This document shows, piece by piece, positions 1 to 64,000 of a stretch of 64,000 nt of DNA (within the stretch, counting starts at the first letter, position 1; the number at the start of each line of letters is the position of its first letter). The notes beneath the pieces were generated by a model. The model ran no database searches and had not been told where the DNA came from. It worked only from the letters and a program-made list of their open reading frames with translations. The position numbers and the translations under genes are program-made. Origin of the DNA: Ulva prolifera (Eukaryota > Chlorophyta > Ulvophyceae > Ulvales > Ulvaceae); contig CM041201.1 in the NCBI GenBank assembly GCA_023078555.1, forward strand, positions 2,239,713-2,303,712. Direction: 5' to 3'.

Positions 1-1188
1 GCTTTGATTGGGAGTCATTGGCCTTGCAAGCACTTGCATGATATTGCGCGCACGCAACGTAGCACCTCCTTACGGTCAGAGGTGGACATGGACCTTCGTG
101 GCTGTAGGAGATTGTTGGCAGCTGGTCAGTTGTTTGGGTTGTTGTGTTTGTATGCTTTGCCATACAATGGCTTGGTATCTGTAACTTTATCCCACTCGTG
201 GCTGTAGGAGATTGCGATGTATGCATTGCAGAGACCAATTTCCAGCCGGCCGTACTCGGCTGGGCTTAATCTGTGGAGTTGAGTGCTTTCGCTAGTCAAG
301 GGCTTTGATTGGGAGTCATTAGCCTTGCAAGCACTTGCATGATATTGCGCGCACGCAGCGTAGCACCTCCTTACGGTCAGAGGTGGACATGGACCTTCGT
401 GGCTGTAGGAGATTGTTGGCAGCTGGTCAGTTGTTTGGGTTGTTGTGTTTGTTTGCTTTGCCATACAATGGCTTGGTATGTGTAACTTTATCCCACTCGT
501 GGCTGTAGGAGATTGTGATGTATGCATTGCAGAGACCAATTTCCAGCCGGCCGTACTCGGCTGGGCTTAATCTGTGGAGTTGAGTGCTTTCGCTAGTCAA
601 GGGCTTTGATTGGGAGTCATTGGCCTTGCAAGCACTTGCATAATATTGTTGCACTTGGCTGTTGTCCAGGTTCTTGGCTGAGGTGAGCTTCGCTGGTTGC
701 TTGTGTGGCAGCTGATCAATTGTTTGGCTTGATGTGTTTGTTTGCTTTGCCATACAGGCCCGGTATGTGTAACTTTATCCCACTCGTGGCTGTATGAGAT
801 TGTGATGTATGCATTGCAGAGTTCAATTTCCAGCCGCCCGTACTCGGCTGGGCTTAATCCGTGGAATTGAGTGCTCTCGCTAGTCAAGGGCTTTGATTGG
901 GAGTCATTGGCCTTGCAAGCACTTGCATGATATTGCGCGCACGCAGCGTAGCACCTCCTTACGGTCAGAGGTGGACATGGACCTTCGTGGCTGTAGGAGA
1001 TTGTTGGCAGCTGGTCAGTTGTTTGGGTTGTTGTGTTTGTTTGCTTTGCCATACAATGGCTTAGTATGTGTAACTTTATCCCACTCGTGGCTGTAGGAGA
1101 TTGTGATGTATGCATTGCAGAGTTCAATTTCCAGCCGCCCGTACTCGGCTGGGCTTAATCCGTGGAATTGAGTGCACTCGCTAGTCAA

Positions 1189-1489
1189 GGGCTTTGATTG
1201 GGAGTCATTGGCCTTGCAAGCACTTGCATGATATTGCGCGCACGCAACGTAGCACCTCCTTACGGTCAGAGGTGGACATGGACCTTCGTGGCTGTAGGAG
1301 ATTGTTGGCAGCTGGTCAGTTGTTTGGGTTGTTGTGTTTGTTTGCTTTGTCATACAATGGCTTGGTATGTGTAACTTTATCCCACTCGTGGCTGTAGGAG
1401 ATTGCGATGTATGCATTGCAGAGACCAATTACCAGCCGGCCGTACTCGGCTGGGCTTAATCTGTGGAGTTGAGTGCTTTCGCTAGTCAA
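1189..1489 (+). repeat. Representative 301-bp monomer with internal 19-bp direct repeat
   Basis: The motif TCGTGGCTGTAGGAGATTG occurs twice in the monomer, at 1286-1304 and 1386-1404, exactly 100 bp apart. The 81 bp between them (1305-1385) resemble the last 80 bp or so of the 3' end of the retrotransposons in this window: a TGGCAGC-GGTC segment, then TTTGCTTTGCCATACAATGG, then TATGTGTAACTT. This is the structure expected of a 5'-truncated non-LTR insertion with a target-site duplication, now fixed in the repeating unit. Confidence 0.85.
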
Positions 1490-2039
1490 GGGCTTTGATT
1501 GGGAGTCATTGGCCTTGCAAGCACTTGCATGATATTGCGCGCACGCAGCGTAGCACCTCCTTACGGTCAGAGGTGGACATGGACCTTCGTGGCTGTAGGA
1601 GATTGTTGGCAGCTGGTCAGTTGTTTGGGTTGTTGTGTTTGTTTGCTTTGCCATACAATGGCTTAGTATGTGTAACTTAATCCCACTCGTGGCTGTAGGA
1701 GATTGTGATGTATGCATTGCAGAGTTCAATTTCCAGCCGCCCGTACTCGGCTGGGCTTAATCCGTGGAATTGAGTGCTCTCGCTAGTCAAGGGCTTTGAT
1801 TGGGAGTCATTGGCCTTGCAAGCACTTGCATGATATTGCGCGCACGCAACGTAGCACCTCCTTACGGTCAGAGGTGAACATGGACCTTCGTGGCTGTAGG
1901 AGATTGTTGGCAGCTGGTCAGTTGTTTGGGTTGTTGTGTTTGTTTGCTTTGCCATACAATGGCTTGGTATGTGTAACTTTATCCCACTCGTGGCTGTAGG
2001 AGATTGCGATGTATGCATTGCAGAGACCAATTACCAGCC

Positions 2040-2291
2040 AAGGCTTATTTCACCCAAGGCCTTGATGTGCCGGTGGATGCCTTTCTGGGTTGAGAGCTCT
2101 GTTCCTAGGGCGTTTGATGATCTTGATTTTGGTTGATGTCCGGGTTGTGTGTTGGGATGCGTTCTGGTTCCCCAACATCTGGTGGTTGCTCGTTTGGCGG
2201 CCGCTCGCTTGTCTTACTGGCTTGTTGTGTGTGTTAGCTTGATGTATTGATTTGCTTTGCCATACAATGGCCCGGTATGTGTAACTTGACT
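2040..2291 (+). mobile_element. 5'-truncated retrotransposon 3' end (type A tail)
   Basis: This 252-bp insertion interrupts a satellite monomer and is flanked by the 11-bp duplication AATTACCAGCC (2029-2039 and 2292-2302). It begins within the last codons of the retrotransposon ORF, encoding the same final residues (VPVDAFLG, then stop) as copy 1. It continues through the copy-1-type 3' UTR and ends TATGTGTAACTT plus a few bases. It is a dead-on-arrival partial copy. Confidence 0.9.
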
Positions 2292-4457
2292 AATTACCAG
2301 CCGGCCGTACTCGGCTGGGCTTAATCTGTGGAGTTGAGTGCTTTCGCTAGTCAAGGGCTTTGATTGGGAGTCATTGGCCTTGCAAGCACTTGCATGATAT
2401 TGCGCGCACGCAGCGTAGCACCTCCTTACGGTCAGAGGTGGACATGGACCTTCGTGGCTGTAGGAGATTGTTGGCAGCTGGTCAGTTGTTTGGGTTGTTG
2501 TGTTTGTTTGCTTTGCCATACAATGGCTTAGTATGTGTAACTTTATCCCACTCGTGGCTGTAGGAGATTGTGATGTATGCATTGCAGAGTTCAATTTCCA
2601 GCCGCCCGTACTCGGCTGGGCTTAATCCGTGGAATTGAGTGCTCTCGCTAGTCAAGGGCTTTGATTGGGAGTCATTGGCCTTGCAAGCACTTGCATGATA
2701 TTGCGCGCACGCAACGTAGCACCTCCTTACGGTCAGAGGTGGACATGGACCTTCGTGGCTGTAGGAGATTGTTGGCAGCTGGTCAGTTGTTTGGGTTGTT
2801 GTGTTTGTTTGCTTTGCCATACAATGGCTTAGTATGTGTAACTTTATCCCACTCGTGGCTGTAGGAGATTGTGATGTATGCATTGCAGAGACCAATTTCC
2901 AGCCGGCCGTACTCGGCTGGGCTTAATCTGTGGAGTTGAGTGCTTTCGCTAGTCAAGGGCTTTGATTGGGAGTCATTGGCCTTGCAAGCACTTGCATAAT
3001 ATTGTTGCACTTGGCTGTTGTCCAGGTGTTTGGCTGAGGTGAGCTTCGCTGGTTGCTTGTGTGGCAGCTGATCAATTGTTTGGCTTGATGTGTTTGTTTG
3101 CTTTGCCATACAGGCCCGGTATGTGTAACTTTATCCCACTCGTGGCTGTATGAGATTGTGATGTATGCATTGCAGAGTTCAATTTCCAGCCGCCCGTACT
3201 CGGCTGGGCTTAATCCGTGGAATTGAGTGCTCTCGCTAGTCAAGGGCTTTGATTGGGAGTCATTGGCCTTGCAAGCACTTGCATGATATTGCGCGCACGC
3301 AGCGTAGCACCTCCTTACGGTCAGAGGTGGACATGGACCTTCGTGGCTGTAGGAGATTGTTGGCAGCTGGTCAGTTGTTTGGGTTGTTGTGTTTGTTTGC
3401 TTTGCCATACAATGGCTTAGTATGTGTAACTTTATCCCACTCGTGGCTGTAGGAGATTGTGATGTATGCATTGCAGAGTTCAATTTCCAGCCGCCCGTAC
3501 TCGGCTGGGCTTAATCCGTGGAATTGAGTGCACTCGCTAGTCAAGGGCTTTGATTGGGAGTCATTGGCCTTGCAAGCACTTGCATGATATTGCGCGCACG
3601 CAACGTAGCACCTCCTTACGGTCAGAGGTGAACATGGACCTTCGTGGCTGTAGGAGATTGTTGGCAGCTGGTCAGTTGTTTGGCTTGATGTGTTTGTTTG
3701 CTTTGCCATACAGGCCCGGTATGTGTAACTTTATCCCACTCGTGGCTGTAGGAGATTGTGATGTATGCATTGCAGAGTTCAATTTCCAGCCGCCCGTACT
3801 CGGCTTGGCTTAATCCGTGGAATGAGTGCTCTCGCTAGTCAAGGGCTTTGATTGGGAGTCATTGGCCTTGCAAGCACTTGCATGATATTGCGCGCACGCA
3901 GCGTAGCACCTCCTTACGGTCAGAGGTGGACATGGACCTTCGTGGCTGTAGGAGATTGTTGGCAGCTGGTCAGTTGTTTGGGTTGTTGTGTTTGTTTGCT
4001 TTGCCATACAATGGCTTGGTATGTGTAACTTTATCCCACTCGTGGCTGTAGGAGATTGCGATGTATGCATTGCAAAGACCAATTTCCAGCCGGCCGTACT
4101 CGACTGGGATTAATCTGTGGAGTTGAGTGCTTTCGCTAGTCAAGGGCTTTGATTGGGAGTCATTGGCCTTGCAAGCACTTGCATAATATTGTTGCACTTG
4201 GCTGTTGTCCAGGTTGTTGGCTGAGGTGAGCTTCGCTGGTTGCTTGTGTGGCAGCTGATCAGTTGTTTGGCTTGATGTGTATGTTTACTTTGCCATACAA
4301 TGGCCCGGTATGTGTAACTTGTACTTGCATGATATTGCGCGCACGCAGCGTAGCACCTCCTTATGGTCAAGTGTAGCTTTATCAATCCTTATGGTCAGAG
4401 GTGGACATGGACCTTCGTGGCTGTAGGAGATTGTGGCAGCTGGCCAGTTGTTTGGCT

Positions 4458-4476
4458 AGTCAAGTTACACATACTA
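4458..4476 (-). mobile_element. 19-bp retrotransposon-tail micro-insertion
   Basis: AGTCAAGTTACACATACTA sits between two copies of GTTTGGCT (4450-4457 and 4477-4484). On the minus strand it reads TATGTGTAACTT plus short extra bases, the common terminus of the retrotransposon tails. The paralogous monomer near 8914-8930 has the uninterrupted site. It is best explained as an extremely 5'-truncated insertion. Confidence 0.65.
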
Positions 4477-4642
4477 GTTTGGCTTGATGTGTTTGTTTGC
4501 TTTGCCATACAGGCCCGGTATGTGTAACTTTATCCAACTCGTGGCTGTAGGAGATTGTGATGTATGCATTGCAGAGTTCAATTTCCAGCCGCCCGTCCTC
4601 GGCTAGGATCAATCCGTGGAGTTGAGTGTCCTCGCTAGTCAA

Positions 4643-4843
4643 GGGCTTTGATTGGGAGTCATCGGCCTTGCAAGCACTTGCATGTCATTGCGCGCACGCA
4701 GCGTAGCACCTCCTCATGGTCAGAGGTGGACATGGACCTTCGTGGGTGTAGGAGATTGTGATGTATGCATTGCAGAGATCAATTTCCAGCCGCCCGTACT
4801 TGGCTGGGCTTAATCCGTGGAATTGAGTGCTCTCGCTAGTCAA
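4643..4843 (+). repeat. 201-bp empty-site monomer
   Basis: This monomer is exactly 201 bp from one GGGCTTTGATT start to the next. It carries a single copy of the TCGTGG(G)TGTAGGAGATTG motif followed directly by TGATGTATGC, where 301-bp monomers have the 81-bp tail plus a second motif copy. It is also the TRIM-free paralogue of the monomer disrupted at 9136-9456. Confidence 0.85.
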
Positions 4844-5149
4844 GGGCTTTGATTGGGAGTCATTGACCTTGCAAGCACTTGCATGATATTGCGCGCACGC
4901 AGCGTAGCACCTCCTTACGGTCAGAGGTGGACATGGACCTTCGTGACTGTATGAGATTGTTGGCAGCTGGTCAGTTGTTTGGGTTGTTGTGTTTGTTTGC
5001 TTTGCCATACAATGGCTTGGTATGTGTAACTTTATCCCACTCGTGGCTGTAGGAGATTGCGATGTATGCATTGCAGAGACCAATTTCCAGCCGGCCGTAC
5101 TCGGCTGGGCTTAATCTGTGGAGTTGAGTGCTCTCGCTAGTCAAGGGCT

Positions 5150-7866
5150 TTGATTGGGAGTCATTGGCCTTGCAAGCACTTGCATGATATTGCGCGCACG
5201 CAGCGTAGCACCTCCTTATGGTCAAGTGTAACTTTATCAATCCTTATGGTCAGATTACTAAGTTACACATATCTAGCCATTGTATGGCAAAGCAAACAAA
5301 CAACATCAAGCCAAACCAGCGACCGGCTGCCACACCAGCAACAACAAGAAAGCATCACAGCAAAAATCAATCCTTATGGTCAGAGGTGGACATGGACCTT
5401 CGTGGCTGTAGGAGATTGTGGCAGCTGGTCAGTTGTTTGGCTTGATGTGTTTGTTTGCTTTGCCATACAGGCCCGGTATGTGTAACTTTATCCCACTCGT
5501 GGCTGTAGGAGATTGCGATGTATGCATTGCAGAGTTCGATTTCCAGCCGCCCGTACTCGGCTGGGCTTAATCCGTGGAATTGAGTGCACTCGCTAGTCAA
5601 GGGCTTTGATTGGGAGTCATTGGCCTTGCAAGCACTTGCATGATATTGCGCGCACGCAACGTAGCACCTCCTTACGGTCAGAGGTGGACATGGACCTTCG
5701 TGGCTGTAGGAGATTGTTGGCAGCTGGTCAGTTGTTTGGGTTGTTGTGTTTGTTTGCTTTGCCATACAATGGCTTGGTATGTGTAACTTTATCCCACTCG
5801 TGGATGTAGGAGATTGCGATGTATGCATTGCAGAGACCAATTTCCAGCCGGCCGTACTCGGCTGGGCTTAATCTGTGGAGTTGAGTGCTTTCGCTAGTCA
5901 AGGGCTTTGATTGAGAGTCATTGGCCTTGCAAGCACTTGCATGATATTGCGCGCACGCAGCGTAGCACCTCCTTACGGTCAGAGGTGGACATGGACCTTC
6001 GTGGCTGTAGGAGATTGTTGGCAGCTGGTCAGTTGTTTGGGTTGTTGTGTTTGTTTGCTTTGCCATACAATGGCTTAGTATGTGTAACTTTATCCCACTC
6101 GTGGCTGTAGGAGATTGTGATGTATGCATTGCAGAGTTCAATTTCCAGCCGCCCGTACTCGGCTGGGCTTAATCCGTGGAATTGAGTGCTCTCGCTAGTC
6201 AAGGGCTTTGATTGGGAGTCATTGGCCTTGCAAGCACTTGCATGATATTGCGCGCACGCAACGTAGCACCTCCTTACGGTCAGAGGTGAACATGGACCTT
6301 CGTGGCTGTAGGAGATTGTTGGCAGCTGGTCAGTTGTTTGGGTTGTTGTGTTTGTTTGCTTTGCCATACAATGGCTTGGTATGTGTAACTTGATCCCACT
6401 CGTGGCTGTAGGAGATTGCGATGTATGCATTGCAGAGACCAATTTCCAGCCGGCCGTACTCGGCTGGGCTTAATCTGCCGAGTTGAGTGCTTTCGCTAGT
6501 CAAGGGCTTTGATTGGGAGTCATTGGCCTTGCAAGCACTTGCATGATATTGCGCGCACGCAGCGTAGCACCTCCTTATGGTCAAGTGTAACTTTATCAAT
6601 CCTTATGGTCAGATTACTAAGTTACACATATCTAGCCATTGTATGGCAAAGCAAACAAACAACATCAAGCCAAACCAGCGACCGGCCGCCACACCAGCAA
6701 CAACAAGAAAGCATCACAGCAAAAATCAATCCTTATGGTCAGAGGTGGACATGGACCTTCGTGGCTGTAGGAGATTGTGGCAGCTGGTCAGTTGTTTGGC
6801 TTGATGTGTTTGTTTGCTTTGCCATACAGGCCCGGTATGTGTAACTTTATCCCACTCGTGGCTGTAGGAGATTGTGATGTATGCATTGCAGAGTTCAATT
6901 TCCAGCCGCCCGTACTCGGCTTGGCTTAATCCGTGGAATGAGTGCTCTCGCTAGTCAAGGGCTTTGATTGGGAGTCATTGGCCTTGCAAGCACTTGCATG
7001 ATATTGCGCGCACGCAGCGTAGCACCTCCTTACGGTCAGAGGTGGACATAGACCTTCGTGGCTGTAGGAGATTGTTGGCAGCTGGTCAGTTGTTTGGGTT
7101 GTTGTGTTTGTTTGCTTTGCCATACAATGGCTTGGTATGTGTAACTTTATCCCACTCGTGGCTGTAGGAGATTGCGATGTATGCATTGCAGAGACCAATT
7201 TCCAGCCGGCCGTACTCGGCTGGGCTTAATCTGTGGAGTTGAGTGCTTTCGCTAGTCAAGGGCTTTGATTGGGAGTCATTGGCCTTGCAAGCACTTGCAT
7301 GATATTGCGCGCACGCAGCGTAGCACCTCCTTACGGTCAGAGGTGGACATGGACCTTCGTGGCTGTAGGAGATTGTTGGCAGCTGGTCAGTTGTTTGGGT
7401 TGTTGTGTTTGTTTGCTTTGCCATACAATGGCTTAGTATGTGTAACTTTATCCCACTCGTGGCTGTAGGAGATTGTGATGTATGCATTGCAGAGTTCAAT
7501 TTCCAGCCGCCCGTACTCGGCTGGGCTTAATCCGTGGAATTGAGTGCTCTCGCTAGTCAAGGGCTTTGATTGGGAGTCATTGGCCTTGCAAGCACTTGCA
7601 TGATATTGCGCGCACGCAACGTAGCACCTCCTTACGGTCAGAGGTGAACATGGACCTTCGTGGCTGTAGGAGATTGTTGGCAGCTGGTCAGTTGTTTGGG
7701 TTGTTGTGTTTGTTTGCTTTGCCATACAATGGCTTGGTATGTGTAACTTGATCCCACTCGTGGCTGTAGGAGATTGCGATGTATGCATTGCAGAGACCAA
7801 TTTCCAGCCGGCCGTACTCGGCTGGGCTTAATCTGCCGAGTTGAGTGCTTTCGCTAGTCAAGGGCT
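5150..7866 (+). repeat. Tandem higher-order duplication, about 1358 bp per unit
   Basis: Units 5150-6508 and 6509-7866 have the same order of monomer variants, including the same 111-bp inserted tail. A third, partial unit starts at 7867. The offset is 1358-1359 bp between corresponding landmarks. Because the tail and its TSD are copied in each unit, the insertion came before the duplication. Confidence 0.85.
5255..5365 (-). mobile_element. 111-bp type B retrotransposon tail, inverted; copies at 6614 and 7972
   Basis: The segment is the reverse complement of the last 100 bp or so of retrotransposon copy 2, ending on the minus strand in TATGTGTAACTT plus AGTAA. It is flanked by a 19-bp duplication, ATCAATCCTTATGGTCAGA (5236-5254 and 5366-5384). 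Identical or near-identical copies at 6614-6724 and 7972-8082 come from segmental duplication and are not separate insertions. Confidence 0.9.
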
Positions 7867-9135
7867 TTGATTGGGAGTCATTGGCCTTGCAAGCACTTGC
7901 ATGATATTGCGCGCACGCAGCGTAGCACCTCCTTATGGTCAAGTGTAACTTTATCAATCCTTATGGTCAGATTACTAAGTTACACATATCTAGCCATTGT
8001 ATGGCAAAGCAAACAAACAACATCAAGCCAAACCAGCGACCGGCTGCCACACCAGCAACAACAAGAAAGCATCACAGCAAAAATCAATCCTTATGGTCAG
8101 AGGTGGACATGGACCTTCGTGGCTGTAGGAGATTGTGGCAGCTGGTCAGTTGTTTGGCTTGATGTGTTTGTTTGCTTTGCCATACAGGCCCGGTATGTGT
8201 AACTTTATCCCACTCGTGGCTGTAGGAGATTGTGATGTATGCATTGCAGAGTTCAATTTCCAGCCGCCCGTACTCGGCTTGGCTTAATCCGTGGAATGAG
8301 TGCTCTCGCTAGTCAAGGGCTTTGATTGGGAGTCATTGGCCTTGCAAGCACTTGCATGATATTGCGCGCACGCAGCGTAGCACCTCCTTACGGTCAGAGG
8401 TGGACATAGACCTTCGTGGCTGTAGGAGATTGTTGGCAGCTGGTCAGTTGTTTAGGTTGTTGTGTTTGTTTGCTTTGCCATACAATGGCTTGGTATGTGT
8501 AACTTTATCCCACTCGTGGCTGTAGGAGATTGCGATGTATGCATTGCAAAGACCAATTTCCAGCCGGCCGTACTCGACTGGGATTAATCTGTGGAGTTGA
8601 GTGCTTTCGCTAGTCAAGGGCTTTGATTGGGAGTCATTGGCCTTGCAAGCACTTGCATAATATTGTTGCACTTGGCTGTTGTCCAGGTTGTTGGCTGAGG
8701 TGAGCTTCGCTGGTTGCTTGTGTGGCAGCTGATCAGTTGTTTGGCTTGATGTGTATGTTTACTTTGCCATACAATGGCCCGGTATGTGTAACTTGTACTT
8801 GCATGATATTGCGCGCACGCAGCGTAGCACCTCCTTATGGTCAAGTGTAGCTTTATCAATCCTTATGGTCAGAGGTGGACATGGACCTTCGTGGCTGTAG
8901 GAGATTGTGGCAGCTGGCCAGTTGTTTGGCTTGATGTGTTTGTTTGCTTTGCCATACAGGCCCGGTATGTGTAACTTTATCCAACTCGTGGCTGTAGGAG
9001 ATTGTGATGTATGCATTGCAGAGTTCAATTTCCAGCCGCCCGTCCTCGGCTAGGATCAATCCGTGGAGTTGAGTGTCCTCGCTAGTCAAGGGCTTTGATT
9101 GGGAGTCATCGGCCTTGCAAGCACTTGCATGTCAT

Positions 9136-9225
9136 TGTCAGGAAAAGCGCCCACCCGAAGGTGTACTACTTCCTTCGAGGATCTGGTCATATATATACTT
9201 GAGTGCTTGATGACTCATCATGACA
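9136..9225 (-). repeat. TRIM LTR (left copy; 3' LTR in element orientation)
   Basis: 90 bp, bounded by TGTCA and TGACA, which form a short terminal inverted repeat. It appears identical to the right copy. It contains a small CGAAGG/CCTTCG hairpin and a TATATATA stretch that could be the TATA box of so small an LTR (inference). Confidence 0.88.
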
Positions 9226-9238
9226 CCCCCCCTCACTC
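9226..9238 (-). promoter_or_regulatory. Polypurine tract of the TRIM
   Basis: On the minus strand this is GAGTGAGGGGGGG, directly adjacent to the 3' LTR, as expected for plus-strand DNA priming. It fixes the element's orientation as minus. Confidence 0.8.
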
Positions 9239-9292
9239 AAGGACCGCTGACTAGGATCTGAGGAGACAAACTTGGGGGCGGACGCGGATCCG

Positions 9293-9366
9293 GGTGCAGC
9301 TACCCGGATTCGAACCTGCGTCTATGGAGGTTAAGATCCTCTCTATGACCACTCTCACCGATACCA
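9293..9366 (-). other. tRNA-like domain inside the TRIM
   Basis: On the minus strand a GAGG-ATCTTAA-CCTC hairpin (9327-9341) resembles an anticodon arm with a seven-base loop and CTT at the anticodon position. It is followed by GGTTCGAATCC (9306-9316), a perfect B-box/T-loop, and ends GCACC. The T stem and acceptor stem do not pair well, so this is a tRNA-derived sequence and not a convincing tRNA gene. Confidence 0.6.
9349..9366 (-). promoter_or_regulatory. Primer-binding site of the TRIM
   Basis: TGGTATCGGTGAGAGTGG on the minus strand abuts the 5' LTR. The leading TGG is complementary to the CCA end of a tRNA, and TGGTATC matches the start of initiator-Met-type PBSs. Later bases diverge, so the priming tRNA is not certain. 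Confidence 0.7.
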
Positions 9367-9456
9367 TGTCAGGAAAAGCGCCCACCCGAAGGTGTACTAC
9401 TTCCTTCGAGGATCTGGTCATATATATACTTGAGTGCTTGATGACTCATCATGACA
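9367..9456 (-). repeat. TRIM LTR (right copy; 5' LTR in element orientation)
   Basis: 90 bp, identical by eye to 9136-9225. It is followed on the plus strand by the target duplication GTCAT and then the uninterrupted satellite TGCGCGCACGC. Confidence 0.88.
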
Positions 9457-11195
9457 GTCATTGCGCGCACGCAGCGTAGCACCTCCTCATGGTCAGAGGT
9501 GGACATGGACCTTCGTGGGTGTAGGAGATTGTGATGTATGCATTGCAGAGATCAATTTCCAGCCGCCCGTACTCGGCTGGGCTTAATCCGTGGAATTGAG
9601 TGCTCTCGCTAGTCAAGGGCTTTGATTGGGAGTCATTGACCTTGCAAGCACTTGCATGATATTGCGCGCACGCAGCGTAGCACCTCCTTACGGTCAGAGG
9701 TGGACATGGACCTTCGTGGCTGTATGAGATTGTTGGCAGCTGGTCAGTTGTTTGGGTTGTTGTGTTTGTTTGCTTTGCCATACAATGGCTTGGCTTGGTA
9801 TGTGTAACTTTATCCCACTCGTGGCTGTAGGAGATTGCGATGTATGCATTGCAGAGACCAATTTCCAGCCGGCCGTACTCGGCTGGGCTTAATCTGTGGA
9901 GTTGAGTGCTTTCGCTAGTCAAGAGCTTTGATTGGGAGTCATTGGCCTTGCACGCACTTGCATAATATTGTTGCACTTGGCTGTTGTCCAGGTTGTTGGC
10001 TGAGGTGAGCTTCGCTGGTTGCTTGTGTGGCAGCTGATCAGTTGTTTGGCTTGATGTGTATGTTTGCTTTGCCATACAATGGCCCGGTATGTGTAACTTT
10101 ATCCCACTCGTGGCTGTAGGAGATTGCGATGAATGCATTGCAGAGACCAATTTCCAGCCGGCCGTACTCGGCTGGGCTTAATCTGTGGAGTTGAGTGCTT
10201 TCGCTAGTCAAGGGCTTTGATTGGGAGTCATTGGCCTTGCAAGCACTTGCATAATATTGTTGCACTTGGCTGTTGTCCAGGTTGTTGGCTGAGGTGAGCT
10301 TCGCTGGTTGCTTGTGTGGCAGCTGATCAGTTGTTTGGCTTGATGTGTATGTTTGCTTTGCCATACAATGGCCCGGTATGTGTAACTTGTACTTGCATGA
10401 TATTGCGCGCACGCAGCGTAGCACCTCCTTATGGTCAAGTGTAGCTTTATCAATCCTTATGGTCAGAGGTGGATATGGACCTTCGTGGCTGTAGGAGATT
10501 GTGGCAGCTGGCCAGTTGTTTGGCTTGATGTGTTTGTTTGCTTTGCCATACAGGCCCGGTATGTGTAACTTTATCCCACTCGTGGCTGTAGGAGATTGTG
10601 ATGTATGCATTGCAGAGTTCAATTTCCAGCCGCCCGTACTCGGCTGGGCTTAATCCGTGGAATTGAGTGCTCTCGCTAGTCAAGGGCTTTGATTGGGAGT
10701 CATTGACCTTGCAAGCAGTTGCATGATATTGCGCGCACGCAGCGTAGCACCTCCTTATGGTCAGAGGTGGACAGACCTTCGTGGGTGTAGGAGATTGTGA
10801 TGTATGCATTGCAGAGATCAATTTCCAGCCGCCCGTACTCGGCTGGGCTTAATCCGTGGAATTGAGTGCTCTCGCTAGTCAAGGGCTTTGATTGGGAGTC
10901 ATTGGCCTTGCAAGCACTTGCATGATATTGCGCGCACGCAGCGTAGCACCTCCTTACGGTCAGAGGTGGACATGGACCTTCGTGGCTGTATGAGATTGTT
11001 GGCAGCTGGTCAGTTGTTTGGGTTGTTGTGTTTGTTTGCTTTGCCATACAATGGCTTGGTATGTGTAACTTTATCCCACTCGTGGCTGTAGGAGATTGCG
11101 ATGTATGCATTGCAGAGACCAATTTCCAGCCGGCCGTACTCGGCTGGGCTTAATCTGTGGAGTTGAGTGCTTTCGCTAGTCAAGGGCTTTGATTG

Positions 11196-11384
11196 TTTCA
11201 AGTTACACATACCGGGCCATTGTATGGCAAAGCAAATCAATACATCAAGCTAACACACACAACAAGCCAGGAAGACAAGCGAGCGGCCGCCAAACGAGCA
11301 ACCACCAGAACTTGGGGAACTAGAACGCATCCCAACACACAACCCGGACATCAACCAAAATCAAGATCATCAAACGCTCCAGGA
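11196..11384 (-). mobile_element. 189-bp type A retrotransposon tail, inverted
   Basis: Reverse complement of the copy-1-type 3' UTR (same GCGGCCGC and CTTGTTGTGTGTGTTAG segments), ending on the minus strand TATGTGTAACTT plus GAAA. It is flanked by the 14-bp duplication AAGGGCTTTGATTG (11182-11195 and 11385-11398). It has no coding part. Confidence 0.9.
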
Positions 11385-13098
11385 AAGGGCTTTGATTGGG
11401 AGTCATTGGCCTTGCAAGCACTTGCATAATATTGTTGCACTTGGCTGTTGTCCAGGTTTTTGGCTGAGGTGAGCTTCGCTGGTTGCTTGTGTGGCAGCTG
11501 ATCAGTTGTTTGGCTTGATGTGTATGTTTGCTTTGCCATACAATGGCTTGGTATGTGTAACTTTATCCCACTCGTGGCTGTAGCAGATTGCGATGAATGC
11601 ATTGCAGAGACCAATTTCCAGCCGGCCGTACTCGGCTGGGCTTAATCTGTGGAGTTGAGTGCTTTCGCTAGTCAAGGGCTTTGATTGGGAGTCATTGGCC
11701 TTGCAAGCACTTGCATAATATTGTTGCACTTGGCTGTTGTCCAGGTTGTTGGCTGAGGTGAGCTTCGCTGGTTGCTTGTGTGGCAGCTGATCAGTTGTTT
11801 GGCTTGATGTGTATGTTTGCTTTGCCATACAATGGCCCGGTATGTGTAACTTGTACTTGCATGATATTGCGCGCACGCAGCGTAGCACCTCCTTATGGTC
11901 AAGTGTAGCGTTATCAATCCTTATGGTCAGAGGTGGACATGGACCTTCGTGGCTGTAGGAGATTGTGGCAGCTGGCCAGTTGTTTGGCTTGATGTGTTTG
12001 TTTGCTTTGCCATACAGGCCCGGTATGTGTAACTTTATCCCACTCGTGGCTGTAGGAGATTGTGATGTATGCATTGCAGAGTTCAATTTCCAGCCGCCCG
12101 TCCTCGGCTAGGATCAATCCGTGGAGTTGAGTGTCCTCGCTAGTCAAGGGCTTTGATTGGGAGTCATCGGCCTTGCAAGCACTTGCATGCCATTGCGCGC
12201 ACGCAGCGTAGCACCTCCTTACGGTCAGAGGTGGACATGGACCTTCGTGGGTGTATGAGATTGTTGGCAGCTGGTCAGTTGTTTGGGTTGTTGTGTTTGT
12301 TTGCTTTGCCATACAATGGCTTGGTATGTGTAACTTTATCCCACTCGTGGCTGTAGGAGATTGCGATGTATGCATTGCAGAGACCAATTTCCAGCCGGCC
12401 GTACTCGGCTGGGCTTAATCTGTGGAGTTGAGTGCTCTCGCTAGTCAAGGGCTTTGATTGGGAGTCATTGGCCTTGCAAGCACTTGTATGATATTGCGCG
12501 CACGCAGCGTAGCACCTCCTTACGGTCAGAGGTGGACATGGACCTTCGTGGCTGTATGAGATTGTTGGCAGCTGGTCAGTTGTTTGGGTTGTTGTGTTTG
12601 TTTGCTTTGCCATACAATGGCTTGGTATGTGTAACTTTATCCCACTCGTGGCTGTAGGAGATTGTGATGTATGCATTGCAGAGTTCAATTTCCAGCCGCC
12701 CGTACTCGGCTGGGCTTAATCCGTGGAATTGAGTGCTCTCGCTAGTCAAGGGCTTTGATTGGGAGTCATTGGCCTTGCAAGCACTTGCATGATATTGCAC
12801 GCACGCAGCGTAGCACCTCCTTACGGTCAGAGGTGGACATGGACCTTCGTGGCTGTAGGAGATTGTTGGCAGCTGGTCAGTTGTTTGGGTTGTTGTGTTT
12901 GTTTGCTTTGCCATACAATGGCTTGGTATGTGTAACTTTATCCCACTCGTGGCTGTAGGAGATTGCGATGTATGCATTGCAGAGACCAATTTCCAGCCGG
13001 CCGTACTTGGCTGGGCTTAATCTGTGGAGTTGAGTGCTTTCGCTAGTCAAGGGCTTTGATTGGGAGTCATTGGCCTTGCAAGCACTTGCATAATATTG

Positions 13099-13229
13099 TT
13101 GCACTTGGCTGTTGTCCAGGTTGTTGGCTGAGGTGAGCTTCGCTGGTTGCTTGTGTGGCAGCTGATCAGTTGTTTGGCTTGATGTGTATGTTTGCTTTGC
13201 CATACAATGGCCCGGTATGTGTAACTTGT
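13099..13229 (+). mobile_element. 131-bp long-tail insertion (representative of a recurrent monomer variant)
   Basis: This starts TTGCACTTGGCTGTTGTCC and continues through GGTTGCTTGTGTGGCAGC to TATGTGTAACTT plus GT. It is flanked by ACTTGCATAATATTG (13084-13098) and ACTTGCATGATATTG (13230-13244), a 15-bp duplication with one mismatch. It inserted in a different monomer position from the ancestral tail. The same junctions recur throughout the array (for example near 4320, 8790, 10388, 23067, 50795, 54868, 57425). Monomers of about 289 bp carry only its left part, joined to an ordinary monomer within the shared tail, which points to recombination there. Confidence 0.8.
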
Positions 13230-13276
13230 ACTTGCATGATATTGCGCGCACGCAGCGTAGCACCTCCTTATGGTCA

Positions 13277-13292
13277 AGTGTAGCTTTATCAA
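13277..13292 (+). mobile_element. 16-bp tail micro-insertion (representative of a recurrent variant)
   Basis: AGTGTA(A/G)CTTTATCAA lies between two copies of TCCTTATGGTCA (13265-13276 and 13293-13304). Ordinary monomers have a single TCCTTACGGTCA here. The inserted bases resemble the tail terminus GTGTAACTT plus a few nucleotides. The variant is common, for example near 16616, 27870, 43646, 49150 and 52630, and adds 28 bp to the monomer. Confidence 0.65.
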
Positions 13293-16200
13293 TCCTTATG
13301 GTCAGAGGTGGACATGGACCTTCGTGGCTGTAGGAGATTGTGGCAGCTGGCCAGTTGTTTGGCTTGATGTGTTTGTTTGCTTTGCCATACAGGCCCGGTA
13401 TGTGTAACTTTATCCCACTCGTGGCTGTAGGAGATTGCGATGTATGCATTGCAGAGACCAATTTCCAGCCGGCCGTACTCGGCTGGGCTTAATCTGTGGA
13501 GTTGAGTGCTCTCGCTAGTCAAGGGCTTTGATTGGGAGTCATTGGCCTTGCAAGCACTTGCATGATATTGCGCGCACGCAGCGTAGCACCTCCTTACGGT
13601 CAGAGGTGGACATGGACCTTCGTGGCTGTATGAGATTGTTGGCAGCTGGTCAGTTGTTTGGGTTGTTGTGTTTGTTTGCTTTGCCATACAATGGCTTGGT
13701 ATGTGTAACTTTATCCCACTCGTGGCTGTAGGAGATTGCGATGTATGCATTGCAGAGACCAATTTCCAGCCGGCCGTACTCGGCTGGGCTTAATCTGTGG
13801 AGTTGAGTGCTCTCGCTAGTCAAGGGCTTTGATTGGGAGTCATTGGCCTTGCAAGCACTTGCATGATATTGCGCGCACGCAGCGTAGCACCTCCTTACGG
13901 TCAGAGGTGGACATGGACCTTCGTGGCTGTATGAGATTGTTGGCAGCTGGTCAGTTGTTTGGGTTGTTGTGTTTGTTTGCTTTGCCATACAATGGCTTGG
14001 TATGTGTAACTTTATCCCACTCGTGGCTGTAGGAGATTGCGATGTATGCATTGCAGAGACCAATTTCCAGCCGGCCGTACTCGGCTGGGCTTAATCTGTG
14101 GAGTTGAGTGCTCTCGCTAGTTAAGGGCTTTGATTGGGAGTCATTGGCCTTGCAAGCACTTGCATGATATTGCGCGCACGCAGTGTAGCACCTCCTTACG
14201 GTCAGAGGTGGACATGGACCTTCGTGGCTGTATGAGATTGTTGGCAGCTGGTCAGTTGTTTGGGTTGTTGTGTTTGTTTGCTTTGCCATACAATGGCTTG
14301 GTATGTGTAACTTTATCCCACTCGTGGCTGTAGGAGATTGCGATGTATGCATTGCAGAGACCAATTTCCAGCCGGCCGTACTCGGCTGGGCTTAATCTGT
14401 GGAGTTGAGTGCTCTCGCTAGTCAAGGGCTTTGATTGGGAGTCATTGGCCTTGCAAGCACTTGCATGATATTGCGCGCACGCAGCGTAGCACCTCCTTAC
14501 GGTCAGAGGTGGACATGGACCTTCGTGGCTGTATGAGATTGTTGGCAGCTGGTCAGTTGTTTGGGTTGTTGTGTTTGTTTGCTTTGCCATACAATGGCTT
14601 GGTATGTGTAACTTTATCCCACTCGTGGCTGTAGGAGATTGCGATGTATGCATTGCAGAGACCAATTTCCAGCCGGCCGTACCCGGCTGGGCTTAATCTG
14701 TGGAGTTGAGTGCTCTCGCTAGTTAAGGGCTTTGATTGGGAGTCATTGGCCTTGCAAGCACTTGCATGATATTGCGCGCACGCAGCGTAGCACCTCCTTA
14801 CGGTCAAGGGTGGACATGGACCTTCGTGGCTGTATGAGATTGTTGGCAGCTGGTCAGTTGTTTGGGTTGTTGTGTTTGTTTGCTTTGCCATACAATGGCT
14901 TGGTATGTGTAACTTTATCCCACTCGTGGCTGTAGGAGATTGCGATGTATGCATTGCAGAGACCAATTTCCAGCCGGCCGTACTCGGCTGGGCTTAATCT
15001 GTGGAGTTGAGTGCTTTCGCTAGTCAAGGGCTTTGATTGGGAGTCATTGGCCTTGCAAGCACTTGCATGATATTGCGCGCACGCAGCGTAGCACCTCCTT
15101 ACGGTCAGAGGTGGACATGGACCTTCGTGGCTGTATGAGATTGTTGGCAGCTGGTCAGTTGTTTGGGTTGTTGTGTTTGTTTGCTTTGCCATACAATGGC
15201 TTGGTATGTGTAACTTTATCCCACTCGTGGCTGTAGGAGATTGTGATGTATGCATTGCAGAGATCAATTTCCAGCCGGCCGTACTCGGCTGGGCTTAATC
15301 CGTGGAATTGAGTGCTCTCGCTAGTCAAGGGCTTTGATTGGGAGTCATTGGCCTTGCAAGCACTTGCATGATATTGCGCGCACGCAGCGTAGCACCTCCT
15401 TACGGTCAGAGGTGGACATGGACCTTCGTGGCTGTATGAGATTGTTGGCAGCTGGTCAGTTGTTTGGGTTGTTGTGTTTGTTTGCTTTGCCATACAATGG
15501 CTTGGTATGTGTAACTTTATCCCACTCGTGGCTGTAGGAGATTGTGATGTATGCATTGCAGAGATCAATTTCCAGCCGCCCGTACTCGGCTGGGCTTAAT
15601 CCGTGGAATTGAGTGCTCTCGCTAGTCAAGGGCTTTGATTGGGAGTCATTGGCCTTGCAAGCACTTGCATGATATTGCGCGCACGCAGCGTAGCACCTCC
15701 TTACGGTCAGAGGTGGACATGGACCTTCGTGGCTGTATGAGATTGTTGGCAGCTGGTCAGTTGTTTGGGTTGTTGTGTTTGTTTGCTTTGCCATACAATG
15801 GCTTGGTATGTGTAACTTTATCCCACTCGTGGCTGTAGGAGATTGCGATGTATGCATTGCAGAGACCAATTTCCAGCCGGCCGTACTCGGCTGGGCTTAA
15901 TCCGTGGAATTGAGTGCTCTCGCTAGTCAAGGGCTTTGATTGGGAGTCATTGGCCTTGCAAGCACTTGCATGATATTGCGCGCACGCAGCGTAGCACCTC
16001 CTTACGGTCAGAGGTGGACATGGACCTTCGTGGCTGTATGAGATTGTTGGCAGCTGGTCAGTTGTTTGGGTTGTTGTGTTTGTTTGCTTTGCCATACAAT
16101 GGCTTGGTATGTGTAACTTTATCCCACTCGTGGCTGTAGGAGATTGTGATGTATGCATTGCAGAGATCAATTTCCAGCCGCCCGTACTCGGCTGGGCTTA

Positions 16201-17299
16201 ATCCGTGGAATTGAGTGCTCTCGCTAGTCAAGGGCTTTGATTGGGAGTCATTGGCCTTGCAAGCACTTGCATGATATTGCGCGCACGCAGCGTAGCACCT
16301 CCTTACGGTCAGAGGTGGACATGGACCTTCGTGGCTGTATGAGATTGTTGGCAGCTGGTCAGTTGTTTGGGTTGTTGTGTTTGTTTGCTTTGCCATACAA
16401 TGGCTTGGTATGTGTAACTTTATCCCACTCGTGGCTGTAGGAGATTGCGATGTATGCATTGCAGAGACCAATTTCCAGCCGGCCGTACTCGGCTGGGCTT
16501 AATCCGTGGAATTGAGTGCTCTCGCTAGTCAAGGGCTTTGATTGGGAGTCATTGGCCTTGCAAGCACTTGCATGATATTGCGCGCACGCAGCGTAGCACC
16601 TCCTTATGGTCAAGTGTAACTTTATCAATCCTTATGGTCAGAGGTGGACATGGACCTTCGTGGCTGTAGGAGATTGTGGCAGCTGGTCAGTTGTTTGGCT
16701 TGATGTGTTTGTTTGCTTTGCCATACAGGCCCGGTATGTGTAACTTTATCCCACTCGTGGCTGTAGGAGATTGTGATGTATGCATTGCAGAGTTCAATTT
16801 CCAGCCGCCCGTACTCGGCTGGGCTTAATCCGTGGAATTGAGTGCTCTCGCTAGTCAAGGGCTTTGATTGGGAGTCATTGGCCTTGCAAGCACTTGCATG
16901 ATATTGCGCGCACGCAGCGTAGCACCTCCTTACGGTCAGAGGTGGACATGGACCTTCGTGGCTGTAGGAGATTGTTGGCAGCTGGTCAGTTGTTTGGGTT
17001 GTTGTGTTTGTTTGCTTTGCCATACAATGGCTTGGTATGTGTAACTTTATCCCACTCGTGGCTGTAGGAGATTGCGATGTATGCATTGCAGAGACCAATT
17101 TCCAGCCGGCCGTACTTGGCTGGGCTTAATCTGTGGAGTTGAGTGCTTTCGCTAGTCAAGGGCTTTGATTGGGAGTCATTGGCCTCGCAAGCACTTGCAT
17201 AATATTGTTGCACTTGGCTGTTGTCCAGGTTGTTGGCTGAGGTGAGCTTCGCTGGTTGCTTGTGTGGCAGCTGATCAGTTGTTTGGCTTGATGTGTTTG

Positions 17300-17379
17300 T
17301 TTGCTTTGCCATACAGGCCCGGTATGTGTAACTTTAAGTATTCAAGTTACACATACCAGGCCATTGTATGGCAAAGCAA
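17300..17379. repeat. Inverted repeat at the copy 1 3' junction
   Basis: The tail of retrotransposon copy 1 (minus strand) faces a satellite monomer's own tail (plus strand). This gives arms of about 35 nt (TTTGCTTTGCCATAC ... GGTATGTGTAACTT and its complement) around a nine-base spacer at 17335-17343. A small bulge occurs where AGGCCC meets AATGGCCT. It follows from element orientation and could fold as a hairpin in RNA or single-stranded DNA. Confidence 0.8.
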
Positions 17380-17537
17380 ATCAATACATCAAACTAACAC
17401 ACACAACAAGCCAGTAAGACAAGCGAGCGGCCGCCAAACGAGCAACCACCAGAACTCGGGGAACCAGAACGCATCCCAACACACAACCCGGACATCAACC
17501 AAAATCAAGATCATCAAACGCGCTAGGAACAGAGCTC

Positions 17538-20500
17538 TCAACCCAGAAAGGCATCCACCGGCACATCAAGGCCTTGGGTGAAATGCTTGCCGCACGACCG
17601 GGCGACGGCCGTCAGCGTGTGCGCGTACATTTCCGCATTGCCCTTCTGCAGCACACACGAAAGCAACTTGTACGCATTCATCACAAACACCGACTTGGAG
17701 ACGCGGCCTGATGCCGCAGCAATCTCACCCAACTCCCGGATGTACTCCTCCGCCCGCGGCGCGAGCTTCCATAGGACTCAACAGCAAACGGAACAAACTC
17801 ATATTGCGGCTTATCGGCAAACTTCTCCCAATCATCCCGCTTGAGCTTCTCCGCGACCTTCGCCGCCGAGGCATCCTCCCTATGCGACCCCTTACGCAAA
17901 GCATCCTTCCCAAGCGGATGCGTCACCGTCACGTCCACCATGACGTGACGCCCACCTGGCAGGATGGCGAGGATGTCAGCCCTGTGCCGCCCCACTTTCC
18001 CAGCTCCGGCATCCCCATGCACGCCGGCGTACGGCGGCTCCATGCTCGTGGACACCCCAGCACAAGTGTGAACACGGCGCATTGCATAAGCAAATTTATC
18101 ATGGCGCGACGAAAGACACTTGTTATTTCGGGTGCACAGCATAGCATGGTCGCCGCGTCCGATGCTCTCGCCGGAGCAATCGCACGGCGGCATCTCCACA
18201 GGGCCGCAGACTCGCTCACCGAGGCGGTGGCGAAGGATGGTGGTAAGGGAGTGGTCACCGATGGTGGTGTCCAGCCGCCGCCGGCCGGGGAGGGCGGACA
18301 AGAAGGCGCTACCGGGGGCGCCGCGGGCACTGCGCACACGAGCAGCACCGAGCCTGCCTGCCTCCGTGCTCAAGTCCATCCCTTCCAAGAACGCCTTGCC
18401 GGCCTTGTCACCCATGGACCTAGACACAGTATGCTGCAAGGAGGGGAGAACAAGACGCACGCCTTTGCTGGAGAGGTCCGCCGGTGAGCCACCGTCGATC
18501 TTCCCGGAGATCTTCGTGACCCACTCCTCGATGTCGGGCAAGATGCCGCGGACGCAGTCCCAGTCGTGCTGCAGGACCGACGCGGCCGGCCCGTCGAGCC
18601 GCTGGAACGCGGCGGGGCCGTCAGCGACGACCCGGTGAGCCACCGCAACGCCGGTGAGCAACGCAGCTTTCGCCTCAACCGGGTGGGTCATGCGCAACCC
18701 AAGGCCGCCGTGGCGAATCGGCAACAACATCTGCTGCACTGCCGAGCTCATCTGCACGAGCACGCCAGACGGATCCTGCGTGACCGGCACCTGCGCAATG
18801 CTCGCCACCGCGGCGACGACAGCGCCTTCGAGGGCGCGTGTCGACTCGGCCAGGAGCTCCCACCTGGTCGTGCGCTGGTGGTGCACCAAGCGGACGGCAA
18901 ATGACTGCCGGAGCAGCAGCAGCTGCACCTGCTTGGTGACCGGCAAGCGCATGAGCAGATCGATCTCCCCGATTGCCTTCGCGGCAGCGGCTTTCAGCCG
19001 CGCGCGGACGAAGGCGTCAGTGCCGACGTGGGTGCCGACCACTGTGATGCCGTCCTCTCTGTGGGGCACGCCGGTGGACTGCTGGACGGCACGACACTCC
19101 TCATGTGCCTCGGCACAAGGCGCAAACAAGCCACTCTTGCCCGGCACGATGGTGAGGCCGACCGAGCGCGCGCTGCCCGGACCGTCCCCGCAGAGGCGGC
19201 CCAGGAGCTTGCGCAACGCAGGCCCGCGGCCCACGGCAGTGAAGTCATCGAGGTACGACATGCAGGGCGCCTCCGGGACTGCTGCCGCAAGCGCCGTCAA
19301 GACCTCCTGGAAGCCCAACGCAAACAGTAGCGGCCCCAGCGGGTCGCCCTGCCGCACCCCACGCTGCGATTCGATCACAGTGCCGCTGGCGGCACCCACC
19401 ACATGGAGTTGGGTGGCAGCACCGTACCCGAATTGGAAGAACGGGAGCAGCTCCGGCAGCGCCTGCAAGACCCCGCGCGCGACGGCGGTGCGGTGGATCT
19501 CGTTGAAAGCATTCCGCATGTCCGCCGTTAGCGCGATGGCGTGGGGGTCCTTCTCCAGCGCCGCCGCGACGCTGTGCGCCACTGCGTCCGTCCCGCCGGC
19601 CGTGCCGACGCCCACCTGCAGGGGCGCAAGGTCCCGCCCCGCGGCTTTGCCGACAGCCTCGATCGCGCACATCGCTGCAAGGCGGTACCAGACCTCGCCG
19701 ATGGCGATGGGCCGGACACCTCCTGTCTGCTTCTGGAGAGCGAGGAGCTTCGAGTCGAGGAGTCCGCACTCGCGGGGCAGCATACCGGACAGCATCAAGT
19801 TCACAAAATCGAGGGCCGCTTGGAACCCCCGGGCAGTACCCCCAGTGACCGCAAGGATCATCTCAAAGGTCCAACCCGAGGGGCCCCCAGCTCGGCCTTT
19901 TTTGTGGTTCTTGATGCGGTCAAGCACCCTCACAAGCAGGGTGCTGTCAATCTGGAGAGCAGGCACGTCGCACTCGAGGGGCGGCGGCGGCGCCGCCGCC
20001 GGGTGCAACGCACGCAACTTCTCCATGACGGCGGGGCACGTCGTGTCGGCCGGCTTCTCGTCGTTCAGGCGACGGGCGGCGATGTGGATGCTCCCGCCTT
20101 TCACTCCTGACTCCACTCGCTCTGCTAGGCGCGCTTCCTCAGTCATCTCCTTCCGCCGATGGGTCACAGATGGCGCGAAGCCCCCCTCCTCGTCCTCCAG
20201 CTCCCCACGCCGATACTTGGCCATGATGGCCAGCATGCGCTTGTCACGCTTGTCGGTGTCGCTGCCACCTCGCGGCTCAGCAAGGACAAGCGATGGGAGG
20301 CGGAGGAGTGCAGCGATGGGGGCTAGCACCTGGTTCAACGCACTTCGGCCTCCTGCCTCTGCCGCAGCCGACGAGATAGCCTCGAGGGCCTGGGCAGAGC
20401 AGAGGCTAAAGTCGCGGGTGAGCTGGTCTGACACTGCCCGCCTGATGAACTTGCGAGTGGTGCCGCCGCCATGTTGTTGGCCTGTGCGTGGACAGGCTTG

Positions 20501-21340
20501 AGCGGCGCGCAGCCCTTTGTGCTTCCTTGGCGCTTGCTTCCGGCCGCCTCCGCGTCCCTTTGCCGCTCTGCCGGCGCCACTGCGGCTCGTGCCGGCGCCT
20601 GGGGCGGCGGCTGCGGGCCGGGCGGGCTGCTCGCGCGTGCCGGCACCCGCGCCAGATGCTGACTGTTCAGCGGTGGCTGCAGGCGGGTCGGCAGGGGCGG
20701 GCTGGGCTGGCAGCGGGGGTGGTGGCGGGGGAAGGTCCGGCTGAGGCTGCTCCACGGGGTGCGCGGCGCCTGCGCTGGCTGTGGCTCCACGGTCGGCGAG
20801 TTCATCATTGGCGGGAGTCGGGCGGTTGGAAGATGGTCGGTGCGCTGGTGGTGCATCTGTAGGCGTCGCTGCTCCGGTGGCTGCTGCAGGGGTTGGCGCT
20901 GGGGCTGGCGTGGCTGATGTGCTTGACGGACCTTCAGCAGCTGGAGCAGCGTTTGCTGCTTCTTCAGTGCAGGGAGGTTCCTCAGAGCAGCTCCGGGAGG
21001 GCTGGCCCGAGAGAGCACCGGGATCCTCTCTCAGCTTCGCCCTCCGCGACCGCGGAGCGCTAGCTGGCACAGAATCAACTCGTAACTTGGTTGCGAGCTG
21101 CTTCTGGAGCCGGCTAGCGGCTGCAGGCGGTTGCTTTGGAGTCTCATCCGCTTTGCTGTCCTCAGCTTCGACCTCTGCGTGGCTGCCTTGCAAGCAGCAC
21201 TCGCCCGCAGATCTTGCTGCTGCTGCTTCCTCTTCTGCTTCTGGATGCAGCTGCGCGCGCTGGAGCTTGATGGGCGAGCGTGCTGGAGCTGCGATGCCTT
21301 CAGGCGTCCCAGAACGCCTTCTCTTCGACGTCGAGGACAT
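17538..21340 (-). pseudogene. Reverse transcriptase/RLE polyprotein, copy 1 (one frameshift)
   Basis: This is the single ORF of copy 1. Residues 1 to about 290 are rich in Ala and Pro, with a basic KRRR near the start and a poly-Pro run. The reverse transcriptase follows, with motif A (D607 in DMRNAFNEIH), motif B (RGVRQGDPLGPLLF from about 660) and the catalytic box YLDD at 696-699. The C-terminal part has a C-x1-C-x9-H-x3-C knuckle from Cys1053 and a PD-(D/E)XK-type nuclease with D1122-x13-D1136, as in R2/NeSL-type elements. No N-terminal APE nuclease was seen. Compared with copy 2, one G is missing at about 17769-17770 (near residue 1189), so the reading frame drifts and stops at 17681. 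The true C-terminus lies in the next frame down to the stop at 17538. The start was chosen because both copies share it. The protein would nick DNA and prime reverse transcription from the nick. Confidence 0.9.
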
Positions 21341-21343
21341 GCG

Positions 21344-21361
21344 CTAACCGAGCGTCGTCAT
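21344..21361 (-). promoter_or_regulatory. Minimal upstream ORF before the copy 1 start codon
   Basis: ATG ACG ACG CTC GGT TAG encodes five residues and stops three bases before the main ATG. It is preserved exactly in copy 2 (38162-38179). This spacing would suit termination-reinitiation control of translation (inference). Confidence 0.55.
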
Positions 21362-21900
21362 AAAATGTAATCCTGGCACTTTGTTTTCTTTTTGTGCTTC
21401 GCGGGCGGGTTCTTTTAGCTCCGCTCCTAGTCGCTTCACAGACAGAGCCACCGGGACTGCAACTTACAGCCACGGCAACAAGGCACCGTCCGGAACGCGA
21501 GGACCTAAACTAAACGCAGCAGTCTATTTAACGAAATAGATAAAGCATATTGGCATTGAATTCACGAGAACGCTCGTGCTCCTAGGCGCTGGGCTGCACG
21601 ACCGCTGTCGTTACAGCGCTCGGAACTTCCTCAGCGCAGCTGAAAACACAGACAAACATACCAAACAACAAAACTAAATATTCAGATGCCAATATCTACT
21701 GCGAATCGTGTTCGCAGGCCTGCGGCGCACAGGAGCAGAGCGCCACAGTAGCGTCACGAATACAATGGACGAAGAGTCAGGAGTGAAAAAGTGTGAGTGA
21801 AAAATTGTAATTGGTATGTGTAACTTTATCCCACTCGTGGCTGTAGGAGATTGTGATGTATGCATTGCATAGTTCAATTTCCAGCCGCCCGTCCTCGGCT

Positions 21901-21967
21901 TGTATTAAGTTACACATATCCGGCCATTGTATGGCAAAGCAAACAGACAACATCAAGCCAACTCCAG
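21901..21967 (-). mobile_element. 67-bp retrotransposon tail, inverted; four duplicated copies
   Basis: Flanked by CGTCCTCGGCT (21890-21900 and 21968-21978). On the minus strand the insert holds GGCTTGATGTTGTCTGTTTG, the TTTGCCATACAATGGCC segment and TATGTGTAACTT plus AATACA. The same insertion recurs at 24217-24283, 28665-28731, 30981-31047 and 33297-33363, with offsets of 2316 and 4448 bp, so it marks the higher-order unit. Confidence 0.88.
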
Positions 21968-22308
21968 CGTCCTCGGCTAGGATCAACCCGTGGAGTTGAG
22001 TGTCCTCGCTAGTCAAGGGCTTTGATTCGGAGGCATTGGCCTTGCAAGCACTTGCATAATATTGTTGCACTTGGCTGTTGTCCAGGTTGTTGGCTGAGGT
22101 GAGCTTCGCGGGTTGCTTGTGTGGCAGCTGATCAGTTGTTTGGCTTGATGTGTTTGTTTGCTCTGCCATACAGGCCCGGTATGTGTAACTTTATCCCACT
22201 CGTGGCTGTAGGAGATTGTGATGTATGCATTGCAGAGTTCAATTTCCAGCCGCCCGTCCTCGGCTAGGATCAATCCGTGGAGTTGAGTGTCCTCGCTAGT
22301 CAAGGGCT

Positions 22309-24624
22309 TTGATTGGGAGTCATCGGCCTTGCAAGCACTTGCATGTCATTGCGCGCACACAGCGTAGCACCTCCTCATGGTCAGAGGTGGACATGGACCT
22401 TCGTGGGTGTAGGAGATTGTTGGCAGCTGGTCAGTTGTTTGGGTTGTTGTGTTTGTTTGCTTTGCCATACAATGGCTTGGTATGTGTAACTTTATCCCAC
22501 TCGTGGCTGTAGGAGATTGCGATGTATGCATTGCAGAGACCAATTTCCAGCCGGCCGTACTCGGCTGGGCTTAATCTGTGGAGTTGAGTGCTTTCGCTAG
22601 TCAAGGGCTTTGATTGGGAGTCATCGGCCTTGCAAGCACTTGCATAATATTGTTGCACTTGGCTGTTGTCCAGGTTGTTGGCTGAGGTGAGCTTCGCTGG
22701 TTGCTTGTGTGGCAGCTGATCAGTTGTTTGGCTTGATGTGTATGTTTGCTTTGCCATACAATGGACCGGTATGTGTAACTTTATCCCACTCGTGGCTGTA
22801 GGAGATTGCGATGAATGCATTGCAGAGACCAATTTCCAGCCGGCCGTACTCGGCTGGGCTTAATCTGTGGAGTTGAGTGCTTTCGCTAGTCAAGGGCTTT
22901 GATTGGGAGTCATTGGCCTTGCAAGCACTTGCATAATATTGTTGCACTTGGCTGTTGTCCAGGTTGTTGGCTGAGGTGAGCTTCGCTGGTTGCTTGTGTG
23001 GCAGCTGATCAGTTGTTTGGCTTGATGTGTATGTTTGCTTTGCCATACAATGGCCCGGTATGTGTAACTTGTACTTGCATGATATTGCGCGCACGCAGCG
23101 TAGCACCTCCTTATGGTCAAGTGTAGCTTTATCAATCCTTATGGTCAGAGGTGGACATGGACCTTCGTGGCTGTAGGAGATTGTGGCAGCTGGCCAGTTG
23201 TTTGGCTTGATGTGTTTGTTTGCTTTGCCATACAGGCCCGGTATGTGTAACTTTATCCCACTCGTGGCTGTAGGAGATTGCGATGTATGCATTGCAGAGA
23301 CCAATTTCCAGCCGGCCGTACTCGGCTGGGCTTAATCTGTGGAGTTGAGTGCTCTCGCTAGTCAAGGGCTTTGATTGGGAGTCATTGGCCTTGCAAGCAC
23401 TTGCATGATATTGCGCGCACGCAGCGTAGCACCTCCTTACGGTCAGAGGTGGACATGGACCTTCGTGGCTGTATGAGATTGTTGGCAGCTGGTCAGTTGT
23501 TTGGGTTGTTGTGTTTGTTTGCTTTGCCATACAATGGCTTGGTATGTGTAACTTTATCCCACTCGTGGCTGTAGGAGATTGCGATGTATGCATTGCAGAG
23601 ACCAATTTCCAGCCGGCCGTACTCGGCTGCGCTTAATCTGTGGAGTTGAGTGCTCTCGCTAGTCAAGGGCTTTGATTGGGAGTCATTGGCCTTGCAAGCA
23701 CTTGCATGATATTGCGCGCACGCAGCGTAGCACCTCCTTACGGTCAGAGGTGGACATGGACCTTCGTGGCTGTATGAGATTGTTGGCAGCTGGTCAGTTG
23801 TTTGGGTTGTTGTGTTTGTTTGCTTTGCCATACAATGGCTTGGTATGTGTAACTTTATCCCACTCGTGGCTGTAGGAGATTGCGATGTATGCATTGCAGA
23901 GACCAATTTCCAGCCGGCCGTACTTGGCTGGGCTTAATCTGTGGAGTTGAGTGCTTTCGCTAGTCAAGGGCTTTGATTGGGAGTCATTGGCCTTGCAAGC
24001 ACTTGCATAATATTGTTGCACTTGGCTGTTGTCCAGGTTGTTGGCTGAGGTGAGCTTCGCTGGTTGCTTGTGTGGCAGCTGATCAGTTGTTTGGCTTGAT
24101 GTGTTTGTTTGCTTTGCCATACAGGCCCGGTATGTGTAACTTTATCCCACTCGTGGCTGTAGGAGATTGTGATGTATGCATTGCATAGTTCAATTTCCAG
24201 CCGCCCGTCCTCGGCTTGTATTAAGTTACACATATCCGGCCATTGTATGGCAAAGCAAACAGACAACATCAAGCCAACTCCAGCGTCCTCGGCTAGGATC
24301 AACCCGTGGAGTTGAGTGTCCTCGCTAGTCAAGGGCTTTGATTCGGAGGCATTGGCCTTGCAAGCACTTGCATAATATTGTTGCACTTGGCTGTTGTCCA
24401 GGTTGTTGGCTGAGGTGAGCTTCGCGGGTTGCTTGTGTGGCAGCTGATCAGTTGTTTGGCTTGATGTGTTTGTTTGCTCTGCCATACAGGCCCGGTATGT
24501 GTAACTTTATCCCACTCGTGGCTGTAGGAGATTGTGATGTATGCATTGCAGAGTTCAATTTCCAGCCGCCCGTCCTCGGCTAGGATCAATCCGTGGAGTT
24601 GAGTGTCCTCGCTAGTCAAGGGCT
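22309..24624 (+). repeat. Higher-order repeat unit, 2316 bp
   Basis: Landmarks at 22309, 22431, 22720, 22890, 23132 and 23371 recur exactly 2316 bp later. The copy starting at 24625 stays parallel until about 25.9 kb and then switches to the 301-bp series shared with 15-17.3 kb. Confidence 0.85.
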
Positions 24625-25987
24625 TTGATTGGGAGTCATCGGCCTTGCAAGCACTTGCATGTCATTGCGCGCACACAGCGTAGCACCTCCTCATGGTCAG
24701 AGGTGGACATGGACCTTCGTGGGTGTAGGAGATTGTTGGCAGCTGGTCAGTTGTTTGGGTTGTTGTGTTTGTTTGCTTTGCCATACAATGGCTTGGTATG
24801 TGTAACTTTATCCCACTCGTGGCTGTAGGAGATTGCGATGTATGCATTGCAGAGACCAATTTCCAGCCGGCCGTACTCGGCTGGGCTTAATCTGTGGAGT
24901 TGAGTGCTTTCGCTAGTCAAGGGCTTTGATTGGGAGTCATCGGCCTTGCAAGCACTTGCATAATATTGTTGCACTTGGCTGTTGTCCAGGTTGTTGGCTG
25001 AGGTGAGCTTCGCTGGTTGCTTGTGTGGCAGCTGATCAGTTGTTTGGCTTGATGTGTATGTTTGCTTTGCCATACAATGGCCCGGTATGTGTAACTTTAT
25101 CCCACTCGTGGCTGTAGGAGATTGCGATGAATGCATTGCAGAGACCAATTTCCAGCCGGCCGTACTCGGCTGGGCTTAATCTGTGGAGTTGAGTGCTTTC
25201 GCTAGTCAAGGGCTTTGATTGGGAGTCATTGGCCTTGCAAGCACTTGCATAATATTGTTGCACTTGGCTGTTGTCCAGGTTGTTGGCTGAGGTGAGCTTC
25301 GCTGGTTGCTTGTGTGGCAGCTGATCAGTTGTTTGGCTTGATGTGTATGTTTGCTTTGCCATACAATGGCCCGGTATGTGTAACTTGTACTTGCATGATA
25401 TTGCGCGCACGCAGCGTAGCACCTCCTTATGGTCAAGTGTAGCTTTATCAATCCTTATGGTCAGAGGTGGACATGGACCTTCGTGGCTGTAGGAGATTGT
25501 GGCAGCTGGCCAGTTGTTTGGCTTGATGTGTTTGTTTGCTTTGCCATACAGGCCCGGTATGTGTAACTTTATCCCACTCGTGGCTGTAGGAGATTGCGAT
25601 GTATGCATTGCAGAGACCAATTTCCAGCCGGCCGTACTCGGCTGGGCTTAATCTGTGGAGTTGAGTGCTCTCGCTAGTCAAGGGCTTTGATTGGGAGTCA
25701 TTGGCCTTGCAAGCACTTGCATGATATTGCGCGCACGCAGCGTAGCACCTCCTTACGGTCAGAGGTGGACATGGACCTTCGTGGCTGTATGAGATTGTTG
25801 GCAGCTGGTCAGTTGTTTGGGTTGTTGTGTTTGTTTGCTTTGCCATACAATGGCTTGGTATGTGTAACTTTATCCCACTCGTGGCTGTAGGAGATTGCGA
25901 TGTATGCATTGCAGAGACCAATTTCCAGCCGGCCGTACTCGGCTGGGCTTAATCTGTGGAGTTGAGTGCTTTCGCTAGTCAAGGGCT

Positions 25988-28592
25988 TTGATTGGGAGTC
26001 ATTGGCCTTGCAAGCACTTGCATGATATTGCGCGCACGCAGCGTAGCACCTCCTTACGGTCAGAGGTGGACATGGACCTTCGTGGCTGTATGAGATTGTT
26101 GGCAGCTGGTCAGTTGTTTGGGTTGTTGTGTTTGTTTGCTTTGCCATACAATGGCTTGGTATGTGTAACTTTATCCCACTCGTGGCTGTAGGAGATTGTG
26201 ATGTATGCATTGCAGAGATCAATTTCCAGCCGGCCGTACTCGGCTGGGCTTAATCCGTGGAATTGAGTGCTCTCGCTAGTCAAGGGCTTTGATTGGGAGT
26301 CATTGGCCTTGCAAGCACTTGCATGATATTGCGCGCACGCAGCGTAGCACCTCCTTACGGTCAGAGGTGGACATGGACCTTCGTGGCTGTATGAGATTGT
26401 TGGCAGCTGGTCAGTTGTTTGGGTTGTTGTGTTTGTTTGCTTTGCCATACAATGGCTTGGTATGTGTAACTTTATCCCACTCGTGGCTGTAGGAGATTGT
26501 GATGTATGCATTGCAGAGATCAATTTCCAGCCGCCCGTACTCGGCTGGGCTTAATCCGTGGAATTGAGTGCTCTCGCTAGTCAAGGGCTTTGATTGGGAG
26601 TCATTGGCCTTGCAAGCACTTGCATGATATTGCGCGCACGCAGCGTAGCACCTCCTTACGGTCAGAGGTGGACATGGACCTTCGTGGCTGTATGAGATTG
26701 TTGGCAGCTGGTCAGTTGTTTGGGTTGTTGTGTTTGTTTGCTTTGCCATACAATGGCTTGGTATGTGTAACTTTATCCCACTCGTGGCTGTAGGAGATTG
26801 CGATGTATGCATTGCAGAGACCAATTTCCAGCCGGCCGTACTCGGCTGGGCTTAATCCGTGGAATTGAGTGCTCTCGCTAGTCAAGGGCTTTGATTGGGA
26901 GTCATTGGCCTTGCAAGCACTTGCATGATATTGCGCGCACGCAGCGTAGCACCTCCTTACGGTCAGAGGTGGACATGGACCTTCGTGGCTGTATGAGATT
27001 GTTGGCAGCTGGTCAGTTGTTTGGGTTGTTGTGTTTGTTTGCTTTGCCATACAATGGCTTGGTATGTGTAACTTTATCCCACTCGTGGCTGTAGGAGATT
27101 GTGATGTATGCATTGCAGAGATCAATTTCCAGCCGCCCGTACTCGGCTGGGCTTAATCCGTGGAATTGAGTGCTCTCGCTAGTCAAGGGCTTTGATTGGG
27201 AGTCATTGGCCTTGCAAGCACTTGCATGATATTGCGCGCACGCAGCGTAGCACCTCCTTACGGTCAGAGGTGGACATGGACCTTCGTGGCTGTATGAGAT
27301 TGTTGGCAGCTGGTCAGTTGTTTGGGTTGTTGTGTTTGTTTGCTTTGCCATACAATGGCTTGGTATGTGTAACTTTATCCCACTCGTGGCTGTAGGAGAT
27401 TGCGATGTATGCATTGCAGAGACCAATTTCCAGCCGGCCGTACTCGGCTGGGCTTAATCCGTGGAATTGAGTGCTCTCGCTAGTCAAGGGCTTTGATTGG
27501 GAGTCATTGGCCTTGCAAGCACTTGCATGATATTGCGCGCACGCAGCGTAGCACCTCCTTACGGTCAGAGGTGGACATGGACCTTCGTGGCTGTATGAGA
27601 TTGTTGGCAGCTGGTCAGTTGTTTGGGTTGTTGTGTTTGTTTGCTTTGCCATACAATGGCTTGGTATGTGTAACTTTATCCCACTCGTGGCTGTAGGAGA
27701 TTGTGATGTATGCATTGCAGAGATCAATTTCCAGCCGCCCGTACTCGGCTGGGCTTAATCCGTGGAATTGAGTGCTCTCGCTAGTCAAGGGCTTTGATTG
27801 GGAGTCATTGGCCTTGCAAGCACTTGCATGATATTGCGCGCACGCAGCGTAGCACCTCCTTATGGTCAAGTGTAACTTTATCAATCCTTATGGTCAGAGG
27901 TGGACATGGACCTTCGTGGCTGTAGGAGATTGTGGCAGCTGGTCAGTTGTTTGGCTTGATGTGTTTGTTTGCTTTGCCATACAGGCCCGGTATGTGTAAC
28001 TTTATCCCACTCGTGGCTGTAGGAGATTGTGATGTATGCATTGCAGAGTTCAATTTCCAGCCGCCCGTACTCGGCTGGGCTTAATCCGTGGAATTGAGTG
28101 CTCTCGCTAGTCAAGGGCTTTGATTGGGAGTCATTGGCCTTGCAAGCACTTGCATGATATTGCGCGCACGCAGCGTAGCACCTCCTTACGGTCAGAGGTG
28201 GACATGGACCTTCGTGGCTGTAGGAGATTGTTGGCAGCTGGTCAGTTGTTTGGGTTGTTGTGTTTGTTTGCTTTGCCATACAATGGCTTGGTATGTGTAA
28301 CTTTATCCCACTCGTGGCTGTAGGAGATTGCGATGTATGCATTGCAGAGACCAATTTCCAGCCGGCCGTACTTGGCTGGGCTTAATCTGTGGAGTTGAGT
28401 GCTTTCGCTAGTCAAGGGCTTTGATTGGGAGTCATTGGCCTCGCAAGCACTTGCATAATATTGTTGCACTTGGCTGTTGTCCAGGTTGTTGGCTGAGGTG
28501 AGCTTCGCTGGTTGCTTGTGTGGCAGCTGATCAGTTGTTTGGCTTGATGTGTTTGTTTGCTTTGCCATACAGGCCCGGTATGTGTAACTTTA
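25988..28592 (+). repeat. Segmental duplicate of 15033-17336 spanning the empty copy 1 site
   Basis: Monomer variants match those at 15033-16.3 kb at an offset of 10955 bp and those after 16.6 kb at an offset of 11256 bp, a difference of one 301-bp monomer. The private GGCCTCGCAAGC variant near 17183 recurs near 28438. At 28577-28592 the copy 1 target GGTATGTGTAACTTTA is intact and runs on into the same right flank (GCATAGTTCAATTTCC) found after copy 1. Confidence 0.85.
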
Positions 28593-29072
28593 TCCCACTC
28601 GTGGCTGTAGGAGATTGTGATGTATGCATTGCATAGTTCAATTTCCAGCCGCCCGTCCTCGGCTTGTATTAAGTTACACATATCCGGCCATTGTATGGCA
28701 AAGCAAACAGACAACATCAAGCCAACTCCAGCGTCCTCGGCTAGGATCAACCCGTGGAGTTGAGTGTCCTCGCTAGTCAAGGGCTTTGATTCGGAGGCAT
28801 TGGCCTTGCAAGCACTTGCATAATATTGTTGCACTTGGCTGTTGTCCAGGTTGTTGGCTGAGGTGAGCTTCGCGGGTTGCTTGTGTGGCAGCTGATCAGT
28901 TGTTTGGCTTGATGTGTTTGTTTGCTCTGCCATACAGGCCCGGTATGTGTAACTTTATCCCACTCGTGGCTGTAGGAGATTGTGATGTATGCATTGCAGA
29001 GTTCAATTTCCAGCCGCCCGTCCTCGGCTAGGATCAATCCGTGGAGTTGAGTGTCCTCGCTAGTCAAGGGCT

Positions 29073-32000
29073 TTGATTGGGAGTCATCGGCCTTGCAAGC
29101 ACTTGCATGTCATTGCGCGCACACAGCGTAGCACCTCCTCATGGTCAGAGGTGGACATGGACCTTCGTGGGTGTAGGAGATTGTTGGCAGCTGGTCAGTT
29201 GTTTGGGTTGTTGTGTTTGTTTGCTTTGCCATACAATGGCTTGGTATGTGTAACTTTATCCCACTCGTGGCTGTAGGAGATTGCGATGTATGCATTGCAG
29301 AGACCAATTTCCAGCCGGCCGTACTCGGCTGGGCTTAATCTGTGGAGTTGAGTGCTTTCGCTAGTCAAGGGCTTTGATTGGGAGTCATCGGCCTTGCAAG
29401 CACTTGCATAATATTGTTGCACTTGGCTGTTGTCCAGGTTGTTGGCTGAGGTGAGCTTCGCTGGTTGCTTGTGTGGCAGCTGATCAGTTGTTTGGCTTGA
29501 TGTGTATGTTTGCTTTGCCATACAATGGACCGGTATGTGTAACTTTATCCCACTCGTGGCTGTAGGAGATTGCGATGAATGCATTGCAGAGACCAATTTC
29601 CAGCCGGCCGTACTCGGCTGGGCTTAATCTGTGGAGTTGAGTGCTTTCGCTAGTCAAGGGCTTTGATTGGGAGTCATTGGCCTTGCAAGCACTTGCATAA
29701 TATTGTTGCACTTGGCTGTTGTCCAGGTTGTTGGCTGAGGTGAGCTTCGCTGGTTGCTTGTGTGGCAGCTGATCAGTTGTTTGGCTTGATGTGTATGTTT
29801 GCTTTGCCATACAATGGCCCGGTATGTGTAACTTGTACTTGCATGATATTGCGCGCACGCAGCGTAGCACCTCCTTATGGTCAAGTGTAGCTTTATCAAT
29901 CCTTATGGTCAGAGGTGGACATGGACCTTCGTGGCTGTAGGAGATTGTGGCAGCTGGCCAGTTGTTTGGCTTGATGTGTTTGTTTGCTTTGCCATACAGG
30001 CCCGGTATGTGTAACTTTATCCCACTCGTGGCTGTAGGAGATTGCGATGTATGCATTGCAGAGACCAATTTCCAGCCGGCCGTACTCGGCTGGGCTTAAT
30101 CTGTGGAGTTGAGTGCTCTCGCTAGTCAAGGGCTTTGATTGGGAGTCATTGGCCTTGCAAGCACTTGCATGATATTGCGCGCACGCAGCGTAGCACCTCC
30201 TTACGGTCAGAGGTGGACATGGACCTTCGTGGCTGTATGAGATTGTTGGCAGCTGGTCAGTTGTTTGGGTTGTTGTGTTTGTTTGCTTTGCCATACAATG
30301 GCTTGGTATGTGTAACTTTATCCCACTCGTGGCTGTAGGAGATTGCGATGTATGCATTGCAGAGACCAATTTCCAGCCGGCCGTACTCGGCTGCGCTTAA
30401 TCTGTGGAGTTGAGTGCTCTCGCTAGTCAAGGGCTTTGATTGGGAGTCATTGGCCTTGCAAGCACTTGCATGATATTGCGCGCACGCAGCGTAGCACCTC
30501 CTTACGGTCAGAGGTGGACATGGACCTTCGTGGCTGTATGAGATTGTTGGCAGCTGGTCAGTTGTTTGGGTTGTTGTGTTTGTTTGCTTTGCCATACAAT
30601 GGCTTGGTATGTGTAACTTTATCCCACTCGTGGCTGTAGGAGATTGCGATGTATGCATTGCAGAGACCAATTTCCAGCCGGCCGTACTTGGCTGGGCTTA
30701 ATCTGTGGAGTTGAGTGCTTTCGCTAGTCAAGGGCTTTGATTGGGAGTCATTGGCCTTGCAAGCACTTGCATAATATTGTTGCACTTGGCTGTTGTCCAG
30801 GTTGTTGGCTGAGGTGAGCTTCGCTGGTTGCTTGTGTGGCAGCTGATCAGTTGTTTGGCTTGATGTGTTTGTTTGCTTTGCCATACAGGCCCGGTATGTG
30901 TAACTTTATCCCACTCGTGGCTGTAGGAGATTGTGATGTATGCATTGCATAGTTCAATTTCCAGCCGCCCGTCCTCGGCTTGTATTAAGTTACACATATC
31001 CGGCCATTGTATGGCAAAGCAAACAGACAACATCAAGCCAACTCCAGCGTCCTCGGCTAGGATCAACCCGTGGAGTTGAGTGTCCTCGCTAGTCAAGGGC
31101 TTTGATTCGGAGGCATTGGCCTTGCAAGCACTTGCATAATATTGTTGCACTTGGCTGTTGTCCAGGTTGTTGGCTGAGGTGAGCTTCGCGGGTTGCTTGT
31201 GTGGCAGCTGATCAGTTGTTTGGCTTGATGTGTTTGTTTGCTCTGCCATACAGGCCCGGTATGTGTAACTTTATCCCACTCGTGGCTGTAGGAGATTGTG
31301 ATGTATGCATTGCAGAGTTCAATTTCCAGCCGCCCGTCCTCGGCTAGGATCAATCCGTGGAGTTGAGTGTCCTCGCTAGTCAAGGGCTTTGATTGGGAGT
31401 CATCGGCCTTGCAAGCACTTGCATGTCATTGCGCGCACACAGCGTAGCACCTCCTCATGGTCAGAGGTGGACATGGACCTTCGTGGGTGTAGGAGATTGT
31501 TGGCAGCTGGTCAGTTGTTTGGGTTGTTGTGTTTGTTTGCTTTGCCATACAATGGCTTGGTATGTGTAACTTTATCCCACTCGTGGCTGTAGGAGATTGC
31601 GATGTATGCATTGCAGAGACCAATTTCCAGCCGGCCGTACTCGGCTGGGCTTAATCTGTGGAGTTGAGTGCTTTCGCTAGTCAAGGGCTTTGATTGGGAG
31701 TCATCGGCCTTGCAAGCACTTGCATAATATTGTTGCACTTGGCTGTTGTCCAGGTTGTTGGCTGAGGTGAGCTTCGCTGGTTGCTTGTGTGGCAGCTGAT
31801 CAGTTGTTTGGCTTGATGTGTATGTTTGCTTTGCCATACAATGGCCCGGTATGTGTAACTTTATCCCACTCGTGGCTGTAGGAGATTGCGATGAATGCAT
31901 TGCAGAGACCAATTTCCAGCCGGCCGTACTCGGCTGGGCTTAATCTGTGGAGTTGAGTGCTTTCGCTAGTCAAGGGCTTTGATTGGGAGTCATTGGCCTT

Positions 32001-33704
32001 GCAAGCACTTGCATAATATTGTTGCACTTGGCTGTTGTCCAGGTTGTTGGCTGAGGTGAGCTTCGCTGGTTGCTTGTGTGGCAGCTGATCAGTTGTTTGG
32101 CTTGATGTGTATGTTTGCTTTGCCATACAATGGCCCGGTATGTGTAACTTGTACTTGCATGATATTGCGCGCACGCAGCGTAGCACCTCCTTATGGTCAA
32201 GTGTAGCTTTATCAATCCTTATGGTCAGAGGTGGACATGGACCTTCGTGGCTGTAGGAGATTGTGGCAGCTGGCCAGTTGTTTGGCTTGATGTGTTTGTT
32301 TGCTTTGCCATACAGGCCCGGTATGTGTAACTTTATCCCACTCGTGGCTGTAGGAGATTGCGATGTATGCATTGCAGAGACCAATTTCCAGCCGGCCGTA
32401 CTCGGCTGGGCTTAATCTGTGGAGTTGAGTGCTCTCGCTAGTCAAGGGCTTTGATTGGGAGTCATTGGCCTTGCAAGCACTTGCATGATATTGCGCGCAC
32501 GCAGCGTAGCACCTCCTTACGGTCAGAGGTGGACATGGACCTTCGTGGCTGTATGAGATTGTTGGCAGCTGGTCAGTTGTTTGGGTTGTTGTGTTTGTTT
32601 GCTTTGCCATACAATGGCTTGGTATGTGTAACTTTATCCCACTCGTGGCTGTAGGAGATTGCGATGTATGCATTGCAGAGACCAATTTCCAGCCGGCCGT
32701 ACTCGGCTGCGCTTAATCTGTGGAGTTGAGTGCTCTCGCTAGTCAAGGGCTTTGATTGGGAGTCATTGGCCTTGCAAGCACTTGCATGATATTGCGCGCA
32801 CGCAGCGTAGCACCTCCTTACGGTCAGAGGTGGACATGGACCTTCGTGGCTGTATGAGATTGTTGGCAGCTGGTCAGTTGTTTGGGTTGTTGTGTTTGTT
32901 TGCTTTGCCATACAATGGCTTGGTATGTGTAACTTTATCCCACTCGTGGCTGTAGGAGATTGCGATGTATGCATTGCAGAGACCAATTTCCAGCCGGCCG
33001 TACTTGGCTGGGCTTAATCTGTGGAGTTGAGTGCTTTCGCTAGTCAAGGGCTTTGATTGGGAGTCATTGGCCTTGCAAGCACTTGCATAATATTGTTGCA
33101 CTTGGCTGTTGTCCAGGTTGTTGGCTGAGGTGAGCTTCGCTGGTTGCTTGTGTGGCAGCTGATCAGTTGTTTGGCTTGATGTGTTTGTTTGCTTTGCCAT
33201 ACAGGCCCGGTATGTGTAACTTTATCCCACTCGTGGCTGTAGGAGATTGTGATGTATGCATTGCATAGTTCAATTTCCAGCCGCCCGTCCTCGGCTTGTA
33301 TTAAGTTACACATATCCGGCCATTGTATGGCAAAGCAAACAGACAACATCAAGCCAACTCCAGCGTCCTCGGCTAGGATCAACCCGTGGAGTTGAGTGTC
33401 CTCGCTAGTCAAGGGCTTTGATTCGGAGGCATTGGCCTTGCAAGCACTTGCATAATATTGTTGCACTTGGCTGTTGTCCAGGTTGTTGGCTGAGGTGAGC
33501 TTCGCGGGTTGCTTGTGTGGCAGCTGATCAGTTGTTTGGCTTGATGTGTTTGTTTGCTCTGCCATACAGGCCCGGTATGTGTAACTTTATCCCACTCGTG
33601 GCTGTAGGAGATTGTGATGTATGCATTGCAGAGTTCAATTTCCAGCCGCCCGTCCTCGGCTAGGATCAATCCGTGGAGTTGAGTGTCCTCGCTAGTCAAG
33701 GGCT
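29073..33704 (+). repeat. Two tandem 2316-bp higher-order units
   Basis: Starts at 29073, 31389 and 33705 are spaced exactly 2316 bp and carry the same sequence of variants, including the GCTGCGCTTAATC monomer and the 67-bp inverted tail. Near-perfect copies imply recent unequal exchange or conversion. Confidence 0.88.
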
Positions 33705-36700
33705 TTGATTGGGAGTCATCGGCCTTGCAAGCACTTGCATGTCATTGCGCGCACACAGCGTAGCACCTCCTCATGGTCAGAGGTGGACATGGACCTTCGT
33801 GGGTGTAGGAGATTGTTGGCAGCTGGTCAGTTGTTTGGGTTGTTGTGTTTGTTTGCTTTGCCATACAATGGCTTGGTATGTGTAACTTTATCCCACTCGT
33901 GGCTGTAGGAGATTGCGATGTATGCATTGCAGAGACCAATTTCCAGCCGGCCGTACTCGGCTGGGCTTAATCTGTGGAGTTGAGTGCTTTCGCTAGTCAA
34001 GGGCTTTGATTGGGAGTCATCGGCCTTGCAAGCACTTGCATAATATTGTTGCACTTGGCTGTTGTCCAGGTTGTTGGCTGAGGTGAGCTTCGCTGGTTGC
34101 TTGTGTGGCAGCTGATCAGTTGTTTGGCTTGATGTGTATGTTTGCTTTGCCATACAATGGCCCGGTATGTGTAACTTTATCCCACTCGTGGCTGTAGGAG
34201 ATTGCGATGAATGCATTGCAGAGACCAATTTCCAGCCGGCCGTACTCGGCTGGGCTTAATCTGTGGAGTTGAGTGCTTTCGCTAGTCAAGGGCTTTGATT
34301 GGGAGTCATTGGCCTTGCAAGCACTTGCATAATATTGTTGCACTTGGCTGTTGTCCAGGTTGTTGGCTGAGGTGAGCTTCGCTGGTTGCTTGTGTGGCAG
34401 CTGATCAGTTGTTTGGCTTGATGTGTATGTTTGCTTTGCCATACAATGGCCCGGTATGTGTAACTTGTACTTGCATGATATTGCGCGCACGCAGCGTAGC
34501 ACCTCCTTATGGTCAAGTGTAGCTTTATCAATCCTTATGGTCAGAGGTGGACATGGACCTTCGTGGCTGTAGGAGATTGTGGCAGCTGGCCAGTTGTTTG
34601 GCTTGATGTGTTTGTTTGCTTTGCCATACAGGCCCGGTATGTGTAACTTTATCCCACTCGTGGCTGTAGGAGATTGCGATGTATGCATTGCAGAGACCAA
34701 TTTCCAGCCGGCCGTACTCGGCTGGGCTTAATCTGTGGAGTTGAGTGCTCTCGCTAGTCAAGGGCTTTGATTGGGAGTCATTGGCCTTGCAAGCACTTGC
34801 ATGATATTGCGCGCACGCAGCGTAGCACCTCCTTACGGTCAGAGGTGGACATGGACCTTCGTGGCTGTATGAGATTGTTGGCAGCTGGTCAGTTGTTTGG
34901 GTTGTTGTGTTTGTTTGCTTTGCCATACAATGGCTTGGTATGTGTAACTTTATCCCACTCGTGGCTGTAGGAGATTGCGATGTATGCATTGCAGAGACCA
35001 ATTTCCAGCCGGCCGTACTCGGCTGGGCTTAATCTGTGGAGTTGAGTGCTCTCGCTAGTCAAGGGCTTTGATTGGGAGTCATTGGCCTTGCAAGCACTTG
35101 CATGATATTGCGCGCACGCAGCGTAGCACCTCCTTACGGTCAGAGGTGGACATGGACCTTCGTGGCTGTATGAGATTGTTGGCAGCTGGTCAGTTGTTTG
35201 GGTTGTTGTGTTTGTTTGCTTTGCCATACAATGGCTTGGTATGTGTAACTTTATCCCACTCGTGGCTGTAGGAGATTGCGATGTATGCATTGCAGAGACC
35301 AATTTCCAGCCGGCCGTACTCGGCTGGGCTTAATCTGTGGAGTTGAGTGCTCTCGCTAGTCAAGGGCTTTGATTGGGAGTCATTGGCCTTGCAAGCACTT
35401 GCATGATATTGCGCGCACGCAGCGTAGCACCTCCTTACGGTCAGAGGTGGACATGGACCTTCGTGGCTGTATGAGATTGTTGGCAGCTGGTCAGTTGTTT
35501 GGGTTGTTGTGTTTGTTTGCTTTGCCATACAATGGCTTGGTATGTGTAACTTTATCCCACTCGTGGCTGTAGGAGATTGCGATGTATGCATTGCAGAGAC
35601 CAATTTCCAGCCGGCCGTACTCGGCTGGGCTTAATCTGTGGAGTTGAGTGCTTTCGCTAGTCAAGGGCTTTGATTGGGAGTCATTGGCCTTGCAAGCACT
35701 TGCATGATATTGCGCGCACGCAGCGTAGCACCTCCTTACGGTCAGAGGTGGACATGGACCTTCGTGGCTGTATGAGATTGTTGGCAGCTGGTCAGTTGTT
35801 TGTGTTGTTGTGTTTGTTTGCTTTGCCATACAATGGCTTGGTATGTGTAACTTTATCCCACTCGTGGCTGTAGGAGATTGTGATGTATGCATTGCAGAGA
35901 TCAATTTCCAGCCGCCCGTACTCGGCTGGGCTTAATCCGTGGAATTGAGTGCTCTCGCTAGTCAAGGGCTTTGATTGGGAGTCATTGGCCTTGCAAGCAC
36001 TTGCATGATATTGCGCGCACGCAGCGTAGCACCTCCTTACGGTCAGAGGTGGACATGGACCTTCGTGGCTGTATGAGATTGTTGGCAGCTGGTCAGTTGT
36101 TTGGGTTGTTGTGTTTGTTTGCTTTGCCATACAATGGCTTGGTATGTGTAACTTTATCCCACTCGTGGCTGTAGGAGATTGCGATGTATGCATTGCAGAG
36201 ACCAATTTCCAGCCGGCCGTACTCGGCTGGGCTTAATCTGTGGAGTTGAGTGCTTTCGCTAGTCAAGGGCTTTGATTGGGAGTCATTGGCCTTGCAAGCA
36301 CTTGCATGATATTGCGCGCACGCAGCGTAGCACCTCCTTACGGTCAGAGGTGGACATGGACCTTCGTGGCTGTATGAGATTGTTGGCAGCTGGTCAGTTG
36401 TTTGGGTTGTTGTGTTTGTTTGCTTTGCCATACAATGGCTTGGTATGTGTAACTTTATCCCACTCGTGGCTGTAGGAGATTGTGATGTATGCATTGCAGA
36501 GATCAATTTCCAGCCGCCCGTACTCGGCTGGGCTTAATCCGTGGAATTGAGTGCTCTCGCTAGTCAAGGGCTTTGATTGGGAGTCATTGGCCTTGCAAGC
36601 ACTTGCATGATATTGCGCGCACGCAGCGTAGCACCTCCTTATGGTCAAGTGTAACTTTATCAATCCTTATGGTCAGAGGTGGACATGGACCTTCGTGGCT

Positions 36701-38161
36701 GTAGGAGATTGTGGCAGCTGGTCAGTTGTTTGGCTTGATGTGTTTGTTTGCTTTGCCATACAGGCCCGGTATGTGTAACTTTATCCCACTCGTGGCTGTA
36801 GGAGATTGCGATGTATGCATTGCAGAGACCAATTTCCAGCCGGCCGTACTCGGCTGGGCTTAATCTGTGGAGTTGAGTGCTTTCGCTAGTCAAGGGCTTT
36901 GATTGGGAGTCATTGGCCTTGCAAGCACTTGCATGATATTGCGCGCACGCAGCGTAGCACCTCCTTACGGTCAGAGGTGGACATGGACCTTCGTGGCTGT
37001 ATGAGATTGTTGGCAGCTGGTCAGTTGTTTGGGTTGTTGTGTTTGTTTGCTTTGCCATACAATGGCTTGGTATGTGTAACTTTATCCCACTCGTGGCTGT
37101 AGGAGATTGCGATGTATGCATTGCAGAGACCAATTTCCAGCCGGCCGTACTCGGCTGGGCTTAATCTGTGGAGTTGAGTGCTCTCGCTAGTCAAGGGCTT
37201 TGATTGGGAGTCATTGGCCTTGCAAGCACTTGCATGATATTGCGCGCACGCAGCGCAGCACCTCCTTACGGTCAGAGGTGGACATGGACCTTCGTGGCTG
37301 TATGAGATTGTTGGCAGCTGGTCAGTTGTTTGGGTTGTTGTGTTTGTTTGCTTTGCCATACAATGGCTTGGTATGTGTAACTTTATCCCACTCGTGGCTG
37401 TAGGAGATTGCGATGTATGCATTGCAGAGACCAATTTCCAGCCGGCCGTACTCGGCTGGGCTTAATCTGTGGAGTTGAGTGCTCTCGCTAGTCAAGGGCT
37501 TTGATTGGGAGTCATTGGCCTTGCAAGCACTTGCATGATATTGCGCGCACGCAGCGTAGCACCTCCTTACGGTCAGAGGTGGACATGGACCTTCGTGGCT
37601 GTATGAGATTGTTGGCAGCTGGTCAGTTGTTTGGGTTGTTGTGTTTGTTTGCTTTGCCATACAATGGCTTGGTATGTGTAACTTTATCCCACTCGTGGCT
37701 GTACTGTATCATGTATCTCCACAAGATTCCAGAGATTCACTCCTGACTCTTCGTCCATTGTATTCGTGACGCTACTGTGGCGCTCTGCTCCTGTGCGCCG
37801 CAGGCCTGCGAACACGATTCGCAGTAGATATTGGCATCTGAATATTTAGTTTTGTTGTTTGGTCTGTTTGTCTGTGTTTTCAGCTGCGCTGAGGAAGTTC
37901 CGAGCGCTGTAACGACAGCGGTCGTGCAGCCCAGCGCCTAGGAGCACAAGCGTTCTCGTGAATTCAATGCCAATATGCTTTATCTATTTCGTTAAATAGA
38001 CTGCTGCGTTTAGTTTAGGTCCTCGCGTTCCGGACGGTGCCTTGTTGCCGTGGCTGTAAGTTGCAGTCCCGGTGGCTCTGTCTGTGAAGCGACTAGGAGC
38101 GGAGCTAAAAGAACCCGCCCGCGAAGCACAAAAAGAAAACAAAGTGCCAGGATTATATTTT

Positions 38162-38179
38162 ATGACGACGCTCGGTTAG
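38162..38179 (+). promoter_or_regulatory. Minimal upstream ORF before the copy 2 start codon
   Basis: A five-codon ORF plus stop, the same codons as in copy 1, ending three bases upstream of the main ATG at 38183. Two independently inserted copies preserve it. Confidence 0.55.
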
Positions 38180-38182
38180 AGC

Positions 38183-41100
38183 ATGTCCTCGACGTCGAAG
38201 AGAAGGCGTTCTGGGACGCCTGAAGGCGTCGCAGCTCCAGCACGCTCGCCCATCAAGCTCCAGCGCGCGCAGCTGCATCCAGAAGCAGAAGCGGAAGCAG
38301 CAGCAGCAAGATGTGCGGGCGAGTGCTGCTTGCAAGGCAGCCACGCAGAGGTCGTAGCTGAGGACAGCAAAGCAGATGAGACTCCAAAGCAACCGCCTGC
38401 AGCCGCTAGCCGGCTCCAGAAGCAGCTCGCAACCAAGTTACGAGTTGATTCTGTGCCAGCTAGCGCTCCGCGGTCGCGGAGGGCGAAGCTGAGAGAGGAT
38501 CCCGGTGCTCTCTCGGGCCAGCCCTCCCGGAGCTGCTCTGAGGAACCTCCCTGCACTGAAGAAGCAGCCAACGCTGCTCCAGCTGCTGAAGGTCCGTCAA
38601 GCACATCAGCCACGCCAGCCCCAGCGCCCACCCCTGCAGCAGCCACCGGAGCAGCGACGCCTACAGACGCACCACCAGCGCATCGACCATCCTCCGACCG
38701 CCCGATTCCCACCAATGATGAACCCACCGACCGTGGAGCCACAGCCAGCGCAGGCGCCGCGCACCCCGTGGTGCAGCCTCAGCCGGACCTTCCCCCGCCG
38801 CCACCCCCGCCGCCAGCCCAGCCCGCCCCTGCCGACCCGCCTGCAGCCACTGCTGAACAGTCAGCACCTGGCGCGGGTGCCGGCACGCGCGAGCAGCCCG
38901 CCCGGCCCGCAGCCGCCGCCCCAGGCGCCGGTACGAGCCGCGGTGGCGCCGGCAGAGCGGCAAAGGGGCGTGGAGGCGGCCGGAAGCAAGCGCCGAGGAA
39001 GCACAAAGGGCTGCGCGCCGCCCAAGCCTGTCCACGCACAGGCCAACAACACGGCGGCGGCACCACCCGCAAGTTCATCAGGCGGGCAGTGTCAGAACAG
39101 CTCACCCGCGACTTTAGCCTCTGCTCTGCACAAGCCCTCGAGGCCATCTCTTCGGCAGCGGCAGAGGCAGGTGGCCGAAGTGCGCTGAACCAGGTGCTAG
39201 CCCCCATCGCCGCACTCCTCCGTCTCCCTTCGCTTGTCCTTGCTGAGCCACGTGGCGGCAGCGACACCGACAAGCGTGACAAGCGCATGCTGGCCATTAT
39301 GGTCAAGTACCGGCGTGGGGAGCTGGAGGACGAGGAGGGAGGCTTTGTGCCTTCGGTGACCCATCGGCGAAAGGAGATGACCGAGGAGGCGCGTCTAGCA
39401 GAGCGCGTGGAGTCAGGAGTGAAAGGCGGGAGCATCCACATCGCCGCCCGCCGTCTGAAGAATGAGAAGCCAGCCGATACGACGTCCGCTGCCGTCATGG
39501 AGAAGCTGCGTGCACTGCACCCGGCGGCGGCGCCACCACCGCCTCTCGAGTGCGACGTGCCTGCTCTTCAGATTGACAGCATCCTGCTCCGCAGGGTGCT
39601 TGACCGCATCAAGAACCACAAAAAAGGCCGCGCCGGGGGACCCTCGGGTTGGACCTTCGAGATGATCCTTGCGGTCACCGGGGGTACCGCCCGGGGGTTC
39701 CAAGCGGCCCTCGATTTTGTGAACTTGATGTTGTCCGGCATGCTGCCCCGCGAGTGCGGCCTCCTCGACTCGAAGCTCCTCGCTCTCCAGAAGGATGCAG
39801 GGGGTGTCCGGCCCATCGCCATCGGCGAGGTCTGGTACCGCCTTGCAGCGATGTGCGCGATCGAGGCTGTCGGCAAAGCCGCGGGGCGGGACCTCGCGCC
39901 CCTGCAAGTGGGCGTCGGCACGGCTGGCGGGACGGAAGCGGTAGCGCACAGCGTCGCGGCGGCACTGGAGAAGGACCCCCACGCCATCGCGCTGACGGTG
40001 GACATGCGGAATGCTTTCAACGAGATCCACCGCACCGCCGTCGCGCGCGGGGTTTTGAAAGCGCTGCCGGAGCTGCTCCCGTTCTTCCATTACGGGTACG
40101 GTGCTGCCACCCAACTCCATGTGGTGGGTGCCGCTAGCGGCACTGTGATTGAGTCGCAGCGTGGGGTGCGGCAGGGCGACCCGCTGGGGCCGCTGCTGTT
40201 TGCATTGGGCTTCCAGGAAGTCTTGACGGCACTGGCGGCAGCAGTCCCGGAGGCGCCCAGCATGTCGTACCTCGATGACTTCTCTGCCGTGGGCCGCGGG
40301 CCTGCGTTGCGCAAGGTCCTAGGCCGCCTCTGCGGGGATGGTCCGGGCAGCGCGCGCTCGGTCGGCCTCACCATCGTGCCGGGTAAGAGTGGCGTGTTTG
40401 CGCCCTGTGCCGAGGCGCACGAAGAGTGTCGTGCCATCCAGCAGTCCACCGGCGTGCCCCACAGAGAGGACGGCATCACAGTGGTCGGCACCCACGTCGG
40501 CACCGACGCCTTCGTCCGCGCGCGGCTGCAAGCCGCTGCCGCGAAGGCAATCGGGGAGATCGACCTGCTCATGCGCTTGCCGGTCACCAAGCAGGTGCAG
40601 CTGCTGCTGCTCCGGCAGTCATTTGCTGTCCGCTTGGTGCACCACCAGCGCACGACCAGGTGGGAGCTCCTGGCCGAGTCGACACGCGCCCTCGAAGGCG
40701 CTGTCGTCGCCGCGGTGGCGAGCATTGCGCAGGTGCCGGTCACGCAGGATCCGTCTGGCGTGCTCGTTCAGATGAGCTCGGCAGTGCAGCAGATGTTGTT
40801 GCCGATTCGCCACGGCGGCCTTGGGCTGCGTATGACCCACCCAGTTGAGGCGAAAGCAGCGTTGCTCACCGGCGTCGCGGTGGCTCAACGGGTCGTTGCT
40901 GACGGCCCTGCCGTGTTCCAGCGGCTCGACGGGCCTGCCGCGCCGGCGATGCAGTGCGACTGGGACTGCATCCGCGGCGTCTTGCCCGACGTCGAGGAGT
41001 GGGTCACGAAGGTCTCCGACAAGATCGACGGTGGCTCACCGGCGGACTTCTCCAGCAAAGGAGTGCGTCATGTTCTCCCCTTTTTGCAGCATGCAGTGGC

Positions 41101-42087
41101 TAGGTCCATGGGTGACAAGGCCGGCAAGGCGTTCCTGGATGGCATGGACTTGAGCACAGAGGCAGGCAGGCTCGGTGCTGCTCGAGTGCGCAGTGCCCGC
41201 GGGGCCCCTGGCAGCGCCTTCTTGTCCGCCCTCCCTGGCCGGCGGCGGCTGTACACCACCATTGCTGGTGTGGCAGCCGGTCGCTGGTTTGGCTTGATGT
41301 TGTTTGTTTGCTTTGCCATACAATGGCCAGATATGTGTAACTTATTACTACGTACACCACCATTGGTAACCACTCCCTCACCACCATCCTTCGCCACCGC
41401 CTCGGTGAGCGAGTCAGCGGCCCCGTGGAGATGCCGCCATGCGATTGCTCTGGCGAGAGCGTCGGCCGCGGAGACCATGCTATGCTGTGTACCCGAAACA
41501 ACAAGGATATTTCGTCGCGCCATGATGATTTTGCTCTTGCAATGCGCCATCTTCATTCTTGTGCTTCGGTGACCACGAGCATAGAGCCGCCGTATGCCGG
41601 CGTGCATGGGGAGCACGGCGCAGGGGCCGTGGGGGAGCACCGAGCGGACATCCTCGCGATCTTGCCGGGGGGGCGTCATGTCATGGTGGACGTGACGGTG
41701 ACGCACCCGCTCGGGAAGAAAGCTTTGAGTAGGGGGTCGCACCGGGAGGATGCCTCAGCGGCGAAGGTCGCGGAGCAGCTCAAGCGGAATGATTGGGAGA
41801 AGTTTGCTGATAAGCCGCAGTATGAGTTTGTTCCGTTTGCCGTTGAGTCCTATGGGAAGTTCGGGCCGCGGGCTGAGGAGTACATCAGGGAGTTGGGTGA
41901 GATTGCTGCGGCATCAGGCCGGGTCTCCAAGTCGGTGTTTTTGATGAATGCGTACAGGTTGCTTTCGTGTGTGTTGCAGAAGGGCAATGCGACAATGTAT
42001 GCGCGCACACTGACGGCCGTCGCCCGGTCGTGCGGCAAGCATTTCACCCATGGCTTTGATGTGCCGGTGGATGACTTTGTGGGTTGA
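38183..42087 (+). pseudogene. Reverse transcriptase/RLE polyprotein, copy 2 (broken by a tail insertion)
   Basis: Orthologous in layout to copy 1 and closely similar: Ala/Pro-rich N-terminus, motif A D607, motif B from residue 660, YLDD at 696-699, then a thumb/linker region. The frame is open to residue 1028, where an 87-bp insertion plus its 14-bp duplication (101 bp, not a multiple of three) shifts it; the shifted frame stops at 41572. The remainder, with the C-x-C-x9-H-x3-C knuckle, the RLE core and the final 60 residues or so that are out of frame in copy 1, is open from about 41425 to the stop at 42087. The copy therefore retains an intact RT but not the full nuclease in frame. Confidence 0.9.
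41265..41351 (+). mobile_element. 87-bp retrotransposon tail inside the copy 2 ORF
   Basis: Flanked by the 14-bp duplication GTACACCACCATTG (41251-41264 and 41352-41365). The insert is a type B tail: TGTGGCAGCCGGTCGCTGG, GGCTTGATGTTGTTTG, TTTGCCATACAATGGCC, then ATGTGTAACTT plus ATTACTAC. It is a clean case of the tail inserting outside the satellite. Confidence 0.93.
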
Positions 42088-42784
42088 GTGCTGTGGCCGT
42101 GGGGCGTTTGATGCATTTGTGGTTGGTTGTTGTCTGGGGTTTTTTTTGCTGTGTTGCTTTCTTGTGATTGCTGGTGTGGCAGCCGGTCGCTGGAATGGCT
42201 TGATGTTGTTTGTTTGCTTTGCCATACAATGGCCAGATATGTGTAACTTATGTCGTGGCTGTAGGAGATTGCGATGTATGCATTGCAGAGACCAATTTCC
42301 AGCCGGCCGTACTCGGCTGGGCTTAATCTGTGGAGTTGAGTGCTCTCGCTAGTCAAGGGCTTTGATTGGGAGTCATTGGCCTTGCAAGCACTTGCATGAT
42401 ATTGCGCGCACGCAGCGTAGCACCTCCTTACGGTCAGAGGTGGACATGGACCTTCGTGGCTGTATGAGATTGTTGGCAGCTGGTCAGTTGTTTGGGTTGT
42501 TGTGTTTGTTTGCTTTGCCATACAATGGCTTGGTATGTGTAACTTTATCCCACTCGTGGCTGTAGGAGATTGCGATGTATGCATTGCAGAGACCAATTTC
42601 CAGCCGGCCGTACTCGGCTGGGCTTAATCTGTGGAGTTGAGTGCTCTCGCTAGTCAAGGGCTTTGATTGGGAGTCATTGGCCTTGCAAGCACTTGCATGA
42701 TATTGCGCGCACGCAGCGTAGCACCTCCTTACGGTCAGAGGTGGACATGGACCTTCGTGGCTGTATGAGATTGTTGGCAGCTGG

Positions 42785-45700
42785 TCAGTTGTTTGGGTTG
42801 TTGTGTTTGTTTGCTTTGCCATACAATGGCTTGGTATGTGTAACTTTATCCCACTCGTGGCTGTAGGAGATTGCGATGTATGCATTGCAGAGACCAATTT
42901 CCAGCCGGCCGTACTCGGCTGGGCTTAATCTGTGGAGTTGAGTGCTTTCGCTAGTCAAGGGCTTTGATTGGGAGTCATTGGCCTTGCAAGCACTTGCATG
43001 ATATTGCGCGCACGCAGCGTAGCACCTCCTTACGGTCAGAGGTGGACATGGACCTTCGTGGCTGTATGAGATTGTTGGCAGCTGGTCAGTTGTTTGTGTT
43101 GTTGTGTTTGTTTGCTTTGCCATACAATGGCTTGGTATGTGTAACTTTATCCCACTCGTGGCTGTAGGAGATTGTGATGTATGCATTGCAGAGATCAATT
43201 TCCAGCCGCCCGTACTCGGCTGGGCTTAATCCGTGGAATTGAGTGCTCTCGCTAGTCAAGGGCTTTGATTGGGAGTCATTGGCCTTGCAAGCACTTGCAT
43301 GATATTGCGCGCACGCAGCGTAGCACCTCCTTACGGTCAGAGGTGGACATGGACCTTCGTGGCTGTATGAGATTGTTGGCAGCTGGTCAGTTGTTTGGGT
43401 TGTTGTGTTTGTTTGCTTTGCCATACAATGGCTTGGTATGTGTAACTTTATCCCACTCGTGGCTGTAGGAGATTGTGATGTATGCATTGCAGAGATCAAT
43501 TTCCAGCCGCCCGTACTCGGCTGGGCTTAATCCGTGGAATTGAGTGCTCTCGCTAGTCAAGGGCTTTGATTGGGAGTCATTGGCCTTGCAAGCACTTGCA
43601 TGATATTGCGCGCACGCAGCGTAGCACCTCCTTATGGTCAAGTGTAACTTTATCAATCCTTATGGTCAGAGGTGGACATGGACCTTCGTGGCTGTAGGAG
43701 ATTGTGGCAGCTGGTCAGTTGTTTGGGTTGTTGTGTTTGTTTGCTTTGCCATACAATGGCTTGGTATGTGTAACTTTATCCCACTCGTGGCTGTAGGAGA
43801 TTGCGATGTATGCATTGCAGAGACCAATTTCCAGCCGGCCGTACTCGGCTGGGCTTAATCTGTGGAGTTGAGTGCTCTCGCTAGTCAAGGGCTTTGATTG
43901 GGAGTCATTGGCCTTGCAAGCACTTGCATGATATTGCGCGCACGCAGCGTAGCACCTCCTTACGGTCAGAGGTGGACATGGACCTTCGTGGCTGTATGAG
44001 ATTGTTGGCAGCTGGTCAGTTGTTTGGGTTGTTGTGTTTGTTTGCTTTGCCATACAATGGCTTGGTATGTGTAACTTTATCCCACTCGTGGCTGTAGGAG
44101 ATTGCGATGTATGCATTGCAGAGACCAATTTCCAGCCGGCCGTACTCGGCTGGGCTTAATCTGTGGAGTTGAGTGCTTTCGCTAGTCAAGGGCTTTGATT
44201 GGGAGTCATTGGCCTTGCAAGCACTTGCATGATATTGCGCGCACGCAGCGTAGCACCTCCTTACGGTCAGAGGTGGACATGGACCTTCGTGGCTGTATGA
44301 GATTGTTGGCAGCTGGTCAGTTGTTTGGGTTGTTGTGTTTGTTTGCTTTGCCATACAGGCCCGGTATGTGTAACTTTATCCCACTCGTGGCTGTAGGAGA
44401 TTGCGATGTATGCATTGCAGAGATCAATTTCCAGCCGCCCGTACTCGGCTGGGCTTAATCCGTGGAATTGAGTGCTCTCGCTAGTCAAGGGCTTTGATTG
44501 GGAGTCATTGGCCTTGCAAGCACTTGCATGATATTGCGCGCACGCAGCGTAGCACCTCCTTATGGTCAAGTGTAACTTTATCAATCCTTATGGTCAGAGG
44601 TGGACATGGACCTTCGTGGCTGTAGGAGATTGTGGCAGCTGGTCAGTTGTTTGGCTTGATGTGTTTGTTTGCTTTGCCATACAGGCCCGGTATGTGTAAC
44701 TTTATCCCACTCGTGGCTGTAGGAGATTGCGATGTATGCATTGCAGAGACCAATTTCCAGCCGGCCGTACTCGGCTGGGCTTAATCTGTGGAGTTGAGTG
44801 CTCTCGCTAGTCAAGGGCTTTGATTGGGAGTCATTGGCCTTGCAAGCACTTGCATGATATTGCGCGCACGCAGCGTAGCACCTCCTTACGGTCAGAGGTG
44901 GACATGGACCTTCGTGGCTGTATGAGATTGTTGGCAGCTGGTCAGTTGTTTGGCTTGATGTGTTTGTTTGCTTTGCCATACAGGCCCGGTATGTGTAACT
45001 TTATCCCACTCGTGGCTGTAGGAGATTGCGATGTATGCATTGCAGAGACCAATTTCCAGCCGGCCGTACTCGGCTGGGCTTAATCTGTGGAGTTGAGTGC
45101 TCTCGCTAGTCAAGGGCTTTGATTGGGAGTCATTGGCCTTGCAAGCACTTGCATGATATTGCGCGCACGCAGCGTAGCACCTCCTTACGGTCAGAGGTGG
45201 ACATGGACCTTCGTGGCTGTATGAGATTGTTGGCAGCTGGTCAGTTGTTTGGGTTGTTGTGTTTGTTTGCTTTGCCATACAGGCCCGGTATGTGTAACTT
45301 TATCCCACTCGTGGCTGTAGGAGATTGCGATGTATGCATTGCAGAGACCAATTTCCAGCCGGCCGTACTCGGCTGGGCTTAATCTGTGGAGTTGAGTGCT
45401 CTCGCTAGTCAAGGGCTTTGATTGGGAGTCATTGGCCTTGCAAGCACTTGCATGATATTGCGCGCACGCAGCGTAGCACCTCCTTACGGTCAGAGGTGGA
45501 CATGGACCTTCGTGGCTGTATGAGATTGTTGGCAGCTGGTCAGTTGTTTGGGTTGTTGTGTTTGTTTGCTTTGCCATACAATGGCTTGGTATGTGTAACT
45601 TTATCCCACTCGTGGCTGTAGGAGATTGCGATGTATGCATTGCAGAGACCAATTTCCAGCCGGCCGTACTCGGCTGGGCTTAATCTGTGGAGTTGAGTGC

Positions 45701-48294
45701 TTTCGCTAGTCAAGGGCTTTGATTGGGAGTCATTGGCCTTGCAAGCACTTGCATGATATTGCGCGCACGCAGCGTAGCACCTCCTTACGGTCAGAGGTGG
45801 ACATGGACCTTCGTGGCTGTATGAGATTGTTGGCAGCTGGTCAGTTGTTTGTGTTGTTGTGTTTGTTTGCTTTGCCATACAATGGCTTGGTATGTGTAAC
45901 TTTATCCCACTCGTGGCTGTAGGAGATTGTGATGTATGCATTGCAGAGATCAATTTCCAGCCGCCCGTACTCGGCTGGGCTTAATCCGTGGAATTGAGTG
46001 CTCTCGCTAGTCAAGGGCTTTGATTGGGAGTCATTGGCCTTGCAAGCACTTGCATGATATTGCGCGCACGCAGCGTAGCACCTCCTTACGGTCAGAGGTG
46101 GACATGGACCTTCGTGGCTGTATGAGATTGTTGGCAGCTGGTCAGTTGTTTGGGTTGTTGTGTTTGTTTGCTTTGCCATACAATGGCTTGGTATGTGTAA
46201 CTTTATCCCACTCGTGGCTGTAGGAGATTGTGATGTATGCATTGCAGAGATCAATTTCCAGCCGCCCGTACTCGGCTGGGCTTAATCCGTGGAATTGAGT
46301 GCTCTCGCTAGTCAAGGGCTTTGATTGGGAGTCATTGGCCTTGCAAGCACTTGCATGATATTGCGCGCACGCAGCGTAGCACCTCCTTATGGTCAAGTGT
46401 AACTTTATCAATCCTTATGGTCAGAGGTGGACATGGACCTTCGTGGCTGTAGGAGATTGTGGCAGCTGGTCAGTTGTTTGGGTTGTTGTGTTTGTTTGCT
46501 TTGCCATACAATGGCTTGGTATGTGTAACTTTATCCCACTCGTGGCTGTAGGAGATTGCGATGTATGCATTGCAGAGACCAATTTCCAGCCGGCCGTACT
46601 CGGCTGGGCTTAATCTGTGGAGTTGAGTGCTCTTGCTAGTCAAGGGCTTTGATTGGGAGTCATTGGCCTTGCAAGCACTTGCATGATATTGCGCGCACGC
46701 AGCGTAGCACCTCCTTACGGTCAGAGGTGGACATGGACCTTCGTGGCTGTATGAGATTGTTGGCAGCTGGTCAGTTGTTTGGGTTGTTGTGTTTGTTTGC
46801 TTTGCCATACAATGGCTTGGTATGTGTAACTTTATCCCACTCGTGGCTGTAGGAGATTGCGATGTATGCATTGCAGAGACCAATTTCCAGCCGGCCGTAC
46901 TCGGCTGGGCTTAATCTGTGGAGTTGAGTGCTTTCGCTAGTCAAGGGCTTTGATTGGGAGTCATTGGCCTTGCAAGCACTTGCATGATATTGCGCGAACG
47001 CAGCGTAGCACCTCCTTACGGTCAGAGGTGGACATGGACCTTCGTGGCTGTATGAGATTGTTGGCAGCTGGTCAGTTGTTTGGGTTGTTGTGTTTGTTTG
47101 CTTTGCCATACAGGCCCGGTATGTGTAACTTTATCCCACTCGTGGCTGTAGGAGATTGCGATGTATGCATTGCAGAGATCAATTTCCAGCCGCCCGTACT
47201 CGGCTGGGCTTAATCCGTGGAATTGAGTGCTCTCGCTAGTCAAGGGCTTTGATTGGGAGTCATTGGCCTTGCAAGCACTTGCATGATATTGCGCGCACGC
47301 AGCGTAGCACCTCCTTATGGTCAAGTGTAACTTTATCAATCCTTATGGTCAGAGGTGGACATGGACCTTCGTGGCTGTAGGAGATTGTGGCAGCTGGTCA
47401 GTTGTTTGGCTTGATGTGTTTGTTTGCTTTGCCATACAGGCCCGGTATGTGTAACTTTATCCCACTCGTGGCTGTAGGAGATTGCGATGTATGCATTGCA
47501 GAGACCAATTTCCAGCCGGCCGTACTCGGCTGGGCTTAATCTGTGGAGTTGAGTGCTCTCGCTAGTCAAGGGCTTTGATTGGGAGTCATTGGCCTTGCAA
47601 GCACTTGCATGATATTGCGCGCACGCAGCGTAGCACCTCCTTACGGTCAGAGGTGGACATGGACCTTCGTGGCTGTATGAGATTGTTGGCAGCTGGTCAG
47701 TTGTTTGGCTTGATGTGTTTGTTTGCTTTGCCATACAGGCCCGGTATGTGTAACTTTATCCCACTCGTGGCTGTAGGAGATTGCGATGTATGCATTGCAG
47801 AGACCAATTTCCAGCCGGCCGTACTCGGCTGGGCTTAATCTGTGGAGTTGAGTGCTCTCGCTAGTCAAGGGCTTTGATTGGGAGTCATTGGCCTTGCAAG
47901 CACTTGCATGATATTGCGCGCACGCAGCGTAGCACCTCCTTACGGTCAGAGGTGGACATGGACCTTCGTGGCTGTATGAGATTGTTGGCAGCTGGTCAGT
48001 TGTTTGGGTTGTTGTGTTTGTTTGCTTTGCCATACAGGCCCGGTATGTGTAACTTTATCCCACTCGTGGCTGTAGGAGATTGCGATGTATGCATTGCAGA
48101 GACCAATTTCCAGCCGGCCGTACTCGGCTGGGCTTAATCTGTGGAGTTGAGTGCTCTCGCTAGTCAAGGGCTTTGATTGGGAGTCATTGGCCTTGCAAGC
48201 ACTTGCATGATATTGCGCGCACGCAGCGTAGCACCTCCTTACGGTCAGAGGTGGACATGGACCTTCGTGGCTGTAGGAGATTGTGGCAGCTGGT
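42785..48294 (+). repeat. Two tandem 2755-bp higher-order units
   Basis: Variant monomers at 42785, 43086, 43387, 43715, 44016, 44267, 44581 and 44892 recur 2755 bp later (45540, 45841 and so on). A private GTTTGTGTTG variant near 43092 and 45847 also occurs near 35808 in block 2, so the segment is related to DNA on the other side of retrotransposon copy 2. Confidence 0.85.
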
Positions 48295-48592
48295 CAGTTG
48301 TTTGGCTTGATGTGTTTGTTTGCTTTGCCATACAGGCCCGGTATGTGTAACTTTATCCCACTCGTGGCTGTAGGAGATTGCGATGTATGCATTGCAGAGA
48401 CCAATTTCCAGCCGGCCGTACTCGGCTGGGCTTAATCTGTGGAGTTGAGTGCTCTCGCTAGTCAAGGGCTTTGATTGGGAGTCATTGGCCTTGCAAGCAC
48501 TTGCATGATATTGCGCGCACGCAGCGTAGCACCTCCTTACGGTCAGAGGTGGACATGGACCTTCGTGGCTGTATGAGATTGTTGGCAGCTGG

Positions 48593-51500
48593 TCAGTTGT
48601 TTGGGTTGTTGTGTTTGTTTGCTTTGCCATACAATGGCTTGGTATGTGTAACTTTATCCCACTCGTGGCTGTAGGAGATTGCGATGTATGCATTGCAGAG
48701 ACCAATTTCCAGCCGGCCGTACTCGGCTGGGCTTAATCTGTGGAGTTGAGTGCTCTCGCTAGTCAAGGGCTTTGATTGGGAGTCATTGGCCTTGCAAGCA
48801 CTTGCATGATATTGCGCGCACGCAGCGTAGCACCTCCTTACGGTCAGAGGTGGACATGGACCTTCGTGGCTGTATGAGATTGTTGGCAGCTGGTCAGTTG
48901 TTTGGGTTGTTGTGTTTGTTTGCTTTGCCATACAATGGCTTGGTATGTGTAACTTTATCCCACTCGTGGCTGTAGGAGATTGTGATGTATGCATTGCAGA
49001 GATCAATTTCCAGCCGCCCGTACTCGGCTGGGCTTAATCCGTGGAATTGAGTGCTCTCGCTAGTCAAGGGCTTTGATTGGGAGTCATTGGCCTTGCAAGC
49101 ACTTGCATGATATTGCGCGCACGCAGCGTAGCACCTCCTTATGGTCAAGTGTAACTTTATCAATCCTTATGGTCAGAGGTGGACATGGACCTTCGTGGCT
49201 GTAGGAGATTGTGGCAGCTGGTCAGTTGTTTGGCTTGATGTGTTTGTTTGCTTTGCCATACAGGCCCGGTATGTGTAACTTTATCCCACTCGTGGCTGTA
49301 GGAGATTGCGATGTATGCATTGCAGAGACCAATTTCCAGCCGGCCGTACTCGGCTGGGCTTAATCTGTGGAGTTGAGTGCTTTCGCTAGTCAAGGGCTTT
49401 GATTGGGAGTCATTGGCCTTGCAAGCACTTGCATGATATTGCGCGCACGCAGCGTAGCACCTCCTTACGGTCAGAGGTGGACATGGACCTTCGTGGCTGT
49501 ATGAGATTGTTGGCAGCTGGTCAGTTGTTTGGGTTGTTGTGTTTGTTTGCTTTGCCATACAATGGCTTGGTATGTGTAACTTTATCCCACTCGTGGCTGT
49601 AGGAGATTGTGATGTATGCATTGCAGAGATCAATTTCCAGCCGCCCGTACTCGGCTGGGCTTAATCCGTGGAATTGAGTGCTCTCGCTAGTCAAGGGCTT
49701 TGATTGGGAGTCATTGGCCTTGCAAGCACTTGCATGATATTGCGCGCACGCAGCGTAGCACCTCCTTATGGTCAAGTGTAACTTTATCAATCCTTATGGT
49801 CAGAGGTGGACATGGACCTTCGTGGCTGTAGGAGATTGTGGCAGCTGGTCAGTTGTTTGGCTTGATGTGTTTGTTTGCTTTGCCATACAGGCCCGGTATG
49901 TGTAACTTTATCCCACTCGTGGCTGTAGGAGATTGCGATGTATGCATTGCAGAGACCAATTTCCAGCCGGCCGTACTCGGCTGGGCTTAATCTGTGGAGT
50001 TGAGTGCTCTCGCTAGTCAAGGGCTTTGATTGGGAGTCATTGGCCTTGCAAGCACTTGCATGATATTGCGCGCACGCAGCGTAGCACCTCCTTACGGTCA
50101 GAGGTGGACATGGGCCTTCGTGGCTGTATGAGATTGTTGGCAGCTGGTCAGTTGTTTGGGTTGTTGTGTTTGTTTGCTTTGCCATACAATGGCTTGGTAT
50201 GTGTAACTTTATCCCACTCGTGGCTGTAGGAGATTGCGATGTATGCATTGCAGAGACCAATTTCCAGCCGGCCGTACTCGGCTGGGCTTAATCTGTGGAG
50301 TTGAGTGCTCTCGCTAGTCAAGGGCTTTGATTGGGAGTCATTGGCCTTGCAAGCACTTGCATGATATTGCGCGCACGCAGCGTAGCACCTCCTTACGGTC
50401 AGAGGTGGACATGGACCTTCGTGGCTGTATGAGATTGTTGGCAGCTGGTCAGTTGTTTGGGTTGTTGTGTTTGTTTGCTTTGCCATACAATGGCTTGGTA
50501 TGTGTAACTTTATCCCACTCGTGGCTGTAGGAGATTGCGATGTATGCATTGCAGAGACCAATTTCCAGCCGGCCGTACTCGGCTGGGCTTAATCTGTGGA
50601 GTTGAGTGCTTTCGCTAGTCAAGGGCTTTGATTGGGAGTCATTGGCCTTGCAAGCACTTGCATAATATTGTTGCACTTGGCTGTTGTCCAGGTTGTTGGC
50701 TGAGGTGAGCTTCGCTGGTTGCTTGTGTGGCAGCTGATCAGTTGTTTGGCTTGATGTGTATGTTTGCTTTGCCATACAATGGCCCGGTATGTGTAACTTG
50801 TACTTGCATGATATTGCGCGCACGCAGCGTAGCACCTCCTTATGGTCAAGTGTAGCTTTATCAATCCTTATGGTCAGAGGTGGACATGGACCTTCGTGGC
50901 TGTAGGAGATTGTGGCAGCTGGCCAGTTGTTTGGCTTGATGTGTTTGTTTGCTTTGCCATACAGGCCCGGTATGTGTAACTTTATCCCACTCGTGGCTGT
51001 AGGAGATTGTGATGTATGCATTGCAGAGTTCAATTTCCAGCCGCCCGTCCTCGGCTAGGATCAATCCGTGGAGTTGAGTGTCCTCGCTAGTCAAGGGCTT
51101 TGATTGGGAGTCATCGGCCTTGCAAGCACTTGCATGTCATTGCGCGCACGCAGCGTAGCACCTCCTCATGGTCAGAGGTGGACATGGACCTTCGTGGGTG
51201 TAGGAGATTGTGATGTATGCATTGCAGAGATCAATTTCCAGCCGCCCGTACTCGGCTGGGATCAATCCGTGGAATTGAGTGTCCTCGCTAGTCAAGGGCT
51301 TTGATTGGGAGTCATCGGCCTTGCAAGCACTTGCATGTCATTGCGCGCACGCAGCGTAGCACCTCCTCATGGTCAGAGGTGGACATGGACCTTCGTGGGT
51401 GTAGGAGATTGTGATGTATGCATTGCAGAGATCAATTTCCAGCCGCCCGTACTCGGCTGGGCTTAATCCGTGGAATTGAGTGCTCTCGCTAGTCAAGGGC

Positions 51501-54500
51501 TTTGATTGGGAGTCATTGACCTTGCAAGCAGTTGCATGATATTGCGCGCACGCAGCGTAGCACCTCCTTATGGTCAAGTGTAACTTTATCAATCCTTATG
51601 GTCAGAGGTGGACATGGACCTTCGTGGCTGTAGGAGATTGTGGCAGCTGGTCAGTTGTTTGGCTTGATGTGTTTGTTTGCTTTGCCATACAGGCCCGGTA
51701 TGTGTAACTTTATCCCACTCGTGGCTGTAGGAGATTGTGATGTATGCATTGCATAGTTCAATTTCCAGCCGCCCGTCCTCGGCTAGGATCAATCCGTGGA
51801 GTTGAGTGTCCTCGCTAGTCAAGGGCTTTGATTGGGAGTCATCGGCCTTGCAAGCACTTGCATGTCATTGCGCGCACGCAGCGTAGCACCTCCTCATGGT
51901 CAGAGGTGGACATGGACCTTCGTGGGTGTAGGAGATTGTGATGTATGCATTGCAGAGATCAATTTCCAGCCGCCCGTACTCGGCTGGGCTTAATCCGTGG
52001 AATTGAGTGCTCTCGCTAGTCAAGGGCTTTGATTGGGAGTCATTGACCTTGCAAGCAGTTGCATGATATTGCGCGCACGCAGCGTAGCACCTCCTTATGG
52101 TCAAGTGTAACTTTATCAATCCTTATGGTCAGAGGTGGACATGGACCTTCGTGGCTGTAGGAGATTGTGGCAGCTGGTCAGTTGTTTGGCTTGATGTGTT
52201 TGTTTGCTTTGCCATACAGGCCCGGTATGTGTAACTTTATCCCACTCGTGGCTGTAGGAGATTGTGATGTATGCATTGCATAGTTCAATTTCCAGCCGCC
52301 CGTCCTCGGCTAGGATCAATCCGTGGAGTTGAGTGTCCTCGCTAGTCAAGGGCTTTGATTGGGAGTCATCGGCCTTGCAAGCACTTGCATGTCATTGCGC
52401 GCACGCAGCGTAGCACCTCCTCATGGTCAGAGGTGGACATGGACCTTCGTGGGTGTAGGAGATTGTGATGTATGCATTGCAGAGATCAATTTCCAGCCGC
52501 CCGTACTCGGCTGGGCTTAATCCGTGGAATTGAGTGCTGTCGCTAGTCAAGGGCTTTGATTGGGAGTCATTGGCCTTGCAAGCACTTGCATGATATTGCG
52601 CGCACGCAGCGTAGCACCTCCTTATGGTCAAGTGTAACTTTATCAATCCTTATGGTCAGAGGTGGACATGGACCTTCGTGGCTGTAGGAGATTGTGGCAG
52701 CTGGTCAGTTGTTTGGCTTGATGTGTTTGTTTGCTTTGCCATACAGGCCCGGTATGTGTAACTTTATCCCACTCGTGGCTGTAGGAGATTGTGATGTATG
52801 CATTGCAGAGTTCAATTTCCAGCCGCCCGTACTCGGCTGGGCTTAATCCGTGGAATTGAGTGCTCTCGCTAGTCAAGGGCTTTGATTGGGAGTCATTGGC
52901 CTTGCAAGCACTTGCATGATATTGCGCGCACGCAGCGTAGCACCTCCTTACGGTCAGAGGTGGACATGGACCTTCGTGGCTGTATGAGATTGTTGGCAGC
53001 TGGTCAGTTGTTTGGGTTGTTGTGTTTGTTTGCTTTGCCATACAATGGCTTGGTATGTGTAACTTTATCCCACTCGTGGCTGTAGGAGATTGCGATGTAT
53101 GCATTGCAGAGACCAATTTCCAGCCGGCCGTACTCGGCTGGGCTTAATCTGTGGAGTTGAGTGCTTTCGCTAGTCAAGGGCTTTGATTGGGAGTCATTGG
53201 CCTTGCAAGCACTTGCATGATATTGCGCGCACGCAGCGTAGCACCTCCTTACGGTCAGAGGTGGACATGGACCTTCGTGGCTGTATGAGATTGTTGGCAG
53301 CTGGTCAGTTGTTTGGGTTGTTGTGTTTGTTTGCTTTGCCATACAATGGCTTGGTATGTGTAACTTTATCCCACTCGTGGCTGTAGGAGATTGTGATGTA
53401 TGCATTGCAGAGATCAATTTCCAGCCGCCCGTACTCGGCTGGGCTTAATCCGTGGAATTGAGTGCTCTCGCTAGTCAAGGGCTTTGATTGGGAGTCATTG
53501 GCCTTGCAAGCACTTGCATGATATTGCGCGCACGCAGCGTAGCACCTCCTTATGGTCAAGTGTAACTTTATCAATCCTTATGGTCAGAGGTGGACATGGA
53601 CCTTCGTGGCTGTAGGAGATTGTGGCAGCTGGTCAGTTGTTTGGCTTGATGTGTTTGTTTGCTTTGCCATACAGGCCCGGTATGTGTAACTTTATCCCAC
53701 TCGTGGCTGTAGGAGATTGCGATGTATGCATTGCAGAGACCAATTTCCAGCCGGCCGTACTCGGCTGGGCTTAATCTGTGGAGTTGAGTGCTCTCGCTAG
53801 TCAAGGGCTTTGATTGGGAGTCATTGGCCTTGCAAGCACTTGCATGATATTGCGCGCACGCAGCGTAGCACCTCCTTACGGTCAGAGGTGGACATGGGCC
53901 TTCGTGGCTGTATGAGATTGTTGGCAGCTGGTCAGTTGTTTGGGTTGTTGTGTTTGTTTGCTTTGCCATACAATGGCTTGGTATGTGTAACTTTATCCCA
54001 CTCGTGGCTGTAGGAGATTGCGATGTATGCATTGCAAAGACCAATTTCCAGCCGGCCGTACTCGGCTGGGCTTAATCTGTGGAGTTGAGTGCTCTCGCTA
54101 GTCAAGGGCTTTGATTGGGAGTCATTGGCCTTGCAAGCACTTGCATGATATTGCGCGCACGCAGCGTAGCACCTCCTTACGGTCAGAGGTGGACATGGAC
54201 CTTCGTGGCTGTATGAGATTGTTGGCAGCTGGTCAGTTGTTTGGGTTGTTGTGTTTGTTTGCTTTGCCATACAATGGCTTGGTATGTGTAACTTTATCCC
54301 ACTCGTGGCTGTAGGAGATTGCGATGTATGCATTGCAGAGACCAATTTCCAGCCGGCCGTACTCGGCTGGGCTTAATCTGTGGAGTTGAGTGCTTTCGCT
54401 AGTCAAGGGCTTTGATTGGGAGTCATTGGCCTTGCAAGCACTTGCATAATATTGTTGCACTTGGCTGTTGTCCAGGTTGTTGGCTGAGGTGAGCTTCGCT

Positions 54501-57200
54501 GGTTGCTTGTGTGGCAGCTGATCAGTTGTTTGGCTTGATGTGTATGTTTGCTTTGCCATACAATGGCCCGGTATGTGTAACTTTATCCCACTCGTGGCTG
54601 TAGGAGATTGCGATGAATGCATTGCAGAGACCAATTTCCAGCCGGCCGTACTCGGCTGGGCTTAATCTGTGGAGTTGAGTGCTTTCGCTAGTCAAGGGCT
54701 TTGATTGGGAGTCATTGGCCTTGCAAGCACTTGCATAATATTGTTGCACTTGGCTGTTGTCCAGGTTGTTGGCTGAGGTGAGCTTCGCTGGTTGCTTGTG
54801 TGGCAGCTGATCAGTTGTTTGGCTTGATGTGTATGTTTGCTTTGCCATACAATGGCCCGGTATGTGTAACTTGTACTTGCATGATATTGCGCGCACGCAG
54901 CGTAGCACCTCCTTATGGTCAAGTGTAGCTTTATCAATCCTTATGGTCAGAGGTGGACATGGACCTTCGTGGCTGTAGGAGATTGTGGCAGCTGGCCAGT
55001 TGTTTGGCTTGATGTGTTTGTTTGCTTTGCCATACAGGCCCGGTATGTGTAACTTTATCCCACTCGTGGCTGTAGGAGATTGTGATGTATGCATTGCAGA
55101 GTTCAATTTCCAGCCGCCTGTCCTCGGCTAGGATCAATCCGTGGAGTTGAGTGTCCTCGCTAGTCAAGGGCTTTGATTGGGAGTCATCGGCCTTGCAAGC
55201 ACTTGCATGTCATTGCGCGCACGCAGCGTAGCACCTCCTCATGGTCAGAGGTGGACATGGACCTTCGTGGGTGTAGGAGATTGTGATGTATGCATTGCAG
55301 AGATCAATTTCCAGCCGCCCGTCCTCGGCTAGGATCAATCCGTGGAGTTGAGTGTCCTCGCTAGTCAAGGGCTTTGATTGGGAGTCATCGGCCTTGCAAG
55401 CACTTGCATGTCATTGCGCGCACGCAGCGTAGCACCTCCTCATGGTCAGAGGTGGACATGGACCTTCGTGGGTGTAGGAGATTGTGATGTATGCATTGCA
55501 GAGATCAATTTCCAGCCGCCCGTACTCGGCTGGGCTTAATCCGTGGAATTGAGTGCTCTCGCTAGTCAAGGGCTTTGATTGGGAGTCATTGACCTTGCAA
55601 GCAGGTGCATGATATTGCGCGCACGCAGCGTAGCACCTCCTTATGGTCAAGTGTAACTTTATCAATCCTTATGGTCAGAGGTGGACATGGACCTTCGTGG
55701 CTGTAGGAGATTGTGGCAGCTGGTCAGTTGTTTGGCTTGATGTGTTTGTTTGCTTTGCCATACAGGCCCGGTATGTGTAACTTTATCCCACTCGTGGCTG
55801 TAGGAGATTGAGATGTATGCATTGCATAGTTCAATTTCCAGCCGCCCGTCCTCGGCTAGGATCAATCCGTGGAGTTGAGTGTCCTCGCTAGTCAAGGGCT
55901 TTGATTGGGAGTCATCGGCCTTGCAAGCACTTGCATGTCATTGCGCGCACGCAGCGTAGCACCTCCTCATGGTCAGAGGTGGACATGGACCTTCGTGGGT
56001 GTAGGAGATTGTGATGTATGCATTGCAGAGATCAATTTCCAGCCGCCCGTACTCGGCTGGGCTTAATCCGTGGAATTGAGTGCTCTCGCTAGTCAAGGGC
56101 TTTGATTGGGAGTCATTGACCTTGCAAGCAGTTGCATGATATTGCGCGCACGCAGCGTAGCACCTCCTTATGGTCAAGTGTAACTTTATCAATCCTTATG
56201 GTCAGAGGTGGACATGGACCTTCGTGGCTGTAGGAGATTGTGGCAGCTGGTCAGTTGTTTGGCTTGATGTGTTTGTTTGCTTTGCCATACAGGCCCGGTA
56301 TGTGTAACTTTATCCCACTCGTGGCTGTAGGAGACTGTGATGTATGCATTGCATAGTTCAATTTCCAGCCGCCCGTCCTCGGCTAGGATCAATCCGTGGA
56401 GTTGAGTGTCCTCGCTAGTCAAGGGCTTTGATTGGGAGTCATCGGCCTTGCAAGCACTTGCATGTCATTGCGCGCACGCAGCGTAGCACCTCCTCATGGT
56501 CAGAGGTGGACATGGACCTTCGTGGTTGTAGGAGATTGTGATGTATGCATTGCAGAGATCAATTTCCAGCCGCCCGTACTCGGCTGGGCTTAATCCGTGG
56601 AATTGAGTGCTGTCGCTAGTCAAGGGCTTTGATTGGGAGTCATTGGCCTTGCAAGCACTTGCATGATATTGCGCGCACGCAGCGTAGCACCTCCTTATGG
56701 TCAAGTGTAACTTTATCAATCCTTATGGTCAGAGGTGGACATGGACCTTCGTGGCTGTAGGAGATTGTGGCAGCTGGTCAGTTGTTTGGCTTGATGTGTT
56801 TGTTTGCTTTGCCATACAGGCCCGGTATGTGTAACTTTATCCCACTCGTGGCTGTAGGAGATTGTGATGTATGCATTGCAGAGTTCAATTTCCAGCCGCC
56901 CGTACTCGGCTGGGCTTAATCCGTGGAATTGAGTGCTCTCGCTAGTCAAGGGCTTTGATTGGGAGTCATTGGCCTTGCAAGCACTTGCATGATATTGCGC
57001 GCACGCAGCGTAGCACCTCCTTACGGTCAGAGGTGGACATGGACCTTCGTGGCTGTATGAGATTGTTGGCAGCTGGTCTGTTGTTTGGGTTGTTGTGTTT
57101 GTTTGCTTTGCCATACAATGGCTTGGTATGTGTAACTTTATCCCACTCGTGGCTGTAGGAGATTGCGATGTATGCATTGCAGAGACCAATTTCCAGCCGG
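48593..57200 (+). repeat. Higher-order duplication, 4.1-4.4 kb units
   Basis: Offsets between corresponding landmarks are 4411 bp (48593 to 53004), then 3784 (50148 to 53932), then 4073 (51338 to 55411, 52643 to 56716). The steps of -627 and +289 equal whole monomers, so the two units differ by loss or gain of monomers. The duplicates share a private GGACATGGGCC change near 50110 and 53893. Confidence 0.8.
51095..51295 (+). repeat. 201-bp empty-site monomer (cluster representative)
   Basis: Consecutive GGGCTTTGATT starts lie at 51095, 51296 and 51497, each 201 bp apart. Each monomer has a single TCGTGGGTGTAGGAGATTG and no tail. Further 201-bp monomers start at about 51824, 52351, 55168, 55369, 55896 and 56423. 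Confidence 0.88.
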
Positions 57201-58759
57201 CCGTACTCGGCTGGGCTTAATCTGTGGAGTTGAGTGCTTTCGCTAGTCAAGGGCTTTGATTGGGAGTCATTGGCCTTGCAAGCACTTGCATAATATTGTT
57301 GCACTTGGCTGTTGTCCAGGTTGTTGGCTGAGGTGAGCTTAGCTGGTTGCTTGTGTGGCAGCTGATCAGTTGTTTGGCTTGATGTGTATGTTTGCTTTGC
57401 CATACAATGGCCCGGTATGTGTAACTTGTACTTGCATGATATTGCGCGCACGCAGCGTAGCACCTCCTTATGGTCAAGTGTAACTTTATCAATCCTTATG
57501 GTCAGAGGTGGACATGGACCTTCGTGGCTGTAGGAGATTGTGGCAGCTGGTCAGTTGTTTGGCTTGATGTGTTTGTTTGCTTTGCCATACAGGCCCGGTA
57601 TGTGTAACTTTATCCCACTCGTGGCTGTAGGAGATTGTGATGTATGCATTGCAGAGTTCAATTTCCAGCCGCCCGTACTCGGCTGGGCTTAATCCGTGGA
57701 ATTGAGTGCTCTCGCTAGTCAAGGGCTTTGATTGGGAGTCATTGGCCTTGCAAGCACTTGCATGATATTGCGCGCACGCAGCGTAGCACCTCCTTACGGT
57801 CAGAGGTGGACATGGACCTTCGTGGCTGTATGAGATTGTTGGCAGCTGGTCAGTTGTTTGGGTTGTTGTGTTTGTTTGCTTTGCCATACAATGGCTTGGT
57901 ATGTGTAACTTTATCCCACTCGTGGCTGTAGGAGATTGCGATGTATGCATTGCAGAGACCAATTTCCAGCCGGCCGTACTCGGCTGGGCTTAATCTGTGG
58001 AGTTGAGTGCTTTCGCTAGTCAAGGGCTTTGATTGGGAGTCATTGGCCTTGCAAGCACTTGCATAATATTGTTGCACTTGGCTGTTGTCCAGGTTGTTGG
58101 CTGAGGTGAGCTTCGCTGGTTGCTTGTGTGGCAGCTGATCAGTTGTTTGGCTTGATGTGTATGTTTGCTTTGCCATACAATGGCCCGGTATGTGTAACTT
58201 GTACTTGCATGATATTGCGCGCACGCAGCGTAGCACCTCCTTATGGTCAAGTGTAGCTTTATCAATCCTTATGGTCATAGGTGGACATGGACCTTCGTGG
58301 CTGTAGGAGATTGTGGCAGCTGGTCAGTTGTTTGGCTTGATGTGTTTGTTTGCTTTGCCATACAGGCCCGGTATGTGTAACTTTATCCCACTCGTGGCTG
58401 TAGGAGATTGTGATGTATGCATTGCAGAGTTCAATTTCCAGCCGCCCGTACTCGGCTGGGCTTAATCCGTGGAATTGAGTGCTCTCGCTAGTCAAGGGCT
58501 TTGATTGGGAGTCATTGGCCTTGCAAGCACTTGCATGATATTGCGCGCACGCAGCGTAGCACCTCCTTACGGTCAGAGGTGGACATGGACCTTCGTGGCT
58601 GTAGGAGATTGTTGGCAGCTGCTCAGTTGTTTGGGTTGTTGTGTTTGTTTGCTTTGCCATACAATGGCTTGGTATGTGTAACTTTATCCCACTCGTGGCT
58701 GTAGGAGATTGCGATGTATGCATTGCAGAGACCAATTTCCAGCCGGCCGTACTTGGCTG

Positions 58760-58859
58760 NNNNNNNNNNNNNNNNNNNNNNNNNNNNNNNNNNNNNNNNN
58801 NNNNNNNNNNNNNNNNNNNNNNNNNNNNNNNNNNNNNNNNNNNNNNNNNNNNNNNNNNN
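58760..58859. other. Assembly gap (100 N)
   Basis: A run of exactly 100 N, a conventional size for a gap of unknown length. It lies between the last satellite bases (CCGTACTTGGCTG) and the first unique exon, so both the array length and the end of the starch synthase gene are undetermined. Confidence 0.98.
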
Positions 58860-59350
58860 CGAGGCGCTCGTCCAAGCGCACGACGGCCGCGGTGCGCCGC
58901 GGCAGCGCCCGCGGCAGGAACCGCAGCTCCCGCTCCAGCTGCTCGTCGCCGGTGCCCATCAGCACGACCTGCCACCGCGCCTCCTGCGCCGCAGCGTCCC
59001 CGCCCGCGGCGGCCACTGCGTCCGCACCCTGCACCACAACAGCATCAGCCATGGCGGCCCGATCTCCCCTCGCCGACAAGCTCTCCATGCATACGATCAC
59101 GGGTCGTCACGGCTCAGAGGCTCTGTGTATCTCACGCCGGCATGCAAAACGCATACTTTCCTGACTGCAGGGGTCTCATGCAGAGATGCAGAGCACAGCA
59201 CAGCGTGCAAAGCGTACGGAGGCGCACCTGCGGCCCGAGGTTGCGTACGAGCGTCTCCCGCGCGAGCTCCTCCGGCCCGACGCAGCTGTGCAGCGCCTTG
59301 AGCAGCACGTCCACGCCCTTCTGGTGCGTGAGGCGGCCGACGTACGCTAT
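58860..59350 (-). CDS. Starch/glycogen synthase-like GT5 protein, C-terminal exons, partial
   Basis: Two minus-strand exons are supported. The upstream one (59350-59228, 41 codons) begins IAYVGRLTHQKGVDVLLKAL, the conserved start of the C-terminal Rossmann domain of ADP-glucose-type glucan synthases. The next (59028 down to the gap) contains WQVVLMGTGDEQLERELRF and ends LDERL, matching the following conserved block. The 199-bp intron (59227-59029) starts GT, ends AG and is phase 0. The enzyme adds glucose from ADP-glucose to alpha-glucan, in the plastid in algae. Upstream exons could not be identified; a plausible acceptor (CAG) precedes 59350. The 3' end is lost in the gap. It could belong to any starch synthase class; too little is present to decide. 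Confidence 0.72.
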
Positions 59351-60235
59351 CTGGGTTGAGCGGCGGGCCCGCCATACACATGTTGAACACTGCCTCGCCG
59401 CGCTGCTTCCCGATGGTCTCCACTGCAGGGCTCCCGGCACAAGACCTGACCGGTGATTGCCGTTGCCGGCGCCTGCTTGCCTGTGGCACCACACCCACGC
59501 ACCCGCCTCCGCTCCAGCCCCAAACAAACGCACACCCTCGCCTGCTAGCAAAACAGCCCCGCCGCTCGCGCGGCCGCGGTGGCCCAGACTGGCAGCCCGG
59601 CCGCCGCCGGCCCGACGCGCAAGTCGCCGGGGGCCCCCGACCCAAGCCCCAGGACCCCAACCCGCCCCCCCTTCCGCAGCCGTCCCCACGTCAATCCCCG
59701 CGTCCGATCAGGTCAGCCCCGAGCGGCAGGGCGCCACGGCAGCGCCTTCATCCAGCCGCCTGCCTAGGCCAATGCATGCCCAAGCCACGGCACCCTCGGG
59801 ACGTGCCCGGGCGCTGGATCAGGCGGAACAGGCGGCGCGGCGGCCGGCAAAGTACCCGCACAGGCGACCAACGGCCGGCGAGCGAGGGGAGATGCATCCC
59901 ACGCATGTGTGTACAGCGGCCTCGGTGAGTGCTGATGTGTTCGGTTGCATGGGCGTGCTGGTCTGTATACAGCACGTGCTGCGTGTTGCTGGTTGTGTGG
60001 TTGTGAGGCTCCCCTGCTTGTTGCCTGCGATGCTACCTGCCTCGCTTACTTTGTCCTTCGTACACATGTGCAGCGTGTAACTGTAGATGTGACACAAGCA
60101 TCCATGGCGTCATGGTCGAGGCCCAGGTCCAATGATTAGTGGATGGCCGCTTCAGCGTTGACTGCGTGTATGGAACAAGGCAGGGACGTATTACATGCCC
60201 TCTTCTGCTATCGCTTGTTGTACCATCTCTAGCAC
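59351..60235. other. Intron/intergenic stretch, no gene recognised
   Basis: GC-rich, proline/arginine-biased frames are open on both strands (for example 59457-60080 plus) but show no domain. It should contain introns or further upstream exons of the GT5 gene and the 3' region of the Tim13-like gene. A TGTAA motif on the minus strand at 60191-60195 is a candidate poly(A) signal for the latter. Confidence 0.5.
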
Positions 60236-60741
60236 CTGCAAGAAGTTGCCTTATCGGTGTGGTGCGATAAGGGCGTTGCAGCTGGGTTGCTAGCTCAAGT
60301 GCCACCATGTTGGCTGTCCTGTCACACCCCAGCACTGGCGTTCTCGGCTGGCGGAAGCGAAACGACGATACATTTGACAGCAGTTTCAGTTTCACGGGTT
60401 CTGGTGGGCTACGTGAGGTGTGAGGCGACTGCTGCACAGGATGAGCTTTCGTTGTTCTGGAAGACACACCTCTCCATAGCGCTCTACACATCGTTGAAGG
60501 CAGGTCTGCTCATTAGCACTGAGTGACCTTCCTGGATTAGTTATACACTTGTCGAAGCACTTATCTCGCACGGTCTGCATAGTGGCAACGTCTTGGCGCA
60601 GCTTTGGCCGCAGGTCATGTCGTACATCAGAACTGCACGATCACAGGCACACGCAATGATACCAGCATTTACAAAAACAAATAGGATCAGAGCTGCGTTA
60701 CAGACCTGTATAAATTCTTGAACTTGCATCATGGCTGTCAT
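60236..60741 (-). CDS. TIM13: Mitochondrial small Tim chaperone, Tim13-like, split over at least three exons
   Basis: Exon 1 (60741-60706, 12 codons) reads MTAMMQVQEFIQ. Exon 2 starts at 60574 with TVRDKC and carries the twin CX3C signature: CFDKC, 14 residues, CLQRC, then VERYGE. That spacing and the NPGRSLS-NEQ loop fit Tim13. Intron 1 (60705-60575, 131 bp) is GT-AG, phase 0. Exon 3 is less sure. Ending exon 2 at 60468 and resuming at 60318 gives VTANMVALELATQLQ, like the C-terminal helix of the family, up to a donor-like site at 60236; the last codons and stop were not found. Tim13 works with Tim8 in the intermembrane space, escorting hydrophobic precursors to the inner and outer membranes; its cysteines form two disulfides. 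An extra 5' exon is possible. Confidence 0.72.
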
Positions 60742-60806
60742 CTGCCTTACCTAGAATTGCGTACACACTCAAACTCGCAACACTCTCAAAGCTGGCAACT
60801 TGGCGA

Positions 60807-61472
60807 TCAAGCTCCAAACGGGCACTCACCTGCTCGATTTCCGATTGTCCCGACATAGTTGTCCGTTGGCGCAGATGGGCACGTCAACTGAATACGCGGC
60901 ACACCAGTTGTTTTGACAGGCGCGCTATCGATGGCACATGCTTTTCGTGAAAGTCGATGAAGATTGAGTGTAAGAGGGAAGTTCACCACTTGGAGCATTC
61001 TCATATTGGCTGTGTGCGTGCCCTGTGTGCACTTCCACGGCGGACATGCCATGTGTTCCGTGTGGCGGAACACGAAAGCAAGTGCCGTCGCACCGTCGCC
61101 ATCAATCTGGTGTACCACCACTACGAATCCCGGCTCTCCAAGACCAGCATCCGCAATACAATAGCACTGCTTAGCGCCTGGTGCCGGCAATTCGACCCAG
61201 ATGTGAATGAGTCCACCATGTGAATCCCTTTGTGCAACAGCATGCTTGACTTCACAAACGACCCTGTACGACATGAAATCTCGGAAGAAGGCGAGACAGA
61301 ACCCCTTGCCACCCCCACAGGGGGCCCCATGCACAGGGGCCCGCACGTGGACGAGTTCTGCCACAGCTAAGGATCCACTGTACATCGCGGAGAAAGGAGG
61401 AAGATTCAACGATGCCTCTTCGGCATGCGCCGCACGAATGCGACAGTGAAACCCGACTGCCGGCTTACACAC
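60807..61472 (-). CDS. Unrecognised ORF, 221 codons
   Basis: An uninterrupted minus-strand frame from an ATG at 61472. It has alternating hydrophobic and Gly/Ala stretches, several Cys and His residues and a segment VVVVHQIDGDGATALAF, but no motif I can assign, no signal peptide and no clear membrane helix. Overlapping plus-strand frames (60957-61223, 61207-61449) are also open, so coding on either strand is unproven. It could be a single-exon gene, part of a split gene, or chance in GC-rich DNA. It lies 65 bp upstream of the first recognised Tim13 exon, on the same strand. Confidence 0.25.
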   Translation of the reverse strand: MCKPAVGFHCRIRAAHAEEASLNLPPFSAMYSGSLAVAELVHVRAPVHGAPCGGGKGFCLAFFRDFMSYRVVCEVKHAVAQRDSHGGLIHIWVELPAPGAKQCYCIADAGLGEPGFVVVVHQIDGDGATALAFVFRHTEHMACPPWKCTQGTHTANMRMLQVVNFPLTLNLHRLSRKACAIDSAPVKTTGVPRIQLTCPSAPTDNYVGTIGNRAGECPFGA

Positions 61473-62144
61473 AGCATCATACTATCTTGGCTTCATCACG
61501 CCATGCACCAAGGCACTTCGATGCAGGTGCAAGGAGTGCATGCGCATGGCATAGAGCTGCAGGTGCATGGAGGGCTCTACGATCAAGGTCGACGTGCGCT
61601 GCTCCGGCAGCCCCGGGCTCCTGACCGCGGCCACTGGCAGGCCAGGGCCGATGCGGCATCTCGTATTCGCACCGCGCCGGCATCGGGTCGGGGTTCGGCA
61701 TTTACAAATTAGGCCTCACATGCTCAACACATGTGACAATTGCGGGCGAGGATACACACGTAGCGCCCGGCGGCGCTGGCGGGCGGCACAGCGACCCGCG
61801 GCAGCGGCGGCGGAGGCAGCCACAACCTGCTTGCATGTGCAAAGCAAAGTAAATCTGAATCTACTGAGCCGTATCCTGAAGAGGAACTCCGAATCAGCGG
61901 GACCACATGTGCTGAACGGGTAGACCACATGTGTGCTCGCCGTTCGCATCTGCGCATGCATTCCTGACTGCACGCCCAGAACCTCAGGGACATCGAGTCC
62001 TGGCGGGGGCAGTAGGCGGCCCTTGCCAGCGGAACTGACTCGGCATCGTAGTGTGCATGCATGAGTGCATAATGACCATGTAAACTGTAAACGGTTCCAC
62101 CCTGGAGCCCCAAGGTCCCAGGGCTGCGAGACTACAGCTACAAT
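61473..62144. other. Intergenic stretch, no gene recognised
   Basis: No conserved coding segment is visible. Two TGTAA motifs occur on the plus strand at about 62080-62093 and one on the minus strand near 61703. The last could serve the kinase gene, although it lies about 440 bp past its stop codon. Confidence 0.45.
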
Positions 62145-63753
62145 TCAGCCGAAATTTGAGAGCGGCAGCATCTCTTTGTAAAATACACGGTCACACAACG
62201 CGAGCAGTGCCTGCGCCGTCGGCCGCTTCTCAGGGTCGCGCTCCAGGCAAAGCAGTAGGGTATGCTTCATGCCCCGCAACTTCTCTAGCCGCGCCTCCAC
62301 GCCCGGCGCCGCAGCCTCCCACGGCAACGGCGCCCTGCCGGCCAGCGCGGCCAGAACCGCGAGGTTGGGGCCGTCGCCGCTCTGCGGCGGCTCCACGGCG
62401 GCCGGGAAGGCGCGCTCACCGGTGAGCAGCTCAAACCCTATCACCCCGATCGCCCATACGTCGGCTGCGGCGGCGGCGGGGGCTGAACGGGCTCCGGCTT
62501 CGATGAGGTGTGCCACCTCCGGGGGGGCGTAACTGAGCGAGGGCGCCAGCGGTGCTGTTGTGCCTGCAGCATGCTCTACAGAATCCGGAGACTTGATTAT
62601 ATCGAGATTCCACTAGCACTGTAGCTTTTACCTCTGGTTTGGTGCTACATGCCTTTCTTTTCTGTGACTGAATCAGCCATATGCACACCCTGCGTCGCAG
62701 ATTCTATTGCGGATGTGACGATCCCGGGCTTTTGCGATGCAATGGCCTGTCACTTTGTGCTCAAACACCACCTCAGTCTGGCTCATCAACAGGAGTGGCG
62801 ACACGGCCGCAGCCGCTACGACCTCACACTTCAGATCGAGACCCCGGCTGTTTTCAATGTGGAGGGGCGACGGAGCGCAGCCCGGGAGGCCGGGGGCGCA
62901 CCAGTCCGGGCAGCGCAGCCAAAGTCTATGAGCGCCCAGTCATGCTGCTGGGGGCGGTGCAGGATGTTGCTGGGCTTGATGTCGCCGTGCGCCCAGCCCA
63001 TGGCATGCAGCTTCTCTAGCGCCCTGACGCAGTTCAACAGCACCTGCATGAAGCTCGACATGCGCGGACGGCCCTGGGCCTATTGCATGCATTGTTTGCA
63101 TTCGTGCGCAGCACGCAGCACGTCAGTCACACCCTGATCAGCCCTGCTTTGAGTGCACTTTGCAACATGGGCACAAGCAACGCACGGTCTGAAAGTATGG
63201 ACTTGCACGTGGGTCCTGTACGCAAACAGCCAATGGACCGAATCTCGCCTCAGATCGAGACTTCAAATTCCTTCACCACATGAGGCGACCGATTGACACA
63301 CGTGAGCAAATCGGTCATATACAAACGCTTATGGCCCCAGAACGCTCCATGTGGAGGGGCCCGGCTTCAACTACTGCCTGTCGAGCACACCGCAGCTCTC
63401 CCACAAACCACCGGCGAGGGGAGCATCGGTGCGGCAGGCACACAATCGCCGCCACATGTGTGTAGCAGACGCGCCGCAGGCGGGCCTTAGACACGCCCCC
63501 GCACCTGCAAGGCGGTGACAAAGGCGGTGCTATCCACACCCCACCGATGCATGAACCCAGCAAAATCGGCGAGGCTCTCGCCACGCTCCATGATGATGAA
63601 CGGCGGGAACACGTAGCCGTTCGGCGCCCGCCAGGCGCCCCCCGCATTGTCCTCCACCGCTATTGTCGCCATCATCACGCGTACCTGCGGCAGGTCATAC
63701 ATCGCGCGCTCTGCCTCGAACGCCGGCTGGTGCGTATAGAACTTCACAGCCAC
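62145..63753 (-). CDS. Protein kinase catalytic domain, three exons, 5' end not identified
   Basis: Exon a (63753-63505) begins VAVKFY, with the ATP-binding Lys of the N-lobe, and includes the hinge-like PFIIMERGESL. Exon b (63079-62902) has HGDIKPSNIL, the catalytic loop with Gly in place of the usual Arg of HRD, and IDFG, the Mg-binding motif. Exon c (62554-62145) has SYAPPEV (the APE position), ADVWAIGVIGFELLTGERAFP of the F helix and ERDPEKRPT near the end, then the stop. Introns are 63504-63080 (425 bp, phase 0) and 62901-62555 (347 bp, phase 1), both GT-AG. The joined phase gives a smooth activation segment (CAART-APLAPSLSYAPPEV). All core catalytic residues are present, so it is probably active. 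The Gly-rich loop should lie in an exon upstream of 63753. Substrate and pathway are unknown. Confidence 0.82.
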
Positions 63754-64000
63754 CTGCGGGCGTGGGCCAGGGTGTCAAATACAGCATTTTTCGTGGGTTC
63801 TGAGGACCGTTATTGGACTGACACGTGGGCCTCCGTGTTGGTGGCGGCATTCTGCAGGCTCCCGGACCAGCATAGCGGGAGCCATGGCGCTGGCATGAAA
63901 TCAAGACCATTTGAGTCGGCTGGGCAGTCGACAAGACGGCGGCTTGTCCGCAGTGCAGTATGTCTGAAGATCAAGTGAGGTTGGTATCCTGTAACCTGTC
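63754..64000. other. Right edge, probably intron upstream of the kinase exon
   Basis: A CCCGCAG acceptor on the minus strand abuts exon a at 63754-63760. No further kinase exon (Gly-rich loop) could be recognised before the window ends. Confidence 0.4.

Follow-up and report, generated by a model that had tools for sequence, protein, structure and literature searches.

Tails of a LINE family captured by unrelated satellites in Ulva prolifera

Introduction

When a tandem satellite and a LINE resident within it share a 3′ end, which of the two has supplied the other? The question is raised by a satellite on contig C6 of the green alga Ulva prolifera, of which we analysed a 64 000-nt stretch (the window, whose numbering is used below). 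The original prediction made of satellite and element a self-seeding pair: satellite transcripts ending in the tail would be templates for the element's enzyme, in the manner of SINEs and LINEs, and the element would gain a repeated habitat. Here we describe the resident elements, the tail inserts in this and other satellites, and the distribution of the family through the 88.9-Mb assembly.

Results

The satellite array extends ∼76 kb at a single place on C6, with the window inside; its features are collected in Table 1. In the window (TRF) the base monomer is ∼200 bp and the common tail-bearing monomer 301 bp, while the left edge of the array has 200-bp monomers without a tail. A base 23-mer has all 152 of its genome occurrences within C6:2.21–2.30 Mb. 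The window has 172 occurrences of the 3′-end word TATGTGTAACTT (161 plus, 11 minus) versus 0.00 expected from shuffles, and most monomers there contain the LINE 3′ end. The assembly gave no match to the RuBisCO large subunit and 38 to light-harvesting proteins, the best of them near chlorophyll a/b-binding proteins, as would suit an alga of green type.

Table 1. Mapped features of the window
Feature	Position	Strand	Details
C6 satellite array with element insertions	1..58759	+	TRF, base 23-mer
N gap, right end of array in assembly	58760-58859		
201-bp monomer run, A sites empty	50991..51576	+	
Element 1, near-full-length single-ORF LINE	17335-21812	-	ORF 17681-21340
Element 1 TSD, copy 1, within a satellite tail	17321-17334	+	GGTATGTGTAACTT
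Element 1 TSD, copy 2	21813-21826	+	GGTATGTGTAACTT
Element 2, near-full-length LINE	37704-42252	+	ORF interrupted by internal tail insert
Element 2 TSD, copy 1	37693-37703	+	TCGTGGCTGTA
Element 2 TSD, copy 2	42253-42263	+	TCGTGGCTGTA
Tail-only insert within element 2, 88 nt	41265-41352	+	13-bp TSD TACACCACCATTG at 41252-41264, 41353-41365
Insertion A, one typical monomer	13620..13738	+	TSD 13620-13638, 73-nt tail 13639-13711, 8 extra nt, TSD 13720-13738
Insertion B, one monomer	22926..23087	+	129-nt tail 22942-23070 between CACTTGCATAATATTG and TACTTGCATGATATTG
Insertion C	23108..23147	+	16 nt with element terminus, between two copies of TCCTTATGGTCA
Insertion D	21890..21978	-	Tail 21901-21967 flanked on both sides by CGTCCTCGGCT; found five times in window
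Insertion E	5236..5382	-	Tail 5253-5365 flanked on both sides by ATCAATCCTTATGGTCA
Higher-order repeats bearing insertion D	21907..33303	+	Spacings 2316, 4448, 2316, 2316 bp

Two near-full-length elements were predicted in the array and both are found, each with a clear TSD; the predicted spacing of their target sites, about 10 bp, is also correct, since 8 bp separates the two target words in the monomer (TATCCCAC). The target word of element 2 starts at the same point as that of the ancestral insertion A. Identity between the elements is 93.7% across 4409 aligned bases, and neither is a clean copy. Element 1, whose 3′ junction includes 9 extra nt, has a single ORF of 1219 codons with no ORF1 upstream, other genome copies having frames of ∼1268 codons. 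Near the C-terminus its frame diverges from those of element 2 and most genome copies; the latter match only up to residue 1193–1198 of 1219, one copy on C7 continuing to 1219. Element 2 carries the internal tail insert.

RVT_1 is found above the Pfam cut-off in both proteins (E 1.9e-10 for element 1, 5.1e-9 for element 2), and the Pfam scan returned no other domain. The three best matches among solved structures are R2 proteins (E 6.2e-5 to 0.013), and no L1 protein appears among such matches up to E 10. Judged by Pfam and these matches, the reverse transcriptase is of the non-LTR, R2-like group. C-terminal motifs recognised by eye are C-X1-C-X9-H-X3-C, RH and RAD...DVTV. The zinc-knuckle and lysine motifs deviate from the RLE spacings CX2-3CX7-8HX4C and KX2KY given in the published account (PMC5678591), and the C-terminal part found no sequence relative among solved structures; restriction-like endonuclease (RLE) class is a candidate assignment for the element. 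A single-sequence model of this part is poor (pLDDT 41.7); its helix-strand-strand-strand-helix order would suit a PD-(D/E)XK restriction-like endonuclease. Folded as RNA, three 3′ ends showed no excess over shuffles (z 0.21 to 0.80). A 5-bp hairpin, GCCAU-ACA-AUGGC, is kept in two of the three centroids.

The tail of the 301-bp monomer is a ∼73-nt insert with a 19-bp TSD in a 200-bp monomer (insertion A), whose empty form survives: the window has 123 words for its 5′ junction, 138 for its 3′ junction and 10 for the empty site, and the two TSD copies of the tabulated monomer differ by one mismatch. For insertion B, with an imperfect TSD (14/16), the respective counts are 34, 14 and 111. Insertion C, whose tabulated copy has one base of the element terminus changed, is filled in 28 cases and empty in 97, and insertion E is present in three copies (5260, 6619, 7977). 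Tail-only inserts entered the local monomers several times, flanked by TSDs, and empty monomers persist. The 3′ end common to satellite and element is accounted for more simply than by seeding: the tail of the 301-bp monomer arrived by retrotransposition into the satellite and was then amplified. Tail-bearing units multiplied after insertion, the three 2316-bp units compared being 99.96–100% identical, and insertion D has been copied recently through higher-order duplication. Reversion could, in principle, have produced the monomers that have no tail. The reverse order, in which the element took its 3′ end from a pre-existing satellite, has in its favour that the window holds more satellite than element; we find it barely credible, as the monomer tail is TSD-flanked, tail-less monomers exist, and the C6 base is limited to C6, yet tails occur on C1–C10 and protein-level matches on eight contigs.

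The prediction that monomers carry the element's 3′ terminus stands in so far as a LINE 3′ end is present, but this end differs from that of elements 1 and 2. Identity of the type-B satellite tail (in a string one base different from the window copies) reaches 93% with L048 and 91% with L054, both dispersed inserts, against 78% with element 2 and 68% with element 1. The gap narrows for the type-A tail, which is 90% identical to L048, 84% to element 2 and 82% to element 1. For both tails the comparison is unfair to any dispersed insert of lesser length. These identities point to a sister subfamily, and not to the two resident copies, as the source of the satellite tails.

Satellites on C2 and C4, with bases unrelated to that on C6, likewise bear inserted tails of the same LINE family. 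The C2 satellite has two sites where TSD-flanked tails are accompanied by matching empty monomers (13–16 filled and 34–39 empty words), and the C4 satellite has one such site (1 filled, 5 empty). Site 2 on C2 may represent one event, since its two 5′ forms share one 3′ junction; L031, a higher-order tail on C4, has no clear TSD. Base similarity among the C2, C4 and C6 satellites is at shuffle level (scores reached by 61, 46 and 179 of 200 shuffles). The C3 satellite may be related to those of C6 and C4, because few or no shuffles reach the pair scores (4/200 for C6–C3, 0/200 for C4–C3). On C10, one site has two differing tails and three target copies.

Outside the satellites we read 32 dispersed copies (10 among 100 listed of 184 tail matches, 2 from a 49-tail subset and 20 from a 69-tail subset; 4 to 5 are within ∼160 kb of a cluster), and all 32 are tail-only. 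Exact TSDs of 9 bp or more flank 27 of them versus 2.7% of 1600 mismatched pairs serving as control; at least 11 bp is matched exactly in 21/32 versus 0/1600. Lengths run from 37 to 223 nt with a median of 97 (n=29, leaving out L048 and L049, with no TSD, and L055, with a doubtful one; L052 is kept, its length unreliable from a second tail inside, and 5 of the 29 depend on TSDs of just 8–9 bp). Target sequences vary widely between the inserts examined. The TSDs of both elements and of the 27 dispersed inserts fit target-primed insertion, with a presumed priming step.

So many short inserts might instead be a SINE-like family, copied from a short source gene of its own, with the 5′ end fixed, and also entering satellites. 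Insert 5′ ends, however, spread continuously from 14 to >200 nt and show no common start, and the longer L014 and L054 reach, by eye, into the end of the element's ORF; we consider such a family highly improbable, and rejected a fixed head on insert lengths.

Long and short copies are both concentrated. Among protein-level matches with identity of 70% or more (38 scored of 12197 candidates; a single copy can account for several matches as its fragments), 40 of 44 lie inside nine intervals on eight contigs, which together make up 815 kb or 0.92% of the genome (boundaries were drawn after the hits had been seen, and the statistics are descriptive); four lie outside. The predicted repeated habitat is borne out by this concentration. 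Copies are clustered rather than evenly spread; the clusters occupy eight contigs and the C6 satellite base C6 alone. Two clusters are on C2, and the tail and protein searches revealed none on C8 or C9. For tails, the intervals hold 42/49 of one subset (38/45 once C6 duplicates are collapsed) and 49/69 of the other (24/44 without C6). The clusters, which show many distinct TSDs plus recent duplications, are probably centromeric, as we infer.

Long copies could also have become concentrated through purging elsewhere or segmental amplification and not through a site preference of the enzyme. All 32 dispersed copies are short, as expected if gene-rich arms lose long inserts, and some cluster tail counts are recent duplicates; yet short tails, presumably little selected, are concentrated too, even in the collapsed and C6-free counts, and the clusters contain many distinct TSDs. 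We judge this alternative somewhat doubtful, the least so of those weighed here.

It remains to ask whether the satellite seeds the element. The satellite does retain the element terminus, and one insert outside the array, at C3:2852655, has a 19-bp TSD and is identical to a satellite tail at 94/95 positions. Satellite-specific words leave almost no support for satellite transcripts as templates: all 81 occurrences of a diagnostic 27-mer of the satellite tail are in the array, as are those of the base 23-mer, and satellite base 14-mers are absent from 33/33 loci (the 32 dispersed inserts and C3:2852655). A tail word of the satellite lineage has 158 of 159 hits in the array, the remaining one being at C3:2852655. 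The C3 copy has no 3′ terminus and is nearly as similar to dispersed inserts from its own subfamily (L048, 92/95; L041, 87/89), a satellite tail being slightly closer than any of five such inserts compared. The search for satellite-derived, TSD-flanked insertions elsewhere thus yielded none with satellite base and a single tail, which is an ambiguous candidate, the sole one. With three satellite- or tail-lineage-specific words and 32 dispersed inserts considered, we rejected self-seeding as the main account and regard it as very unlikely.

Discussion

We think it very probable that an early-stopping R2-like LINE clusters in repeat-rich spots, and that its tails are captured and then multiplied in satellites, the satellite being mainly a passive recorder and not a template. 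The single-ORF element accumulates in one repeat-rich cluster (two on C2) on most large contigs, perhaps drawn to the cluster chromatin. To judge from insert lengths and TSDs, reverse transcription would usually halt very early, so that most events insert just a 3′-terminal piece, a few tens to ∼200 nt long. Tail-bearing units may then be amplified by unequal exchange or a similar process. Reuse of a TSD-regenerated nick site could begin new tandem units, C10 providing the one two-insert example; TCGTGGCTG would be the nick whose reuse belongs to the tail-only mechanism. A larger role, in which the LINE, with tails tens of nucleotides long as its ordinary product, both generates chromosome-specific satellites and is their common marker, seems unlikely to us: with the nick site restored by every inserted tail, serial insertion would build tandem units, and unrelated satellites at each chromosome's cluster would converge on having just the tail in common, maybe kept for recruiting the element's machinery or cluster chromatin.

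Zepp and ZeppL belong to the L1 clade, have an APE endonuclease and live almost exclusively in their clusters. These clusters in green algae are the closest known system: the accounts available describe, for Zepp in Coccomyxa subellipsoidea and ZeppL in Chlamydomonas, roughly one cluster on each chromosome with nested self-insertions, mostly 3′ ends from 5′ truncation (PMC3446292, PMC8226300). As far as those accounts go, the U. prolifera LINE is alike in its nested self-insertions and mostly 3′ ends. Its clusters come close to one per large contig, with nine on eight contigs, two of them on C2 and none found on C8 or C9, and short tails are also dispersed. It differs in that its RT matches R2, with no L1 protein among solved structures, and that its tails are captured by unrelated tandem satellites and amplified therein.

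Other systems share parts of the pattern. G2/Jockey-3, in accounts of Drosophila centromeres, inserts into regions of differing sequence, suggesting targeting of chromatin and not of sequence (PMC11620609); the U. prolifera LINE also enters chromosome regions of differing sequence, but its tail-only inserts join several satellites, which the available text on G2/Jockey-3 does not describe, and its clusters are putatively centromeric. The poplar LINE Celine is described as centromere-enriched and nested, with TSDs of 10–30 bp, two ORFs and mainly LTR elements as targets (PMC11288735). Ours is likewise nested, TSD-bearing and enriched in centromere-like clusters, but has a single ORF and satellite capture, which the available text on Celine does not describe. 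The RLE LINEs R2, NeSL, R4, CRE, HERO and Utopia, as their accounts present them (PMC4640811, PMC5678591), have in common with the U. prolifera element a single ORF, an R2-like RT and a tandem-repeat habitat; its insert targets, unlike theirs, differ widely in sequence and its RLE motifs are atypical. A review names, in its available part, multiple insertion at one TSD-regenerated site as a route to TE-born satellites (PMC12628747). The two-insert tandem on C10 resembles this, but the base monomer here is without element sequence, which makes up just an internal part of 16–129 nt in three unrelated satellites. LINE–SINE pairs sharing a 3′ end differ in having a non-autonomous partner whose own 5′ head is fixed. 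Our search of open-licence papers brought up none recognisably describing the capture of LINE tails by several unrelated satellites.

The satellites of U. prolifera provide a TSD-marked record of foreign sequence entering a satellite monomer and then being homogenised, in three unrelated satellites of one genome, and a case of a LINE that has an R2-like enzyme and yet usually inserts very short pieces of itself. A 3′ end common to LINE and satellite need not imply that the satellite parasitises the LINE, and centromere-like regions of different chromosomes would gain common sequence by insertion, not by interchromosomal exchange.

Tail insertions in the C6 satellite

Two near-full-length copies of the LINE (elements 1 and 2) lie inside the satellite array on contig C6, as had been predicted from the window, and both are flanked by TSDs. 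The common monomer of the array, 301 bp long, holds the word TCGTGGCTGTA(G/T)GAGATTG twice, on both sides of a 73-nt tail (the short 3′ end of the LINE family), and tail-less monomers of 200–201 bp hold it once (10 sites in the window); such monomers with a single target word also occur at the array's left edge (L023). Because the word is double around the tail and single in tail-less monomers, the two monomer lengths have the form of target-primed insertion with a 19-bp duplication. This is site A of the monomer; sites B–E repeat its pattern, and the counts of empty-site words cover sites A to D. Insertion D, present five times, was copied after its insertion; the three 2316-bp units compared are 99.96–100% identical. 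Element 2 contains a tail-only insert of its own (88 nt, TSD 13 bp), and its target word starts at the same point as that of insertion A.

The C6 satellite is specific to this single place, since all its base 23-mers and tails fall there: a word count across the genome (88.9 Mb in 44 contigs) finds 152 copies of the base 23-mer, of which 141 lie in the window (C6:2239713–2303712) and the other 11 within 30 kb to its left. Going by its light-harvesting proteins, the host is probably a green-type alga.

Features of the C6 array and of element copies on other contigs (window positions unless a contig is named)
Feature	Position	Remarks
Satellite array with element insertions	left 58.8 kb	right end at a 100-N gap, 58760–58859
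Range of satellite tails	C6:2222240–2298396	interrupted in places
Element 1	17335–21812	minus strand
Element 2	37704–42252	plus strand
Site B		129-nt tail, imperfect TSD
Site C		16 nt inserted
Sites D, E		tails in opposite direction
ORF past the assembly gap	59132–59686	minus strand; resemblance to glycosyltransferase group 1 is weak and under the cut-off
180-bp satellite	C2, 3.138–3.153 Mb	tails at two sites; many empty monomers
110/165-bp satellite	C4	one tail, 17-bp TSD
Insert L029	C3:2852655	
Double tail L037	C10:1549000–1549170	
Part of C1 cluster (L025)	C1:940000–949999	apparently nested copia-like elements (copia judged by eye) full of LINE tails, not satellite
Distant element relative	C7:1337253–1340414	outside clusters; 38% identity over 131–1193
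Nine clusters	C1, C2 (two), C3, C4, C5, C6, C7, C10	element-1 protein matches

Source of the shared 3′ end

According to the original prediction, satellite and resident element share a 3′ end. The satellite does carry an element tail, but of a different subfamily from the residents': type B, one of its tail types, is 93% and 91% identical to the dispersed inserts L048 and L054, as against 78% for element 2 and 68% for element 1. Judged by these identities, the satellite tails group with the L048/L054 subfamily and, since type B is nearer to it, the resident copies are not the source of the shared end.

Dispersed copies and the seeding model

All 32 copies read outside the clusters are short, 37–223 nt with a median of 97 (n = 29, length fixed by TSD), against ∼4.5 kb for a full copy; the shortest inserts within clusters are ∼14 nt. 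Of the 32, 27 are flanked by an exact TSD 9 bp or longer (versus 2.7% of 1600 mismatched pairs) and 21 by one of 11 bp or longer (versus 0/1600), usually with a few extra bases between TAACTT and the TSD. In one tail subset (n = 69), two dispersed tails are on C8 and one on C9.

If satellite transcripts served as templates for the element's enzyme, as had been proposed, satellite-origin inserts were to be expected elsewhere, and this expectation is almost without support. Genome-wide, all 81 matches to a satellite-diagnostic 27-mer of the tail lie inside the array, and base 14-mers occur in 0 of 33 loci outside it. A satellite-lineage 21-mer has 159 matches, 158 of them inside the array; the remaining one, L029, has a 19-bp TSD and is 94/95 identical to a satellite tail, versus 92/95 to L048 and 87/89 to L041. 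Initiation there may have been internal, because the terminal TATGTGTAACTT of the element is missing. The insert may derive from the satellite or from a source subfamily common to the satellite tails, and this single case cannot carry the seeding model.

Satellites on other contigs

The C2, C4 and C6 satellite bases show no relatedness by local alignment against shuffles. The TSD at site 1 of the C2 satellite is ATTGTACTCAGCT, and a higher-order repeat on C4 holds five copies of a minus-strand tail with no clear TSD. Elements are inserted in a 121-bp satellite on C3, with no amplified tail in the sequence examined; its local alignment (L027) with the 110-bp C4 satellite (L030) beats all 200 shuffles, and the two may be distantly related. 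The C10 locus, with two slightly different tails in succession at one site and three target-word copies, is apparently a nascent tandem unit begun by repeated insertion. Of the C5, C7 and C10 clusters, the sequence reading covered a minor part.

Element class and genomic clustering

Two features favour assignment to the predicted restriction-like-endonuclease class: the solved proteins nearest to the reverse transcriptase are those of R2, and there is a single ORF in the element. The putative endonuclease has motifs partly atypical against those in an excerpt of PMC5678591, no match among solved sequences and a poor predicted structure. The element seems to work in a similar way to Zepp and ZeppL, but membership is not supported by its R2-like reverse transcriptase.

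Among the matches listed for the element-1 protein in the genome there are 45, some being pieces of one copy and some with uninterrupted frames; 44 have at least 70% identity, of which 40 fall in nine clusters, small intervals with limits set post hoc, and four outside. With the same limits, clusters hold 42/49 tails in one subset and 49/69 in a second (24/44 with C6 removed). The proposal that the satellite shelters the element is thereby supported. Clusters of Zepp (PMC3446292, in excerpt) and ZeppL (PMC8226300, likewise) in green algae have been termed probable centromeres, and by analogy we infer that the clusters in this genome are probably centromeric too.
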